Part shown: in pieces, positions 1 to 64,000 of the stretch
Numbering within the stretch: the first letter of the stretch is position 1
Layout of the letters: the number at the start of each line of letters is the position of its first letter
Source of the DNA: Arenicola marina
Lineage: Eukaryota; Annelida; Polychaeta; Arenicolidae
Length of the DNA stretch: 64,000 nucleotides
Reading direction: 5' to 3'
Assembly: GCA_964019135.1 (NCBI GenBank)
Contig: CAXHSH010000451.1
Location: forward strand, 62,001-126,000
Translations under genes and position numbers: made by a program
Notes under the pieces: generated by a model
The model's input: only the letters and a program-made list of their open reading frames with translations
Database searches by the model: none
Told to the model about the DNA's origin: nothing

Positions 1-1002
1 ATTCTGCTGACACAAATGTATGCACAACCCAGCCTGCTAAGACAGCTGTCTACAAGACTCCAGATGAGTTTATGGCTGAACTTTTGAAGACCCCAAGTCC
101 TGTCAAGGTCAGTATTGTAAAGAAAAAAAAATCAAAAAAACATTCAGCTAAGAAGTCTTGCCCCTTTTAGATTTAAATAATATTTCATCACTTTGTTTCC
201 CTTCTCGTTATAGTATTGTAATATAGATTATTTAGGTATCTATTGATAATTATTTATATATATGAACTTTATAGTGATGATTACATTTGCCATATCTTAC
301 AGAAAAGGAGGCTTTTGGCCACACAACCGCTACCGCAAGGATCTTTTGGAACAAGACAAGTTGTGGACCTTGAGGGTCACATCAGTATTAAAGAAGAGGT
401 AAGGTTTTCTTAATGGTGTGTTGTAGATGTTGGGTGTGCATGTGACATCATGCTTTTCCTTGCTTCAGATGTAGTAGTATTCTTTAACACTGTGGCTTTT
501 GAAACTAATGCATTTTATTCTGTAAAACTGTGTGGCTTTTGTAACTTTCGCATTTTATTTGCTTCGCGCATGTAGAAGACTGAGGTCTAGTTGCTTTGTA
601 TGTGGATATTTATAAAGGCTTGAACAATGTTAATCTTGGTGATGGAAATTTATATTAATTATTTGCTTTCTTAGCAATTGAAACTGATCATGCTTTCATT
701 ATGGGATTGGTACATGATTTTCCAAATATTGTCACATTTTGCCGGGGTTCTAATGATTGATCTTGCCATCTGAAAACACTTTTTGGAAATAGACAGCAAC
801 ATATGTACACATCTACATGTAAAGGAATCAGGATCAGTGTAGCTTCTCATTATCTAAATTTGTGGTTTCGGTTTGATTGACACAGTTGGAGATTGAAAAT
901 TTGAGACTGCGGAATGAGCAGCTGAGGCTGCAGAATAAGAATATACTGCTGAAAAACCGAAAACTTCAATTAGAAATTGAGAAATTGGAGAATGCCATAT
1001 AA
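1..1002 (+). CDS. 3' part of an unidentified gene with a coiled-coil C-terminus (partial)
   Basis: Three phase-0 exons can be joined: 1-107 (donor GTCAGT), 303-398 (acceptor TTACAG, donor GTAAGG) and 886-1002 (acceptor ACACAG, stop TAA at 1000-1002). The reading frame is uninterrupted across both junctions. The last exon encodes about 38 residues of leucine- and glutamate-rich heptads (LEIENLRLRNEQLRLQ and onward), a clear coiled coil at the extreme C-terminus. A Lys-rich, then coiled-coil, tail like this is common in Myb/SANT-like DNA-binding proteins derived from Harbinger transposons; that assignment is inference, because the DNA-binding part lies outside the window. The stop codon is only 91 bp before the ATG of the next gene, so the two may belong to one transposon or one transcription unit. 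The exon structure is well supported; the function is not. Confidence 0.6.
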
Positions 1003-1092
1003 AGTGTACGAGTCATTAAATGTTGTATATGTCGTATTTAGTATGTGTAGTAAATAGTCTGTGAACTAATACTTGTAGGAAACAGTTCGTTC

Positions 1093-3264
1093 ATGATGGA
1101 GGCCACAATCTCAAATGAACTCATATACAATAAAATAACAACAACAGACAAAGTTACCACTCTTGCATTTGTGAAGGAACTGCATATATGTGGAGATGAG
1201 GAACGCCCATCAGATAGAGCTTTTGTGCATGCCATCGAAAAAGTTAAAGCAGAGAGGCTAACACTGCTGAAAGGTGTGAAGAGGAAGGGTGGACAGGAGC
1301 GCCTGGATGATTTTATGGCTAGTTCTTTTAAATTTCCTAAGAAGACTGCAAGAGAGAATAAACAGCCAGAGTTAGCAGCGAAACCCTCTCATGCAGGGCA
1401 CGTAGAAGTTGCCTATGAGCTGGCAGAGGAACTACAGGCAACTAAAGAGAAAATGAAATACTTAACAGCCACAACCTCCAAAGCAACCCTGAAGACGAAA
1501 AAACTTGATGAAAAAAACATACAGTATCAGAAGGAATTAAAGAGGACTTCTGAGAGAGAGTCATACTACAGAGCCAAACAGCTTACTTTTGAGGAGAAAG
1601 AAAAGATTTGGCAGCAACAAATAACAGATTTCCAAGAGGAGGTAAACCAACTTCAGGCCAAAATTGAAAGGCAGAAGAACCTGATCTCTGAGCTAGAAGT
1701 ATCAATTGACTGGCTTGAAACCATGGCGAAAGACAGAGAAGATGATGTTTTTACAACATATCAGGAGGACCGGCGGAGATACACGGACAAGCTGAAGTTG
1801 TGTGTGTTTGACTTGCTAAGCCACAATGTACCTGCTGTAAGAATCGCTCCTGTTATAAACACAGTTTTGAAAATGGTCGGCTTGAGTGCTAACAAACTTC
1901 CAGCCAGGACAACAGTGCTTGATATGAACATGCAAAGGTTATTGCTTGCACAAAAGCATTTGGCAGAGGAATTTGCACCAAAGAAAGATACAACCCTCCT
2001 CACAGATGAGACTTCGAAATTTGGTCGACGTTATATGGGATATGAAGCCTCGGACACCGAAGGTGGACTTTGGGTCCTTGGCTTGAGGGAAATAGAAACG
2101 AAATCTGCACAAAACACTCTGAAAGTACTCAAGGAGTTGCTGAGTGACCTCAATGATAGGGTCCATACTACTGATAATGAGGTTTCTCGTAACATTATTG
2201 CCCATATATCAGCTACGATGTCGGACAGAGCTGCCACCGAATGCAAATTTAACACTCTTCTTGAAGAATATAGGAAGGACATCCTGCCTCTGGTAGATGC
2301 GCAGTATGATCAGCTATCAAGAGAAGACAGAGCTGCCGTGGATAACATCAGCAATTTCTTCTGTGGTCTTCATTCCCTTGTCAACTTTGCAACTACTGCA
2401 CAGTCTACATTGGTTGAAGTTGAGAAAGGCATATTTGGTACACCAGGGCCAATCCTTGACAGGTCATTTCAAAAAGCTACGGAACCAGGAGCGTGCAGGC
2501 TAGTGAGGACAGCCTGTAAGGCATTTGCGTCTGGCGCGGATGAAAAATCTGGTTGCTTTGGGGAATTTAATATTCAAGTAGCGCACTTTGTTAAAGAAAA
2601 AGGCTTTCACACTTTACCTCTAACACCATTCCGGGGCTCCTGTTTCAATATCTTGTTTGCAAATGCGGCTGCTGTGTACTTCCTGCATGAAGAAATGATA
2701 AAGTTCCTAGACCAGTGTGGAGCCAAAAATGCCCTGCTCAAGTCTGTCTTGCATGACCTAAAGACACCTGAGTATATTGGGGGATTGAAGGCACTAGGGC
2801 TTGTCAGCAAATTTGTGACATGCCCCCTATGGTCAGTATTGGAGGATAAATCAGTTCATGTGCTAAAAATGAACGAGTATTACCTCAAACTCAAGAGCTT
2901 CTTTGCTGATGTGGCACAGTCAGACGAAAATTTAAGAAAGTTCATGGAGGGAAAGTTACTACTCTTTGGAGAAGAAACTAAAGTCCACAAAGATGCAATT
3001 CTGGAATCATTAACAATGGAGTCAGAAGTTGATCCATTGGTCCAAAATGCATTGGGAGTGATGTTCGCTGGTTTTCACACACTATGTGAGCATTTGTTCA
3101 GAGATCATCTCCCAGGAGGCACTTTCGACAAGCCAGACAAAGCTCTAATTGAGCGGACCAAATCTGCTCCGAAGACTAGTAAATTTGCAGAGAGTGTATT
3201 TGGCATGCTCGACCAGCTCATGCGCTCAAAACCCAACATATCAACGATCTCATCTGAAGCTTAA
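1093..3264 (+). CDS. Transposase-like protein, coiled-coil plus RNase H-like core (723 aa, family not recognised)
   Basis: A single open frame of 723 codons starts at ATGATG. Residues about 95-205 are Lys/Glu-rich and predicted coiled coil. From about residue 215 the protein is globular. It contains TDETSKFGRRY (about 302-312), SAQNTLKVLKELL (about 337), FFCGLHSLVNFATTA (about 424) and FRGSCFNILFANAAAVYFL (about 512-530). The spaced acidic residues and late CxxxLFxN-type segment look like an RNase H-fold transposase, but I cannot name the superfamily. The frame ends at TAA (3262-3264). Two codons later the same frame resumes as a 242-aa protein with a Tudor-like tail, so this may be the N-terminal three quarters of a protein interrupted by one stop. 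The gene lies outside the E1 TIRs, so it is not an E1 gene. Confidence 0.75.
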   Translation: MMEATISNELIYNKITTTDKVTTLAFVKELHICGDEERPSDRAFVHAIEKVKAERLTLLKGVKRKGGQERLDDFMASSFKFPKKTARENKQPELAAKPSHAGHVEVAYELAEELQATKEKMKYLTATTSKATLKTKKLDEKNIQYQKELKRTSERESYYRAKQLTFEEKEKIWQQQITDFQEEVNQLQAKIERQKNLISELEVSIDWLETMAKDREDDVFTTYQEDRRRYTDKLKLCVFDLLSHNVPAVRIAPVINTVLKMVGLSANKLPARTTVLDMNMQRLLLAQKHLAEEFAPKKDTTLLTDETSKFGRRYMGYEASDTEGGLWVLGLREIETKSAQNTLKVLKELLSDLNDRVHTTDNEVSRNIIAHISATMSDRAATECKFNTLLEEYRKDILPLVDAQYDQLSREDRAAVDNISNFFCGLHSLVNFATTAQSTLVEVEKGIFGTPGPILDRSFQKATEPGACRLVRTACKAFASGADEKSGCFGEFNIQVAHFVKEKGFHTLPLTPFRGSCFNILFANAAAVYFLHEEMIKFLDQCGAKNALLKSVLHDLKTPEYIGGLKALGLVSKFVTCPLWSVLEDKSVHVLKMNEYYLKLKSFFADVAQSDENLRKFMEGKLLLFGEETKVHKDAILESLTMESEVDPLVQNALGVMFAGFHTLCEHLFRDHLPGGTFDKPDKALIERTKSAPKTSKFAESVFGMLDQLMRSKPNISTISSEA

Positions 3265-3267
3265 ATC

Positions 3268-4203
3268 ATGTATGCATCAAACAAAACTAGTCAGTGGATC
3301 AATGCTAAGTCAGAAGACGACAAGTCTGCCCTTCTGAAAGAATCAAGTTCTCAAGTCAAGGTTCTGAGAAAATGTTTCAAAGCAAGAATAGAGGACATAC
3401 GAAAGAAGAGAAAGGAGACAATTGAGGCACGGATAAAGAAGGTGGAGGATGCGAAAGCAAAGAAACTACAACAGCAGGAGGCCTACACAACTGGTATAAT
3501 CCATCATGGCCTTTGGCAAACAGAGCATGAAGTGGAAAATAGTATCATGTCATACACAACTAATGCTGAGAAGAAAGAGTCAATAAAGGCCCAGTTAAAT
3601 TTCAGGAAACATGTTTTAAATCAGATACCAGCAAACAAAGAGCTGCTATGTTTTTCTAAAACTGTTGTGATTGGTACAAAGAAGAAGCCACAACTGTTCA
3701 CCGTGGAAGAACTGACTGCCAACTTGAAAGCTCTTGTCAGAGAAGCTGCTGTAAGAGCAGAGGGCAAGGACATACAAAGACACACACTGACTGGGAAAAG
3801 AGTGCGTCATCGATTTGTAAAGGACACTGGTGATGAAGCTGTTGTGCAGTGGTATCATGCTAAAGTCATATCACAGGTACCACCTAACACATAGAATGCA
3901 TATCCTTATGTTATTTCATGCATTTCTTTCATAACGTATTATAATAATTTATTATAATTGAATATTTTCAATAATGCATTGATGCCAGGTGTATTAAACA
4001 ATTTTGCTTATTACCTTCACTTATGTTCTAATATCATTATTTACATACAAAAAATCCTAGATCTCCTGATTTTTGTATCACAGGTGCCAGGCTTCTCTGA
4101 ATGGTTTAACGTCGTATATGATCAAGACAAACACACAGTATACACCTACAAGCTGCAGGAGGATGTAGAACGAGGGGATCTGCAGATACTTGTAGAATAC
4201 TAA
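3268..4203 (+). CDS. C-terminal piece of the preceding gene: basic coiled-coil plus Spindlin/Tudor-like domain (two exons)
   Basis: Exon 3268-3876 (203 codons) joins exon 4084-4203 in phase 0, giving 242 aa and a TAA stop. It is in the same frame as the upstream 723-codon ORF, separated from it only by TAA plus one ATC codon. The first half is Lys/Glu-rich and helical. The last ~65 residues run GKRVRHRF, QWYHAKVISQVPGF, FNVVYDQD, and end in EDVERGDLQILVEY. This order (basic RH start, W-Y strand, 'V.QVP' turn, 'YD', L.ED...L.I) resembles one Spin/Ssty (Tudor-like) repeat, which in Spindlins reads methylated histone H3. That domain call is inference from pattern. If the intron is retained the frame ends at 3894 and loses half of the domain. 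The piece may be translated by readthrough, from its own ATG, or be part of a broken gene. Confidence 0.6.
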
Positions 4204-4866
4204 TATCAGGTATATCATTATTCGACATTTTTTTCCTTAATAATACTACTAATTAATATTATTGGTACTCACTATTAATTTACTATTTGCCGGTAATGAA
4301 TTTCATCACTATTAAAATTATGTAGCATTTGACTAACTACACATAAAAGTAAGTTTTATTGGTACCTTGCATCACAAAACTATATCTAGTCTGAAAGCTA
4401 TTCGAACAGTTGTTTCCGACGCAAATCATACCAGGATCTAACATTGTTACGTTTTGAGGCCTGATTAATGCAAGAATTAATTATTTTTATCACTTAATTA
4501 TTACTGAAATATATCTCCTTGAACCTGCTCAATGTTTCACATCAGTGCACTATGCAAAAAAAAAATTAGTGGCGAGAAACAACTGATCGAATAGCTTTAA
4601 ATATTTGTTACTTTATGCTTCATTATGTTTTTGGCCTATAAGACATATCTTTTGTACAATTAGATGTAAATTGTCTATAATTGTACAGACTAACACAGCA
4701 AATATTTATTTCATCTCATGTACAGAATGTAAATAAGTTAATCAATAATAAGTGTTGCTTCTATTAGACTACATATGTATAATTTAGCATGGTGGAAAGA
4801 TTTATCCAAAATATGGCAGAAAACTGACATTTAACAAAAAGTTAGTTTTTCATGTCATTCTTTTTC
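4204..4866. other. AT-rich stretch without a gene
   Basis: No coding region or recognisable repeat is seen. It is probably the 3' untranslated and flanking DNA of the transposase-like gene. Confidence 0.5.
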
Positions 4867-4970
4867 GGTAAAAGATAGCCCTGATACATGGCTGCTCATA
4901 CGGTGATACGCGCTGGTACCCGACGCGTACCAGCGCGTATGAGAGTCATGTATCAGGGCTAGGTAAAAGA
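4867..4970. mobile_element. 86-bp palindromic MITE with 9-bp target duplications
   Basis: Bases 4876-4961 form a near-perfect hairpin whose ends are TAGCCCTGATACATG and its complement CATGTATCAGGGCTA; inner arms TACGCGCTGGTAC/GTACCAGCGCGTA also pair. It is flanked by GGTAAAAGA at 4867-4875 and 4962-4970. The second copy is also the left target duplication of element E1, whose ends (TAGCCTGAA) are similar. The same 9-bp duplication and TAG...CTA termini suggest a non-autonomous element moved by an E1-type transposase. Confidence 0.75.
4962..4970. repeat. Left 9-bp target site duplication of E1 (GGTAAAAGA)
   Basis: Identical to 34783-34791 immediately outside the right TIR, and to 4867-4875 left of the palindromic MITE. 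Confidence 0.85.
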
Positions 4971-5243
4971 TAGCCTGAATGTTCAGACGTTACAGTCTTG
5001 ACACTTGTTCTTGTGACTGTAACGTCTGAACTCATCGCGTAGAATTGCTGTTCGGCCGCAAATTTTTGCCTTTAGCACAAATACTCACATGAATCCAAAA
5101 AAATTGATATCCTAAACTTGTTCTATGGTAACTTCTTTAGTTCCGTGAGATATGGATTCGTGCCAACTCGTCGCCAATTTTGTATAAACGACAACTTTTA
5201 ATTCTGTCACAAAAGTGTTTTGCCGCTCGCCGCCATGTTGATG
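4971..5243 (+). repeat. Left terminal inverted repeat of E1 with subterminal hairpin
   Basis: Matches the complement of 34512-34782 almost throughout, ending at GCCGCCATGTTGATG. Near the tip, arms GTTCAGACGTTACAGT (4981-4996) and ACTGTAACGTCTGAAC (5016-5031) form a 16-bp stem. The repeat probably holds the transposase binding sites and the promoter of the gene reading inward. Confidence 0.85.
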
Positions 5244-5711
5244 TGTCATTCATACCCTCAGCGCCGCTAGTGAGCGATTTGATTTGATTTGATTTGATTG
5301 GGGCTTAACGGCACTTTCAGCCTGGAAGGCTATATCGTGCCATACTGGTCAATATTAGTCAATATTAAAACCCTGAAAATCAATACATGTGTTAAGAATA
5401 AAACCATGAATGCAGTCTTTGTGGAATCGATTAATATTTTAATAAAACCCTGAACATATCAAATAAAATGATTGAGTAGTTTGTCTTAAAACCATGAAAG
5501 TGAAGAATGGCGAAACGGTAAAGTCAAAAATTGTCAGAATATAAGACCATGAGTTGGTTTTTAAAACCAAGCCCCCGAGATTAATAATTACAGCAAAATG
5601 CACTGTTTGGCAGCAAACGCTGAATATATCATATGCATTTGACTAGATTTATTGTAGATAAATGATCTAAAATCTTTTGCTCTGTTTGGCTGTAAACGTT
5701 GACTAGATATA

Positions 5712-8700
5712 TCATATGCACTTGACTAGATTTATTGCAGATAAATAATCTAAAATCTTTTGCTGTGGTATATTATTAAATAGGTCTTTTATAGTTTCTG
5801 CTCTGTAATATTGATCCCTAGTTTGTTGAAAGTCAACACACCTCAACAGAATGTGCTCCACAGTCAGGGGTTCCTGACAGGGAACACATTCGGGAGGTGG
5901 TTCTCCTTTGAGGAGGTAGCAATGGGTAAGGTACGTATGTCCAATTCGGAGTCTTTGAATGACAACGTCCCTCCGCCTACCGCGGATTCTTGGCCGTTTG
6001 GTACCCACAGTAGGCTGAAGCCGTTGCAATTTGTTGGAGGATTGCTCGTCCCAGGACGACTGCCAATGTTTAGTAATTTCGTTTTGGATGTACGGCTTCA
6101 AGTCCGAGTATGGAAACTGGACTGGAAGGACGTCGTCATTTAGAGCTTCTTTGGCGGCAGCGTCTGCTAGACTGTTGCCCTCTATGCCTATGTGGCTAGG
6201 GATCCAGCAGAACACTACCGCCTTTCCATTGCATATTAAATCATGACATTTTATAAGTATATCTTGTATTAAGGGATTTTCATATTTCCGATATTTTATG
6301 GCTTGTATACAGGATAATGAATCTGAGTATATGATAAAGTTGTCATGAAGTGATTGTTCTGCATATTCAAGTGCCATCATTAGAGCCACCGCTTCCGCGG
6401 TGTATATCGAGCATTGGTCTGGGAGGCGGTTGCTGCACTGGTGTTCACCAGCCACAGCTGCAGCGCCCACCCTGTGGGAGTCTTTTGAGCCATCGGTATA
6501 TATAGAGAAATGGTTCGGGTGTTGATTGTGAATATTATGTTTAAGTTCTATAAATTGTGATGGGTCTGTGTCAGATTTGTTGTAAGTTGTTAGTTCTAAC
6601 AGAACTTTTGGAGATTCCATTTCCCATGGTGGGATTTCTGGGAGGTGCCAGGTTCGTATATCGTTGAAATTGATATTGTATCTTGTCAAAAGGTTATTGA
6701 CTCGAATTCCAAAGGTGGGTATTGTCTTTGGTTTGTTTTCAAATAGTGTTGTAAACTTTGGGTGGAATACGTCTTCAAAGGTAGGATTATTGGGATTCGT
6801 TTTGAGCTTAAGTGCGTATTGTAGTGCTAATTTATCTCTACGGTAGTATAGAGATGGCTCAGCAGACTCCACGTACAGGCTTTCCGCAGGAGATGTGCGG
6901 AAAGCTCCCAGACATAAACGAAGTGCTTGGTTGTGCACAGGGTCCAGCATCTGCAAATATGATTTGCGTGCTGATCCGTAAATCATCGACCCATAATCCA
7001 GCCGTGACCGTATCAGGGCTCTGTAGATATTTAATAATGTCTCTCTTTCTGTTCCCCATTCTGTGTTAGATAGCACTTTAATTATATTAAGTGCTTTGGT
7101 ACATTTCTGTTTTAATTGTTTGATATGGGGTATAAAAGTCAGTTTTTTATCGAATAAAAGGCCGAGAAATTTTGTTTCTGGCACAACTGGTATTTGATCC
7201 CCATTCATTTTAAGTTCAGGTTCCGGATGGAGTTTCCGGAGTTGACAGAAGTGCATACACACTGTTTTAGTTTTTGAAAATTTAAATCCGTTCTCATCGC
7301 ACCATTGTTGTAACTTATTGAGGTTCATTTGTAGTTGCCTTTCTATTGTGTGCATATGTTTGGACCTGAAACAGGCCAAAAAATCATCAACAAATAGAGA
7401 AGGATCTATGTTGTTAGTGAGACATTTTATGATGCTGTTGATTTTAATACTAAAAAGGGTTACAGATAGGATACTGCCTTGGGGAACCCCCATCTCCTGA
7501 TCGTATACTTCGGAGAGGGTAGTTCCGACCCTTGTCTGAAATAGACGTCTGTTTAGGAATTCTTGAATAAAATTTGGCATATGACCTCTGAGTCCCATAT
7601 CATGGAGGTCTTTTAAAATACCATATTTCCATGTGGTGTCATATGCCTTTTCAAGGTCAAAGAATACTGCCACCACGTGTTCTTTTTTGATGAATGCCTC
7701 GCGTATATAGGTCTCCAATCGTATTAAATTATCGGTGGTATTTCTGTTTTGTCGAAAGCCACTCTGGAACTTAGTGATGATATTATTTGTTTCCAGAAAA
7801 TATGTAAGGCGGTTATTTATCATCTTTTCTAGTGTTTTACATATACAGCTTGTAAGAGCTATTGGTCGGTAAGAAGAAGGATTGGTGTGATCCTTCCCAG
7901 GCTTAGGGATAGGAATGACTATCGCTTTTTTCCACGATGGGGGTATTTGCCCGGTTTGCCAAATGAAGTTGAATATGTCGAGAAGAAGTTCCAAGGATGT
8001 ATCGGGTAGTTGTTTCAGGAATTTGTATGGGATATTGTCTGGCCCTGGAGAAGTGTTGTTAGTTTTCCTCAGGGCAGACTGGAGTTCCTCTATGGAGAAG
8101 AGGCTATTGTAATATTCATCATTTTTGGATTTGAAATTGGGTTTTTTCCTCTCACTAACCGCCTTGTATCTTTGGAATTTAGCCGTGTAATTTTTGGAGG
8201 AAGAATTTGTTGCAAAGGCTTTCGACAAGGTATTGGCTATTTGCACTGGTTCGGTGAGGGTTGTGTTTTCATGAATCAGGTGGTTTATGCTGTTATTTGC
8301 TTTTTTCCCACTGATCTTCTGTATGGCTCGCCACGTTTTCTTAGTGGTTGTTTTATTTCCAAGTTTGGAGACATAGTTTCTCCAGGATTCCCTTTTTGTT
8401 GTTCGTATTGTGCGGCGGGTCTGTGCTCGCACTTGTTTATATTTGAGGATATTTCCTGGAGTAGGATGTATTTGGAGTTCTCGCTGAGCCTGTTTTCGTT
8501 GTTGTACGGCCTCACGGCATTCATCGTTAAACCATGGCTTCTTTTGTATTTTGAGATTGGTCGAGGTTTTGGGAATGGTGTCTTCAGCTATTTTATGAAG
8601 TATTTCGCTGAAGAGGGCTATTGGGTCTGGTATACCTTGAAAGTTGGCTGTTGTGAGTTTTTCAAAGCACATTTTTTTAAAAGCAGTCCAGTCAGCCTTA

Positions 8701-9359
8701 TTTAGCTTCCAGTGAGCAATATTTTCATCTGGAGCGGGAAATTGGCTAGTAAGAAGGATAGGGAAGTGGTCACTGCCGTGAAGATCATCTTCCACTTTCC
8801 AGTTGAAATCAAGGCATAGACTGGGATGGGCTATAGTTAGGTCTATAGCCGTTTTGGCACCATTCCCAGGGTGTATATAAGTTATCGAGCCATCGTTGAG
8901 CAGAACGGTATTGTTTTTTAAGATAAAGTCCTCTAGCAGGCGGCCCTTGGGTTGTATGTCTTTACAACCCCATATCGTATGATGGGCATTGAAATCTCCA
9001 AGAAGTATATACGGCGCAGGAAGTTGTTTTATTATATTTTCTAGTTCTAGTCGTGTTGGACGTAAATTAGGTGGAATATAGATAGAGCACAGGGTTATGG
9101 TTTTGTGTAATGTTATTCGTATGGCCATAGCTTGTAGGTTGGTCTGCAAGGGTATTTGGCTGTGTGGAGTTTTCTCCTTTATAAGGATACTAACTCCGCC
9201 TGTGATTTTATCTCCCGTATTAAGTCCTAGATTATCATATGATGTATATCCACTAATTGTTATATCGCCTTGGTTTTTGATGAATGTTTCTTGGAGACAA
9301 AACGCTATGGGGTTGTGGTCCTGCTTTAGCAAGAGGATTTCATCCCGATTGGCTCTCAT
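5712..9359 (-). CDS. ORF2: endonuclease / reverse transcriptase / RNase H polyprotein (1215 aa)
   Basis: This protein nicks target DNA and copies the element RNA by target-primed reverse transcription. An APE-type endonuclease fills about residues 1-210, with LLGDFNAHHTIWG and GSDHFPILL near its end. The reverse transcriptase follows at about 430-720, with SYRPIALTS, QSGFRQNRNT, GVPQGSILS and a FVDDF catalytic motif. An RNase H domain comes at about 930-1060 (YTDGSKD, TAEAVALMMALEYA, YSDSLS, WIPSHIGIEGNSLADAAAK), then a C-terminal CVPC...H...C knuckle. The RNase H domain after the reverse transcriptase is typical of the I and Jockey groups. The frame reads MRANR directly after NCRG; the codon before NCRG is TGA where this family usually has tryptophan, so the true start may be this ATG or the copy has lost a few residues. 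ORF1 ends about 36 bp upstream. Confidence 0.92.
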   Translation of the reverse strand: MRANRDEILLLKQDHNPIAFCLQETFIKNQGDITISGYTSYDNLGLNTGDKITGGVSILIKEKTPHSQIPLQTNLQAMAIRITLHKTITLCSIYIPPNLRPTRLELENIIKQLPAPYILLGDFNAHHTIWGCKDIQPKGRLLEDFILKNNTVLLNDGSITYIHPGNGAKTAIDLTIAHPSLCLDFNWKVEDDLHGSDHFPILLTSQFPAPDENIAHWKLNKADWTAFKKMCFEKLTTANFQGIPDPIALFSEILHKIAEDTIPKTSTNLKIQKKPWFNDECREAVQQRKQAQRELQIHPTPGNILKYKQVRAQTRRTIRTTKRESWRNYVSKLGNKTTTKKTWRAIQKISGKKANNSINHLIHENTTLTEPVQIANTLSKAFATNSSSKNYTAKFQRYKAVSERKKPNFKSKNDEYYNSLFSIEELQSALRKTNNTSPGPDNIPYKFLKQLPDTSLELLLDIFNFIWQTGQIPPSWKKAIVIPIPKPGKDHTNPSSYRPIALTSCICKTLEKMINNRLTYFLETNNIITKFQSGFRQNRNTTDNLIRLETYIREAFIKKEHVVAVFFDLEKAYDTTWKYGILKDLHDMGLRGHMPNFIQEFLNRRLFQTRVGTTLSEVYDQEMGVPQGSILSVTLFSIKINSIIKCLTNNIDPSLFVDDFLACFRSKHMHTIERQLQMNLNKLQQWCDENGFKFSKTKTVCMHFCQLRKLHPEPELKMNGDQIPVVPETKFLGLLFDKKLTFIPHIKQLKQKCTKALNIIKVLSNTEWGTERETLLNIYRALIRSRLDYGSMIYGSARKSYLQMLDPVHNQALRLCLGAFRTSPAESLYVESAEPSLYYRRDKLALQYALKLKTNPNNPTFEDVFHPKFTTLFENKPKTIPTFGIRVNNLLTRYNINFNDIRTWHLPEIPPWEMESPKVLLELTTYNKSDTDPSQFIELKHNIHNQHPNHFSIYTDGSKDSHRVGAAAVAGEHQCSNRLPDQCSIYTAEAVALMMALEYAEQSLHDNFIIYSDSLSCIQAIKYRKYENPLIQDILIKCHDLICNGKAVVFCWIPSHIGIEGNSLADAAAKEALNDDVLPVQFPYSDLKPYIQNEITKHWQSSWDEQSSNKLQRLQPTVGTKRPRIRGRRRDVVIQRLRIGHTYLTHCYLLKGEPPPECVPCQEPLTVEHILLRCVDFQQTRDQYYRAETIKDLFNNIPQQKILDYLSAINLVKCI

Positions 9360-9395
9360 ACCTCGACAATTTCATTGTATAATGGAAGCCATGGT

Positions 9396-10685
9396 CTACG
9401 ATATGGGTGGCGTATCTGCCTTGTGTTTTCTTTTGTCCCTTCCCCTTTCTTGTGGGTCTGTCTCCATTTCCTCATCGTCCTCCTCCTCTAGTTGCGAGTA
9501 TTTGTTATGTACTTTGATGGGATCCGTTGATCCCTTGGGTGGTCGGTTTAGTTTTGCTGGTTTCGATTTGTTCAGTTTGTGGGTGGTGGGTTTTGGAGTG
9601 GATTTTGTAGGAGGTTTCTTTGCAGGTGTCTTTGTTTGAATTTCTATCATGGGCTCTGTCTGGCTGGATGTTCCTGTCTCCTCTGGGGTTTCTGTTGTAA
9701 TTGTGAATTCTGCATCTGGTGGCCAAGAATAAACAGTGTTTATCCCTATGGAAACCATGTTTGGTTTTGGTGTTGTTTCATTGGATTTGGTTTGGGTCGA
9801 GCCCGTCACTTCAGCGAATGTTTTGTTTCCAGTTACATTTGTAGTTTTACTTTCTATTATTTTTCTCGCTTCGGGATAGGATATGGAGTTTTTAGTTTTT
9901 ATTGTCTGTACCTCTTTTTCTTTTTGCCACATTGGACACTGTTTTGAGTATGCGTAGTGACTGCCTTTGCAGTTTACGCAGTGACTCGGTTTGCTGCAGG
10001 AGGTGTCTTCATGGCCCTCGTCGCCACAGCGAGCACAGGTGACTTGCCTCCTGCAGTTGTTCTTTCCGTGGCCGAAGCGTTGGCATTGGAAACAGCGTAG
10101 TGGGTTTGGTATATAGATGTCGACTGGTACACGAAGGTATCCAGCTTTTATTGTTGTAGGAGGGATGTGGGATGCAAATGTGAGAATTATAGTATTTGTT
10201 GGAATTCTTTCTCCATTTTTCGTGATTGATATCCGTTTGGCCTCCATGACATGCTGTGAGGCCAACTCGGTAACTATCTCTGTGTCAGAACACATTTGTA
10301 GGTCTCTGCACCGGATGACACCTCGGCTATTGTTGAGGGTACGGTGAGGAGTTATTGTAACTGGGATATGGAGGAGGGTCGTGGCTCGGAGGAGGTTGTC
10401 AGCATGACTCTTCCGTGTGACCTCGATGAGGAGGTCACCGGAGCGGAGTCGTTTGACATCTTTTGGTTCTCCGGCCAGACTTTGGATGGCCTTATCCAGT
10501 GCAAATGGTGACAATTTCGAAAGAGGTAAATCTGGATTTGTGGCGTGTGCCATCAAAAATCTTGAAAAATTGTCGTTTTGTTGATTTGGTTCATGTGTAG
10601 GAGAGCTTGTTCGAAGTTTCTTATTGGATCGTTCTTCTCGTGCTTTTGTTTCGGCAGGTGTGGGGTTTTTTTCTTGGGTACTCAT
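9396..10685 (-). CDS. ORF1: Gag-like nucleic-acid-binding protein with three zinc knuckles
   Basis: The open frame extends to 10805, but I prefer the ATG at 10685 (MSTQEKNPTPAE), because upstream residues look like translated leader. The protein is about 430 aa. An N-terminal polar stretch precedes an RRM-like region (IQSLAGEPKDVKRLRSGDLL and following). Three knuckles follow: CFQCQRFGHGKNNC and CARCGDEGHEDTSC fit CX2CX4HX4C, and a third, CVNCKGSHYAYSKQC, is longer. The C-terminal third is Thr/Pro/Lys-rich and ends before the ORF2 start. In related elements ORF1 packages the RNA into ribonucleoprotein particles. The frame is uninterrupted. Confidence 0.9.
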   Translation of the reverse strand: MSTQEKNPTPAETKAREERSNKKLRTSSPTHEPNQQNDNFSRFLMAHATNPDLPLSKLSPFALDKAIQSLAGEPKDVKRLRSGDLLIEVTRKSHADNLLRATTLLHIPVTITPHRTLNNSRGVIRCRDLQMCSDTEIVTELASQHVMEAKRISITKNGERIPTNTIILTFASHIPPTTIKAGYLRVPVDIYIPNPLRCFQCQRFGHGKNNCRRQVTCARCGDEGHEDTSCSKPSHCVNCKGSHYAYSKQCPMWQKEKEVQTIKTKNSISYPEARKIIESKTTNVTGNKTFAEVTGSTQTKSNETTPKPNMVSIGINTVYSWPPDAEFTITTETPEETGTSSQTEPMIEIQTKTPAKKPPTKSTPKPTTHKLNKSKPAKLNRPPKGSTDPIKVHNKYSQLEEEDDEEMETDPQERGRDKRKHKADTPPIS

Positions 10686-11244
10686 GTTGGGTTTAAATAT
10701 TTCACCGTCCGTGGTCCCCACCCACCTCGGAGCCCTCTCGGGACACTGATTCGGTGCGGTACTCCAGCACCCAGTGCCAAGGATACACAGACGGTATACT
10801 CGCATAACAAATACTTATTCTTCTGTTGGAAAAAAAGAGGTATTTGCCACTTGATTAGCCCAAGCCACCGTCCTAACAGGATCTTGTTCAGAGCAACTGA
10901 AATATGAGGTGTCTCAAAAGACTCATTGCATACGGTTGTATGAATAATAGGGTGAAAATGTTCTTGATATGATGTTGTTGAACAAGAATCCTTGGACTTG
11001 TCGTGACGAGCCGATTGATCAGACCGGGCCAAATCTGACCTCCCGTCTAGGAGAAATAAGGGTCAAACTGGTATCTTGCAGAAACAGAGTTTCCACTCAA
11101 CCAGCAGAGTCCCGTCTTCCTCCGACACGGGTTGCGAACCACGGCATACGGTTCGCCTCCATTTAGTCGCCTCTTACGACATGCAGATGTTAAACATGGA
11201 GGTGCATCGGGCCTATTCTACTTTCCCCCGAACCCGCAGGGGGC
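10686..11244 (-). promoter_or_regulatory. 5' untranslated/internal promoter region of the non-LTR element
   Basis: The element starts GCCCCCTGCGGGTTCGGGGG on the minus strand and contains GTCGTAAGAGGCGACTAAA. This tract recurs at the 5' end of several invertebrate non-LTR elements as I remember them. An internal promoter is expected here but no specific box can be proven. Confidence 0.55.
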
Positions 11245-11468
11245 CTAGTGAGCGACAGCGGAGTTATAATTCTAGAGGTCATCGTACGCTAATCTCTCTA
11301 CTCGGTCGTTCAAAAATTGCCATTACAATGTCTTTCACGATCATTTCTCGGACACATTTAACCACGATTTCCATTTAGGGGTACCAAAGTCTTTCACAAC
11401 ACGTTCCTTTGTCGGCACGATTTTGTACAAAACCGCTTGAATAATGTATTATTTATTTAGCTATGGTT

Positions 11469-11473
<5 letters not shown>

Positions 11474-11500
<27 letters not shown>
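11474..11500. repeat. (TA)n microsatellite
   Basis: An uninterrupted TA run in the 5' region of the E1 transposase gene. Confidence 0.9.
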
Positions 11501-11505
<5 letters not shown>

Positions 11506-11654
11506 TATGTATATTTTTGTAAAATCACAGCTATTATTTTTGTTGTCATGGTAACGGCTCAACGTGCATGCTAGAAAACAGCGTAGTCTTCACTAGGAGG
11601 TCTACACGTGGTCTTTACACATGTCTGGGAAAGTAGCGTGGTCTTCCATGTAAC

Positions 11655-14600
11655 ATGTCTGAGAAAGTGTGCGTCGTCTGCTCAGACGAGTTTGAGAGAC
11701 AGGCTACTGGCTACGGATTTTCTAAGTATGCAAAAGGACAATTCCCCAGTACCGTACATTTAAGAGACATAACAGAAATGTCTATTTATGAGACACTGAT
11801 CGGAAGCTAATGTTGATTCCTGATTCTGCTTCCACATGCCAATGATCGTATCTGATGAAATGTTTTCTACATCTAATACACCCCGCCCAATGCAAAAACT
11901 CGATTCTAAAATCGTATAAGCTTACTATGTATATCTACGGGTATAACTATGTTGTATTTACAAATTTGTGTGTGCCACTGTGTAGTGAGTGAAAGTTGCA
12001 TGTCGAGCTTTATCCGCCAAATCTAACCCCAGGCAACGTACAATAAGCAGAAAATCTATCAATTAAGAATCCTACTACTCATCGCCGTTTCGACTGTGAT
12101 ATGTCAAAACGTGTTTATCCGGTGACACCACAGAACTCTATCGCCGCACTGTTACTTATTACCAAGCATCGCGAAGCCCAAAAATTAATGACCTTTACCA
12201 TAAACTTGAATATTTGTTTTGGCGGGAAAGAACTCTATATGTAACTTTACAAAATTGAAATGCCGTACCTTGTGTCATAGACGCAGTTCCGTCAACCCCC
12301 CCCCCCCACCCCCCACACACACAAGTGATGACACCCTTCGCCAAGCCTCCCATCCCTTGCGATCAGTCGCAGTTTCTACACAGCTTGACATTGGTTCATT
12401 AGCATTTTAATCAATTTATTTGTTTTGCCCCTTGCGCGACTGAAACCTCTCATGTGACTTTTGTCTCATTTGACAATTCGGATGCACAAGAAGACTGTTA
12501 CGTGTGTCAGCTAGTGCCCGCCCATCCACCTCGCTATCCGCCCTGTGCACGTTAGATAACACCAATCCACTTAATTCACCCTCCGCTCCTACCCCTGACA
12601 TTTTTACATGGGAAATCCGCGGGGAGTTTCCATAGCTCAGTTGATCAATAGGTCCCAGGTTTGACAATGCGCTCCGGGCACCTGCTCTACTGGCTTCCTC
12701 AATCTCTCATCTGTGTCAATCGTCTCGCGAGGCTCCTTGGCCGTCGTATTTCTGAAAATGGGCCCAGCCAAAACAATAATTCTATCTGCCATGTCTTTCT
12801 TCCCAAAGAGTAGAGGGTTACCCCCGAGGACATGGATCTACTCTCCCTTCCTTCTCTCACTGACGCGATATGACCAAAAGTGGTTAAAGCGTCCTGAATA
12901 ACAAACCCACCAACCAATTATGCTATCAAATCCCTTGGGGGGGGGGGGGGGGGGGGAGGAGGGGCACTACCTATATTGAGGTATGTACATATGTGCCGCC
13001 CAAATGTTAGGTATATACATATTTGCCGCCAAATTGATCTTTTTTTCGCGGGCGCAAAAAGCCCCAGAAAGCTACAATTCCTATAAAATCCCATGATAAA
13101 CCTCCACATAATTGGCCACGACTGTCAGTGTCTGTTTTGTTTTGATGACCACAAAAATCTCCCAACTTTCTCGCGCTCCATATACCCTCAATGTCCTGGG
13201 CAGCACACTCCCACCGCTGTAGTATTGTAGTGCCCCCCCCCCCCCCCTCGCGGGCATCGCCTCTCCCATATATACCCAATTTATCAGATACAGATTGATA
13301 ATGCCACCCATATTACCATCTTGTTCATTTCAATGCGATGATACTTCTTATTCTATTTAAGTACAATCTATCAATTAAATAGCTCCAAAATGCAATTAAA
13401 TATAACCAACGTTACATAGCTTTACCAATCCACTTGACATTTTTACATGTTATATCGCGCTGGCCTGTAGATCAACAGGTCCCAGCTTTGACAATGCGCT
13501 CCGGGCACCTGCTCTACTGGCTTCCTCAATCTCTCATCTGTGTCAATCGTCTCGCGAGGCTCCTTGGCCGTCGTATTTCTGAAAATGGGCCCAGCAAAAA
13601 CAATAATTCTATCTGCCATGTCTTTCTTCCCAAAGAGTAGAGGGTTACCCCCGAGGACATGGATCTACTCTCCCTTCCTTCTCTCACTGACGCGATATGA
13701 CCAAAAGTGGTTAAAGCGTCCTGAATAACAAACCCACCAACCAATTATGCTATCAAATCCCTTGGGGGGGGGGGGGGGGGGGGGAGGAGGGGCACTACCT
13801 ATATTGAGGTATGTACATATGTGCCGCCCAAATGTTAGGTATATACATATTTGCCGCCAAATTGATCTTTTTTTCGCGGGCGCAAAAAGCCCCAGAAAGC
13901 TACAATTCCTATAAAATCCCATGATAAACCTCCACATAATTGGCCACGACTGTCAGTGTCTGTTTTGTTTTGATGACCACAAAAATCTCCCAACTTTCTC
14001 GCGCTCCATATACCCTCAATGTCCTGGGCAGCACACTCCCACCGCTGTAGTATTGTAGTGCCCCCCCCCCCCTCGCGGGCATCGCCTCTCCCATATATAC
14101 CCAATTTATCAGATACAGATTGATAATGCCACCCATATTACCATCTTGTTCATTTCAATGCGATGATACTTCTTATTCTATTTAAGTACAATCTATCAAT
14201 TAAATAGCTCCAAAATGCAATTAAATATAACCAACGTTACATAGCTTTACCAATCCACTTGACATTTTTACATGTTATATCGCGCTGGCCTGTAGATCAA
14301 CAGGTCCCAGCTTTGACAATGCGCTCCGGGCACCTGCTCTACTGGCTTCCTCAATCTCTCATCTGTGTCAATCGTCTCGCGAGGCTCCTTGGCCGTCGTA
14401 TTTCTGAAAATGGGCCCAGCAACAACAATCATTCTATCTGCTTTCTTCGCAAAGAGTAGAGGGTTACCCCCGAGGACATCGCTCTGCTCTCCCTTCCTTC
14501 TCTCATTGACGCGATATGACCAAAAGTGGTTAAAGCGTCCTGAATAACAAACCAACCAACTAATCATTCTATCAAAACACTTGGGGGGCACTACCTATAT

Positions 14601-17600
14601 TGAGGTGTGTACATATGCCCCCCCAAATGTTAGGTATATACATATATGCCGCCCAATTGACATTTTTTGCTAGCTACAATGTCTATAAAATTCCAACTGT
14701 CAGTGTCTGTTTTGATTTCCTGCATTTTCGACCAATTTTTTTTCTCAATGACCACAAAATCTCCCGACTTTCTCTGGCTCTCGATATACCCTCAATGGCC
14801 TGAGCAGCACACTCCCACCACTATAGTAATGCAGTGCCCCCCTCGCACCCCCCTGGGCATCGCCCCTACCATATATACCCATTTTATCCCATACAAATCG
14901 ATAATGCCTCCCATATTACCATTTTGTTCATTTCAATGCTATCATACTTCTTATTCTATTTAAGTACAATATATCAATGAAAAGGCTCCCAAATGCAATT
15001 AAATATAACCAATATGCCGATACCTCTTATTTTCACAATCTTGCCTCCGCTATCCCAATCCCACCTTATCCTGTCAAAGGCTAATTATCGGTTTTGCTTG
15101 TTACCTTACAGATACAAGCTACTGTCCTTGACATCGCCGTTTACTGCGCGGCGTGTCTTCCCCCAAGTCTCCCCCTCCCCAAAGAGTTTCATCTGTTTGT
15201 CTTGTTCACGGCATCTGTCTAAATCTACGGTCCGTGTCAAAAAGAACTCAAAGGCGCGACGCAGCTGGCCGGGTCCTAGACCTGCTTCCCTCAAGCGCGA
15301 ATCAACGCCGGCTGGGACACCGCAAAGTGAGAAGCGTAGTGACAATAAGGCCACGCCGCAGAATCTTGACTACAAGGTAAAACCCCATGAAAGACGTTTG
15401 CCTGGCGAGGAGAAGGAGGAATCAGATGAAGAGGATGATGAAGTTCACTCTGAGATCGAAGCGAATGATAAGGAGGACCAAGAGAATGAAGAGGAGGACC
15501 AAGAGGAGGACCAAGAGAATGAAGAGGCGGACCAAGGGGAGGACCAAGAGAATGAAGAGGAGGACGAAAATGAGGAAGAGGAAGGTGGAACGGAAGATGA
15601 GGATGGAGATGAAGATGATGAGGACGGTGACGATTCTTGGGAAAGTGAAGAAGATGACAATACGGAAGAATCTGGCACAGATGGAGAACTAGATGAGGAT
15701 GAAGACGATGCTGAAGATGAATTGGAACGGGTGGCAGAAGAGGCGGACGCTGGAGGCTGGCGGGCAGATCTCGCACAAGTATCTCGCTATCTGACACAGC
15801 ATCAGTACAAGAAGGGCTTTCGGCTACTGTGGAGGATGTCGCGAGGTGCGAGGAAGGCAATGACAGAGGTTGTCGGTGACAACATCAAGAAGGAACTGCG
15901 GGTGTCTACTTCGCCTCGAGGGAAGCGCCTAACCCTCCTGTCCCAGCCTTTGACCCTCCAAGCCCTCAAGGAATTCTCCTGGCAGACGCTCATTGAAGAA
16001 GCCAAAGAAACCCTCCCGATCACGATGGCAACGCTGGCACACCTCGTGGCATCAGGGCAGCAGCTACGGCAAACAACCGTCGTGGGTCCGACACACCATA
16101 AGCGGTAAGTTACTCACGTATTAAAATGGTGCCTTATGAAAATGTTAACTCGAGACTACTCACCTGTTTCTATGTCTAACAACTGCTAAACGCAGTCAAG
16201 TTGTGTTATTTGTAGGGGGTAAAAAATATGATTTAAATGTTTGCGACAAACGTTGTAACAACGTTGTCCAGATGCTAACTTGGAGATGACGTCATACCAA
16301 ACCTAAACGCAATGAACGTTGTGTGTTTGATGTGATTGCTGCTTCTTGGATTATACGATCAATTACTTTGCATGGACCTTACCAAATGTATGTCTCTTGG
16401 TCCAGAGCGATGACCGCTGAGGAAGCTGGCGCGGCCCACCAAAGACACCTTGGTAGTTTACTGGCCGTCGTGCTATACAAGTTTCGCCCGAAATTGTATA
16501 AGTTCATGGCGTCAGCTACCGGGGTGGAACTGTGGCGGCAAGGCTGCACACAGAAGACCTTCAAGCTACTGCAAGCCTTTGGGGTCAGCCAATCTGCCTG
16601 TGCGGCCAGAGACTGTGTGGATAGGCTGGCTGGCGACTACGACTCCGCGGCCCACGAAATGCGGCAAGCAATAGAAGTAAGTTAATGCAGTCTCATAACA
16701 ACACAACATAATACGAACATGTCAGTAAAAAATATATTGTTCACACATATGAGTAGTTTAGAGTTTGGAGTTAAGATTAAGATTCTTCAGCAATTTATTC
16801 CATAATGACTTCAAGTTTCATGAAAATAACGTGCAGGTCTCCTTAACATAATAACGTCGTATATTGTATTCATACTGTAGGCAGGGCCGCAAGCCGTAAG
16901 ATGACTATAGATTGGAGTTGAGATTAACGTACGTCATCAATTGATCATATAATTACTTAAAGTCACACGCAAATGACATCCGTGTTTAACACCAATAACG
17001 TCATACATTTTGTCCATATTGCAGGCACCACACGACGTCAGACGGCGCTTACACTATTTGGACGGCGAGCTGTCATACAGTCTTGGCTGGGACAATGTGC
17101 AGCTGGCCGTTCATAGGAAGCACCAGTCGCGACTCAACGGCAACCAGTTCCTCATGTGGGCCATGGCGTTCGCGGTGCAGCACCGAGTTCCCTCTCTGGG
17201 CATCGACGCCGAGGACACAGTTGACGCCGCTGACATGTCTCCTGCGGTGTTCTTGCCACAGGACGCCGATTGGCAGGTACTGCGCCAGCGATGCGTCATC
17301 ATCGTCCAGAGGATACTTGTGACGTACATGGAATTCTTCAAGGACTTGGCCGAGGACGTCACGTGGCATGTCCCTCACAGGGAATCGTTGGCGATGAGTC
17401 GCAAGTCTTGTGTTGTCAATCTTGGCGTTGTGGAGGCCAACCCTGCGTCCACAGCGGGTGTCCTTGACATCATGGACAAGCTCATGGACTACGTGCCGAC
17501 ATTCCCTAATGGACGCGTCCACGCTCTTCCCTGTAACGGGGACCAGCTGAGCATCGAGCGGATGACGTCTGCAAAGCAAGCGCGGGTCATCTGCGAAACT

Positions 17601-19846
17601 CCACGTGACAGGCTGGAAGGACTGGTACCCACGCCCCAAGAGTTCCACAAGGAGGGTATACTGCTGCAAGACACCATGACCAAACTCTTTGACGGACGAA
17701 GCGCGGGAGATGCTGGCACCCTGTTCAATCTCAAGGACAGGTTCAACCACCGCTCGCTGTCAAGCCAGGTCATGGCCAACTTTCAGCATGTGTGGGACTT
17801 CTTGCGCTTCTCGACACACAGCTTCATCGTCCTCTTGGCCATGCAGCTGACCGAAATGGAGACGCTTGAGTCCGTTCCTCGCGGCTCCGCGGACGTGGAC
17901 AAGGCGGCGTTCCTGGATGCAGTTGCAGAGCGGGTGGTAGAGGCCGTCTGGTGTGCGCCGCCTGCCTCCTCAGTTCGTCGGGTGACGCAGCAGTATGAGT
18001 ACTGCAACTGCGGAGAAGGTATGTAAGAAACGGTCAGCTCTTAATGATAACTGTTTTAAACCGTTGTTGTATGTATCGAGGCGCATACTTAAATTTGTAG
18101 ACGAGGGGGGTGGGGGCGGGGCCATTAAAAGGCCGGCCCAAAAATGTCAAATGGGTGGTGGGGGGCGGACCCGTCCCCGGCCCCCTGCATCCGTGCATGG
18201 CTAAATTCCGCCTTAGATATGAAAAGAAGCTAGAGTACTGATTTATTTCTCTTAATCGCTGTAAGTTTTGATTCTTATTTCGCACTGTAAATGACATTAA
18301 AATGTATTTTCTTATCACATGCACATCCAGACAAAGACGAACCAATGGTGCAGTGCTGTAACAGCGGCTGCCCAGGTTCCTGGCACCACTTCTCCTGTGT
18401 GGAACCTCCCATTCAGCAAGAGCCAGTGGGCGACTGGTTTTGCTCCGACACCTGCCGTACTGCAGACGGCTACATCTACTGCAGCTGTCGAAAGCGAAGG
18501 GGCCGGAGCGACATGGCTATGGTCACCTGCGCTCGGGCGGGTGAATGCCAGGGGTTTGAGCGCTACCATCGCGAGTGCCTTCTCGCCCGACCTGCGTATG
18601 ATGATGGTGAGTAAACTAGATTTACCTCTGTGGGTTTTAAAGAGTGACATAATTATATATTACGGGCAAGATACAGACCTAGGCTCCAAATAATTACCTT
18701 CGCGTAAAAAAGATTTCAGTTTCTCATGGTAAGGTCAATTGCTCAAGGAACGCTCTACTTGTTTCCTCCAAGAAATACTTAAATCTGCAATGAATGAATA
18801 CAAAAACGTTTTTTATGTTGAATACTCACAGGACAACCTTGGTTTTGCTGCGACGAATGCAAGTTTGAAGACCAGAGGGATGACGCGCGGAAGGAATACA
18901 GCCTGGAGGTGGCCTGGAGAGGGCTGTGCCACTTGGCCAACCGAGACATCGTCAGGGAAGGAGACGGTCCGGCGATGCTCTCCATGTGGCGTGTTCACCT
19001 CCTGCAATTCTGGCATGAGAGGCACCCGAAACATGTGATCGCTGCTCATCTGCTCCTCGCCAGTGAGTATCACTTATATGACCATTGAAGACTATGTATA
19101 ATTCAAGCGCAAGGGTACATTTCAGAAGTCAATGAGTTTCATTTATCACGGGGAATTCCCGAAAAGAGTTTAACAATACCTGTTCCAAGTAACATTATTT
19201 AAAACATGATTACTGTTTCGACAGACACTGGTGGAGGACTACATCCGCGTCTCCGGGAGGAGTTGACCTGGGAGCGTGTTGCCAACCTGCATGGCGGAAG
19301 CGGGTGCAACATCGGTCTGGACCTCCTGAACGAGTTCCTCAACAATGATTTCAAAGGTAAATACACACACTTAAAGATCCACTCTTAAGACATATAATAC
19401 CATCTCCATTTCCAACTTCACATCGCTTGTGTCCAAATGTGTTACAATTTCTTATTGACTTGACAGAGATGCTGAAACACTCCCGAGGCCAATACACGGA
19501 GCGACAGGTCAACCGATGTAGTCAGCTTGGTGGCGAGTTTGGCAAGTTGTTTGATGAAACCGTCGCCCGCAGCTTTGACGTCAGTCTGCAGCGTCGCCCT
19601 CCTTCCCGTACAGAGGCTTTCTGCGACGATGTCCCAGTCGCTGTGCGCGAGCTGATGCCAGAGGCACTGTTCGCTTACCTCCCAATCCCAGAGCGTTGTC
19701 ATCGGGCCTTCCCTGACTTCCAGCGAAGTACAGATCTACGTGACCCAGCACGACTTGGACAACGCCTGACAGAGCTGTCCAGAGAATACGATTTCTGGAA
19801 CCGGAGAAGAATTAGATTGGAGGCGAGACTTGCGCGACCCAACTGA
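11655..19846 (+). CDS. E1 transposase-like protein: zinc N-terminus, acidic region, DUF6589-like core, two PHD fingers (8 exons, predicted 1115 aa)
   Basis: Exons I infer: 11655-11725, 15112-16104, 16406-16676, 17025-18018, 18331-18606, 18832-19062, 19225-19356, 19467-19846. All have GT/AG borders, the phases match at every junction, and the total is 3348 nt. CVVCSDEF in exon 1 and CLSC in exon 2 make a CxxC...CxxC zinc module, perhaps TIR-binding. Residues about 123-233 are almost pure Glu/Asp. Exon 4 carries NGDQLSIERM (about residue 616), the signature I associate with DUF6589. PHD finger 1 spans about 771-818 (CNC, QCCNSGC, HHFSC, WFCSDTC) and PHD finger 2 about 824-880 (CSC, TCARAGEC, YHREC, WFCCDEC). 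The C-terminus holds LTWERVANLHGGSGCNIGLD, which is conserved in E2. PHD fingers suggest binding to histone tails, perhaps for target choice. Exon 1 is the least certain; E2 has a homologous exon with the donor at the same position. Confidence 0.78.
11992..12249. mobile_element. Palindrome-ended MITE, copy 1 (intron 1 of E1 transposase)
   Basis: It begins AAAGTTGCATGTCGAGC and ends with a diverged complement (GGCGGGAAAGAACTCTATATGTAACTTT). The interior shares CACCACAGAACTC, GCATCGCGAAGC and ATGAC-TTTACCA with the copy at 36869-37277. No clean target duplication is visible here, so it is the older or more damaged copy. Confidence 0.65.
12597..15010. repeat. ~827-bp tandem repeat, about three units (intron 1 of E1 transposase)
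   Basis: TTGACAATGCGCTCCGGGCA begins at 12661, 13488 and 14313, giving periods of 827 and 825 bp. Units 1 and 2 are nearly identical over most of their length. Unit 3 matches at its start and diverges after about 14590. Units 1 and 2 each hold a run of about 18-20 G and a run of C whose lengths vary. Small repeated ORFs here are by-products of the repeat. The array ends about 100 bp before exon 2 of the transposase. Confidence 0.9.
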
Positions 19847-19849
19847 CAC

Positions 19850-22800
19850 CGCTAGTGTCGCCCTGCTCGGGGTATGCCAGCCTCGCCTGCTCGGGGTATG
19901 CCAGCCTCGCCTGCTCGGGGTATGCCAGCCTCGCCTTCTCGGGGTGTGCCAGCCTCGCCTGCTCGGGGTGTGCCAGCCTCGCCTGCTCGGGGTGTACCAG
20001 CCTCGCCTGCTCGGGGTATGCCAGCCTCGCCTTCTCGGGGTGTGCCAGCCTCGCCTGCTCGGGGTGTGCCAGCCTCGCCTGCTCGGGGTGTACCAGCCTC
20101 GCCTGCTCGGGGTGTACCAGCCTCGTCTGCTCGGGATGTACCAGCCACAGCGTCGCCACATGCCAGACTCAGCCTCGCCTGCCCGGGGTGCGACAGTCTC
20201 CAGCGTCACCAGCCTCCAGCCTTGCCAGCTTGGGGTGAGTCCAGCCTCGCCTGCCCAGGGTGTGTCAGTCTCCAGCCTCGCCTGCTCGGGGTGTACCAGC
20301 CTCGCCTGCTCGGGGTATGCCAGCCTCCCCTGCTCGGGGTGTACCAGCCTCGTCTGCTCGGGATGTACCAGCCACAGCCTCGCCACATGCCAGACTCAGC
20401 CTCACCAGCTCGGGGTGTGCCAGCCTCGCCAGCCCGGGGTGTGCCAGCCTCCAGCGTCGCCAGCCTCCAGCCTTGCCAACTTGGGGTGAGTCCTGCCTCG
20501 CCTGCCCGGGGTGTACCAGACTCCAGCGTCGCCAGCCTCCAGCCTTGCCAGCTTGGGGTGAGTCCTGCCTCGCCTGCCCGGGGTGTGCCAGCCTCCAGCG
20601 TCGCCAGCCTCCAGCCTTGCCAGCTTGGGGTGAGTCCTGCCTCGTCTGCCCGGGGTGTACCAGACTCCAGCGTCACCAGCCTCCAGCCTTGCCAGCTTGG
20701 GGTGAGTCCAGCCTCGCCTGCCCAGGGTGTGTCAGTCTCCAGCCTCGCCAGCTCGGGGTGTACCAGCCTCCAGCGTCACCAGCCTCCAGCCTTTCCAGCT
20801 TGGGGTGAGTCCTGCCTCGTCTGCCCGGGGTGTACCAGACTCCAGCGTCACCAGCCTCCAGCCTTGCCAGCTTGGGGTGAGTCCAGCCTCTCCTGCCCGG
20901 GGTGCGACAGTCTCCAGCGTCGCCAGCCTCCAGCCTTGCCAGCTTGGGGTGAGTCCTGCCTCGCCTGCCCAGGGTGTGTCAGTCTCCAGCCTCGCCAGCT
21001 CGGGGTGTACCAGCCTCCAGCGTCACCAGCCTCCAGCCTTGCCAGCTTGGGGTGAGTCCAGCCTCGCCTGCCCAGGGTGTGTCAGTCTCCAGCCTCGCCA
21101 GCTCGGGGTGTACCAGCCTCGCCTGCTCGGGGTATGCCAGCCTCGCCTGCTCGGGGTGTGCCAGCCTCGCCTGCTCGGGGTATGCCAGCCTCGCCTGCTC
21201 GGGGTATGCCAGCCTCGCCTTCTCGGGGTGTGCCAGCCTCGCCTGCCCGGGGTGTACCAGACTCCAGCGTCGCCAGCCTCCAGCCTTGCCAGCTTGGGGT
21301 GAGTCCTGCCTCGCCTGCCCGGGGTGTGCCAGCCTCCAGCGTCGCCAGCCTCCAGCCTTGCCAGCTTGGGGTGAGTCCTGCCTCCAACGTCACCAGCCTC
21401 CAGCCTTGCCAGCTTGGGGTGAGTCCTGCCTCGCCTGCCCGGGGTGTGCCAGCCTCCAGCGTCGCCAGCCTCCAGCCTTGCCAGCTTGGGGTGAGTCCTG
21501 CCTCGTCTGCCCGGGGTGTGCCAGACTCCAGCGTCGCCAGCCTCCAGCCTCGCCAGATCGGGGTGTACCAGCCTCCAGCGTCACCAGCCTCCAGCCTTGC
21601 CAGCTTGGGGTGAGTCCTGCCTCGTCTGCCCAGGGTGTACCAGACTCCAGCGTCACCAGCCTCCAGCCTTGCCAGCTTGGGGTGAGTCCAGCCTCGCCTG
21701 CCCGGGGTGTACCAGAGTCCAGCGTCACCAGCCTCCAGCCTTGCCAGCTTGGGGTGTCCTGCCTCGCCTGCCCGGGGTGTACCAGACTCCAGCGTCGCCA
21801 GCCTCCAGCCTTGCCAGCTTGGGGTGTCCTGCCTCGTCTGCCCGGGGTGTACCAGCCTCCAGCGTCACCAGCCTCCAGCCTTGCCAGCTTGGGGTGAGTC
21901 CAGCCTCGCCTGCCCAGGGTGTGTCAGTCTCCAGCCTCGCCTGCCCGGGGTGTGCCAGCCTCCAGCGTCGCCAGCCTCCAGCCTTGCCAGCTTGGGGTGA
22001 GTCCTGCCTCGTCTGCCCGGGGTGTACCAGACTCCAGCGTCACCAGCCTCCAGCCTTGCCAGCTTGGGGTGAGTCCAGCCTCGCCTGCCCAGGGTGTGTC
22101 AGTCTCCAGCCTCGCCTGCTCGGGGTATGCCAGCCTCGCCTTCTCGGGGTGTGCCAGCCTCGCCTGCTCGGGGTGTGCCAGCCTCGCCTGCTCGGGGTGT
22201 ACCAGCCTCGCCTGCTCGGGGTATGCCAGCCTCGCCTTCTCGGGGTGTGCCAGCCTCGCCTGCTCGGGGTATGCCAGCCTCGCCTGCTCGGGGTATGCCA
22301 GCCTCGCCTGCTCGGGGTATGCCAGCCTCGCCTTCTCGGGGTGTGCCAGCCTCGCCTGCTCGGGGTGTGCCAGCCTCGCCTGCTCGGGGTGTACCAGCCT
22401 CGCCTGCTCGGGGTATGCCAGCCTCGCCTTCTCGGGGTGTGCCAGCCTCGCCTGCTCGGGGTGTGCCAGCCTCGCCTGCTCGGGGTGTACCAGCCTCGCC
22501 TGCTCGGGGTGTACCAGCCTCGTCTGCTCGGGATGTACCAGCCACAGCGTCGCCACATGCCAGACACAGCCTCGCCTGCCCGGGGTGCGACAGTCTCCAG
22601 CGTCACCAGCCTCCAGCCTTGCCAGCTTGGGGTGAGTCCAGCCTCGCCTGCCCAGGGTGTGTCAGTCTCCAGCCTCGCCTGCTCGGGGTGTACCAGCCTC
22701 GCCTGCTCGGGGTATGCCAGCCTCCCCTGCTCGGGGTGTACCAGCCTCGTCTGCTCGGGATGTACCAGCCACAGCCTCGCCACATGCCAGACTCAGCCTC

Positions 22801-25800
22801 ACCAGCTCGGGGTGTGCCAGCCTCGCCAGCCCGGGGTGTGCCAGCCTCCAGCGTCGCCAGCCTCCAGCCTTGCCAACTTGGGGTGAGTCCTGCCTCGCCT
22901 GCCCGGGGTGTACCAGACTCCAGCGTCGCCAGCCTCCAGCCTTGCCAGCTTGGGGTGAGTCCTGCCTCGCCTGCCCGGGGTGTGCCAGCCTCCAGCGTCG
23001 CCAGCCTCCAGCCTTGCCAGCTTGGGGTGAGTCCTGCCTCGTCTGCCCGGGGTGTACCAGACTCCAGCGTCACCAGCCTCCAGCCTTGCCAGCTTGGGGT
23101 GAGTCCAGCCTCGCCTGCCCAGGGTGTGTCAGTCTCCAGCCTCGCCAGCTCGGGGTGTACCAGCCTCCAGCGTCACCAGCCTCCAGCCTTTCCAGCTTGG
23201 GGTGAGTCCTGCCTCGTCTGCCCGGGGTGTACCAGACTCCAGCGTCACCAGCCTCCAGCCTTGCCAGCTTGGGGTGAGTCCAGCCTCTCCTGCCCGGGGT
23301 GCGACAGTCTCCAGCGTCGCCAGCCTCCAGCCTTGCCAGCTTGGGGTGAGTCCTGCCTCGCCTGCCCAGGGTGTGTCAGTCTCCAGCCTCGCCAGCTCGG
23401 GGTGTACCAGCCTCCAGCGTCACCAGCCTCCAGCCTTGCCAGCTTGGGGTGAGTCCAGCCTCGCCTGCCCAGGGTGTGTCAGTCTCCAGCCTCGCCAGCT
23501 CGGGGTGTACCAGCCTCGCCTGCTCGGGGTATGCCAGCCTCGCCTGCTCGGGGTGTGCCAGCCTCGCCTGCTCGGGGTATGCCAGCCTCGCCTGCTCGGG
23601 GTATGCCAGCCTCGCCTTCTCGGGGTGTGCCAGCCTCGCCTGCCCGGGGTGTACCAGACTCCAGCGTCGCCAGCCTCCAGCCTTGCCAGCTTGGGGTGAG
23701 TCCTGCCTCGCCTGCCCGGGGTGTGCCAGCCTCCAGCGTCGCCAGCCTCCAGCCTTGCCAGCTTGGGGTGAGTCCTGCCTCCAACGTCACCAGCCTCCAG
23801 CCTTGCCAGCTTGGGGTGAGTCCTGCCTCGCCTGCCCGGGGTGTGCCAGCCTCCAGCGTCGCCAGCCTCCAGCCTTGCCAGCTTGGGGTGAGTCCTGCCT
23901 CGTCTGCCCGGGGTGTGCCAGACTCCAGCGTCGCCAGCCTCCAGCCTCGCCAGATCGGGGTGTACCAGCCTCCAGCGTCACCAGCCTCCAGCCTTGCCAG
24001 CTTGGGGTGAGTCCTGCCTCGTCTGCCCAGGGTGTACCAGACTCCAGCGTCACCAGCCTCCAGCCTTGCCAGCTTGGGGTGAGTCCAGCCTCGCCTGCCC
24101 GGGGTGTACCAGAGTCCAGCGTCACCAGCCTCCAGCCTTGCCAGCTTGGGGTGTCCTGCCTCGCCTGCCCGGGGTGTACCAGACTCCAGCGTCGCCAGCC
24201 TCCAGCCTTGCCAGCTTGGGGTGTCCTGCCTCGTCTGCCCGGGGTGTACCAGCCTCCAGCGTCACCAGCCTCCAGCCTTGCCAGCTTGGGGTGAGTCCAG
24301 CCTCGCCTGCCCAGGGTGTGTCAGTCTCCAGCCTCGCCTGCCCGGGGTGTGCCAGCCTCCAGCGTCGCCAGCCTCCAGCCTTGCCAGCTTGGGGTGAGTC
24401 CTGCCTCGTCTGCCCGGGGTGTACCAGACTCCAGCGTCACCAGCCTCCAGCCTTGCCAGCTTGGGGTGAGTCCAGCCTCGCCTGCCCAGGGTGTGTCAGT
24501 CTCCAGCCTCGCCTGCTCGGGGTATGCCAGCCTCGCCTTCTCGGGGTGTGCCAGCCTCGCCTGCTCGGGGTGTGCCAGCCTCGCCTGCTCGGGGTGTACC
24601 AGCCTCGCCTGCTCGGGGTATGCCAGCCTCGCCTTCTCGGGGTGTGCCAGCCTCGCCTGCTCGGGGTGTGCCAGCCTCGCCGGCTCGGGGTGTACCAGCC
24701 TCGCCTGCTCGGGGTGTACCAGCCTCGTCTGCTCGGGATGTACCAGCCACAGCCTCGCCACATGCCAGACTCAGCCTCGCCTGCCCGGGGTGCGACAGTC
24801 TCCAGCGTCACCAGCCTCCAGCCTTGCCAGCTTGGGGTGAGTCCAGCCTCGCCTGCCCAGGGTGTGTCAGTCTCCAGCCTCGCCTGCTCGGGGTGTACCA
24901 GCCTCGCCTGCTCGGGGTATGCCAGCCTCCCCTGCTCGGGGTGTACCAGCCTCGTCTGCTCGGGATGTACCAGCCACAGCCTCGCCACATGCCAGACTCA
25001 GCCTCACCAGCTCGGGGTGTGCCAGCCTCGCCAGCCCGGGGTGTGCCAGCCTCCAGCGTCGCCAGCCTCCAGCCTTGCCAACTTGGGGTGAGTCCTGCCT
25101 CGCCTGCCCGGGGTGTACCAGACTCCAGCGTCACCAGCCTCCAGCCTTTCCAGCTTGGGGTGAGTCCTGCCTCGTCTGCCCGGGGTGTACCAGACTCCAG
25201 CGTCACCAGCCTCCAGCCTTGCCAGCTTGGGGTGAGTCCTGCCTCGTCTGCTCGGGATGTACCAGCCACAGCCTCGCCACATGCCAGACTCAGCCTCACC
25301 AGCTCGGGGTGTGCCAGCCTCGCCAGCCCGGGGTGTGCCAGCCTCCAGCGTCGCCAGCCTCCAGCCTTGCCAACTTGGGGTGAGTCCTGCCTCGCCTGCC
25401 CGGGGTGTACCAGACTCCAGCGTCGCCAGCCTCCAGCCTTGCCAGCTTGGGGTGAGTCCTGCCTCGCCTGCCCGGGGTGTGCCAGCCTCCAGCGTCGCCA
25501 GCCTCCAGCCTTGCCAGCTTGGGGTGAGTCCTGCCTCGTCTGCCCGGGGTGTACCAGACTCCAGCGTCACCAGCCTCCAGCCTTGCCAGCTTGGGGTGAG
25601 TCCAGCCTCGCCTGCCCAGGGTGTGTCAGTCTCCAGCCTCGCCAGCTCGGGGTGTACCAGCCTCCAGCGTCACCAGCCTCCAGCCTTTCCAGCTTGGGGT
25701 GAGTCCTGCCTCGTCTGCCCGGGGTGTACCAGACTCCAGCGTCACCAGCCTCCAGCCTTGCCAGCTTGGGGTGAGTCCAGCCTCTCCTGCCCGGGGTGCG

Positions 25801-28800
25801 ACAGTCTCCAGCGTCGCCAGCCTCCAGCCTTGCCAGCTTGGGGTGAGTCCTGCCTCGCCTGCCCAGGGTGTGTCAGTCTCCAGCCTCGCCAGCTCGGGGT
25901 GTACCAGCCTCCAGCGTCACCAGCCTCCAGCCTTGCCAGCTTGGGGTGAGTCCAGCCTCGCCTGCCCAGGGTGTGTCAGTCTCCAGCCTCGCCAGCTCGG
26001 GGTGTACCAGCCTCGCCTGCTCGGGGTATGCCAGCCTCGCCTGCTCGGGGTGTGCCAGCCTCGCCTGCTCGGGGTATGCCAGCCTCGCCTGCTCGGGGTA
26101 TGCCAGCCTCGCCTTCTCGGGGTGTGCCAGCCTCGCCTGCCCGGGGTGTACCAGACTCCAGCGTCGCCAGCCTCCAGCCTTGCCAGCTTGGGGTGAGTCC
26201 TGCCTCGCCTGCCCGGGGTGTGCCAGCCTCCAGCGTCGCCAGCCTCCAGCCTTGCCAGCTTGGGGTGAGTCCTGCCTCCAGCGTCACCAGCCTCCAGCCT
26301 TGCCAGCTTGGGGTGAGTCCTGCCTCGCCTGCCCGGGGTGTGCCAGCCTCCAGCGTCGCCAGCCTCCAGCCTTGCCAGCTTGGGGTGAGTCCTGCCTCGT
26401 CTGCCCGGGGTGTGCCAGACTCCAGCGTCGCCAGCCTCCAGCCTCGCCAGCTCGGGGTGTACCAGCCTCCAGCGTCACCAGCCTCCAGCCTTGCCAGCTT
26501 GGGGTGAGTCCTGCCTCGTCTGCCCGGGGTGTACCAGACTCCAGCGTCACCAGCCTCCAGCCTTGCCAGCTTGGGGTGAGTCCAGCCTCGCCTGCCCGGG
26601 GTGTACCAGAGTCCAGCGTCACCAGCCTCCAGCCTTGCCAGCTTGGGGTGTCCTGCCTCGCCTGCCCGGGGTGTACCAGACTCCAGCGTCGCCAGCCTCC
26701 AGCCTTGCCAGCTTGGGGTGTCCTGCCTCGTCTGCCCGGGGTGTACCAGCCTCCAGCGTCACCAGCCTCCAGCCTTGCCAGCTTGGGGTGAGTCCAGCCT
26801 CGCCTGCCCAGGGTGTGTCAGTCTCCAGCCTCGCCTGCCCGGGGTGTGCCAGCCTCCAGCGTCGCCAGCCTCCAGCCTTGCCAGCTTGGGGTGAGTCCTG
26901 CCTCGCCTGCCCAGGGTGTGTCAGTCTCCAGCCTCGCCAGCTCGGGGTGTACCAGCCTCCAGCGTCACCAGCCTCCAGCCTTGCCAGCTTGGGGTGAGTC
27001 CAGCCTCGCCTGCCCAGGGTGTGTCAGTCTCCAGCCTCGCCAGCTCGGGGTGTACCAGCCTCGCCTGCTCGGGGTATGCCAGCCTCGCCTGCTCGGGGTG
27101 TGCCAGCCTCGCCTGCTCGGGGTATGCCAGCCTCGCCTGCTCGGGGTATGCCAGCCTCGCCTTCTCGGGGTGTGCCAGCCTCGCCTGCTCGGGGTGTGCC
27201 AGCCTCGCCTGCTCGGGGTATGCCAGCCTCGCCTTCTCGGGGTGTGCCAGCCTCGCCTTCTCGGGGTGTGCCAGCCTCGCCTGCTCGGGGTGTGCCAGCC
27301 TCGCCTGCTCGGGGTATGCCAGCCTCGCCTGCTCGGGGTGTGCCAGCCTCGCCTGCTCGGGGTATGCCAGCCTCGCCTTCTCGGGGTGTGCCAGCCTCGC
27401 CTGCTCGGGGTGTACCAGCCTCGCCTGCTCGGGGTATGCCAGCCTCGTCTTCTCGGGGTGTGCCAGCCTCGCCTGCTCGGGGTGTGCCAGCCTCGCCTGC
27501 TCGGGGTGTACCAGCCTCGCCTGCTCGGGGTGTACCAGCCTCGTCTGCTCGGGATGTACCAGCCACAGCCTCGCCACATGCCAGACTCAGCCTCGCCTGC
27601 CCGGGGTGCGACAGTCTCCAGCGTCACTAGCCTCCAGCCTTGCCAGCTTGGGGTGAGTCCTGCCTCGCCTGCCCGGGGTGTGTCAGTCTCCAGCCTCGCC
27701 TGCCCGGGGTGTGCCAGCCTCCAGCGTCGCCAGCCTCCAGCCTTGCCAGCTTGGGGTGAGTCCTGCCTCGCCTGCCCGGGGTGCACCAGACTCCAGCGTC
27801 GCCAGCCTCCAGCCTTGCCAGCTTGGGGTGTCCTGCCTCGTCTGCCCGGGGTGTACCAGCCTCCAGCGTCACCAGCCTCCAGCCTTGCCAGCTTGGGGTG
27901 AGTCCAGCCTCGCCTGCCCAGGGTGTGTCAGTCTCCAGCCTCGCCTGCCCGGGGTGTGCCAGCCTCCAGCGTCGCCAGCCTCCAGCCTTGCCAACTTGGG
28001 GTGAGTCCTGCCTCGCCTGCCCGGGGTGTACCAGACTCCAGCGTCGCCAGCCTCCAGCCTTGCCAGCTTGGGGTGAGTCCTGCCTCGTCTGCCCGGGGTG
28101 TGCCAGACTCCAGCGTCGCCAGCCTCCAGCCTCGCCAGCTCGGGGTGTACCAGCCTCCAGCGTCACCAGCCTCCAGCCTTGCCAGCTTGGGGTGAGTCCT
28201 GCCTCGTCTGCCCGGGGTGTACCAGACTCCAGCGTCACCAACCTCCAGCCTTGCCAGCTTGGGGTGAGTCCAGCCTCTCCTGCCCGGGGTGCGACAGTCT
28301 CCAGCGTCGCCAGCCTCCAGCCTTGCCAACTTGGGGTGAGTCCTGCCTCGCCTGCCCGGGGTGTACCAGACTCCAGCGTCGCCAGCCTCCAGCCTTGCCA
28401 GCTTGGGGTGAGTCCTGCCTCGCCTGCCCGGGGTGTGTCAGTCTCCAGCCTCGCCTGCCCGGGGTGTGCCAACCTCCAGCGTCGCCAGCCTCCAGCCTTG
28501 CCAGCTTGGGGTGAGTCCTGCCTCGCCTGCCCGGGGTGTACCAGACTCCAGCGTCGCCAGCCTCCAGCCTTGCCAGCTTGGGGTGTCCTGCCTCGTCTGC
28601 CCGGGGTGTACCAGCCTCCAGCGTCACCAGCCTCCAGCCTTGCCAGCTTGGGGTGAGTCCAGCCTCGCCTGCCCAGGGTGTGTCAGTCTCCAGCCTCGCC
28701 TGCCCGGGGTGTGCCAGCCTCCAGCGTCGCCAGCCTCAAGCCTTGCCAACTTGGGGTGAGTCCTGCCTCGCCTGCCCGGGGTGTACCAGACTCCAGCGTC

Positions 28801-31391
28801 GCCAGCCTCCAGCCTTGCCAGCTTGGGGTGAGTCCTGCCTCGTCTGCCCGGGGTGTACCAGACTCCAGCGTCACCAGCCTCCAGCCTCGCCTGCTCGGGG
28901 TGTGCCAGCCTCGCCTGCTCGGGGTGTACCAGCCTCGCCTGCTCGGGGTGTACCAGCCTCGTCTGCTCGGGATGTACCAGCCACAGCCTCGCCACATGCC
29001 AGACTCAGCCTCGCCTGCCCGGGGTGCGACAGTCTCCAGCGTCACTAGCCTCCAGCCTTGCCAGCTTGGGGTGAGTCCTGCCTCGCCTGCCCGGGGTGTG
29101 TCAGTCTCCAGCCTCGCCTGCCCGGGGTGTGCCAGCCTCCAGCGTCGCCAGCCTCCAGCCTTGCCAGCTTGGGGTGAGTCCTGCCTCGCCTGCCCGGGGT
29201 GCACCAGACTCCAGCGTCGCCAGCCTCCAGCCTTGCCAGCTTGGGGTGTCCTGCCTCGTCTGCCCGGGGTGTACCAGCCTCCAGCGTCACCAGCCTCCAG
29301 CCTTGCCAGCTTGGGGTGAGTCCAGCCTCGCCTGCCCAGGGTGTGTCAGTCTCCAGCCTCGCCTGCCCGGGGTGTGCCAGCCTCCAGCGTCGCCAGCCTC
29401 CAGCCTTGCCAACTTGGGGTGAGTCCTGCCTCGCCTGCCCGGGGTGTACCAGACTCCAGCGTCGCCAGCCTCCAGCCTTGCCAGCTTGGGGTGAGTCCTG
29501 CCTCGTCTGCCCGGGGTGTGCCAGACTCCAGCGTCGCCAGCCTCCAGCCTCGCCAGCTCGGGGTGTACCAGCCTCCAGCGTCACCAGCCTCCAGCCTTGC
29601 CAGCTTGGGGTGAGTCCTGCCTCGTCTGCCCGGGGTGTACCAGACTCCAGCGTCACCAACCTCCAGCCTTGCCAGCTTGGGGTGAGTCCAGCCTCTCCTG
29701 CCCGGGGTGCGACAGTCTCCAGCGTCGCCAGCCTCCAGCCTTGCCAACTTGGGGTGAGTCCTGCCTCGCCTGCCCGGGGTGTACCAGACTCCAGCGTCGC
29801 CAGCCTCCAGCCTTGCCAGCTTGGGGTGAGTCCTGCCTCGCCTGCCCGGGGTGTGTCAGTCTCCAGCCTCGCCTGCCCGGGGTGTGCCAACCTCCAGCGT
29901 CGCCAGCCTCCAGCCTTGCCAGCTTGGGGTGAGTCCTGCCTCGCCTGCCCGGGGTGTACCAGACTCCAGCGTCGCCAGCCTCCAGCCTTGCCAGCTTGGG
30001 GTGTCCTGCCTCGTCTGCCCGGGGTGTACCAGCCTCCAGCGTCACCAGCCTCCAGCCTTGCCAGCTTGGGGTGAGTCCAGCCTCGCCTGCCCAGGGTGTG
30101 TCAGTCTCCAGCCTCGCCTGCCCGGGGTGTGCCAGCCTCCAGCGTCGCCAGCCTCAAGCCTTGCCAACTTGGGGTGAGTCCTGCCTCGCCTGCCCGGGGT
30201 GTACCAGACTCCAGCGTCGCCAGCCTCCAGCCTTGCCAGCTTGGGGTGAGTCCAGCCTCTCCTGCCCGGGGTGCGACAGTCTCCAGCGTCGCCAGCCTCC
30301 AGCCTTGCCAACTTGGGGTGAGTCCTGCCTCGCCTGCCCGGGGTGTACCAGACTCCAGCGTCACCAGCATCCAGCCTCGCCGGCTTGGGGTGAGTCCAGC
30401 TTCGCCTGCCCGGGGTGTACCAGAGTCCAGCGTCACCAGCCTCCAGCCTTGCCAGCTTGGGGTGTCCTGCCTCGTCTGCCCGGGGTGTACCAGACTCCAG
30501 CGTCGCCAGCCTCCAGCCTTGCCAGCTTGGGGTGAGTCCTGCCTCGCCTGCCCGGGGTGTGCCAGCCTCCAGCGTCGCCAGCCTCCAGCCTTGCCAACTT
30601 GGGGTGAGTCCTGCCTCGCCTGCCCGGGGTGTACCAGAGTCCAGCGTCACCAGCCTCCAGCCTTGCCAGCTTGGGGTGAGTCCAGCCTCGCCTGCCCAGG
30701 GTGTGTCAGTCTCCAGCCTCGCCAGCTCGGGGTGTACCAGCCTCCAGCGTCACCAGCCTCCAGCCTTGCCAGCTTGGGGTGAGTCCAGCCTCGCCTGCCC
30801 AGGGTGTGTCAGTCTCCAGCCTCGCCAGCTCGGGGTGTACCAGCCTCCAGCGTCACCAGCCTCCAGCCTTGCCAGCTTGGGGTGAGTCCAGCCTCGCCTG
30901 CCCAGGGTGTGTCAGTCTCCAGCCTCGCCAGCTCGGGGTGTACCAGCCTCCAGCGTCACCAGCCTCCAGCCTTGCCAACTTGGGGTGAGTCCTGCCTCGC
31001 CTGCCCGGGGTGTGCCAGACTCGAGCGTCGCCAGCCTCCAGCCTCGCCAGCTCGGGGTGTACCAGCCTCCAGCGTCACCAGCCTCCAGCCTTGCCAGCTT
31101 GGGGTGTGCCAGCCTCGCCAGCTCGGGGTGTACCAGCCTCCAGCGTCACCAGCCTCCAGCCTTGCCAGCTTGGGGTGAGTCCCGCCTCGCCTGCCCGGGG
31201 TGTACCAGACTCCAGCGTCACCAGCCTCCAGCCTTGCCAGCTTGGGGTGAGTCCTGCCTCGCCTGCCCGGGGTGTACCAGACTCCAGCGTCACCAGCATC
31301 CAGCCTCGCCGGCTTGGGGTGAGTCCAGCCTCGCCTGCCCGGGGTGTGCCAGCCTCCAGCCTCCAGCCTCCAGCCTCCAGCCTCCAGCCTC
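19850..31391. repeat. 11.5-kb GC-rich minisatellite with higher-order structure between the convergent E1 genes
   Basis: The basic unit is 24 bp, CCTCGCCTGCTCGGGGTGTG plus CCAG, mixed with longer variants containing CCTCCAGCGTCGCCAGCCTC and TTGCCAGCTTGGGGTGAGTC. Higher-order copies are seen: offset 2397 bp (20206/22603, 20727/23124, 21516/23913), offset 2497 bp (23124/25621, 23913/26410) and offset 1418 bp (27678/29096, 28433/29851). Unit lengths are largely multiples of three and stop-poor, so long ORFs appear in all six frames; I do not call any as genes. It begins 4 bp after the transposase stop and ends 24 bp before the helicase stop. I see no AATAAA inside it. Confidence 0.93.
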
Positions 31392-31414
31392 GCAAACCGT
31401 GTGGCGCTGCCTGT

Positions 31415-34390
31415 TTAAGTCGGTGCAGCACTCTGAGCAGCGTGACAGAAGGAGCAGCACCGCACCCCTCCACAGCAGGCCCTGATGTCGGCGTCTCGTA
31501 TGCCCTCGACCTGCAAAGCGCTGAGGACCATCTCTCGTATGCAGCGCGTCCTGCTCATGCGCACCATATCAAGCATGGCCTTCTCGCATCGGGAGCTGAT
31601 CATACTCCCAGGAGGAGTGTACAGGATGGCTTCCCCTGGCATGCCATTTCGAGCGCAGCGACCGACTTCCTGCCAATACTCGATGACGGACGATGGAGGA
31701 CCCCAATGAAGCACGTACTTGATGGCGTCCACGTGCACACCAAGCCCGAATGCCACGGTGGAAATAAGGCAGCGAACTCTGGAGTCGTTCGCTCGAAACG
31801 CCTCTGGGACATGCAGTTCTGTTGTCGCGTCCAACTTGGCGTGAAAGAACAGAACGAGATCGTCCAAGTCGTGCTGCTCCAACACCTCCACCAGCTCCCT
31901 GTAAATCCTGGTGACCCTATTGATGCTTCTGTGGAATGAAAATTACAATTAATCAAATGATTATATGATATATGTGATTGGTGTTTTAGGGCCGTGTCGT
32001 CCTACAAAAAGGCCAAATTGGGTCAAGAAACATCGCTAGATGGGATTCAATAGTGCTGTCGCCTATTAAGACATGGTATGTTCACAAATACTACGGCCAA
32101 TAATGGAAATGTTGACTTTTGTACATTGATAGGGATATATAGCCTATTTTGTCGTTTCGATGGATAACCAATAAGATACTTGTCACGTCATATCTCATTT
32201 TATATGCTTACCGGCAAAAGATCACTGCCTTCGGTGTGTCGCCTTGCTTGGTGAGCAGTAACTGGGTATACCACGCCAGGTCCCCGCTGACGGTGGCCTT
32301 GCCCTCCACGCGAAAATCCACGTAAATGTTGGGCCTGCAAATGTAATGCAAGCATAAACAGCGTTAGGATTGAAATATTATGATTGTTATTTACATGATA
32401 TATATGAGGGCAAACCTTTCTGCGTAAAGGTCGAATTGTATCTATTATGGTATCCCATCAGACTGTGTGATACCATATTTTAGGCATTTAGGGTAGTTCA
32501 TACGTAATATCATTATCTAATGCTGTTATAGATTCAGGAGCATTTTCTGGAGACATGGGGTCAGGCGTTAATCACTCCTTGACAAAAATTGTTCCCCAAA
32601 ACCGATGTACAAAACTATAGAGGTATGTCGTAACGCGGTATTATTGGTGACATATTCATCAACATTTTAAACAAGATATTGGCTGACTGGGCGGATAAAG
32701 TCAAAAACGAAATAACGGGCTAACGAGAAGCCAGTCCGCTTATCGTACAGGACGATCAACTGCTTATAAGATATTTGCTTTATATGGTCTAGCCCAAAAG
32801 TATCCATGTAAGGAGCGTAGTTGTTTCACTATGTAATTTCTTAGACTGTTAAATAGGAATGAGACAAGGCTGCATGCTGAGTCCACTTCTCTTGTTCTCT
32901 TTTGTTATATGAAGTTAAATGTATAAGGTGAATCTAAGAATCTCACTGTACCTGTCGGGTACCTTGGAGACGATGTGGAACCTCGGAACTCCAACCGTCG
33001 TGCACAAGGATTCCAGGATGGCTGGCGTCACCGTGGCTGTAGCGGCAACCAGCGGGGTGGCCTTGAACATGGAGCGTAGCTCCCGTACGCGCCGGTACGA
33101 GGCCCTAAACGTGTTACCCCTGTTGATGTACAAAATAAGTTAGCTATGGGAATATTTTTTATATGTGTATAGCTGCTAAATAAGAATCTTGAACTATGTG
33201 ATATGTTTGCGGTTTCCGGCAGTGTCTGTCTGTGTGAAGATTAGGGATACATACCATGTTACGACACAATGCGCCTCATCAATGGCTCAAACGTGTTACC
33301 CCAGTTGATGTACAAAATAAGTTAGCTATGGCAATAATTTTTATATGTGTATAGCTGCTAAATAAGCAGTTTCCGGCAGTGTCTGTCTGTGTGAAGATTA
33401 GGGATACATACCATGTTACGACACAATGCGCCTCGTCAATGGCAAGCAGGCAGATTCTGTCTCTGAGGGACAGGAAGATGTCACGCCAGAAGGAGTCCGA
33501 TACGATCTCGGGGGAGCAGAATATCAAGGAGAACCTCCCATCACGTATACCTGTCAAAGAGAAGGAAGAGAACAATGGAAACGATTGGTATATGTAAGAC
33601 CATTTCAACATATATGAATACTATCATATAAGACTTACAATAATGATTTTAAAGAGCCAGATTGATGGGATTATTCTCAAAGTCCATAAACTCTTTACCT
33701 TGAACTTCTTCTTCTTTCATTTCACTTTTCCTCAGAATGGCCACAGCCGAGACGCCTCTGCTCTCCCAGCGGTTAACTTGATCACGCATAAGGTTTCGCA
33801 GCGGGGACACTATGATGGAGATGTGGCGTTTCCCAGGCTGGTAAAAGAAACGGGTCGGTTGTACATATAATGGTTTGCTGAAATGACTACTTATGGCGCT
33901 AAAGTTAAAATGAATCTATATGCCTTAAAATTAATAAATGGTTTGTGGTATTTGTAACCTCTATGGCCAATAAAAAATTACGCCTCTTACCATGTAAAGA
34001 TTGGCATAACTGGAAACTTTAAAGCGCCATAGAAATTCATATTTGTACAATATTTGCCCTAAACACGATTTTTTTCGATTGCGTGTGTTGTTGCCATATG
34101 AAACATTTATGTTTACGTGTTATGCACATTTTCGATGTAGTATCCTGATGTCCTATGAAAACGTACTTGATTTTTATATAGTGGGGATTGAATGAGCGAT
34201 AATAGGGAAATACCTCGAGCAGATCCTTCATGAGCGGGGGCAGCGCGAAGACGTCACTCTTGCCGTGTCCCGTTGGTAGGAGGCAAAATACATCCTCTCC
34301 CGAGTGTAGGTGATCTATGGCGCTGAGCTGCTCCGCATTGTGCACATACGGCAGCCGCAGTGCTTCTGAAACTGTTTTCACGAGGTCCAT
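31415..34390 (-). CDS. E1 RecQ-like DEAH helicase (6 exons, predicted 419 aa)
   Basis: Exons on the minus strand: 34390-34214, 33837-33699, 33550-33412, 33119-32952, 32334-32212, 31928-31415. All junctions are GT/AG, the phases agree and the total is 1260 nt. Helicase motifs come in order: I LLPTGHGKSD, Ia IIVSPLRNLMRDQV, II AIDEAHC, III TATVTP, V STVAFGLGVHVDAIKYVLHWG region, VI QEVGRCARNG. This is the ATP-dependent 3'-5' helicase core of the RecQ group; no RQC or HRDC domain follows. The short tail is Cys-rich (ACCGG, CCSFCH) and may bind zinc. Exons 3 and 4 (139 and 168 nt) have exactly the same lengths as in the E2 copy, which supports the model. It converges on the transposase gene and probably unwinds DNA during excision or gap repair of the element; that role is inferred. 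Confidence 0.88.
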
Positions 34391-34511
34391 CTTACACGTG
34401 GTGTATTCAGGTCTGCAACGTGTTGCTTACTGATGTCAATGCTGAACGTACAAAACTATACGTACAAAGTTACCTCTAACATCGCTTTGGGCCGTGGCGC
34501 CACCTTCTGGG

Positions 34512-34782
34512 CATCAACATGGCGGCGAGCGGCAAAACACTTTTGTGACAGAATTAAAAGTTGTCGTTTATACAAAATTGGCGACGAGTTGGCACGAATC
34601 CATATCTCACGGAACTAAAGAAGTTACCATAGAACAAGTTTAGGATATCAATTTTTTTGGATTCATGTGAGTATTTGTGCTAAAGGCAAAAATTTGCGGC
34701 CGAACAGCAATTCTACGCGATGAGTTCAGACGTTACAGTCAGCATCAGACTGTCAAACTGTAACGTCTGAACGTTCAGGCTA
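34512..34782 (-). repeat. Right terminal inverted repeat of E1 with subterminal hairpin
   Basis: Inverted copy of 4971-5243. The same 16-bp stem is at 34724-34739 and 34757-34772, but the loop differs from the left one. The helicase ATG at 34390 is about 120 bp inside this repeat, so the repeat is its likely promoter. Confidence 0.85.
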
Positions 34783-34791
34783 GGTAAAAGA
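34783..34791. repeat. Right 9-bp target site duplication of E1 (GGTAAAAGA)
   Basis: It directly follows the CTA end of the right TIR and matches 4962-4970. It is followed by TAG in the flanking DNA, so a 12-base match is visible at the left side. Confidence 0.85.
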
Positions 34792-36255
34792 TAGCTCAAT
34801 TTAGATTTCACCAATGTTCTTCTCTATCGAAAACCTTGACAATGACGTAAGTAAGATGTCCAAAACAACAGCATTTTTCAAAATCCTCCGACATCCCTAC
34901 TATAGTTGTCATGGCGCGCGGAGGGGGGGGGGGCGGCTTGACACATATGTCATATAAAGAGAGAAGGTAGGCAAAGCATTTTGCAGCCAGAAAACTCAGC
35001 CCGAACAACATCGGTCGATTTCGTCAACAAAATGCCACGACTGCGCGGTTTCCTCGCTTCACTCAATGCCTCAACACTTTACTCACGAAAATATCACGTA
35101 ATCCCATTCAAACACACTTTCAAATCGCTGCATCAAGACATTTTTCCGCCAACTTTACGCGATTTTCACTGATGCCGCTCACCATGGCCGTTGACTGCCG
35201 CAGCGCATTTCTTAGAGCCTTCTGATAGGTTGTAACCTCGCGTGTGCCGTTTTCTCGCAAGCTCCTTCGTCCATATGCAAATTACATTGCAGGCTGTTCC
35301 ATCACTGGTACTCCCGCCTTAAGTACTCGTACCGATTAACATGGAGTAATAGTTTTCGCAGAGGGTGATACGGCGTTAGAATAAGTAGCGCTGATCGAGT
35401 CGTGCCTTTGGCATTAAAGTTTATAGGGGTCTGCACGGGTAAACGGCGACACACGACACAGAGATATTTGAAAATTCAACATTCGACATTGAGGATCGTA
35501 CAGTTTTTTATTTCTTTGATCCAGCCGCTATGATAAAAATTTACAAATGCACTAGTGAACTAGGCCACACGACCCCTCCCCCCCCCCCTTGCCCTCCCGG
35601 TGGGGGGGGGGGGGCGGGGAGTACTGAATATATTCCTGAGTTTAGGGGGGGGGGCCGCGGTAAAGCCCTCCCCCCTTTTTTTCACTGCCAAAATCCGCTC
35701 GGTCGGGGCGTTTTATTATCGCCAAATTCCGCCAATTTGAAAATCTGCTCGAAAGGGGAACGTCCCCCCTTTTTTGATGACCAATGCCGTTTTTTCAATG
35801 CAAAAATTTAGGCCATCTGAGCCGTGACTCCCCCCCCCCCCCCCCCCCTTTTTTTTGGCGTGGACCCGCCCCCCGGTGAGAAGTATTCAGTGGAGCCCCC
35901 GCCCCCCACTTCCCCGGTCATCAAAAACTTCATAGTCCCTCGGCCCAGAGCCACAAATATCCGCTCTCTCAGGCATCAAGACAACCGCGGAAATTGCCCC
36001 CCATCAGTTTTGTGTAATAGTGTAACTCCCCCTCCTCCACCTCCCTAGTATTGTATTGTATTGAATTGAATTAATATGTAGTCGATTATTGCGTGCTCGC
36101 ATTACTGACTAACGTTATCATGCACATACCCGTTGTGCAGGAATTTTAAAATTTTGAGCGTGATACCGTGATAAATACCACATAAAAACGACTTCTGTTT
36201 CTTGCATCCTACAAGACCGGAGATATATATTTTACTCTAGTACTTAAAAACACAA
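34792..36255. other. No gene; poly-G/C-rich flank
   Basis: Non-coding by eye. 35570-36050 holds several long G and C runs. A rough inverted similarity around 35590-35660 and 35865-35915 (G/C tract plus ATTCAGT-like core) might be the ends of a degraded MITE, too weak to call. Confidence 0.4.
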
Positions 36256-36259
36256 TAAA

Positions 36260-36535
36260 CTATTTTATGGAATTCTACAGTATGCCATAGAATTGTATAG
36301 TAATTACTATAGTACCTTTATAGAATTCTATAGTACCTATAGAATTCTATAGTAATCTATAGGATTTACCATAGTAATTTAAAATACTATAGTACTTTTA
36401 TAGAATTCTATAGTACCTATAGAATTTTATAGTAATTACTATAGTAATCTATAGAATTTACCATGGTAATTTAAAATACTATAGTACCTTTATAGAATTC
36501 TATAGTACCTATAACATTCTATAGAATATTTTTAC
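36260..36535. repeat. AT-rich tandem repeat built from TATAGAATTCTATAG palindromes
   Basis: CTATAGTACCTTTATAGAATT-type blocks recur with TTACCATRGTAATTTAAAATA about every 114 bp. Many short palindromes make it prone to cruciforms. It cuts off the reverse-transcriptase remnant that starts right after it. Confidence 0.8.
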
Positions 36536-36539
36536 ATGG

Positions 36540-38318
36540 GATAAATCGCCCCTTTAAAAAACCCTTCTGGTCACTGCTAATTATGTCAGGTAAAACTTTT
36601 TCATTCTATGTGCTAAAACCCCTGTCAAAATCTTGAAATCCACGTTTCATAGAGATATAGGTCTCCATTTTTTTTTAAATTCCTTGGGTTTATTCCCTTT
36701 AAGTAGACACGTACAGTATCTCAGTACTTTCTAAGTTCTATCAAAACTTCCTTCGGTGTATTTACTTCTACTTCATCCACTACTAATCTGTTTATTAACT
36801 TACTTATATAATTCCGCTTGTCCAAACTACAAACATACTGGCTGGCTTTATCACCCTCTTCATACCATTTAAAGTTGCATGTCGAGTTCTTTCCCGCCAA
36901 AACTAAGCCAAGGCGAAATTTATATCAAAATGTGCAGAAAACTCGATTGTTTTATTCTATAAATTCAAAAACCTGATAAACATCGCCGTCTCGGCTATGG
37001 TGTGGCAAACGTGTCTATCCCGGGACACCACAGAACTCGGTCGCGGTACTGCTACTTATAACAAAGCATCGCGAAGCACACAAACTGATGACGTTTACCA
37101 CTAAAATGAAAACTTGTGGTAAATTGATATAACGGGCAAGGCTAGGAGACACTATTTGGCAGTCTGGCAAGGGTGGATTATATAGACAAAAGAAGTCTTA
37201 AATGATTCAAGGACGGATTCTTATTTGTATTTTGACCTCTTTAGTTTGGCGGGAAAGAGCTCGACATGCAACTTTAACCCTGGACCGCATATTATTTCCC
37301 CTCACCTTAGCTAGCCTAAGTAGCTCCAGTTCGAATTTTAGTTCATCCAAAGATAATAAATCAGTTTGGTTACTTGCAAACCATATATGATTAATTTGGG
37401 TTTCTAAAATGGCTTCTTTTTTCAGCGAAAGGTTCTTTTTATGACTACAGTAACTGATAGTACGACCTCGAATCTCCAGTTTAATCATTTCAAATAACAG
37501 TTGGTCATCCAGTTCATTGTGATAAAAATCTACTGTTTGCTTGACACATTCCCTTACCAATTTACAATATTCTAGGTCTTTCAGTAAAGAATTATTAAAT
37601 TTCCAGTAGCCTTTACCCATGGGTGCTAAACAAAAGTCAACCTTTATGACTACAAAAGAATGATCAGTTCTGTAGCCTGAAATAATAAAGCTGCCCCTCA
37701 ACATGGAGTTAATATCGCTTGAGGTCAGAAAGAAGTCTAACCTCGCTCGTTGTGATTTCCTTTGTTGGTTGGTCCAAGTGAACCTCCGCATTGTCGGGGT
37801 GGCAGACACGCCAGTAATCAGACAACTCCAACTCCTCCATCATATTAAGTAAAATCGTTCGCGCTTGAACACTATTCTCATTTTCATATCCGTCTCTTGT
37901 GATAAGACCAAACTCCAATCACCACATATTATTGCACTAGAATTTTCAAACGAGTTAATTCTACATTTCAGGCCTAAAACTCAGGCCTATCTTTATTCGG
38001 TCCATAAATACAAACAAGAGTGAATCTATTGTTACACATAGTTATATCCAATATCAACACGTTGCCATCTTCATCTCTATAAACATTATGTACAATATAC
38101 TCAAATTGTTTCTTTAATATTATGGCGACTCCACGCGAACGGGACGATGTCGAGTTTATGAAGAATGTAGCATTATACTTATCCTCTAATTTAGTTTGCG
38201 TTAACTTATCAAAATGCACATCCTGAAGACAACAAAGAGAAAGCTCTTTCTCTTGCAACCAACTCATTACATCTTCAGAGGGGAACCCAGCCCACGTACA
38301 TTTAAACTACAGATTTCT
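36540..38318 (-). pseudogene. Broken ORF2 of the Tx1/L1-like element (endonuclease and early reverse transcriptase)
   Basis: The endonuclease begins with EICSLNVRGLGSP at about 38318. It continues with MSWLQEKELSLCCLQDVHF and CNNRFTLVCIYGPNKDRP (to 37974). After frameshifts it reads DYWRVCHPDN (about 37825) and then FTWTNQQRKSQRARLDFFL (from 37809). A linker follows, cut by the MITE at the TTAA. Beyond the MITE comes KWYEEGDKASQYVCSLDKRN (36869-36790). With more stops and frameshifts the reverse transcriptase start WRPISL, VLAHRMKK and SSDQKGFLKGRF appear down to 36540. The catalytic YADD region is absent. This order is typical of Tx1 and L1 group elements. At least four frame breaks make it non-functional. 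Confidence 0.8.
36869..37277. mobile_element. Palindrome-ended MITE, copy 2, with TTAA target duplication
   Basis: The ends are AAAGTTGCATGTCGAG..CTTTCCCGCCAAA and the complement TTTGGCGGGAAAGAGCTCGACATGCAACTTT. TTAA stands at 36869-36872 and 37274-37277. Removing the element with one TTAA rejoins the retrotransposon frame exactly. TTAA duplications are used by piggyBac and Kolobok families. It is longer than copy 1 (11992-12249) mainly in the right third. Confidence 0.85.
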
Positions 38319-38797
38319 ATACAACCATCCAGAGTAGAAACGTTTCAAAACACAATAACACAACCGCTATGCCATAATCTGATCAGTGCTGCCATGAATT
38401 AGAGTGGTATTCAGATTTAAACATATGCAAGAAAAGGACCATTTAATTTTTGAAAGGGGTGTTATTTCGTAGTGTTGATGTTATACAGGCCGTACTGCAT
38501 CTAAATATAAGAAAATTCGAAAATAGGAGGTAATCGCTAAATAATCGTTAAATGGGGGGCTTGAATGTACCAATGAAAGGATACAAATTAACTCAAAAGG
38601 CAGTACAGTACGCACAGCTCGCGAGAATCAGCTTCGCTCGCCCGGCTGGGATAACATAAGCTCCTATCTCATAGCAAATGTGATGCCCGTCAAATCAAGT
38701 GAGCTCAAATACTGAGTAGCAAAAAATACTCCGCGAGGGGCCGTCTCCACGGTCAACACACCTCTAACGATTAATTTCTTTAGGGCACAAAAATCAG

Positions 38798-39865
38798 TCA
38801 CAGTCTCGAAGTTCCACTTTCAACTCGATCCACAACGCACTTCGACCAACCTTCCGGCATTAAATGGAGCGTCCGTGTGGAATACCTGCTGCCGTTGATC
38901 ACCAGAATATTCCCCGACAGAGTAGCGCGCGCCCCATCTGCCCTGGCTGCCTTCAGAGCTGGCAGCAGACGCCGTCGTTCCTCCTGAATCACTCTTGGGA
39001 AGTCCTCTTCCACAAACACGTTCCTCCCACGAAGAGACTTCTTGTTCTGCCAAACCTCCTCACGATCTTTAAAGAACGATGATTGGCCTGCCGCGTCTAT
39101 GTGTAGCTCCTGTCGCCGGCCTTTTTCCAAGTCGGTGGCAACGTTGAAGCCTGATATCATCTGCAGCTTGTATTCCTAATTTCGTCTTAAGGATATCCAG
39201 TATGATGCGACTACAATCTTCTTGGACGCGACCTGCTACCTCCTTTTGGTTGTTTATGTGTAACTGTATCACTTTAAAAATCACAATGTTGGGTGGCTTT
39301 AGCGCCAGCGGCCTTTAAGGTCTTAGTTGGAGTCTCCCGGCCAAGTCGACACTATTTGTTTCACCTCTCGTTTGTATTTACGTCATACTTGGTCAAATAA
39401 ACGAATCTTGAATCTTGAATCCTTTCCACCGTAAAACACCAGATTTTCCCGTCGGCTTTACTGCTCCAGGGCCTGCACCTCGCTCTTCCGCTTCTCATGT
39501 TAACGTTTCAGCTCTGCAAGCTCAGCACCAGCGTTACGTTGCTCCAAAGCCTTTACCTTTTCCTTGAGGGTCGTGTTTTCTTTGTCGAGTGCATCGGTCC
39601 GCCCGCTGTTAAACTGAAGCGCTTCTTTCAGGTTCTACACGTCTTTCTTTAGTGTAGTTACCGCGGCCCGTATTTCAGGCAGACACGACACTAGTCCTAT
39701 GATGTGATCCAGTTGTTCTGTGTCTGCCATCTTGTTGCTTTTAAGTAATGTGTCGTCGGAGGCATCTTCTTTCTCAAACCAGGAAGCGAGCGTGCGTTGT
39801 TTCTTTTCGCTGTCTGCGTCGCTTTTTGCACCCCTACTGCTTCTACGGCGCTTACTTTTCCCCAT
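38798..39865 (-). pseudogene. Broken ORF1 of the Tx1/L1-like element
   Basis: The ATG at 39865 starts MGKSKRRRSSRGAKSDADSE. The N-terminal region continues past an in-frame stop near 39636 into a coiled coil (TLKEKVKALEQRNAGAELAE) and RRENLVFYG. After a ~135-bp insertion the RRM-like domain resumes with KLGIQAADDIRLQRCHRLGK (39284-39069). In another frame follow NVFVEEDFPRVIQEERRRLL and NILVINGSRY (39160-38798). This is the layout of L1-type ORF1 RNA chaperones, with several breaks. No function is expected from this copy. Confidence 0.75.
39286..39421 (+). repeat. 3' fragment of a short retroposon with (TTGAATC)n tail
   Basis: The piece ends GGTCAAATAAACGAATCTTG followed by repeated AATCTTG units, a tail typical of non-LTR elements or SINEs lacking poly(A). 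It interrupts ORF1 of the Tx1/L1-like element between RRENLVFYG and the RRM-like domain. Exact borders are uncertain. Confidence 0.55.
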
Positions 39866-40433
39866 GGAAAATTTTGACACAGTCCCTGATTCCAGCTGCA
39901 CACCGCCAACTGTACACCGCTAATCCACACGGTTTTGGCCGATATTATCAGCAGCAACCTAATGTTGGTATTTTGCGTCGTATTTTCTGCAATATCGCCT
40001 TCTATAGTCAAAACGGAAACTGTCCGAACATCGAAATTTGCGAATTATTAGTTTACTCAACGAGTTGAGGACGAAATCTATGCATATTCCTTACCTATGA
40101 ACTGGGGCCTGTCTGAGCAATTGTTTATCCGATCTGCAGTTCGATTCCTATCCTCAAAATACACGACCTGCCATGCTATTTAATAGAGCAGACGACGTTG
40201 TTTTTATCGTTCTCTTGTCAGTCGTGCAAAGGTGAAGGTTATCCAACTGCCACCTGATTGGTTCAAAATATAGGTCAAGTTAGAAAAGTCCAACGCGTCA
40301 TTTGACGAGGGTACCGAGGTTAAATGCAATTTCGCATGTGTAGGTGGCGCTTTTGCGTGGAGATTTTATGCGGCGTTCTAAAATAGCGCCACCTGGCGAG
40401 TGTTTTGTGATGCAGACGACAACTGAAGACAAA

Positions 40434-40605
40434 ATGAATGTCGACGAACTAATTTTGAATGTGCTGCGCTTTTTTGAGAAAGAAAAGAAGCGCGGCAAAC
40501 TTTATCTGTCGCGACATCGCGCGACAGATAGAGCTTGCGCTGCCTTTGGCATTTCGCGGGGACGACTGCAGAGAGTTCTTCGACAAGATAATCATAATGT
40601 CATCG
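40434..40605 (+). CDS. Putative first coding exon with a helix-turn-helix motif
   Basis: From the ATG at 40434 the frame reads MNVDELILNVLRFFEKEKKR, then ATDRACAAFGISRGRLQRVL, and meets a consensus donor (CATCG, then GTAAGA at 40606). The segment RACAAFGISRGRLQRVL looks like the recognition half of a helix-turn-helix, as at the N-termini of many transposase-derived regulators. The frame is open further upstream without a better ATG context. I do not find a following exon in the next 2 kb, so this may be an isolated remnant or have a distant partner. Function unknown. Confidence 0.4.
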
Positions 40606-40759
40606 GTAAGAATTTTCATTATAACTGGGATATCATAATGTTATCACGTCTCAATGTAAAAGGGTTTTGCTATTTCTTCTTTGCTTGTTTGTTTTTACCT
40701 TGCATTTTGTCTATAATTAATAACCAAAATAGTGCAGTATTTAAAGCGTATTTCTAAAT

Positions 40760-42290
40760 ATTATGACTCATCTGATACAGTCGGGCGTTTTTTTAGGCTG
40801 AAGGCCCCACGCCGTCACCTGGTGGGGGGGGGGGGGGTTGTTCCCAGATCACGATGATTTAAAAGCGGAACTCTCCGCTTAATGAAAGGGAGGGCGGTAG
40901 AAAAGATACTAAATTGACGATTTCCCGGTCCACGGTTATTTAATATTAAAATTCACAGTTCAAGATGAAAATCCTTGATCACGGCTGTCGGCTAATACCT
41001 CATTCCCAGTTCACGAAGAATGATTTTCCTCATTCCCAGTTCACGGTGAAATGAATAGCCCAAAGTACCCTTGCGCCCCTTTATGCAAATCTGGTTGCAT
41101 GCCCCGTGTTGCCTGAGAGAGGGAGCATTTCTGATAAGAGAGATAACTCTATAGGGCGGACATTTCTGATGTAGGCCTACAACATGTGCAACTGATATTT
41201 TATAACTTGTGACTGGCGGGGGCGGGGGGTGGGGGGGCGAATTTTGCATCCATAGAGCGGTTTAGCCGGGGAAAAGGCGGGTCATTGGAGAAAAAAACCT
41301 TCGGAGCCGATCTTCAAGGTGGTAAATGGGCGCTGATTACTGCGGAACCCTCCCAACCCTAGCATTAGTGTATTAAGTCCCCGCTCGCCGCTCTCACCAA
41401 CAGGGCCACCCACCTTTTCAAGTTTTGGATCCGATCTTGAAGAGAAACCTACCTATAGTACTTTGGGAATGTAGAATAACTATGTGTTTCGGTCGACCAA
41501 ATTCTATACTTTGCGATCATGACTGATGTAGATTTTTATGGTTTTATGTGTGTGTGTGCCCTTTTTAGAAAACGAAGCCGCCTCTAAAACGGGTCGCCCT
41601 ACAAAATTGGCCATTGTGTGAACGTTGTATAGATGTTCCATGTTATGCATATGGGGTACATTAGACCAGGCGACCGGGGCTTGTTCGCCCAGTGGGCCAG
41701 CTTGCCCCGACTCAAGCGAGTGGATGTGCCCCAAACGTGTCTGCTATATTTGGATGCAAGAAATATGAATTGGACTAGAAGTTAGAGTCTTCAATTTGTA
41801 ATCATAATTAGGCGCACATGGTACATGACTTTCGGTAAATTATTCATTTTCTAACTCTACAGGACATACTTGAAAAGCGAAGAACACATGGCGGAACTGT
41901 TATTTACTTACCTGGCAGAAAAAGTTCATTTCCCGCCAAACTGTTCGTCGCGCAGCTCGATCTTGATGAAAAAATTCTGGGACGTAAAACATTCATCACA
42001 TGACCGCATCACATGACACAAATTGGTGCTTTAGGGGTGTAAAGTCGAAAAAATCGATGTGGGCTAACGTACCCCGAGGGCCTACTTGCCCCGGTCTCCC
42101 CTATCTGGAACGATATATTTTGCATGTTTATGAAAACCAGTCTGTTGTTGGTTGTATGTTCAGGATGACACTGTGAATGATGGTCATATCGCTCCAATAG
42201 GAGAAGGACGGAGAGAGCGCAGACATGTACCCTGGGTAACCCCCTACGCTTTGCGACGAAGGACATATGGGATCTTTATCCTGCGACCAC
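40760..42290. other. No gene recognised; low-complexity stretch
   Basis: Contains poly-G runs (about 40822-40838, 41216-41238) and a short duplicated phrase CCTCATTCCCAGTTCACG (about 41000 and 41030). The ORFs here are proline- or glycine-rich products of G/C runs. Confidence 0.4.
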
Positions 42291-42298
42291 ACGGACAT

Positions 42299-42542
42299 CA
42301 GGGGCGGATCTAGGAATTTGCCAAGGGGGGGCTTGCTCTCTGAAAACGTGCGACCGGGCGGGAGCGGGGGGGGTGGGGTGCACTCAAAACGTGTGACGGG
42401 GGGGGGCACTGGCCGGCTAAATCTGTCGGTGGGAGGGGGGGCTAAACCTGTCGATGGTGGGTGGGGGGTTCTGCGGCTTGACCAGGGAGTGGGGGGGGGG
42501 GGGCTATAGCCGCAGTAGCCCTCCCCTCTGGATCCGCCACTG
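42299..42542. mobile_element. Short MITE with CAGGGGCGGATC...GATCCGCCACTG ends
   Basis: The terminal inverted repeats are about 14 bp with mismatches. GACAT stands directly outside both ends (42294-42298 and 42543-42547). The ends resemble hAT-type CAGTGGCGGATC termini, but hAT elements make 8-bp duplications, so the family is unsure. The interior is G-rich and gives meaningless Pro-rich ORFs. Confidence 0.6.
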
Positions 42543-43094
42543 GACATGGCCACCGATGCATGAGTTACGTCAGTACAAGAAAGGATCACATGGCTTTAAC
42601 GCATATATATTTTCGATATCGCTGTCCATAACTGAAGCTATTTTAGGAAATTACCTCGCGCGGGGGGAGGGGGGCACTTGTATACAAATCTGGTGGGGGG
42701 CTTCCGCGGGTGCCCCTTGGTGCACGAGACAGCGGATATTTGTGATAAAAAAATACCCTTTTTTTAACGTTAGAGCTGGTATTTTAGAACTTGCCAACGG
42801 TGGGATGGGGGAGGGTTTGTGCTCTGAAAGTAGTAAAGAAGAAGTCAGTTGAATGTAACTTTCCTTGGGGGTAACGCTTTTGCCGGCGCGAATGCGCGGC
42901 GGTCTCCCATCGCCACCTGGCGCGTGAATGGCAACTCTCCCCCGTCCCCCCCCCCCCCTATGCACATCACCCTTCCTCTCCTCCCCCACTATGCAAATCA
43001 CCCCTGTTCACGCCCACCTCTGTTCACGCCCACCCCCCCTACCTCAGCCACTGCCCCCCCCCCCCGACTCAACTAGCTAGACCCCTTACTACAC

Positions 43095-43330
43095 CCTCCC
43101 TACCATGACAGTGAACGGTATTTCACAATCACGGAGTGACGTCATGGATGAGTCATCGCGGGTTAACTGCAAGGTCAGTAGTTCATAATTATCTTGTCAA
43201 ATCAGTCGCCCTCTCTTAGCCCCGATACCCCTTTCTCCCCCTCCCTCCGACTGTTATCCCTACACCTATAGCTGCCATGAGAGGAGCGGTTAGAGAAGAC
43301 AATTAATACTTGACAGCTGGTTGCTTATGT
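43095..43330. repeat. Dispersed or tandem repeat unit; its second copy hosts the LTR element
   Basis: Phrases CATGACAGTGAACGGTATTTC, GTTAACTGCAAGG and GTCGCCCTC(T/C)CT recur, slightly changed, at 43586-43620 continued at 55227-55340. The LTR retrotransposon therefore inserted in the second unit. (Quoted phrases are approximate matches.). Confidence 0.6.
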
Positions 43331-43620
43331 TGTAGAGCTCAACCCATTGACCTTTCTGGTCGACGTATTAATTGCTTGCAGATGAAAAACTACCTGAGGA
43401 GGAGAGCATACAGGCGCTTATTAGTATTGAAATAATAGACTGACTCATCAAACAACTGTCATAACTCTTTTCTCTCACAATAAGAGGGCGCCAACCCCCT
43501 GTTCCTCATCCACCGACCAACTCTCGATATTACGGCCCCCGCCCCTCCCTCCCCGAAAGCCGATCCCCTCCTACCCTCACCCAACCATGACGGTGAACGG
43601 TATTCACAATCATGTAGTGA

Positions 43621-44107
43621 TGTGGTATCCCAGGTCCAATGCTTTTGCGCCATACTGTAGTTTGCGCGTGAGTTACTATAGCAACCACAGCGGTGATGTC
43701 ACCGCTTGGATTGAGTTTGAAGTCAGTTAGTCAGTCAGCGGCGTTGCGGGAGGACGGGTTTTAGCTAGCCAGCTAGGAGGGATTTACGTTGGATTCACCG
43801 CCCTGCGGAGCAAGGGGCTGGCAGCAGTTTCACCAACTGCTGCCAGGTAAGTGACACCGATAACGGAGTTCGTGACTTGTGTTTTAATTGAGTTTAAGGG
43901 TTTAATAAATGATCGAAACTAAAACCACTTCGTTTCGCCTCAGTGACAGTGCCTTCGCCACCACGTGTTAACGTAAGACCGAACTCGGAACGAACACCCA
44001 GTTGGGGTTGTCGAAATAAAGTTTAGAAGTAATTAGAACAACACAACGAGAAGTACATTAAAGTAGAGTAAAGAACCCCCCCCCCCCCCCCTTCCTAAAA
44101 TATCACA
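43621..44107 (+). repeat. 5' LTR
   Basis: 487 bp, TG...CA, with AATAAA at 43904-43909. A run of about 16 C near its end is absent from the 3' LTR. Confidence 0.9.
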
Positions 44108-44160
44108 TTTGGTGCCATGAACCAGCGGTCTTTTAACGTGGTTGAGCGACAAGTGGCAAC

Positions 44161-44535
44161 ATGGCGGAACGCCGTGGGTTAGAATTCATGGCTAGTTTAG
44201 AAAGGTGGTGTGACGACGATACAGACTTCCCCGTTCACGGAGAGAGGGTTGGAAATTTAGGCCGTGGGATACATGACAATGTGGGGATTCAGTCAGAGAG
44301 GCCTGAGGATTGCGGTTTGGGACCTGTCGTGACTCAGGTAGGCGAGGACAGCTCAGCCAGTGGTGCGCCTCCAATTTTGTTGCACAGTTCTAAGATGGCG
44401 GCTCGGCCTTCTTCCCCAAATCGGCCAGGCGAGCACGTGACCGGAATGCCGGCCCCTGATTGGCTCAGGAGTGCGCGTCCCGCCAACAGCGAGTTTGCGC
44501 GGGATTCTCAGCGGGTTAGTGTCATAAGCCGATAA
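44161..44535 (+). CDS. Possible leader/gag-like ORF of the LTR element (124 aa)
   Basis: The first ATG after the primer site (ACATGG context) opens a 124-codon frame beginning MAERRGLEFMASLERWCDDD. I recognise no capsid or zinc-knuckle motif. In a non-autonomous element it may be a vestige of gag or plain untranslated RNA. A segment near its end (CACGTGACCGGAATGCC) has a diverged copy at about 52845, on the other side of E2 in the same element. Confidence 0.35.
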   Translation: MAERRGLEFMASLERWCDDDTDFPVHGERVGNLGRGIHDNVGIQSERPEDCGLGPVVTQVGEDSSASGAPPILLHSSKMAARPSSPNRPGEHVTGMPAPDWLRSARPANSEFARDSQRVSVISR

Positions 44536-44848
44536 GGGGAAATGCAAGATGGCCGCGCCCATGACCCGGGTTCGGTGAGCAGGCTACCCCGGCTTTCCCC
44601 AAGGTTACTGCTGATGTGACAACACCTCAGGGTGTCAGCAACCGAACTCAAAGCGTTAGATGGGATGGTTACAGGCCAGAGGGGGTGGGTTATGGGCCCC
44701 CAAGCGCTGTGCCGTTCGCTGGAAACCCCCATCAGGGGCAACTGCATCACTCTCGCTTAGCGGAGTCTGCATCCAGCTAACAGGGGCAACTGGCAGCCAG
44801 GGCCTGGCAGCTATCAAGCAGCGGGCATTTCCCCTGGTGGCTTGGTGG

Positions 44849-45175
44849 TAGACGCGAGTGCCTATTCCACCACGGGGGGTTACATAGGCACGATAGAATG
44901 CAGGCAAAAATCCTGGGGGGATACAGCTCAAGACGCGCACCTGGTTTGCCCTTCGGACTGCGGGGGCCAAACTTACTTTTTTTTATGTAGCTTCCATAAA
45001 TCTCGCCCGCACGGGGGGTTGCAGCCACACAGCAAACACTTTTACCATCAAAAGAGACAAATATTCGTGCACGAAACAGACAGTTCGCCGTTTGTTTCCA
45101 ATATGGCTGAAGCGGAGTCATGCGCCGCTTCTTCGTACACGGAATCTAAACAACGAAATAATTCGCAATGCCCAG
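44849..45175 (+). repeat. Left terminal inverted repeat of E2
   Basis: It matches the complement of 52282-52605. It includes an ATG at 45103 and the first 24 codons of the helicase. Confidence 0.88.
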
Positions 45176-48066
45176 ATTTATCATCGTGGCGCGTGCATTG
45201 CTTGAAAATGGCGCAGGCAGCTATCGATGATGCTCTTCGAGTTTGCGGGCTTCCGTACGAATTAAAGGACCAGCAACAAACCGCTCTGCGATCACTAAGC
45301 AATGGAGATGATACTTTTTGTCTCCTACCTACGGGTTATGGAAAGAGCGTCATCTTCGCCTTATTCCCCTTCGTCATGGACAAAGTGAGTGTGTTAACTA
45401 ACAACTAAGAGTTGACTCTAACTTGTAAACTAGCTTGAAAGGCGTATATTATGTGCATGCACCCCGCCCCCCCCCCCACCCCACCCCGGTTCGCTAGTTT
45501 ATATTGGACCCCCCCCCCCCCCCGCCTTTTTTTCTAATTCCTGGGTCGACACCTGATGTTGTTTAATACACGCATTTACAACGCCCTACATCCGACCCCA
45601 TCACTCAGCATAGAATAGAAACACAGACACAAATATTTACACTTTAATCAGAAAAGATTATGTTTTATTTGCAGTTGAAGGGCAGTGGCAATATAGCAAT
45701 AGTCGTGTCGCCACTCAGAGCGCTCATGCGCAACCAAGCAGACATTTGGCAAGCTGTCGGCATCTCATGCGGCGCTATTTACAGGCGTGAGGAAATGAGC
45801 GACGCCGACGTTGAAGGTAACTGGCACAGCACTCAACATTTATTATTAAGTCTTCGGCTGGCACTGGACGTGCCTGTGTGTTTATATGTACATCTTAATA
45901 AACTCTTACGTCTACATGCAATGCGGCAGAGACATCAGTTCCCCAATTCGACCATTTTATCTCTTGAAATCCGTTTACATTACCTGTGTTTCTTGTTTTT
46001 ACATTACTTATGTAACGTTATCGCAGCACAGGTTTTGCATCAACTAGCATAAAACTGCCCCCTATTTGGTGTTAGGCCATATCAAGAAGTATACATACTG
46101 CCACAAGCGGCATATAACCTCTATTTGACATGCTCTAACTTTGACTTTGGAATATAACATTTACCACTGATGATTAATGAATCATATTGTTTCATATTCA
46201 AAATATGCATACAATTATTTCAGCCATATCCACTGGACGGGTGTCACTCATTTTCGCTTCACCAGAAGCGTTAACCGAAGCGAGATGGTTTGACACTCTA
46301 AAACGCCTCAGGACCCGGATTTGCCTCCTTGCCATAGATGAGGCCCACTGTGTGTCCACGTGGTAAGATATGGGGCACATAACATAGCACATAACATAGC
46401 ATTACCTGCAATTGCGTATTTTTGCTATTACAGTGTCAACATTTAAATTTCGCGTTCGAAGTTTCACAACGTAATTTAGAAATACAAGCACCAATATGAA
46501 ATCAATCAATCAATCAATCAATGAATTTCGTTGCAGGGGTCAATCATTTCGCGCACACTACAGGCACATCAAGGAAGTGCGCGCCATACTCGGTGCAGTC
46601 CCGTTACTGGCCGTAACAGCAACCGCGACGCAGGGGATGGTGGAAGACCTGGGAGACCTCATGGGTACAGATAGTTTCTCTATAGTGGCGCAGGTACCCG
46701 ACAGGTCAGTTAATAATCTATATCATACACGTATAGCCCACATATAGCTACCAACCTGTCCCTGTTGAAATTTTCTTGTGTACGACGGTACCCCAAATCT
46801 TAATTCACCGCCCTTCTACTGTAGGATTTAGTGATTAACAATTTATTATGAATTATTAATAATAGATCACTTTTCACTCTTCACATAGAACACTACAGCT
46901 TATAACATATCGCTGTATAACATCCCATGGCCCAAGTAAAGTTATTAAATGTTTCATACAGGATAACGTGGTTGCATTTGCAGACCAAACAAACTTCCTC
47001 AAGGTCGAGCGTGGCAAAAGTTCAATACAGGATCTCAAGTGGTACATCGATCGCCTAATCCAGGAGAATGTAAAGGCGCCAAAAGCGATCGTATATTGCA
47101 GGTAAATGAATTAATTTGCCAAAAGACCCCGCATTACACGTTGGTATGTTTAGGACAACAAACGCCCGGCAAATATATACTCGGTCCGTGGCAGAAAAAG
47201 AACATTGCACCCAGCCTCAGCTGAAGGCGCCATGAGACTGAATTACATTGTAACAAATATATAGGCTTCAGATACCCACCCAGCTTCAGCTGAAAGTGCG
47301 GTCACTGTAAAATATTCCATAATAAGCGAATTGCACCCAACCTCAGCTGAAGGCGCCATGAGACTCGATTAGATTGTACCAAACATATACACTTCAGATA
47401 TCGACCCAGCTTCAGTTCAAATCGGGGCCATACATACTTCCGGATAACAATAGAATTGTTTTATCTTTATGTGTAATAGAATTCATGACAGATAATACAA
47501 TGTCATAAAAGTCAATATGGGAACGAGCAGTCATTTAACAAACGTGTTGTTTCAGATCCATAGATGACGTCACCACGACGTATGACAGTATTGCCCGCTG
47601 TCTGGAGGACTAGGGATGTGGCTCGTCGGTGCGGATGTTTCACGCCCACCTTGATCCCGTTAGCGAGGTGGAGGTCCCCCGTGAGTTTTGCCGGCCAGAC
47701 TCGACCATACGGTGCCTTGTTTCGACCATTGCGTTCGGCCACGGTGTAGAGGTGAAAGACGTCCGCTACGTCTTACACTGGGGTCCAGCTAAGAACCTGG
47801 TCGAATATTGGCAGGAGGTAGGCAGATGCGCCCGGGACGGCGAAGTCGGTACTGCCATTCTGTATACTCCGCCAGGCAGCGTAAATCGTCGATTCATTGA
47901 CGCCGCCATGATTGACTTTGTACGGCGCTCACGGACTGTGTGCGCGCGCAGGCTTGTTCTGTCTGCCTTCAACATCGGCTCGGTGACCGCGTCCGACATA
48001 GATGCCTGTTGCGGTACTCATCAATGTTACGGCTTCTGCAGCGATGTGCCTCTCACAGTCGGTTAG
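45103..48066 (+). pseudogene. E2 RecQ-like helicase, broken
   Basis: Exons: 45103-45384, 45675-45816, 46224-46362, 46537-46704, 46984-47101, 47556-48066. Motifs match E1: LLPTGYGKS, VVSPLRALMRNQ, AIDEAHC, VTATATQ, STIAFGHGVEV, QEVGRCARDG, and a Cys-rich tail (DACCG, CYGFC). Two faults are visible. Exon 5 has a length that breaks the phase by one base just after its start, and an in-frame TAG lies at 47611-47613 in exon 6. The protein could not be made in full. The N-terminus (MAEAESCAASSYTESKQRN) is encoded inside the TIR and is shared with the opposite end. Exons 3 and 4 have the same lengths as in E1 (139 and 168 nt). Confidence 0.85.
47199..47402. repeat. Two copies of a ~70-bp phrase in intron 5 of the E2 helicase
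   Basis: TTGCACCCAGCCTCAGCTGA (47205) and TTGCACCCAACCTCAGCTGA (47331) begin copies that both run through GGCGCCATGAGACT to CTTCAGATA. A local tandem duplication of about 126 bp. Confidence 0.7.
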
Positions 48067-48287
48067 CACGCCGACGCCAGATGTCTCTGTCGACGGAGAG
48101 TTTTTTTCAGTTTTCGTCCCATTTTGGTGGTATCGCGGCAGTTCACAGAGGCCGTGAAATCCTGGTATCCCCTATGTGTCCTTGGGGGCGCGTACGAAAA
48201 TAGATCGTCGGGGGAAAACTCGGTGACGAGGGTTCGCACGTCGGCGTCATGTTTCCGGTCAGTCTTAGGGCCCCTGAGGGGGGGTAG

Positions 48288-48440
48288 CCATGTCGCGTGT
48301 CGATTTTAAGAAAAAGGTCCATGTCGCGTGTCGATTTTAAGAAAAGTTCCATGTCGCGTGTCGCTAACTATTATGTCGCATGTCGATTCTAAGAAAACCC
48401 CAATGTCGCGTTGTCGATTTTAAAAATCGCCGTGTCGCCG
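48288..48440. repeat. ~30-bp minisatellite at the convergence point of the E2 genes
   Basis: CATGTCGCGTGTCGATTTTA, AGAAAA and variants are repeated about five times between the helicase stop (48066) and the last transposase exon remnant (48850). It is unrelated in sequence to the E1 satellite but in the equivalent place. Confidence 0.8.
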
Positions 48441-48849
48441 TGTCGAAAAAGCCCCTATGGGGCCCTAGTCTTCCTGGCGGCCCCGTGCTGGCGGAGACCG
48501 AAGCCTTGTCGGAAAGTACCGTCGAACGTTCTGCCAAATTCTCCCCCGAGGCGGCTGCAGCGGCGCACCTGGTCGGGACCGTATTGGCCGCGGGATCGAC
48601 CAAGCATTTCTGAAAAAAATTGTGTTCTTTTCAATACTGAAGGTGGCGAACACTTTTGTCCCCATACACGCTCTCAACACATGTCCAGGTGCTTGTACCG
48701 ATGTGTGCCTCTTTGTACCGATCTAGCGCAATACAATTTATACCAAGTTTCGGGCATTGTGTTTTAGTTTACCAATTCAATGATAACACACAAAGGACGA
48801 ATCATTTGGGCTATGAACACCACCAACCTTTGAAGTCATGGTTTAGAAA

Positions 48850-49346
48850 CTAATTAACTAAATCCAAGCCAATGTTGTTCCCGGCGCCTCCAGTCAAGTT
48901 GCCGACCCTCTCCCAAGTCATTTCCTGACGCAGCCGCTCCGTGACAAAGCCCCCGACATCTGTAGCAAGATTCAGTTTAGTACCAAATTAGTTCAGTATG
49001 ATTGAATAGAATGTTTTGAAGGTTAAATCAACTTAGTGTATTGTATAGCTGCAGAAACATGGTGATATACATATTATACACCCCCCCCCCCCCCCACCCC
49101 CTATTATACACCCCCTCGTCCTCGTGAGAAGAGAATGTGCTACTATAAAATACTTATAGTGGCGCATCATCCAAAAGTCAATCAGGCTCAGCTTCCACTC
49201 CGAGATGATGGCGGGGCCGTCTCCCTCCCGGACGGCATCGCGATTAGCCAGATGTTTGAGCCCTCTCCAAACCACTGCCAGGCTGTACTGCTGAACGTTA
49301 TCGTCCTCCTCCTCCTCCAGTTGGCATTCCTCGGAACAGTACCACT
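48850..49346 (-). pseudogene. Remnant of the E2 PHD transposase (two C-terminal exons)
   Basis: On the minus strand, an exon beginning at 49346 encodes EWYCSEECQLEEEE and WRGLKHLANRDAVREGDGPA. It aligns with exon 6 of the E1 transposase (WFCCDEC, WRGLCHLANRDIVREGDGPA). The donor GT at its end is not visible. A second exon (about 48959-48850) encodes ERLRQEMTWERVGNLTGGAG, then NNIGLDLVN and a stop; it matches LTWERVANLHGGSGCNIGLD of E1. The PHD fingers, DUF6589-like core and final exon are not found between here and the right TIR. The gene is therefore a deletion relic. Confidence 0.8.
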
Positions 49347-51288
49347 CTAAAATAATGACGTATCTTAAAGGAATAGTTTAGTCCGGTTTTGGGCCAGCAA
49401 GGCGTAGCATGTTACATATAGATCAACATGCAAACTATCAGTCTAAAATGTATGTTGCAACCGGCTCCAGCAATAAGTATTAGTATTTGGCACTGAAACC
49501 TTCACATTTACCGCTTCCCGCTCGACTGTGAGTTCGGCATGCTGAGCAGAGCGCAAGCCAATCAGCGCGCTGCGTAAAAAACGCGTCATAGGTTCCAGGC
49601 GGCCACACAGCCTGCCCGGTCTCAGCCTTATCATGAACGCAACGTAGCCGCGGTGAACGCGGGTCAAACGTGAAAGAATAATAAATTAAAAGGCAAAACG
49701 AACTTCTGGTTCAGGAAATCACTCCCGTATGCAACAAAATGACTTTCCACTCAATGGCGAGCAAATACATTGTCTCAAGCGAAATATGCCTTGACAGAGA
49801 TGTATGGACACTCGGCCTCTTTTCGATACACGACAGCAGTACATATAGAAGACATGTGTGACTTATACCTAAAACTGCAGGCCTGTCGGAAACAGTTGTT
49901 TCCCGCTACATAAAACAGTATTCAAAGTATACTGAATTTAAGGAATAGTGATTACCATTCAACAGAATTGTAATATTTGTTGTGAGTGCAATGGTAAATC
50001 TGACACTGCTTGAAAATGACCGTAAGGTGGAAATTGTGTCCAATGTAACAGTTTTGTGTGTAAAATTGATTAAGGATGCAATAATAATTAATTAATAATG
50101 TAAATTAAAATTTAAAACACTTTATAGAATATTTAATATTATGGAATATTTCAATTTTGTATTCACTTCGTCCAAAACTTATTTTTGTAGTGAGTAGACT
50201 TTTTTTTTGTCAAGGCACTGATTTTCCCAAATGAAAGTATTTCATAAAATTTTGCAAAAAAAATATGAAAAAAAAGCATGAAACTTATATTACGCTTGAA
50301 GTAAATCTTTTATTCACCCATACTGTGATGGTGTCCAAAGGAAGCAGTTATTTGTTTTATAAAAATCACAACAAATCAAACTGATGGCTACATTTTCATG
50401 GGGATTATATCAAAAGCACCTTGCACAGTTTATTCGAATTCTGATAAGCATAAGGATACATTTGGAGTATTTATCAAGCAAGTCACTGCTGAGTCCAATT
50501 GATTATGTGAAGGATATCAAGATCAAGCAAGCTCTATCCAAGTCACAATAACTGCCATCCAGCAATTAGAATTGGCACAGTAAAATGAATGGCTTTTAAT
50601 TCAATTAGCCAAAAGAACACTACATTGTATATGATCAACATTGAATAAACCTTGCACATTGTTTCAGTGATCTGGGTCAGTCTCACCAACCAGTCGATCA
50701 ATAATTACACTGGTTACAATATCCTTATTAAACAAAGCAATGGCTTGTGTATGTATATATGCGATACAGTTAAACCATAATAAAATGAATCTGGACCTGG
50801 CATCTTATGTAACCTATATATAGTTATATATACCCCCCTCAGGTCAGGTCTCATTCTGCCAAACAAGGTAACTGCATCTGGCAATCCATGTGCAATCAAA
50901 AAAGGTTTATCAAACTATCATTATTAACCTTAGCTAGACAATAGGGTCAGTATATCCCACGTTATAGAGAATAACCCATCCAGGGTTTTGTATTTCCCCC
51001 CACAATATGTGTCAGCAGGTCAAGGATATGTAATTAAATACTATACAGTATCTCTTGTGTAATTCTGCTCATGCAGCCATTTTTTATTACAATCATCATA
51101 CTCCAATCTATGAACCTTCTAAGATGCTAAAAATGTCGTCACACTATTCATCATGACATATCAACCCTAAACTAGCCAAAAAGGTGCATTTAACATGCCT
51201 TGTTAATCATGGCAAATTATCTCTTTGCTCTGATCTAAAAATGACTGTAAAGAAAAAAAAAAGTCTACTGATTTTCACAGGAAGGTCA
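49347..51288. other. AT-rich interior of E2 without a gene
   Basis: No coding motifs of the expected transposase core are seen. 49369-49420 (GGAATAGTTTAGTCCGG) looks like the end of a small MITE, but I find no partner. Confidence 0.45.
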
Positions 51289-51488
51289 NNNNNNNNNNNN
51301 NNNNNNNNNNNNNNNNNNNNNNNNNNNNNNNNNNNNNNNNNNNNNNNNNNNNNNNNNNNNNNNNNNNNNNNNNNNNNNNNNNNNNNNNNNNNNNNNNNNN
51401 NNNNNNNNNNNNNNNNNNNNNNNNNNNNNNNNNNNNNNNNNNNNNNNNNNNNNNNNNNNNNNNNNNNNNNNNNNNNNNNNNNNNNNNN
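51289..51488. other. Assembly gap (200 N)
   Basis: A run of exactly 200 N flanked by repeats. True length unknown. Confidence 0.99.
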
Positions 51489-52095
51489 GACCGTCTCATG
51501 AGTTGGTATACTGGCATGTGTGTGTGTGTGGGGGGGGGGGGGGAGTGGTGTCGACCGTCTCATGAGTCACGACGCAACGCACAATAATCGTACGCCACAT
51601 CTCGTCTGAACTCCTTAGCTTAACCTTAAAATTGTCGTGTGTTGTTGTCATTGTGTGTAGAGTGTGAGTAGCAGCATCTACACCCGGAAAGGAGTGGGAG
51701 AGGGCAATCGACGCCTGGTATGTGTGTGTTTGGGGGTGGAGGGGTGGGGGGGGGGGTGAATCGGGAGGGAGGGGGTCGACGTCTCATCAGTTTGGTATAG
51801 GCTACTGGTATGTGTGTGTTTGGGGTCGGAGGGGGGGGGATAGGCTACTGGTATGTGTGTGTTGGGGGGGGGGAGGGGATCGACCGTCTCATGAGTTGGA
51901 ATACTGGTATGGTGTGTTGTGGGGGGGGGGGGGGAGGGGGGTCGACCGTCTCATGAGTCACGACGCAACGCACATACATCGAGACGCCCTTCTCGTCTGA
52001 ACTCCTTAGCTTAACTTAAATTGTCGTGTGTTGTTGTCATTGTGTGTAGAGTGTGAGTAGCAGGCATCTACACCGGGAAAGGAGTGGAGGGCAAT
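51489..52095. repeat. Tandem repeats with poly-G tracts next to the gap
   Basis: CGTCTCATGAGT-(T/C) and TGGTATGTGTGTGTT units with G runs repeat at 51489-51960. A ~150-bp block (CACGACGCAACGCAC through GGGCAATCGACGCCT) occurs at about 51567-51717 and again at 51958-52102. The array probably caused the assembly gap. Confidence 0.75.
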
Positions 52096-52144
52096 CGACG
52101 CCTTTCAAGAGAATTATTGAAAACTCATTTCACTTCATTTATAC

Positions 52145-52210
52145 CTATTGAAGCCTCCGTTCGGTCGTCGTTCAAACTCCTCGTTACAAATACGACACAC
52201 CACCAGACAT
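52145..52210 (-). pseudogene. Remnant of exon 1 of the E2 transposase
   Basis: The minus strand encodes CRICNEEFERRPNGGFN, homologous to CVVCSDEFERQATGYGFSK of E1. The splice donor (CAATAG, then GTATAA) sits at the same codon position as in E1. A small deletion after the ATG (GGTG in place of six bases) shifts the frame. This exon lies about 70 bp inside the right TIR and is useful evidence for the E1 exon-1 model. Confidence 0.7.
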
Positions 52211-52281
52211 ATTGGACGCCACACGACGGATGTTACCCGTGCATTTGGCGCCCAAATGTGACATGTACTCAAACGAGGCAA

Positions 52282-52605
52282 CTGGGCATTGCGAATTATT
52301 TCGTTGTTTAGATTCCGTGTACGAAGAAGCGGCGCGTGACTCCGCTTCAGCCATATTGGAAACAAACGGCGAACTGTCTGTTTCGTGCACGCATATTTGT
52401 ACTCTTGGATGGTAAAAGTGTTTGCTGTGTGGCTGCAACCCCCGTGCGGGCGAGATTTATGGAAACTACATTTAAAAACGTAAGTTTTGACCCCGTAGCT
52501 CAAAGCATAAGCCAGGTGCGCGTCTCGAGCTGTATCGCCCAGGATTTTTGCCTGCATTCTATCGTGCCTATGTAACCCCCGTGGTGGAATAGGCACTCGC
52601 GTCTA
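52282..52605 (-). repeat. Right terminal inverted repeat of E2
   Basis: It contains the equivalent ATG (52354, minus strand) with nearly the same 24 codons in frame, ahead of the transposase side. Confidence 0.88.
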
Positions 52606-52614
52606 GCTTGGTGG

Positions 52615-54737
52615 TTGAGTGGTGATGAAATTGATCCACCAGGTGTTCACAGGACAGGTGAATGGCTTGAATGTTTCGACTAGATTTTGTCAGGATGGGG
52701 GATTAAACAAAGACTCATTTGGTATAACTTTTAAGACTTTAACCAGTGTTAACGAAATGGAGTTGGCAGAGATCTGTGATTTGTATTTTTTTGCAAAGAT
52801 GCGGACCTTTTAAAGTTCTAGAATGTTCGACAGGGTGAGGCCGTCACGTGATCGAAATGCCAGTCTCTCATTGGTCGAGGAGTGCGCGTTCCCCAAAACT
52901 GGTTTTGGGCGGTTATTTTATTGGAAGATGTGGCCCCCGGTTTCGAATACATGTTGATATGTGGTGTGACACTGGATGGATCGTACTCGGTTGAAAAAGG
53001 TCTTGGGAATTTATGGTTCAGGCGGTGTAGTGGGGCACAGGGTTTTTTTTTGAGGTGGTTTGGCGGGGCATGATTCGGTGCCATGGTTTCCCCACGCAGG
53101 TATAAGCGGTGGATGTGTTTTTTTTTTATCAAGTGGCTGTTCTGAAGCACTGGGTGACATGCTGGATCCATGTAGATCACTTCGGTGACGCAGTCCAGCA
53201 TCAATCCCAACTGTGAAGTAGAGGGCGGTTTACGTCACAGCCAGGTTGCCTCAGGTCTTCGTGAGCCTGTTGCGCCTGCGTGATAGAATATTCCGTTTTT
53301 TTAGCCATCTTGAGAGTCGCCGACCACGGTGTGTCCTCACAGGGTAGTTGCCTGGTACGGGCTGGAAACCAAGACAAAGGGCTGCCTAGCAGGAGTTTTA
53401 GGCTGGCAGGGGAGTTACGTCCACAGTGTGTGTTTGTGTCAAGGTATTGCAGGGGGCGGATTTTGGTGAATTTTTATCTGATACGAGTTACCGGTGATTA
53501 TGTGTGTGTTCATTGGGATATCTTTAGATACTTTGTGTTCGCTGCTATAGTAAATTTGTGGGCCTTTTTCAGTTATTCTTATGGAGTAAATTGGTTATAA
53601 ATTATGACCTGTCGCTTGGAGTTACAAGGTGTAACACCTGATGATCTGTGTGTCATGTGTCATTGTACGGTTGATGACCACACCAATACCTAGTGCTTGT
53701 GTCGTGAGGAAGTGTGGGCCAATGTGCCTGGATGACCTCACTCGTTCACGGCTGCCTGCTGAAGTGCTTGGTGGGACAACACCGAGCGCCAGAGGAGCGC
53801 TACTTCGTGCTGATCTGACGGCATCCCCAGCAGCGTCCTCAGAATCAGGGCGTCACCGGTATCATTGGTGACCGCCGCATCATCGGCCGAACTACCGGCA
53901 GCTGAGGCGCCCCAGGCACCAGCATCGCGGCGTCACCGTTATCATAGGTGACCGCGGCTTCATCGGCCGAACTTACGGCGACAACATCGGCGGAAGCGTC
54001 CGCGACAGCATCGGTGACCGCGGCATCATCGGCCGAACTTACGGCAGACATCGGCGGCGTCACCGCCATCATCAGCATCGGCGTGCGCGACAACACGGCG
54101 TCGGCATCGGCGGCAGCATCGGCGTCCGCGATAACATCGGCGGCAGCATCGGCGTCCGCGACAACGTCCACGACAACATCGGCGTCCGCGACAACGTCCG
54201 CAACAACATCGGCGTCCGCGATAGCAGCGGCTGCTACTGCAGCTACGACAGTCACTGGCTGCCCGGATGGCGACGACATCCTTGACGATGTCGCTACTTG
54301 TGGTCGCTACAGCCGCAGACATCCTGGCTGCTGCGGTGGCCGAAACTGAACCTTGGTCGTGTCAGATCCGGCCCAGCCGGCATTTGTGACAGCTTCAGCG
54401 GCGTCCTTGGCGCGCTTGGCGTTACCAGAGTGGTAGCGTCAATACCGTGGAGCCTCGGGACGAGGCCGGGCGCCAGCACGGAATCACTCCGCGGTCGGCC
54501 ACATCGGTGACCCAGTGACCTCTCTTCGGCCTTGAACGATACAGACTTTGCCGGAAACGGCTCTTATGTGACTTTTTGTTTTGCTCTCAACGCTGATATA
54601 GTAATTTGTTTGATGTGTGGTCATTGCTGGTACATATTCAAGTTATATGACATCATCTTTGCTTTGTATTTATAATGGTTCAACTTCGCTGTCATAATAT
54701 TAGTGATTTGGGTTTAGTCGTTCGAGGCGAACGTTTT
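52615..54737 (+). other. Internal region of the LTR element, 3' part, without pol
   Basis: No reverse transcriptase, integrase or protease motif is seen. At 53850-54055 the phrase GGCGTCACCG...ATCA..GGTGACCGC and CATCGGCCGAACT recurs three times. At 54090-54230 GCATCGGCGTCCGCGA-type units recur and give Ala/Ser/Thr-rich frames. I do not call these as genes. Confidence 0.6.
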
Positions 54738-54750
54738 AAAGGAGGGGGAG

Positions 54751-55226
54751 TGTGGTATCCAGGTCCAATGCTTTTGCGCCATACTGTAGTTTGCGCGCGT
54801 CAGTTACTATAGCAACCACAGCGGTGATGTCACCGCTTGGATTGAGTTTGAAGTCAGTTAGTCAGTCAGCGGCGTTGCGGGAGGACGGGTTTTAGCTAGC
54901 CAGCTAGGAGGGATTTACGTTGGATTCACCGCCCTGCGGAGCAAGGGGCTGGCAGCAGTTTCACCAACTGCTGCCAGGTAAGTGACACCGATAACGGAGT
55001 TCGTGACTTGTGTTTTATTGAGTTTACAGGGTTTAATAAATGATCGAAACTTTAACCACTTCGTTTCGCCTCAGTGCCTTCGCCACCACGTGTTAACGTA
55101 AGACCGAATTCGGAACGAACACCCAGTTGGGGTTGTCGAAATTAAGTTTAGAAGTAATTAGAATAACACAACGAGAAGTACATTAAAGTAAAGTAATGAC
55201 CCTCCTCCATTCCGTAAAATATCACA
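54751..55226 (+). repeat. 3' LTR
   Basis: 476 bp, TG...CA, with AATAAA at 55035-55040, preceded by the purine tract 54738-54750. Confidence 0.9.
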
Positions 55227-56063
55227 GTGACGTTAAGGTGTGTCATCGGCAGATAACTGCAAGGACATCAGTTATCCTGTAAAATTAGTCGCCCTCCCTC
55301 AGCCCTTTTTCCCCCTCCCTCCTAGTCCGACCGTTTTTCCTACATGGTTGCCGCATTCACCGAGTTCATCGAGTCGCGCCCCTATTTAGCTTGTCGCCCC
55401 TCCTTACTACCACCTATGAGTGAGTGATGTTCTCCTGACCCCCCTCCCCTCCCCTCCCCTCCCCCGCCCGCACCCCAAGGACACCAATGCATTAATTTGA
55501 GAGGCTACCCAGACCGGTGGAGTCACCGAAGCGTGTCGCCAGGAAAAGCCAGTACTAGTCACCACTGAGCGTGTTCAGACTTGTCTCGTTTTTGTGGGCT
55601 TCAAGGTGAGGGGAAGGGGGTGGATGTGATGGGGGTGTGCGCTGTTCACCCCAGCTGGCTGTTCATCGGATTTCGAGATGGGGGTGAGCAGTAATGAAAA
55701 GTCAATATTGAATTCAGTTCCTCGTTTTCGATTGAAAAACATAGGGTCTGGTGTTTATAAGTTCTTCTCTGTGTAGTTGGGATTTTTAAATGTATGTCTT
55801 TCATAGGACGTGATATGCTCGTTTTACTTATAACTAATAGTTTTGTCAGGCATCACTGGTGGGGGTGCGCCGCCACGCCGGTGGCACTACTTGACTGTAT
55901 GGTGGCGGTGTGCCGCCAGGCAGGGCAATTAAGTTTCAATGCCACTCTTTCCATATCGCCGGCGTTGTAATTGTCCCAGGGAACAGATGGTGAGAGAGCC
56001 AGCCCGCTTGGCGAGGGTTGAGTGGTTATGCACTCATATTCTATTTAATGATGACGTGATGAG
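55227..56063. other. No gene; C-rich and mixed repeats
   Basis: Begins with the rest of the repeat unit split by the LTR element, followed by a CCCCT microsatellite near 55440-55465. No coding region is supported. Confidence 0.45.
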
Positions 56064-56737
56064 GGCCTCGTTCGCAAGCGACAGCTAGTCGACTATTTCT
56101 TGACCTAGATTTCGCCATTGCGCCTGCGCATTACAGCCTAATGCCGAACGCGGGATAGTCGAAAAGGGTTGACAATCGGTCTCATGGCGGAAATAACACC
56201 AATAACAAGCACCTTTAACCGCCGTGTGTCCCGACCCTCTTGTGCAAAATTCTGGATCGTCACTGAATTGTATTACAAAGAACATTTTACCCTGTGTCCT
56301 TTGGCTAGAGCCTCACTGTATCGGCTTGGTGACAGGAGGAGTACCAACGCACCCCCCCCCTTCCCCCAAACAAAAATCTAAACAGTAGAGATAAGGGTAC
56401 CGTAAACGAGCGTACAGTTAGTTCGATCATGTGAACATTTAGCACGAAAACATGATAAATTGGCAAAATAACCAATTACGTATGAACCATGCTATATTTT
56501 AATTCGTTTAAATGGATATCAACTTGCAAACGAAGTTACAGATCAAGTACACGCCACAAAGATGACGTGAACACCGCTTACTGCTCATTTCCCTCCGCCA
56601 TCTTGGACGACAATCGACCAGAGGAACCGTGGGTGGCGGCATGGTTCGTTCTGATCGACTAGATGGTTGGACAAATCACCGTTCGGCAGCCAAATCGGCA
56701 ACCATTAGTCGACTAACGGTCGCTTGCGAACGAGGCC
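56064..56737. mobile_element. 674-bp element with ~35-bp terminal inverted repeats
   Basis: Left end GGCCTCGTTCGCAAGCGACA then GCTAGTCGACTA; the right end (about 56704-56737) is its complement with two or three mismatches. A 3-bp GAG flanks both sides, which may be a target duplication or chance. No coding capacity, so a non-autonomous DNA transposon of unknown superfamily. It lies about 370 bp upstream of the polymerase gene. Confidence 0.75.
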
Positions 56738-57011
56738 GAGGAAAGAGCTAGATGGTTCGAGAACAGGCGATTGACTGAGGGGGTTGGGGGGCGCGTATGC
56801 ACTATTTTTAGCAATGACGTCAATGTTTGGCTAAAGCAGGGTGGGTGGAGCGTTGAGGGGGATATGGGAGGGAGATGCCCGCTTGCTCTATGTTTAGAAA
56901 TTATGTCAGCGTGCTGATGACGCGGACGGAGCAGGTGTTGCATGTTTGAGAGCCAACGAGGGAATGAGTGGATGATTGAGAATGTATTTGAGAGGCAAAG
57001 AATACATTTAG

Positions 57012-57060
57012 CCAATCAGAGAAGAGGAACTGACGGGGCGGTGGGAATTTTGATATAAAA
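57012..57060 (+). promoter_or_regulatory. CCAAT and TATA boxes upstream of the polymerase gene
   Basis: CCAAT at 57012-57016 and TATAAAA at 57054-57060 stand 91 and 47 bp before the ATG at 57107. The spacing suits a core promoter with a short leader. Confidence 0.6.
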
Positions 57061-57106
57061 GGGATGCTAATACCAGCGTTGTAATCATATCGACCACGAC
57101 AACGGT

Positions 57107-60100
57107 ATGGATCGCTTCAGATGTCAACAGTGTTCACTCCAATGCCGCAATGATACTAATCTGGCAGCCCACCTGCAGGTGCACGATGTGGGACTAGGTC
57201 CGGTGTATGCTTGCGGTATATGTCAGTGTCCCTTCAAGACAGCAGCGCAGAAAAGACGTCACGAGAGAAGACATGACGATCCGCCGGCACTGGTATGCCC
57301 GCAATGTGACGCTACTTTTTCAACCGAGCAGGCGTTACGTATCCACAAGAAAAAACATCGCAGTTACGTATGTGCCAAATGCGACGTAGAATTTGGAAAC
57401 AAGTTATATCTCAAGAAGCACATGAAAACGCACGAAGAGACACAGTATCAATGTCCCCAATGTGAAAAGGTGATACAAAGGAAGTGGATATATCAGAGAC
57501 ATATGGCGGCGCACGCCCGTCAGAAGATATGTCCGCAATGTAAACGTACGTTCCACACTGCGAGTGAGTTGCCACATCACAAATGCCAGGCGAGGCATAT
57601 ACCAGTGGCGAAGAAGGTTCGATGCCGAGAATGTGATCAAACTTACTATAGTTGGCGTGAGTTTTATCTTCATAGACAAGAGAAACATCAGACAGGGGCA
57701 GGCGTGCCCCACGCCCCACCATTTCTCGCTGGCAACGAACCATGGCTGGGACGAGACGGCCGAGCGGATGAAGCCGTGCACGCGGCGTATACGAAGCATT
57801 CGCGTGTCGTGTTGGGGGGGCATCAGTCTCGTCCCGGGAAGTTAACGGGTCGATATAACTTTCCTGTGGACCCTAAGCAACCAATTGACATGATGAGCCA
57901 CCTCCGGACCATTGTGGAACAGGAAGGGAACGCGTTCAAAGTGAATGTGACGCCTGGGATGTTTCTCTACAACGGGGAAGAAGTGAGATATTTTTATCCC
58001 CATCAGAACAATTATCTGTTTGACAAACCCCTCATCATCAGTAAGCCCTCAGATATGGATCATATCAAGAAACGATTGGATAGACTAGATGTCAATGTGC
58101 GAGTCAGCAATGAGCGTCCCAACACCAAATGGCGACTATCCTTTCTTTCAAACCTTCAATACGACGTCACCAGAACGAGCTACAGTATGGGTGAGGGAGA
58201 GGTGGAACTCCCCGCTTATCTACTGGACAAGGCACACCTGATCACATTTCAGAGAAATGCGTCGCGTCGACTACATCGCGACAGATTATGTTTATTTCGA
58301 TGTCTCGCCTATTTTAGGGGTCGGAAAGATAAATTGGAAGTTAGCGCCATCAGTCTTTTGCAGGAGTGGTGTACATATCACAAGAAACACGATCTCCCAT
58401 CCGATCCTCCTTTGCGAGAAGGATTCCAAGGGGTTGATATGCACGACCTCCCTCATTTGTAAGCGTGTTTCAATGTAAATATCCAGGTGTATCATCTAAC
58501 CGAAGAAGGTGTGGCGGAATCCCTATATAGATCATGCGGTCGGCATACGGATGGACAGCAGAGAAAGGATATGTTTCTGAATGAATACGGAAACCATCTC
58601 TCATATATCACGGACATTGAGAGTTTCTCGAGCAAGTACCAATGCCAAACGTGTGAACGTCATTTCAGGAAGTCATGTAACATGATAAAGCATCAACGCG
58701 CATGTTCCAACAAGACCCAGTATGTCATGAAAGGTGGATTTGCTGCCCCTCCCAAAACATTATTCGACGAACTGGCAGAATTAAATATTCAAGTGGATGC
58801 CAAGGATCGTTTTTATCCCTGGTTTGCCACGTATGACATGGAAGCACTCCTCACCAAAGACACTTCGGATAACACTGGAAAGTTGCAGTGGGATTACACC
58901 CATAAACCCATATCGGTCTCTATCTGTTCCAATGTGCCAGGATTTCTGACTCCTCACTGTTTCATTGACGAATGCGAAGAACAATTGGTACGGAAGATGA
59001 TTGAATATTTGCACAAAATTCAATCTCATGCCCACGCCTTGACTTCCGAAAAATGGGGCTCTGTGTTACAACAACTGGAAGATCTAAAGGAAAAATGGAA
59101 CAGCACAGCACAGGAGGAGGACACCCAGAAAGATATAGAAGTGGAAGAAAACTCATATTATAGGTTTCAGTCCTCACTGCAACGAGATAACGAGTGGAAC
59201 ATCGAATACAACGAATATTCTTCAGGGGATGAACATATGGACGAGGAAGAAGAAACCGCGCGAGTGTTGGGGATGGAAGACACAGGAGAAGAAGCGAATG
59301 AGTCTGGCAGAAAGAAAATGTACCAGTATATATGTCGTGTAAAAGAGAAATTTGCAATGTATATGCAGCAAATGATAGTCATAGGTTACAATTCAGGTAG
59401 CTATGACCTAAATTTGATAAAACAAACCATTACCAAAGCTATGGAGATGCACGAAGAGAAGAATGCCTTCGTTATCAAGAAGGCAAATCAATATTTATGC
59501 GTGGCCAATAGCAAGTTTAAATTACTTGATGTCATGAATTATGTTCCCATGGGTACGACATACGCAGCCTTTCTGAGAGCATTTGAAGTGGAAGAGCAGA
59601 AAGGCACATTTCCATATGAATGATTTTCAAGCATAGAACAGTTGAATGAAACAAACATACCATCCTCGAAAGCATTTTATTCCTCACTGAAGGGTTTAAA
59701 TACCCTTGGGAATACATCGCAGGAAATAGAACAGGAGTATAAACGTTTGCAAGATATATGGCAAAAAGAGAACATGTCTACAATGCGTGATTATCTCGTG
59801 TGGTATAATAATCTTGACGTGGCACCCATGGTGACAGCAGTCACTAACTTGCGAGAGTTGTTTGTAGAGCAAGGGGTCGATTGTTTTAAAGAATGCTTTT
59901 CCACTGCTGGGGTGGCGCGATATCTCTTAGCGAGATGCGCGCAAAAGCAGAAAGCAGCTATACCTTTAATTGGTCAGAGAGATGAAGATTTACATCACAC
60001 CATGAAGGCAAATCTCATGGGTAGTCCTTCCATTATCTTCACCCGTCATCATGAGGTAGACAAAACAAACCTCCGTAATGATCCAACGTACCCATGTAAA

Positions 60101-61885
60101 GCCATCGCAGGTTGGGATGCCAATGCTTTGTATCTGTATTGCCTACAACAGGAATTTCCCGTGGGACCATTCATTAGAAGACGTGCAAAAGATAAGTTCA
60201 AAGCTCAGAAATCCTCCCTCTCTCAATATTCGTTTGATTGGATGGAGTGGTTGATGACTAAAGACCCTCAGTTAACGATTCGTCATCAGTTAAACCAAGG
60301 AGTAGAAACAAGAATAGGACGATACATAGTTGACGGATTTGATTCAGCATCACAGACTGTTTATGAATTTCAAGGATGCTATTACCATGGATGTGAATGC
60401 ATGTCCCCTAAAACAGAAAAAATTAAGACTCTGTTAGAACAAAGACGTAAACGTACAGACGATCGTACTTCGTATTTAAAGCAGTGTGGTTACAAAGTGG
60501 TGGAAATGTGGGAATGTGAGTTCAAACGACAAATCAAAACGCAACCAGAATTACAGGAATTCATCCGCATGCGTAGACTTCAGTTTACACAGAAGCAAGG
60601 TTTAGGAGAAGACAGTGAAAACACTATCCTTGATGGAGTGAGAGATGGATCACTATTTGGAATGATAGAAGTAGACATCGAGGTCCCAGAAGTGTGGGAA
60701 GATGCAGAGATGAGGGCCAAGGCTGGGGGTCTGTCCCCCAAAGAATATTATGAGGATTATCCCCCACTGTTTTGTACGATGGACATACCCTTCGACAAAT
60801 GGGGAAGCCATATGCAAGAATGGGTAGAATCCCGGGGGTTATCTCAAGCCCCCAAAAGACTGCTCGTAAGTGGCCTTCAAGCTAAGAAAGTACTGCTATC
60901 AATTCCTATATTACGGTGGTATCTTCAACACGGGTTGGTAGTTACTCGAGTATACCAGACGGTGGAAAATATGAAGCAGAAATGCTTTTTACCGTTCACT
61001 CGATCGATATGTGACAGACGTAATGCTGATGGAAATCCCGCTCATTCCGTCAGGGCTTTCATAGCCAAAAATATTGGTAACTCAGCTTACGGATCCAGTC
61101 TCATGTCGAAAGAACGGTTCCGTGATATTTGTTACGTACAAAGCCGTGCAAAGGCAGGTGCCAAGATGGCAGGTGCCATGATCCAAGATTCCAAAGAGCT
61201 ACAGAAGTTGCACCAGACTATTACTAGATTGAAAGCGAGAAAAAACGAATAGTATTTGATATACCAATCACCACGGGATTTTTCATACTATCCCTGGCCA
61301 AACTGCGGATGCTACAATTTTATTACGATTGTATCAGAAGAGACATTCCAATGCAAAAGACTGTCCCTTTGACAACAGATACAGATAGTATGTACTTTGC
61401 CATAGCCACCCCAACACTTCGGGAAGCAATGACAGACGCAGCTAGGAGAGAACATGATAAGAAGGTCTTGGGATCAAGAAGATATTGACCCACAAGAACA
61501 TTTTTTCCCCAGGGAATGTTGTTCGCATCATAAAACCAGAGATGCTAGGACCCCAGGCCTATTCAAAGCAGAGGGACATGGGACATATTTTTCGGGGCTT
61601 AGCAGCAAGTGTTATGTTTTAGACTCCCCCGACACAACAAAACTCACGTCCAAAGGATAACAAAAACACAGGGTTCAGAATCCACGTACCATATTTGAAA
61701 AGGTATTAGAGTCAAAGAACACGAAGAGTGTTATCAATAGAGGGTTTCGAATGCGAAACAATCGCATGTGTACGTATAGCCAAGAAAAAGTTGGCTTTTC
61801 ATACTTTTACATAAAGCGGGTGGTGCAAAGCGACGGAGTACATACCAAACCGTTAGATATGATCCTCTGTCCGTATAATGAATGA
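57107..61885 (+). pseudogene. C2H2 zinc-finger plus family-B (protein-primed type) DNA polymerase, recently broken
   Basis: Seven C2H2 fingers occupy the first ~200 codons (57107-57700), with a further Cys/His cluster near 58640. A 3'-5' exonuclease domain follows: ATYDMEALL at about 58826 and YNSGSYDLNLI at about 59385. Palm motifs are GWDANALYLY (about 60110), KNIGNSAYG (about 61066) and TDTDSMYF (about 61377). The C-terminal part, PRECCSHH and SYFYIKR, runs to TGA at 61883-61885. The frame is broken by TAA at 58460-58462 and TGA at 59621-59623 (same frame before and after), a frameshift near 61245, another between about 61440 and 61470, and TAA at 61658-61660. Few breaks over 4.8 kb suggest recent death. 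Such polymerases belong to self-replicating mobile elements or viruses (Polinton-like and relatives); no integrase or capsid gene is seen here. AATAAA lies at 62009. Confidence 0.82.
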
Positions 61886-62008
61886 TGTGTTTATGTAAAT
61901 ATATCTAGAAATGTGTGTCCATGCAACTATGTCTAGAATTTAGTGTTCATGTATGTTTATGTACAAACTTAAGTGTGTTTGTGTGTGATATTTAAGATTC
62001 ATGTATGT

Positions 62009-62014
62009 AATAAA
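62009..62014 (+). terminator. Polyadenylation signal AATAAA of the polymerase gene
   Basis: It is 124 bp after the final TGA and followed by an A-rich then GT-rich stretch (GTAAAAAAACTCCGTGGTTTGTG). Confidence 0.5.
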
Positions 62015-62019
62015 TGAAG

Positions 62020-64000
62020 TAAAAAAACTCCGTGGTTTGTGTTTCATGAATTTACGTATTCTGAATTTCCAACTTGTTGTACATCCATCGAAGCCATCAG
62101 CTGAATAAACATAGTATTATGTGAGGTAATTGGAAATGATGTAACAACATAAGACTTTGTTGGCACATATTCTCGAGTTTCTGATGTAAATAGTTTGCAC
62201 CACGCTCACTATTCGATACGCGTAGAATATTAACGATACAACATAGAATACAAGTAAACATTGACCACAAATATATAGACACGACAAGAAAACAAACGGT
62301 GACGTTTGAATATAACACTGGATTGTTGTGATAGTATTATTTATTGTTGTGTAGTAAGAAAATATGTATACGACACTTTCAAGTGAAACATTGAGTTAAA
62401 TACTGAACGCCTAACACGTTTGATATGTAAGATTGCCAGAAAAATATTTTTGTAAGTGATGTAAATCGGTTTTGAAACACATATACCATCACTAAGTAAC
62501 ATCGAGTCAATATGTAGGGTGTTTACGGAAGAAACAGAAACAGAAATGGCACTTGACGAACAGTTGACGCTGTAAGTAATGTGAAAATAGCTAATTTCAT
62601 TTGTAATCGATTTATTCTCGATGAAGTTATTTTTATGTTTCGTGTGATTCGTTACTGTAGTGATGCATTTGATTGAAACTATTCTATAACCGTTGCGCGT
62701 TTCAACTCTTTTTATACTTGATGCATGCATGGTTCAAATAAATTTTTCGTCACTTAGACAAATTATTGTACTTTTCCGAAAGTCTTACATTATCAAACGA
62801 TGTTCAGTATTGAACATAATGTTTCACTTAAAACGTGTTTCATAAATATTTTCGTTAGGGAAGCACATCACTTCATTCAATATGAGTCAACTTGTTACAA
62901 ATAATTGCCAAGTGTTAAATTATCCCTCACTCGTTTGCTTCGTTGTCATATCTTAAAATTGTGGTCAATGTTTACACTCACATTTTACGTTTTCACGTTA
63001 TGAACTTTGTAATTTCTCTGGTACGCAGCGGGTTTATAAAGACTTCAGTCACAAGGTGCAATGAAAGAAAACGTACTCGGTTAGAATAAAAAGCCAGATT
63101 TTGAAGAGGGGCCGCCATCATTGAGACTAATGAGATGATGACACGATTCGTTGGTTTTCAGAGACCGCGCGTATGTCTGTTTGGTGGTGTAACGGTAAAC
63201 TAAAGAGACTGCCATACCGCGGAAGCTGCGGGATGTGCATCTTATATATACATCGTGACAAATTCGATGACGAAGGACCTCGCACCAGACAGATACTTGA
63301 TGATGAGACAATTCGGTTATTGCTCGACTCCACATAAACTCACTGAGTCGTGGCGTGAATTATGCCTACCCCATAGATCGTTACGTCGAAAGATCCCAAA
63401 CGTCACTTCATAAGAAGGATTGGTGTCATAAAAGTCGGATCTGTACCACGCATTCCCTTGTTGATTACTGACGTAGATACATCCAGCACAAGTTCAATGG
63501 TTATTCAAAGACTTCTTTTAATAAAGTCATCATGAATAGATAAACAGGGCTTACTTACATTGCATATTCGAAAAAGAAGAACATTGCTTGTTACCTTAAC
63601 GATATCGCTCATTATTCACACTTATCTTCTCTGCGCATTTTCTCGTTATCTAAACAGAAACTCCTAGACGTAACTTATCATTCGATTCACTAACTTGTGT
63701 TAGTCGTACTGTTTCACATTAGTGCTTTACCAAATGACGCATTATAGAGAGACGTATAGCGTGTCAGTTACTTAATCAGTTTAGTTGTCGTTAACTGGAG
63801 CGCAGAGCTGATTTACCTCACTTGCTTTGCAAAAGGGCTACAGGCCCCCGAACACTTCATACATCTATCGTGACAAGTGTAATGGTATGGTTCACAATTT
63901 ATCCTTAACTTAGAATCTATCACATATACGTTGTCTGCGTTCGTTTGTCATTCAATGTTGGTTAAACGATACCATCAATCTAAGTAGAACATTTTCTGTA
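62020..64000. other. AT-rich sequence without a recognised gene
   Basis: No motif-bearing ORF, inverted repeat or RNA gene could be supported. It may be the rest of the polymerase-bearing element, whose borders are not visible. Confidence 0.4.

What the first reader, a model, noticed from the sequence alone, without database searches (positions are those of the whole stretch)
4962..34791. A near-complete 29.8-kb DNA transposon with TIRs, a 9-bp target duplication and two convergent intact genes
Seen: inverted 272-bp ends 29.5 kb apart, TAG...CTA tips, and GGTAAAAGA directly outside both. Inside, a DUF6589/PHD protein and a RecQ-like helicase splice into unbroken frames. Known (from memory): Academ elements with a helicase have 9-10-bp duplications. 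Inference: E1 is an autonomous, unusually large member; about 18 kb of it is satellite and later insertions.
Basis: partly seen in the sequence, partly recalled or inferred. Interest (0 to 1): 0.92.

Follow-up and report, generated by a model that had tools for sequence, protein, structure and literature searches.

The report
Giant helicase-carrying animal jumping gene
This is a very large DNA transposon, probably from an invertebrate animal, with both of its genes still open: a transposase that seems to carry a chromatin-reading module and a RecQ-like helicase; it looks like a new member of a recently named family, with a few unusual details worth testing.

Summary
Confirmed. E1 spans 4971-34782 (29,812 bp): TAGCC...GGCTA tips, 271-273-bp inverted ends (230 bp identical), 9-bp GGTAAAAGA duplication. 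Two convergent genes splice into open frames: a 1115-aa DUF6589 protein (8 exons) and a 419-aa RecQ-like helicase (6 exons). The only three transposase hits are amphioxus and acorn worm. AcademH is published as Academ with helicase and 9-10-bp duplications; E1 fits. A decayed second element, E2 (44849-52605, TSD GCTTGGTGG), has the same layout. About 17.5 kb of E1 is satellite plus a LINE.

(2) DUF6589 is interrupted, between the presumed second D and the E, by a cassette resembling ING-type PHD fingers, suggesting chromatin targeting. (3) The inverted ends differ in 9 of 273 columns, 8 of them in a 17-column hairpin loop. (4) The satellite lies between the two stop codons.

Not tested: other copies and the empty site (genome search did not complete), expression, comparison with named Academ sequences (founding paper not held), the fold (model unusable). 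New member of a known kind.

The parts
4867..4875 (.). third copy of GGTAAAAGA, left of the mini-element
4876..4961 (.). 86-bp palindromic mini-element TAGCCCTGATACATG...CATGTATCAGGGCTA, flanked by GGTAAAAGA on both sides, abutting E1
   Evidence: folds as one hairpin, -34.8 with DNA parameters
4962..4970 (.). E1 left 9-bp target-site duplication, shared with the mini-element
4971..34782 (.). E1, AcademH-type transposon, 29,812 bp
4971..5243 (+). left TIR with subterminal hairpin
5278..11244 (-). LINE inserted in E1 (endonuclease, RT and RNase H by Pfam; first ORF with zinc-knuckle-like Cys motifs by eye), bounded by CTAGTGAGCGA at 5267-5277 and 11245-11255
11655..19846 (+). transposase gene: exons 11655-11725, 15112-16104, 16406-16676, 17025-18018, 18331-18606, 18832-19062, 19225-19356, 19467-19846; 1115 aa, DUF6589 interrupted by a PHD-like cassette
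12640..15012 (.). unit of about 830 bp in nearly three tandem copies inside transposase intron 1
17994..18878 (+). ING/YNG1-like PHD finger plus second Cys-rich finger (residues about 769-884), spans two introns
19862..31391 (.). GC-rich (69%) CCAGCCTC satellite with blocks repeated at 2.4-kb spacing, between the two stop codons
31415..34390 (-). RecQ-like helicase gene: exons 34390-34214, 33837-33699, 33550-33412, 33119-32952, 32334-32212, 31928-31415; 419 aa
34512..34782 (-). right TIR
34783..34791 (.). E1 right 9-bp target-site duplication GGTAAAAGA
44849..52605 (.). E2, second element of the same layout, 7,757 bp, TSD GCTTGGTGG at 44840-44848 and 52606-52614; contains a 200-base run of N
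45208..48066 (+). E2 helicase, 48% identical to E1's over 408 aligned columns; stop in the last exon, and my exon model loses frame at exon 5
48494..49344 (-). E2 transposase remnant matching residues 872-1028 of E1's

Best explanation
E1 is a full-length member of the AcademH lineage of DNA transposons with both genes open, swollen by a satellite and a LINE. Shown: long TIRs, 9-bp duplication, two convergent genes starting a few hundred bases inside the two ends (LINE taken off), collinear homologues, and a second, decayed element of the same layout. Inferred: the DUF6589 protein is the DDE-type transposase (presumed D468, D618, E982) that binds the TIRs and hairpin tips and makes 9-bp staggered joins; the RecQ-like helicase opens DNA or helps repair at donor or target; the near-identical TIRs supply both promoters, as in maize MuDR; and the PHD-like cassette inside the catalytic domain biases integration towards H3K4-methylated chromatin.
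For: TIR and TSD. Transposase hits: Branchiostoma floridae (41% identity, 97% of the query region), B. lanceolatum (42%, 84%), Ptychodera flava (33%, 97%), 3 of 3 hits; WDN, CxGDxLSIER and NIxxDLxxEFLNN shared by all 4 aligned rows. DUF6589 at 103.3 bits, cut-off 27. Helicase: DEAD and Helicase_C above cut-off; best PDB matches are chains named ATP-dependent DNA helicase, RecQ and WRN; the 5 best database hits are 35-37% identical and 378-457 aa long. In a 29-row tree E1 and E2 helicases pair (100/99). AcademH with helicase and 9-10-bp TSD: PMC10045372 passages. E2 repeats the layout with its own 9-bp TSD.
Against: No second genomic copy of E1 and no empty site was seen; no expression data; exon junctions are my choice. 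The predicted structure of the B. floridae homologue is unusable (mean pLDDT 35.2), so an RNase H fold is not shown. No Pfam PHD model matched the E1 cassette alone (0 families at E 1), and in the homologues only sub-threshold ones did; the PHD reading rests on PDB sequence matches, which also include KDM5, AIRE and CHD4 fingers, some of which (recalled) read unmethylated H3K4. No named Academ sequence was compared. Long identical stretches in the satellite could be an assembly artefact.
Confidence: 0.87

Rival explanations
1. It is a member of a different superfamily with MuDR-like architecture (9-bp duplication, about 220-bp TIRs, two convergent genes), not Academ.
For: MuDR has two convergently transcribed genes, ~215-bp TIRs and promoters within the TIRs (PMC3440606 passages); the 9-bp duplication of MuDR is recalled.
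Against: No Mutator transposase domain among Pfam hits of the spliced protein at E 0.1; DUF6589, and a RecQ-like helicase as second gene.
Confidence: 0.05
2. The two TIRs belong to two separate elements or to a misassembly, and the genes lie between them by chance.
For: Only one E1 copy is seen; the window holds a run of N (in E2) and a satellite with long identical stretches.
Against: Same 9-bp duplication on both sides, 230 bp of identity, and remains of the same gene pair inside E2's own TIR and TSD.
Confidence: 0.03
3. The triple GGTAAAAGA arose by local duplication or conversion of the boundary, not by two insertions at one site.
For: The right flank continues TAGC, so the boundary repeat is in fact 13 bp (GGTAAAAGATAGC), present three times.
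Against: The mini-element has its own perfect inverted tips that differ from E1's after TAGCC and end exactly at the duplications.
Confidence: 0.2

Closest known systems
AcademH transposons (Kojima 2020, Mob DNA 11:15; not held, seen only as a citation)
   Same: Carry a helicase, make 9-10-bp duplications (PMC10045372 passage), reported from animals and fungi (title in the reference list).
   Different: 29.8 kb, by satellite and LINE. Whether published AcademH transposases hold a PHD-like cassette inside the catalytic region, and whether their helicase is a separate convergent gene, could not be checked.
AcademX
   Same: Same superfamily by publication.
   Different: Nuclease and 3-4-bp duplications; no such nuclease among the E1 proteins and ORFs scanned.
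Maize MuDR
   Same: Long TIRs, two convergently transcribed genes, promoters in the TIRs (PMC3440606 passages; for E1 the promoters are inferred); 9-bp duplication (recalled).
   Different: No Mutator transposase domain found here; the second gene here is a helicase.
RAG1/RAG2 recombinase
   Same: DNA-cutting enzyme coupled to a PHD finger; RAG2's binds H3K4me3 (PMC8355894 passage).
   Different: Here the cassette interrupts the transposase domain itself; ligand binding is untested.

Membership tests
AcademH | 9- or 10-bp target-site duplication | tested here: met
   GGTAAAAGA (E1) and GCTTGGTGG (E2); rule from PMC10045372 passage
AcademH | encodes a helicase | tested here: met
AcademH | Academ-type transposase | tested here: inconclusive
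   DUF6589 above Pfam cut-off, but DUF6589 = Academ is recalled; no Academ reference sequence was available
AcademH | no nuclease of the AcademX kind | tested here: inconclusive
   No such Pfam hit in the two spliced proteins or in 6 of the 11 E1 ORFs of 150 aa or more lying wholly outside the satellite; the other 5 and shorter frames were not scanned
AcademH | groups with named AcademH proteins in a tree | not testable with these tools
   Repbase/Dfam not held; the helicase tree holds database hits, not named AcademH entries
Mutator (MuDR) | Mutator-type (MULE) transposase domain | tested here: not met
   no such Pfam hit in the spliced transposase at E 0.1
RecQ helicases | RecQ-type DEAD + Helicase_C core | tested here: met
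   the related P0002, not E1 itself, was run on NCBIfam and passes TIGR00614
RecQ helicases | RQC and HRDC domains | tested here: not met
   absent; not present in every RecQ-family protein (recalled)

The most novel reading that the evidence does not exclude
A RAG-like logic in one polypeptide: the AcademH-type transposase of amphioxus, acorn worms and this animal carries an H3K4me3-reading, ING-type PHD finger within its catalytic domain and so steers a giant helicase-assisted transposon to active promoters; related elements also integrate next to each other's ends, re-using the same 9-bp target.
Probability: 0.25. Interest if true: 0.75.

Novelty: new member of a known kind. Interest (0 to 1): 0.5.

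Why it matters
Helicase-carrying transposons are little explored at the bench (my knowledge). E1 offers a candidate with both genes open and both ends present, beside a decayed cousin that shows the layout is not a one-off. A histone-tail reader inside a transposase would give a direct, testable link between chromatin state and integration outside the RAG system. The shared duplication suggests that related ends may attract insertion.

Tried and rejected
Viral contigs: no relative of the transposase (89 pattern stretches, 0 confirmed); a hairpin DNA pattern gave 7 stretches, which I did not examine and take, without a computed expectation, as chance. Structure of the B. floridae homologue: mean pLDDT 35.2, pTM 0.24; not searched against any library. 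A protein search from the 4-row alignment A1 listed only 5 proteins, all Branchiostoma, without the Ptychodera protein that was itself a row of the query; only the 7,994 candidates sharing most words were scored, so more relatives may exist. The Kojima 2020 paper is not held. Searches of the held library: 'DUF6589' 0 papers; 'PHD finger' + 'DNA transposon' + 'transposase' + 'Academ' 4 papers, seen as listing with the starts of abstracts only; 'AcademH' 7 papers, of which I read passages of 3. I therefore make no claim that the PHD insertion is unpublished. Considered and rejected: that E2's tip loop is as variable as E1's (it differs by a G-run only; E2's differences cluster elsewhere, by eye); that the right flank beginning TAGC is another element's end (no inverted partner at 12 of 14 or better in the window); that 9 bp plus TAG is a general target rule (E2's right flank is TTGAG). 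First self-BLAST timed out and was repeated with the satellite masked. One search had a region beyond the protein's end and was repeated with the right length. A look in PMC12730594 for Academ found nothing.
Full report
Observation. The inverted ends, tips and duplication are as described. The repeat finder gives arms 5014-5243 and 34512-34741, 230 nt and 100% complementary, 29,268 nt apart. Reading outward, the left end is GGTAAAAGA|TAGCCTGAATGTTCAG... and the right end ...CTGAACGTTCAGGCTA|GGTAAAAGA. The element proper is 4971-34782, 29,812 bp. A scan for any 9-bp direct repeat with at least 11 of 12 matching inverted tips (starts in the satellite and 9-mers present over 40 times left out) gave 6 hits: the mini-element, E1, E2, and 3 combinations in one palindromic AT-rich repeat at 36331-36511. 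Twenty single-base shuffles of the non-satellite sequence, with the TAG tip and a looser 8 of 12, gave 1 hit in total; the real window under that looser rule gave the same 6.

Genes. The left gene (+ strand) splices from 8 exons, 11655-19846, to 1115 aa without stops; the right gene (- strand) from 6 exons, 34390-31415, to 419 aa without stops. All 12 introns are GT-AG, but I picked junctions for that, so the independent support is homology. The transposase query (residues 240-1115) found 3 proteins: Branchiostoma floridae (41% identity, 97% cover, E 1.7e-188), B. lanceolatum (42%, 84%) and Ptychodera flava (33%, 97%); only the 7,994 candidates sharing most words were scored. The helicase query found 1,116 proteins, 120 listed; the first is unnamed, then come Ptychodera flava, Glandiceps talaboti, Tubulanus polymorphus and B. 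lanceolatum, these five at 35-37% identity.

Transposase anatomy. By eye, an N-terminal pair of Cys pairs (CVVC, CLSC); an acidic stretch (60% D/E over residues 119-240); then DUF6589 (PF20231, 103.3 bits, cut-off 27). WDN, CxGDxLSIER and NIxxDLxxEFLNN are shared by all 4 aligned proteins; I take D468, D618 and E982 as the DDE triad, which is inference from the look of the motifs. Scanned in pieces, the part before the cassette matches profile positions 7-244 and the part after it 282-385, so residues about 769-884 interrupt the domain. That stretch matches YNG1 (2jmi, E 6.7e-9) and ING1-ING5 PHD fingers in the PDB, among 28 distinct sequences at E 0.01 that also include KDM5, AIRE and CHD4 fingers. 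The Tyr, Met and Trp that line the H3K4me3 cage in ING proteins (recalled) align with Tyr, Met and Trp in E1; in B. lanceolatum the Tyr is Phe. A profile of the 4 rows has the same best match, YNG1, at 4.9e-13, and one short B. lanceolatum relative is named ING4 by its source. P. flava has one finger where the other three have two. Against this, no Pfam model hit the E1 cassette and only sub-threshold PHD hits appeared in two homologues (15 and 18.7 bits); AIRE- and CHD4-type fingers read unmethylated H3K4 (recalled), so the ligand is open.

Helicase anatomy. DEAD (77.5 bits) and Helicase_C (56.8 bits), no RQC or HRDC; best PDB matches are 1oyw, 4tmu (RecQ) and WRN chains. A tree of 29 rows (E1, E2 and 27 of the 120 listed hits: P0001-P0016, of which 14 are named to animals and 2 unnamed, and 11 RecQ-type rows, of which 3 are named to bacteria) pairs E1 with E2 (100/99) and separates the 18 from the 11 (100/100); treekit warns of long branches, and no animal WRN, BLM or other cellular RecQ was included, so it does not by itself show a transposon-only clade. 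Fifteen of those 16 hits are 311-457 aa long, P0013 is 631. E1 and E2 helicases are 48% identical, so they are two families.

E2 as internal replicate. 44849-52605 has TAGACGCGAG...CTCGCGTCTA tips and GCTTGGTGG on both sides. It carries the helicase from the left, with a stop in the last exon and a frame loss at exon 5 in my model, and, convergent, a transposase remnant of residues 872-1028. It has a 200-base run of N.

Later history of E1. A LINE with two long ORFs sits at 5278-11244 with an 11-bp duplication CTAGTGAGCGA. Intron 1 holds nearly three copies of a unit of about 830 bp. The satellite (19862-31391, 69% GC against 44.6% elsewhere, many identical 100-mers at spacings of 2,397, 4,894 and 2,497 bp) begins 15 bp after one stop codon and ends 23 bp before the other. 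E2 also has a small tandem repeat (48288-48446) between its two gene 3' ends. Convergent transcription as a driver of repeat growth is only an idea.

The shared duplication. An 86-bp palindrome TAGCCCTGATACATG...CATGTATCAGGGCTA lies at 4876-4961 between a third GGTAAAAGA and E1's own left one. The simplest account is two insertions of related elements at one 9-bp target, the second using the copy made by the first; the order cannot be told. Because the right flank also begins TAGC, each insertion keeps the 13-mer GGTAAAAGATAGC at its border, so the target renews itself. E2 does not share this feature, so it is one case only.

Hairpin tips. Both E1 ends fold a stem of 16-17 bp just inside the tip; E2 has one of 8 bp. 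Of 273 TIR columns 9 differ (gaps counted), 8 of them in columns 27-43, the loop; 0 of 100,000 random placements put 8 or more of 9 in any 20 columns. Palindrome-centre revision or hairpin processing would explain it; one element cannot decide, and E2's loop does not show it.

How it works, most likely. The predicted starts lie 706 bp (LINE and one duplication taken off) and 392 bp inside the two ends, so the near-identical TIRs may supply both promoters, as documented for MuDR (PMC3440606 passages). The transposase would bind the TIRs, cut, and join with a 9-bp stagger; the longer duplication of AcademH has been linked in print with its helicase (PMC10045372 passage). PHD targeting is inferred by analogy with RAG2 (PMC8355894 passage). 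None of these steps was tested.

Verdict. It is a new member of a known kind, made interesting by the embedded PHD-like cassette, the re-used target and the variable hairpin loop.

Noticed in passing
44840-52614: Second, decayed AcademH-type element with its own 9-bp duplication; 48% identical helicase; transposase mostly lost.
   Followed up: yes
1054-3894: Two consecutive long ORFs (736 and 209 aa) with no Pfam family above its cut-off; may be another mobile-element protein.
   Followed up: partly
57071-61252: Three successive ORFs, the first with C2H2 zinc fingers, looking by eye like a type-B DNA polymerase gene of a mobile element (recalled resemblance; Pfam gave zinc fingers in the first, nothing in the second, weak sub-threshold nuclease hits in the third). 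Described only.
   Followed up: partly
19862-31391: 11.5-kb satellite placed between two convergent stop codons, with long identical stretches at 2.4-kb spacing.
   Followed up: partly
48288-48446: Small tandem repeat between the convergent gene ends of E2, mirroring the satellite's place in E1.
   Followed up: no
36331-36511: Palindromic CTATAG-rich repeat that mimics 9-bp-duplication elements in scans.
   Followed up: no
43621-44107 and 54751-55226: 94%-identical direct repeat either side of E2, about 11 kb apart.
   Followed up: no
33107-33443: Duplication of an exon-intron border within the helicase gene (83% identical copies); the model uses one donor and one acceptor.
   Followed up: partly
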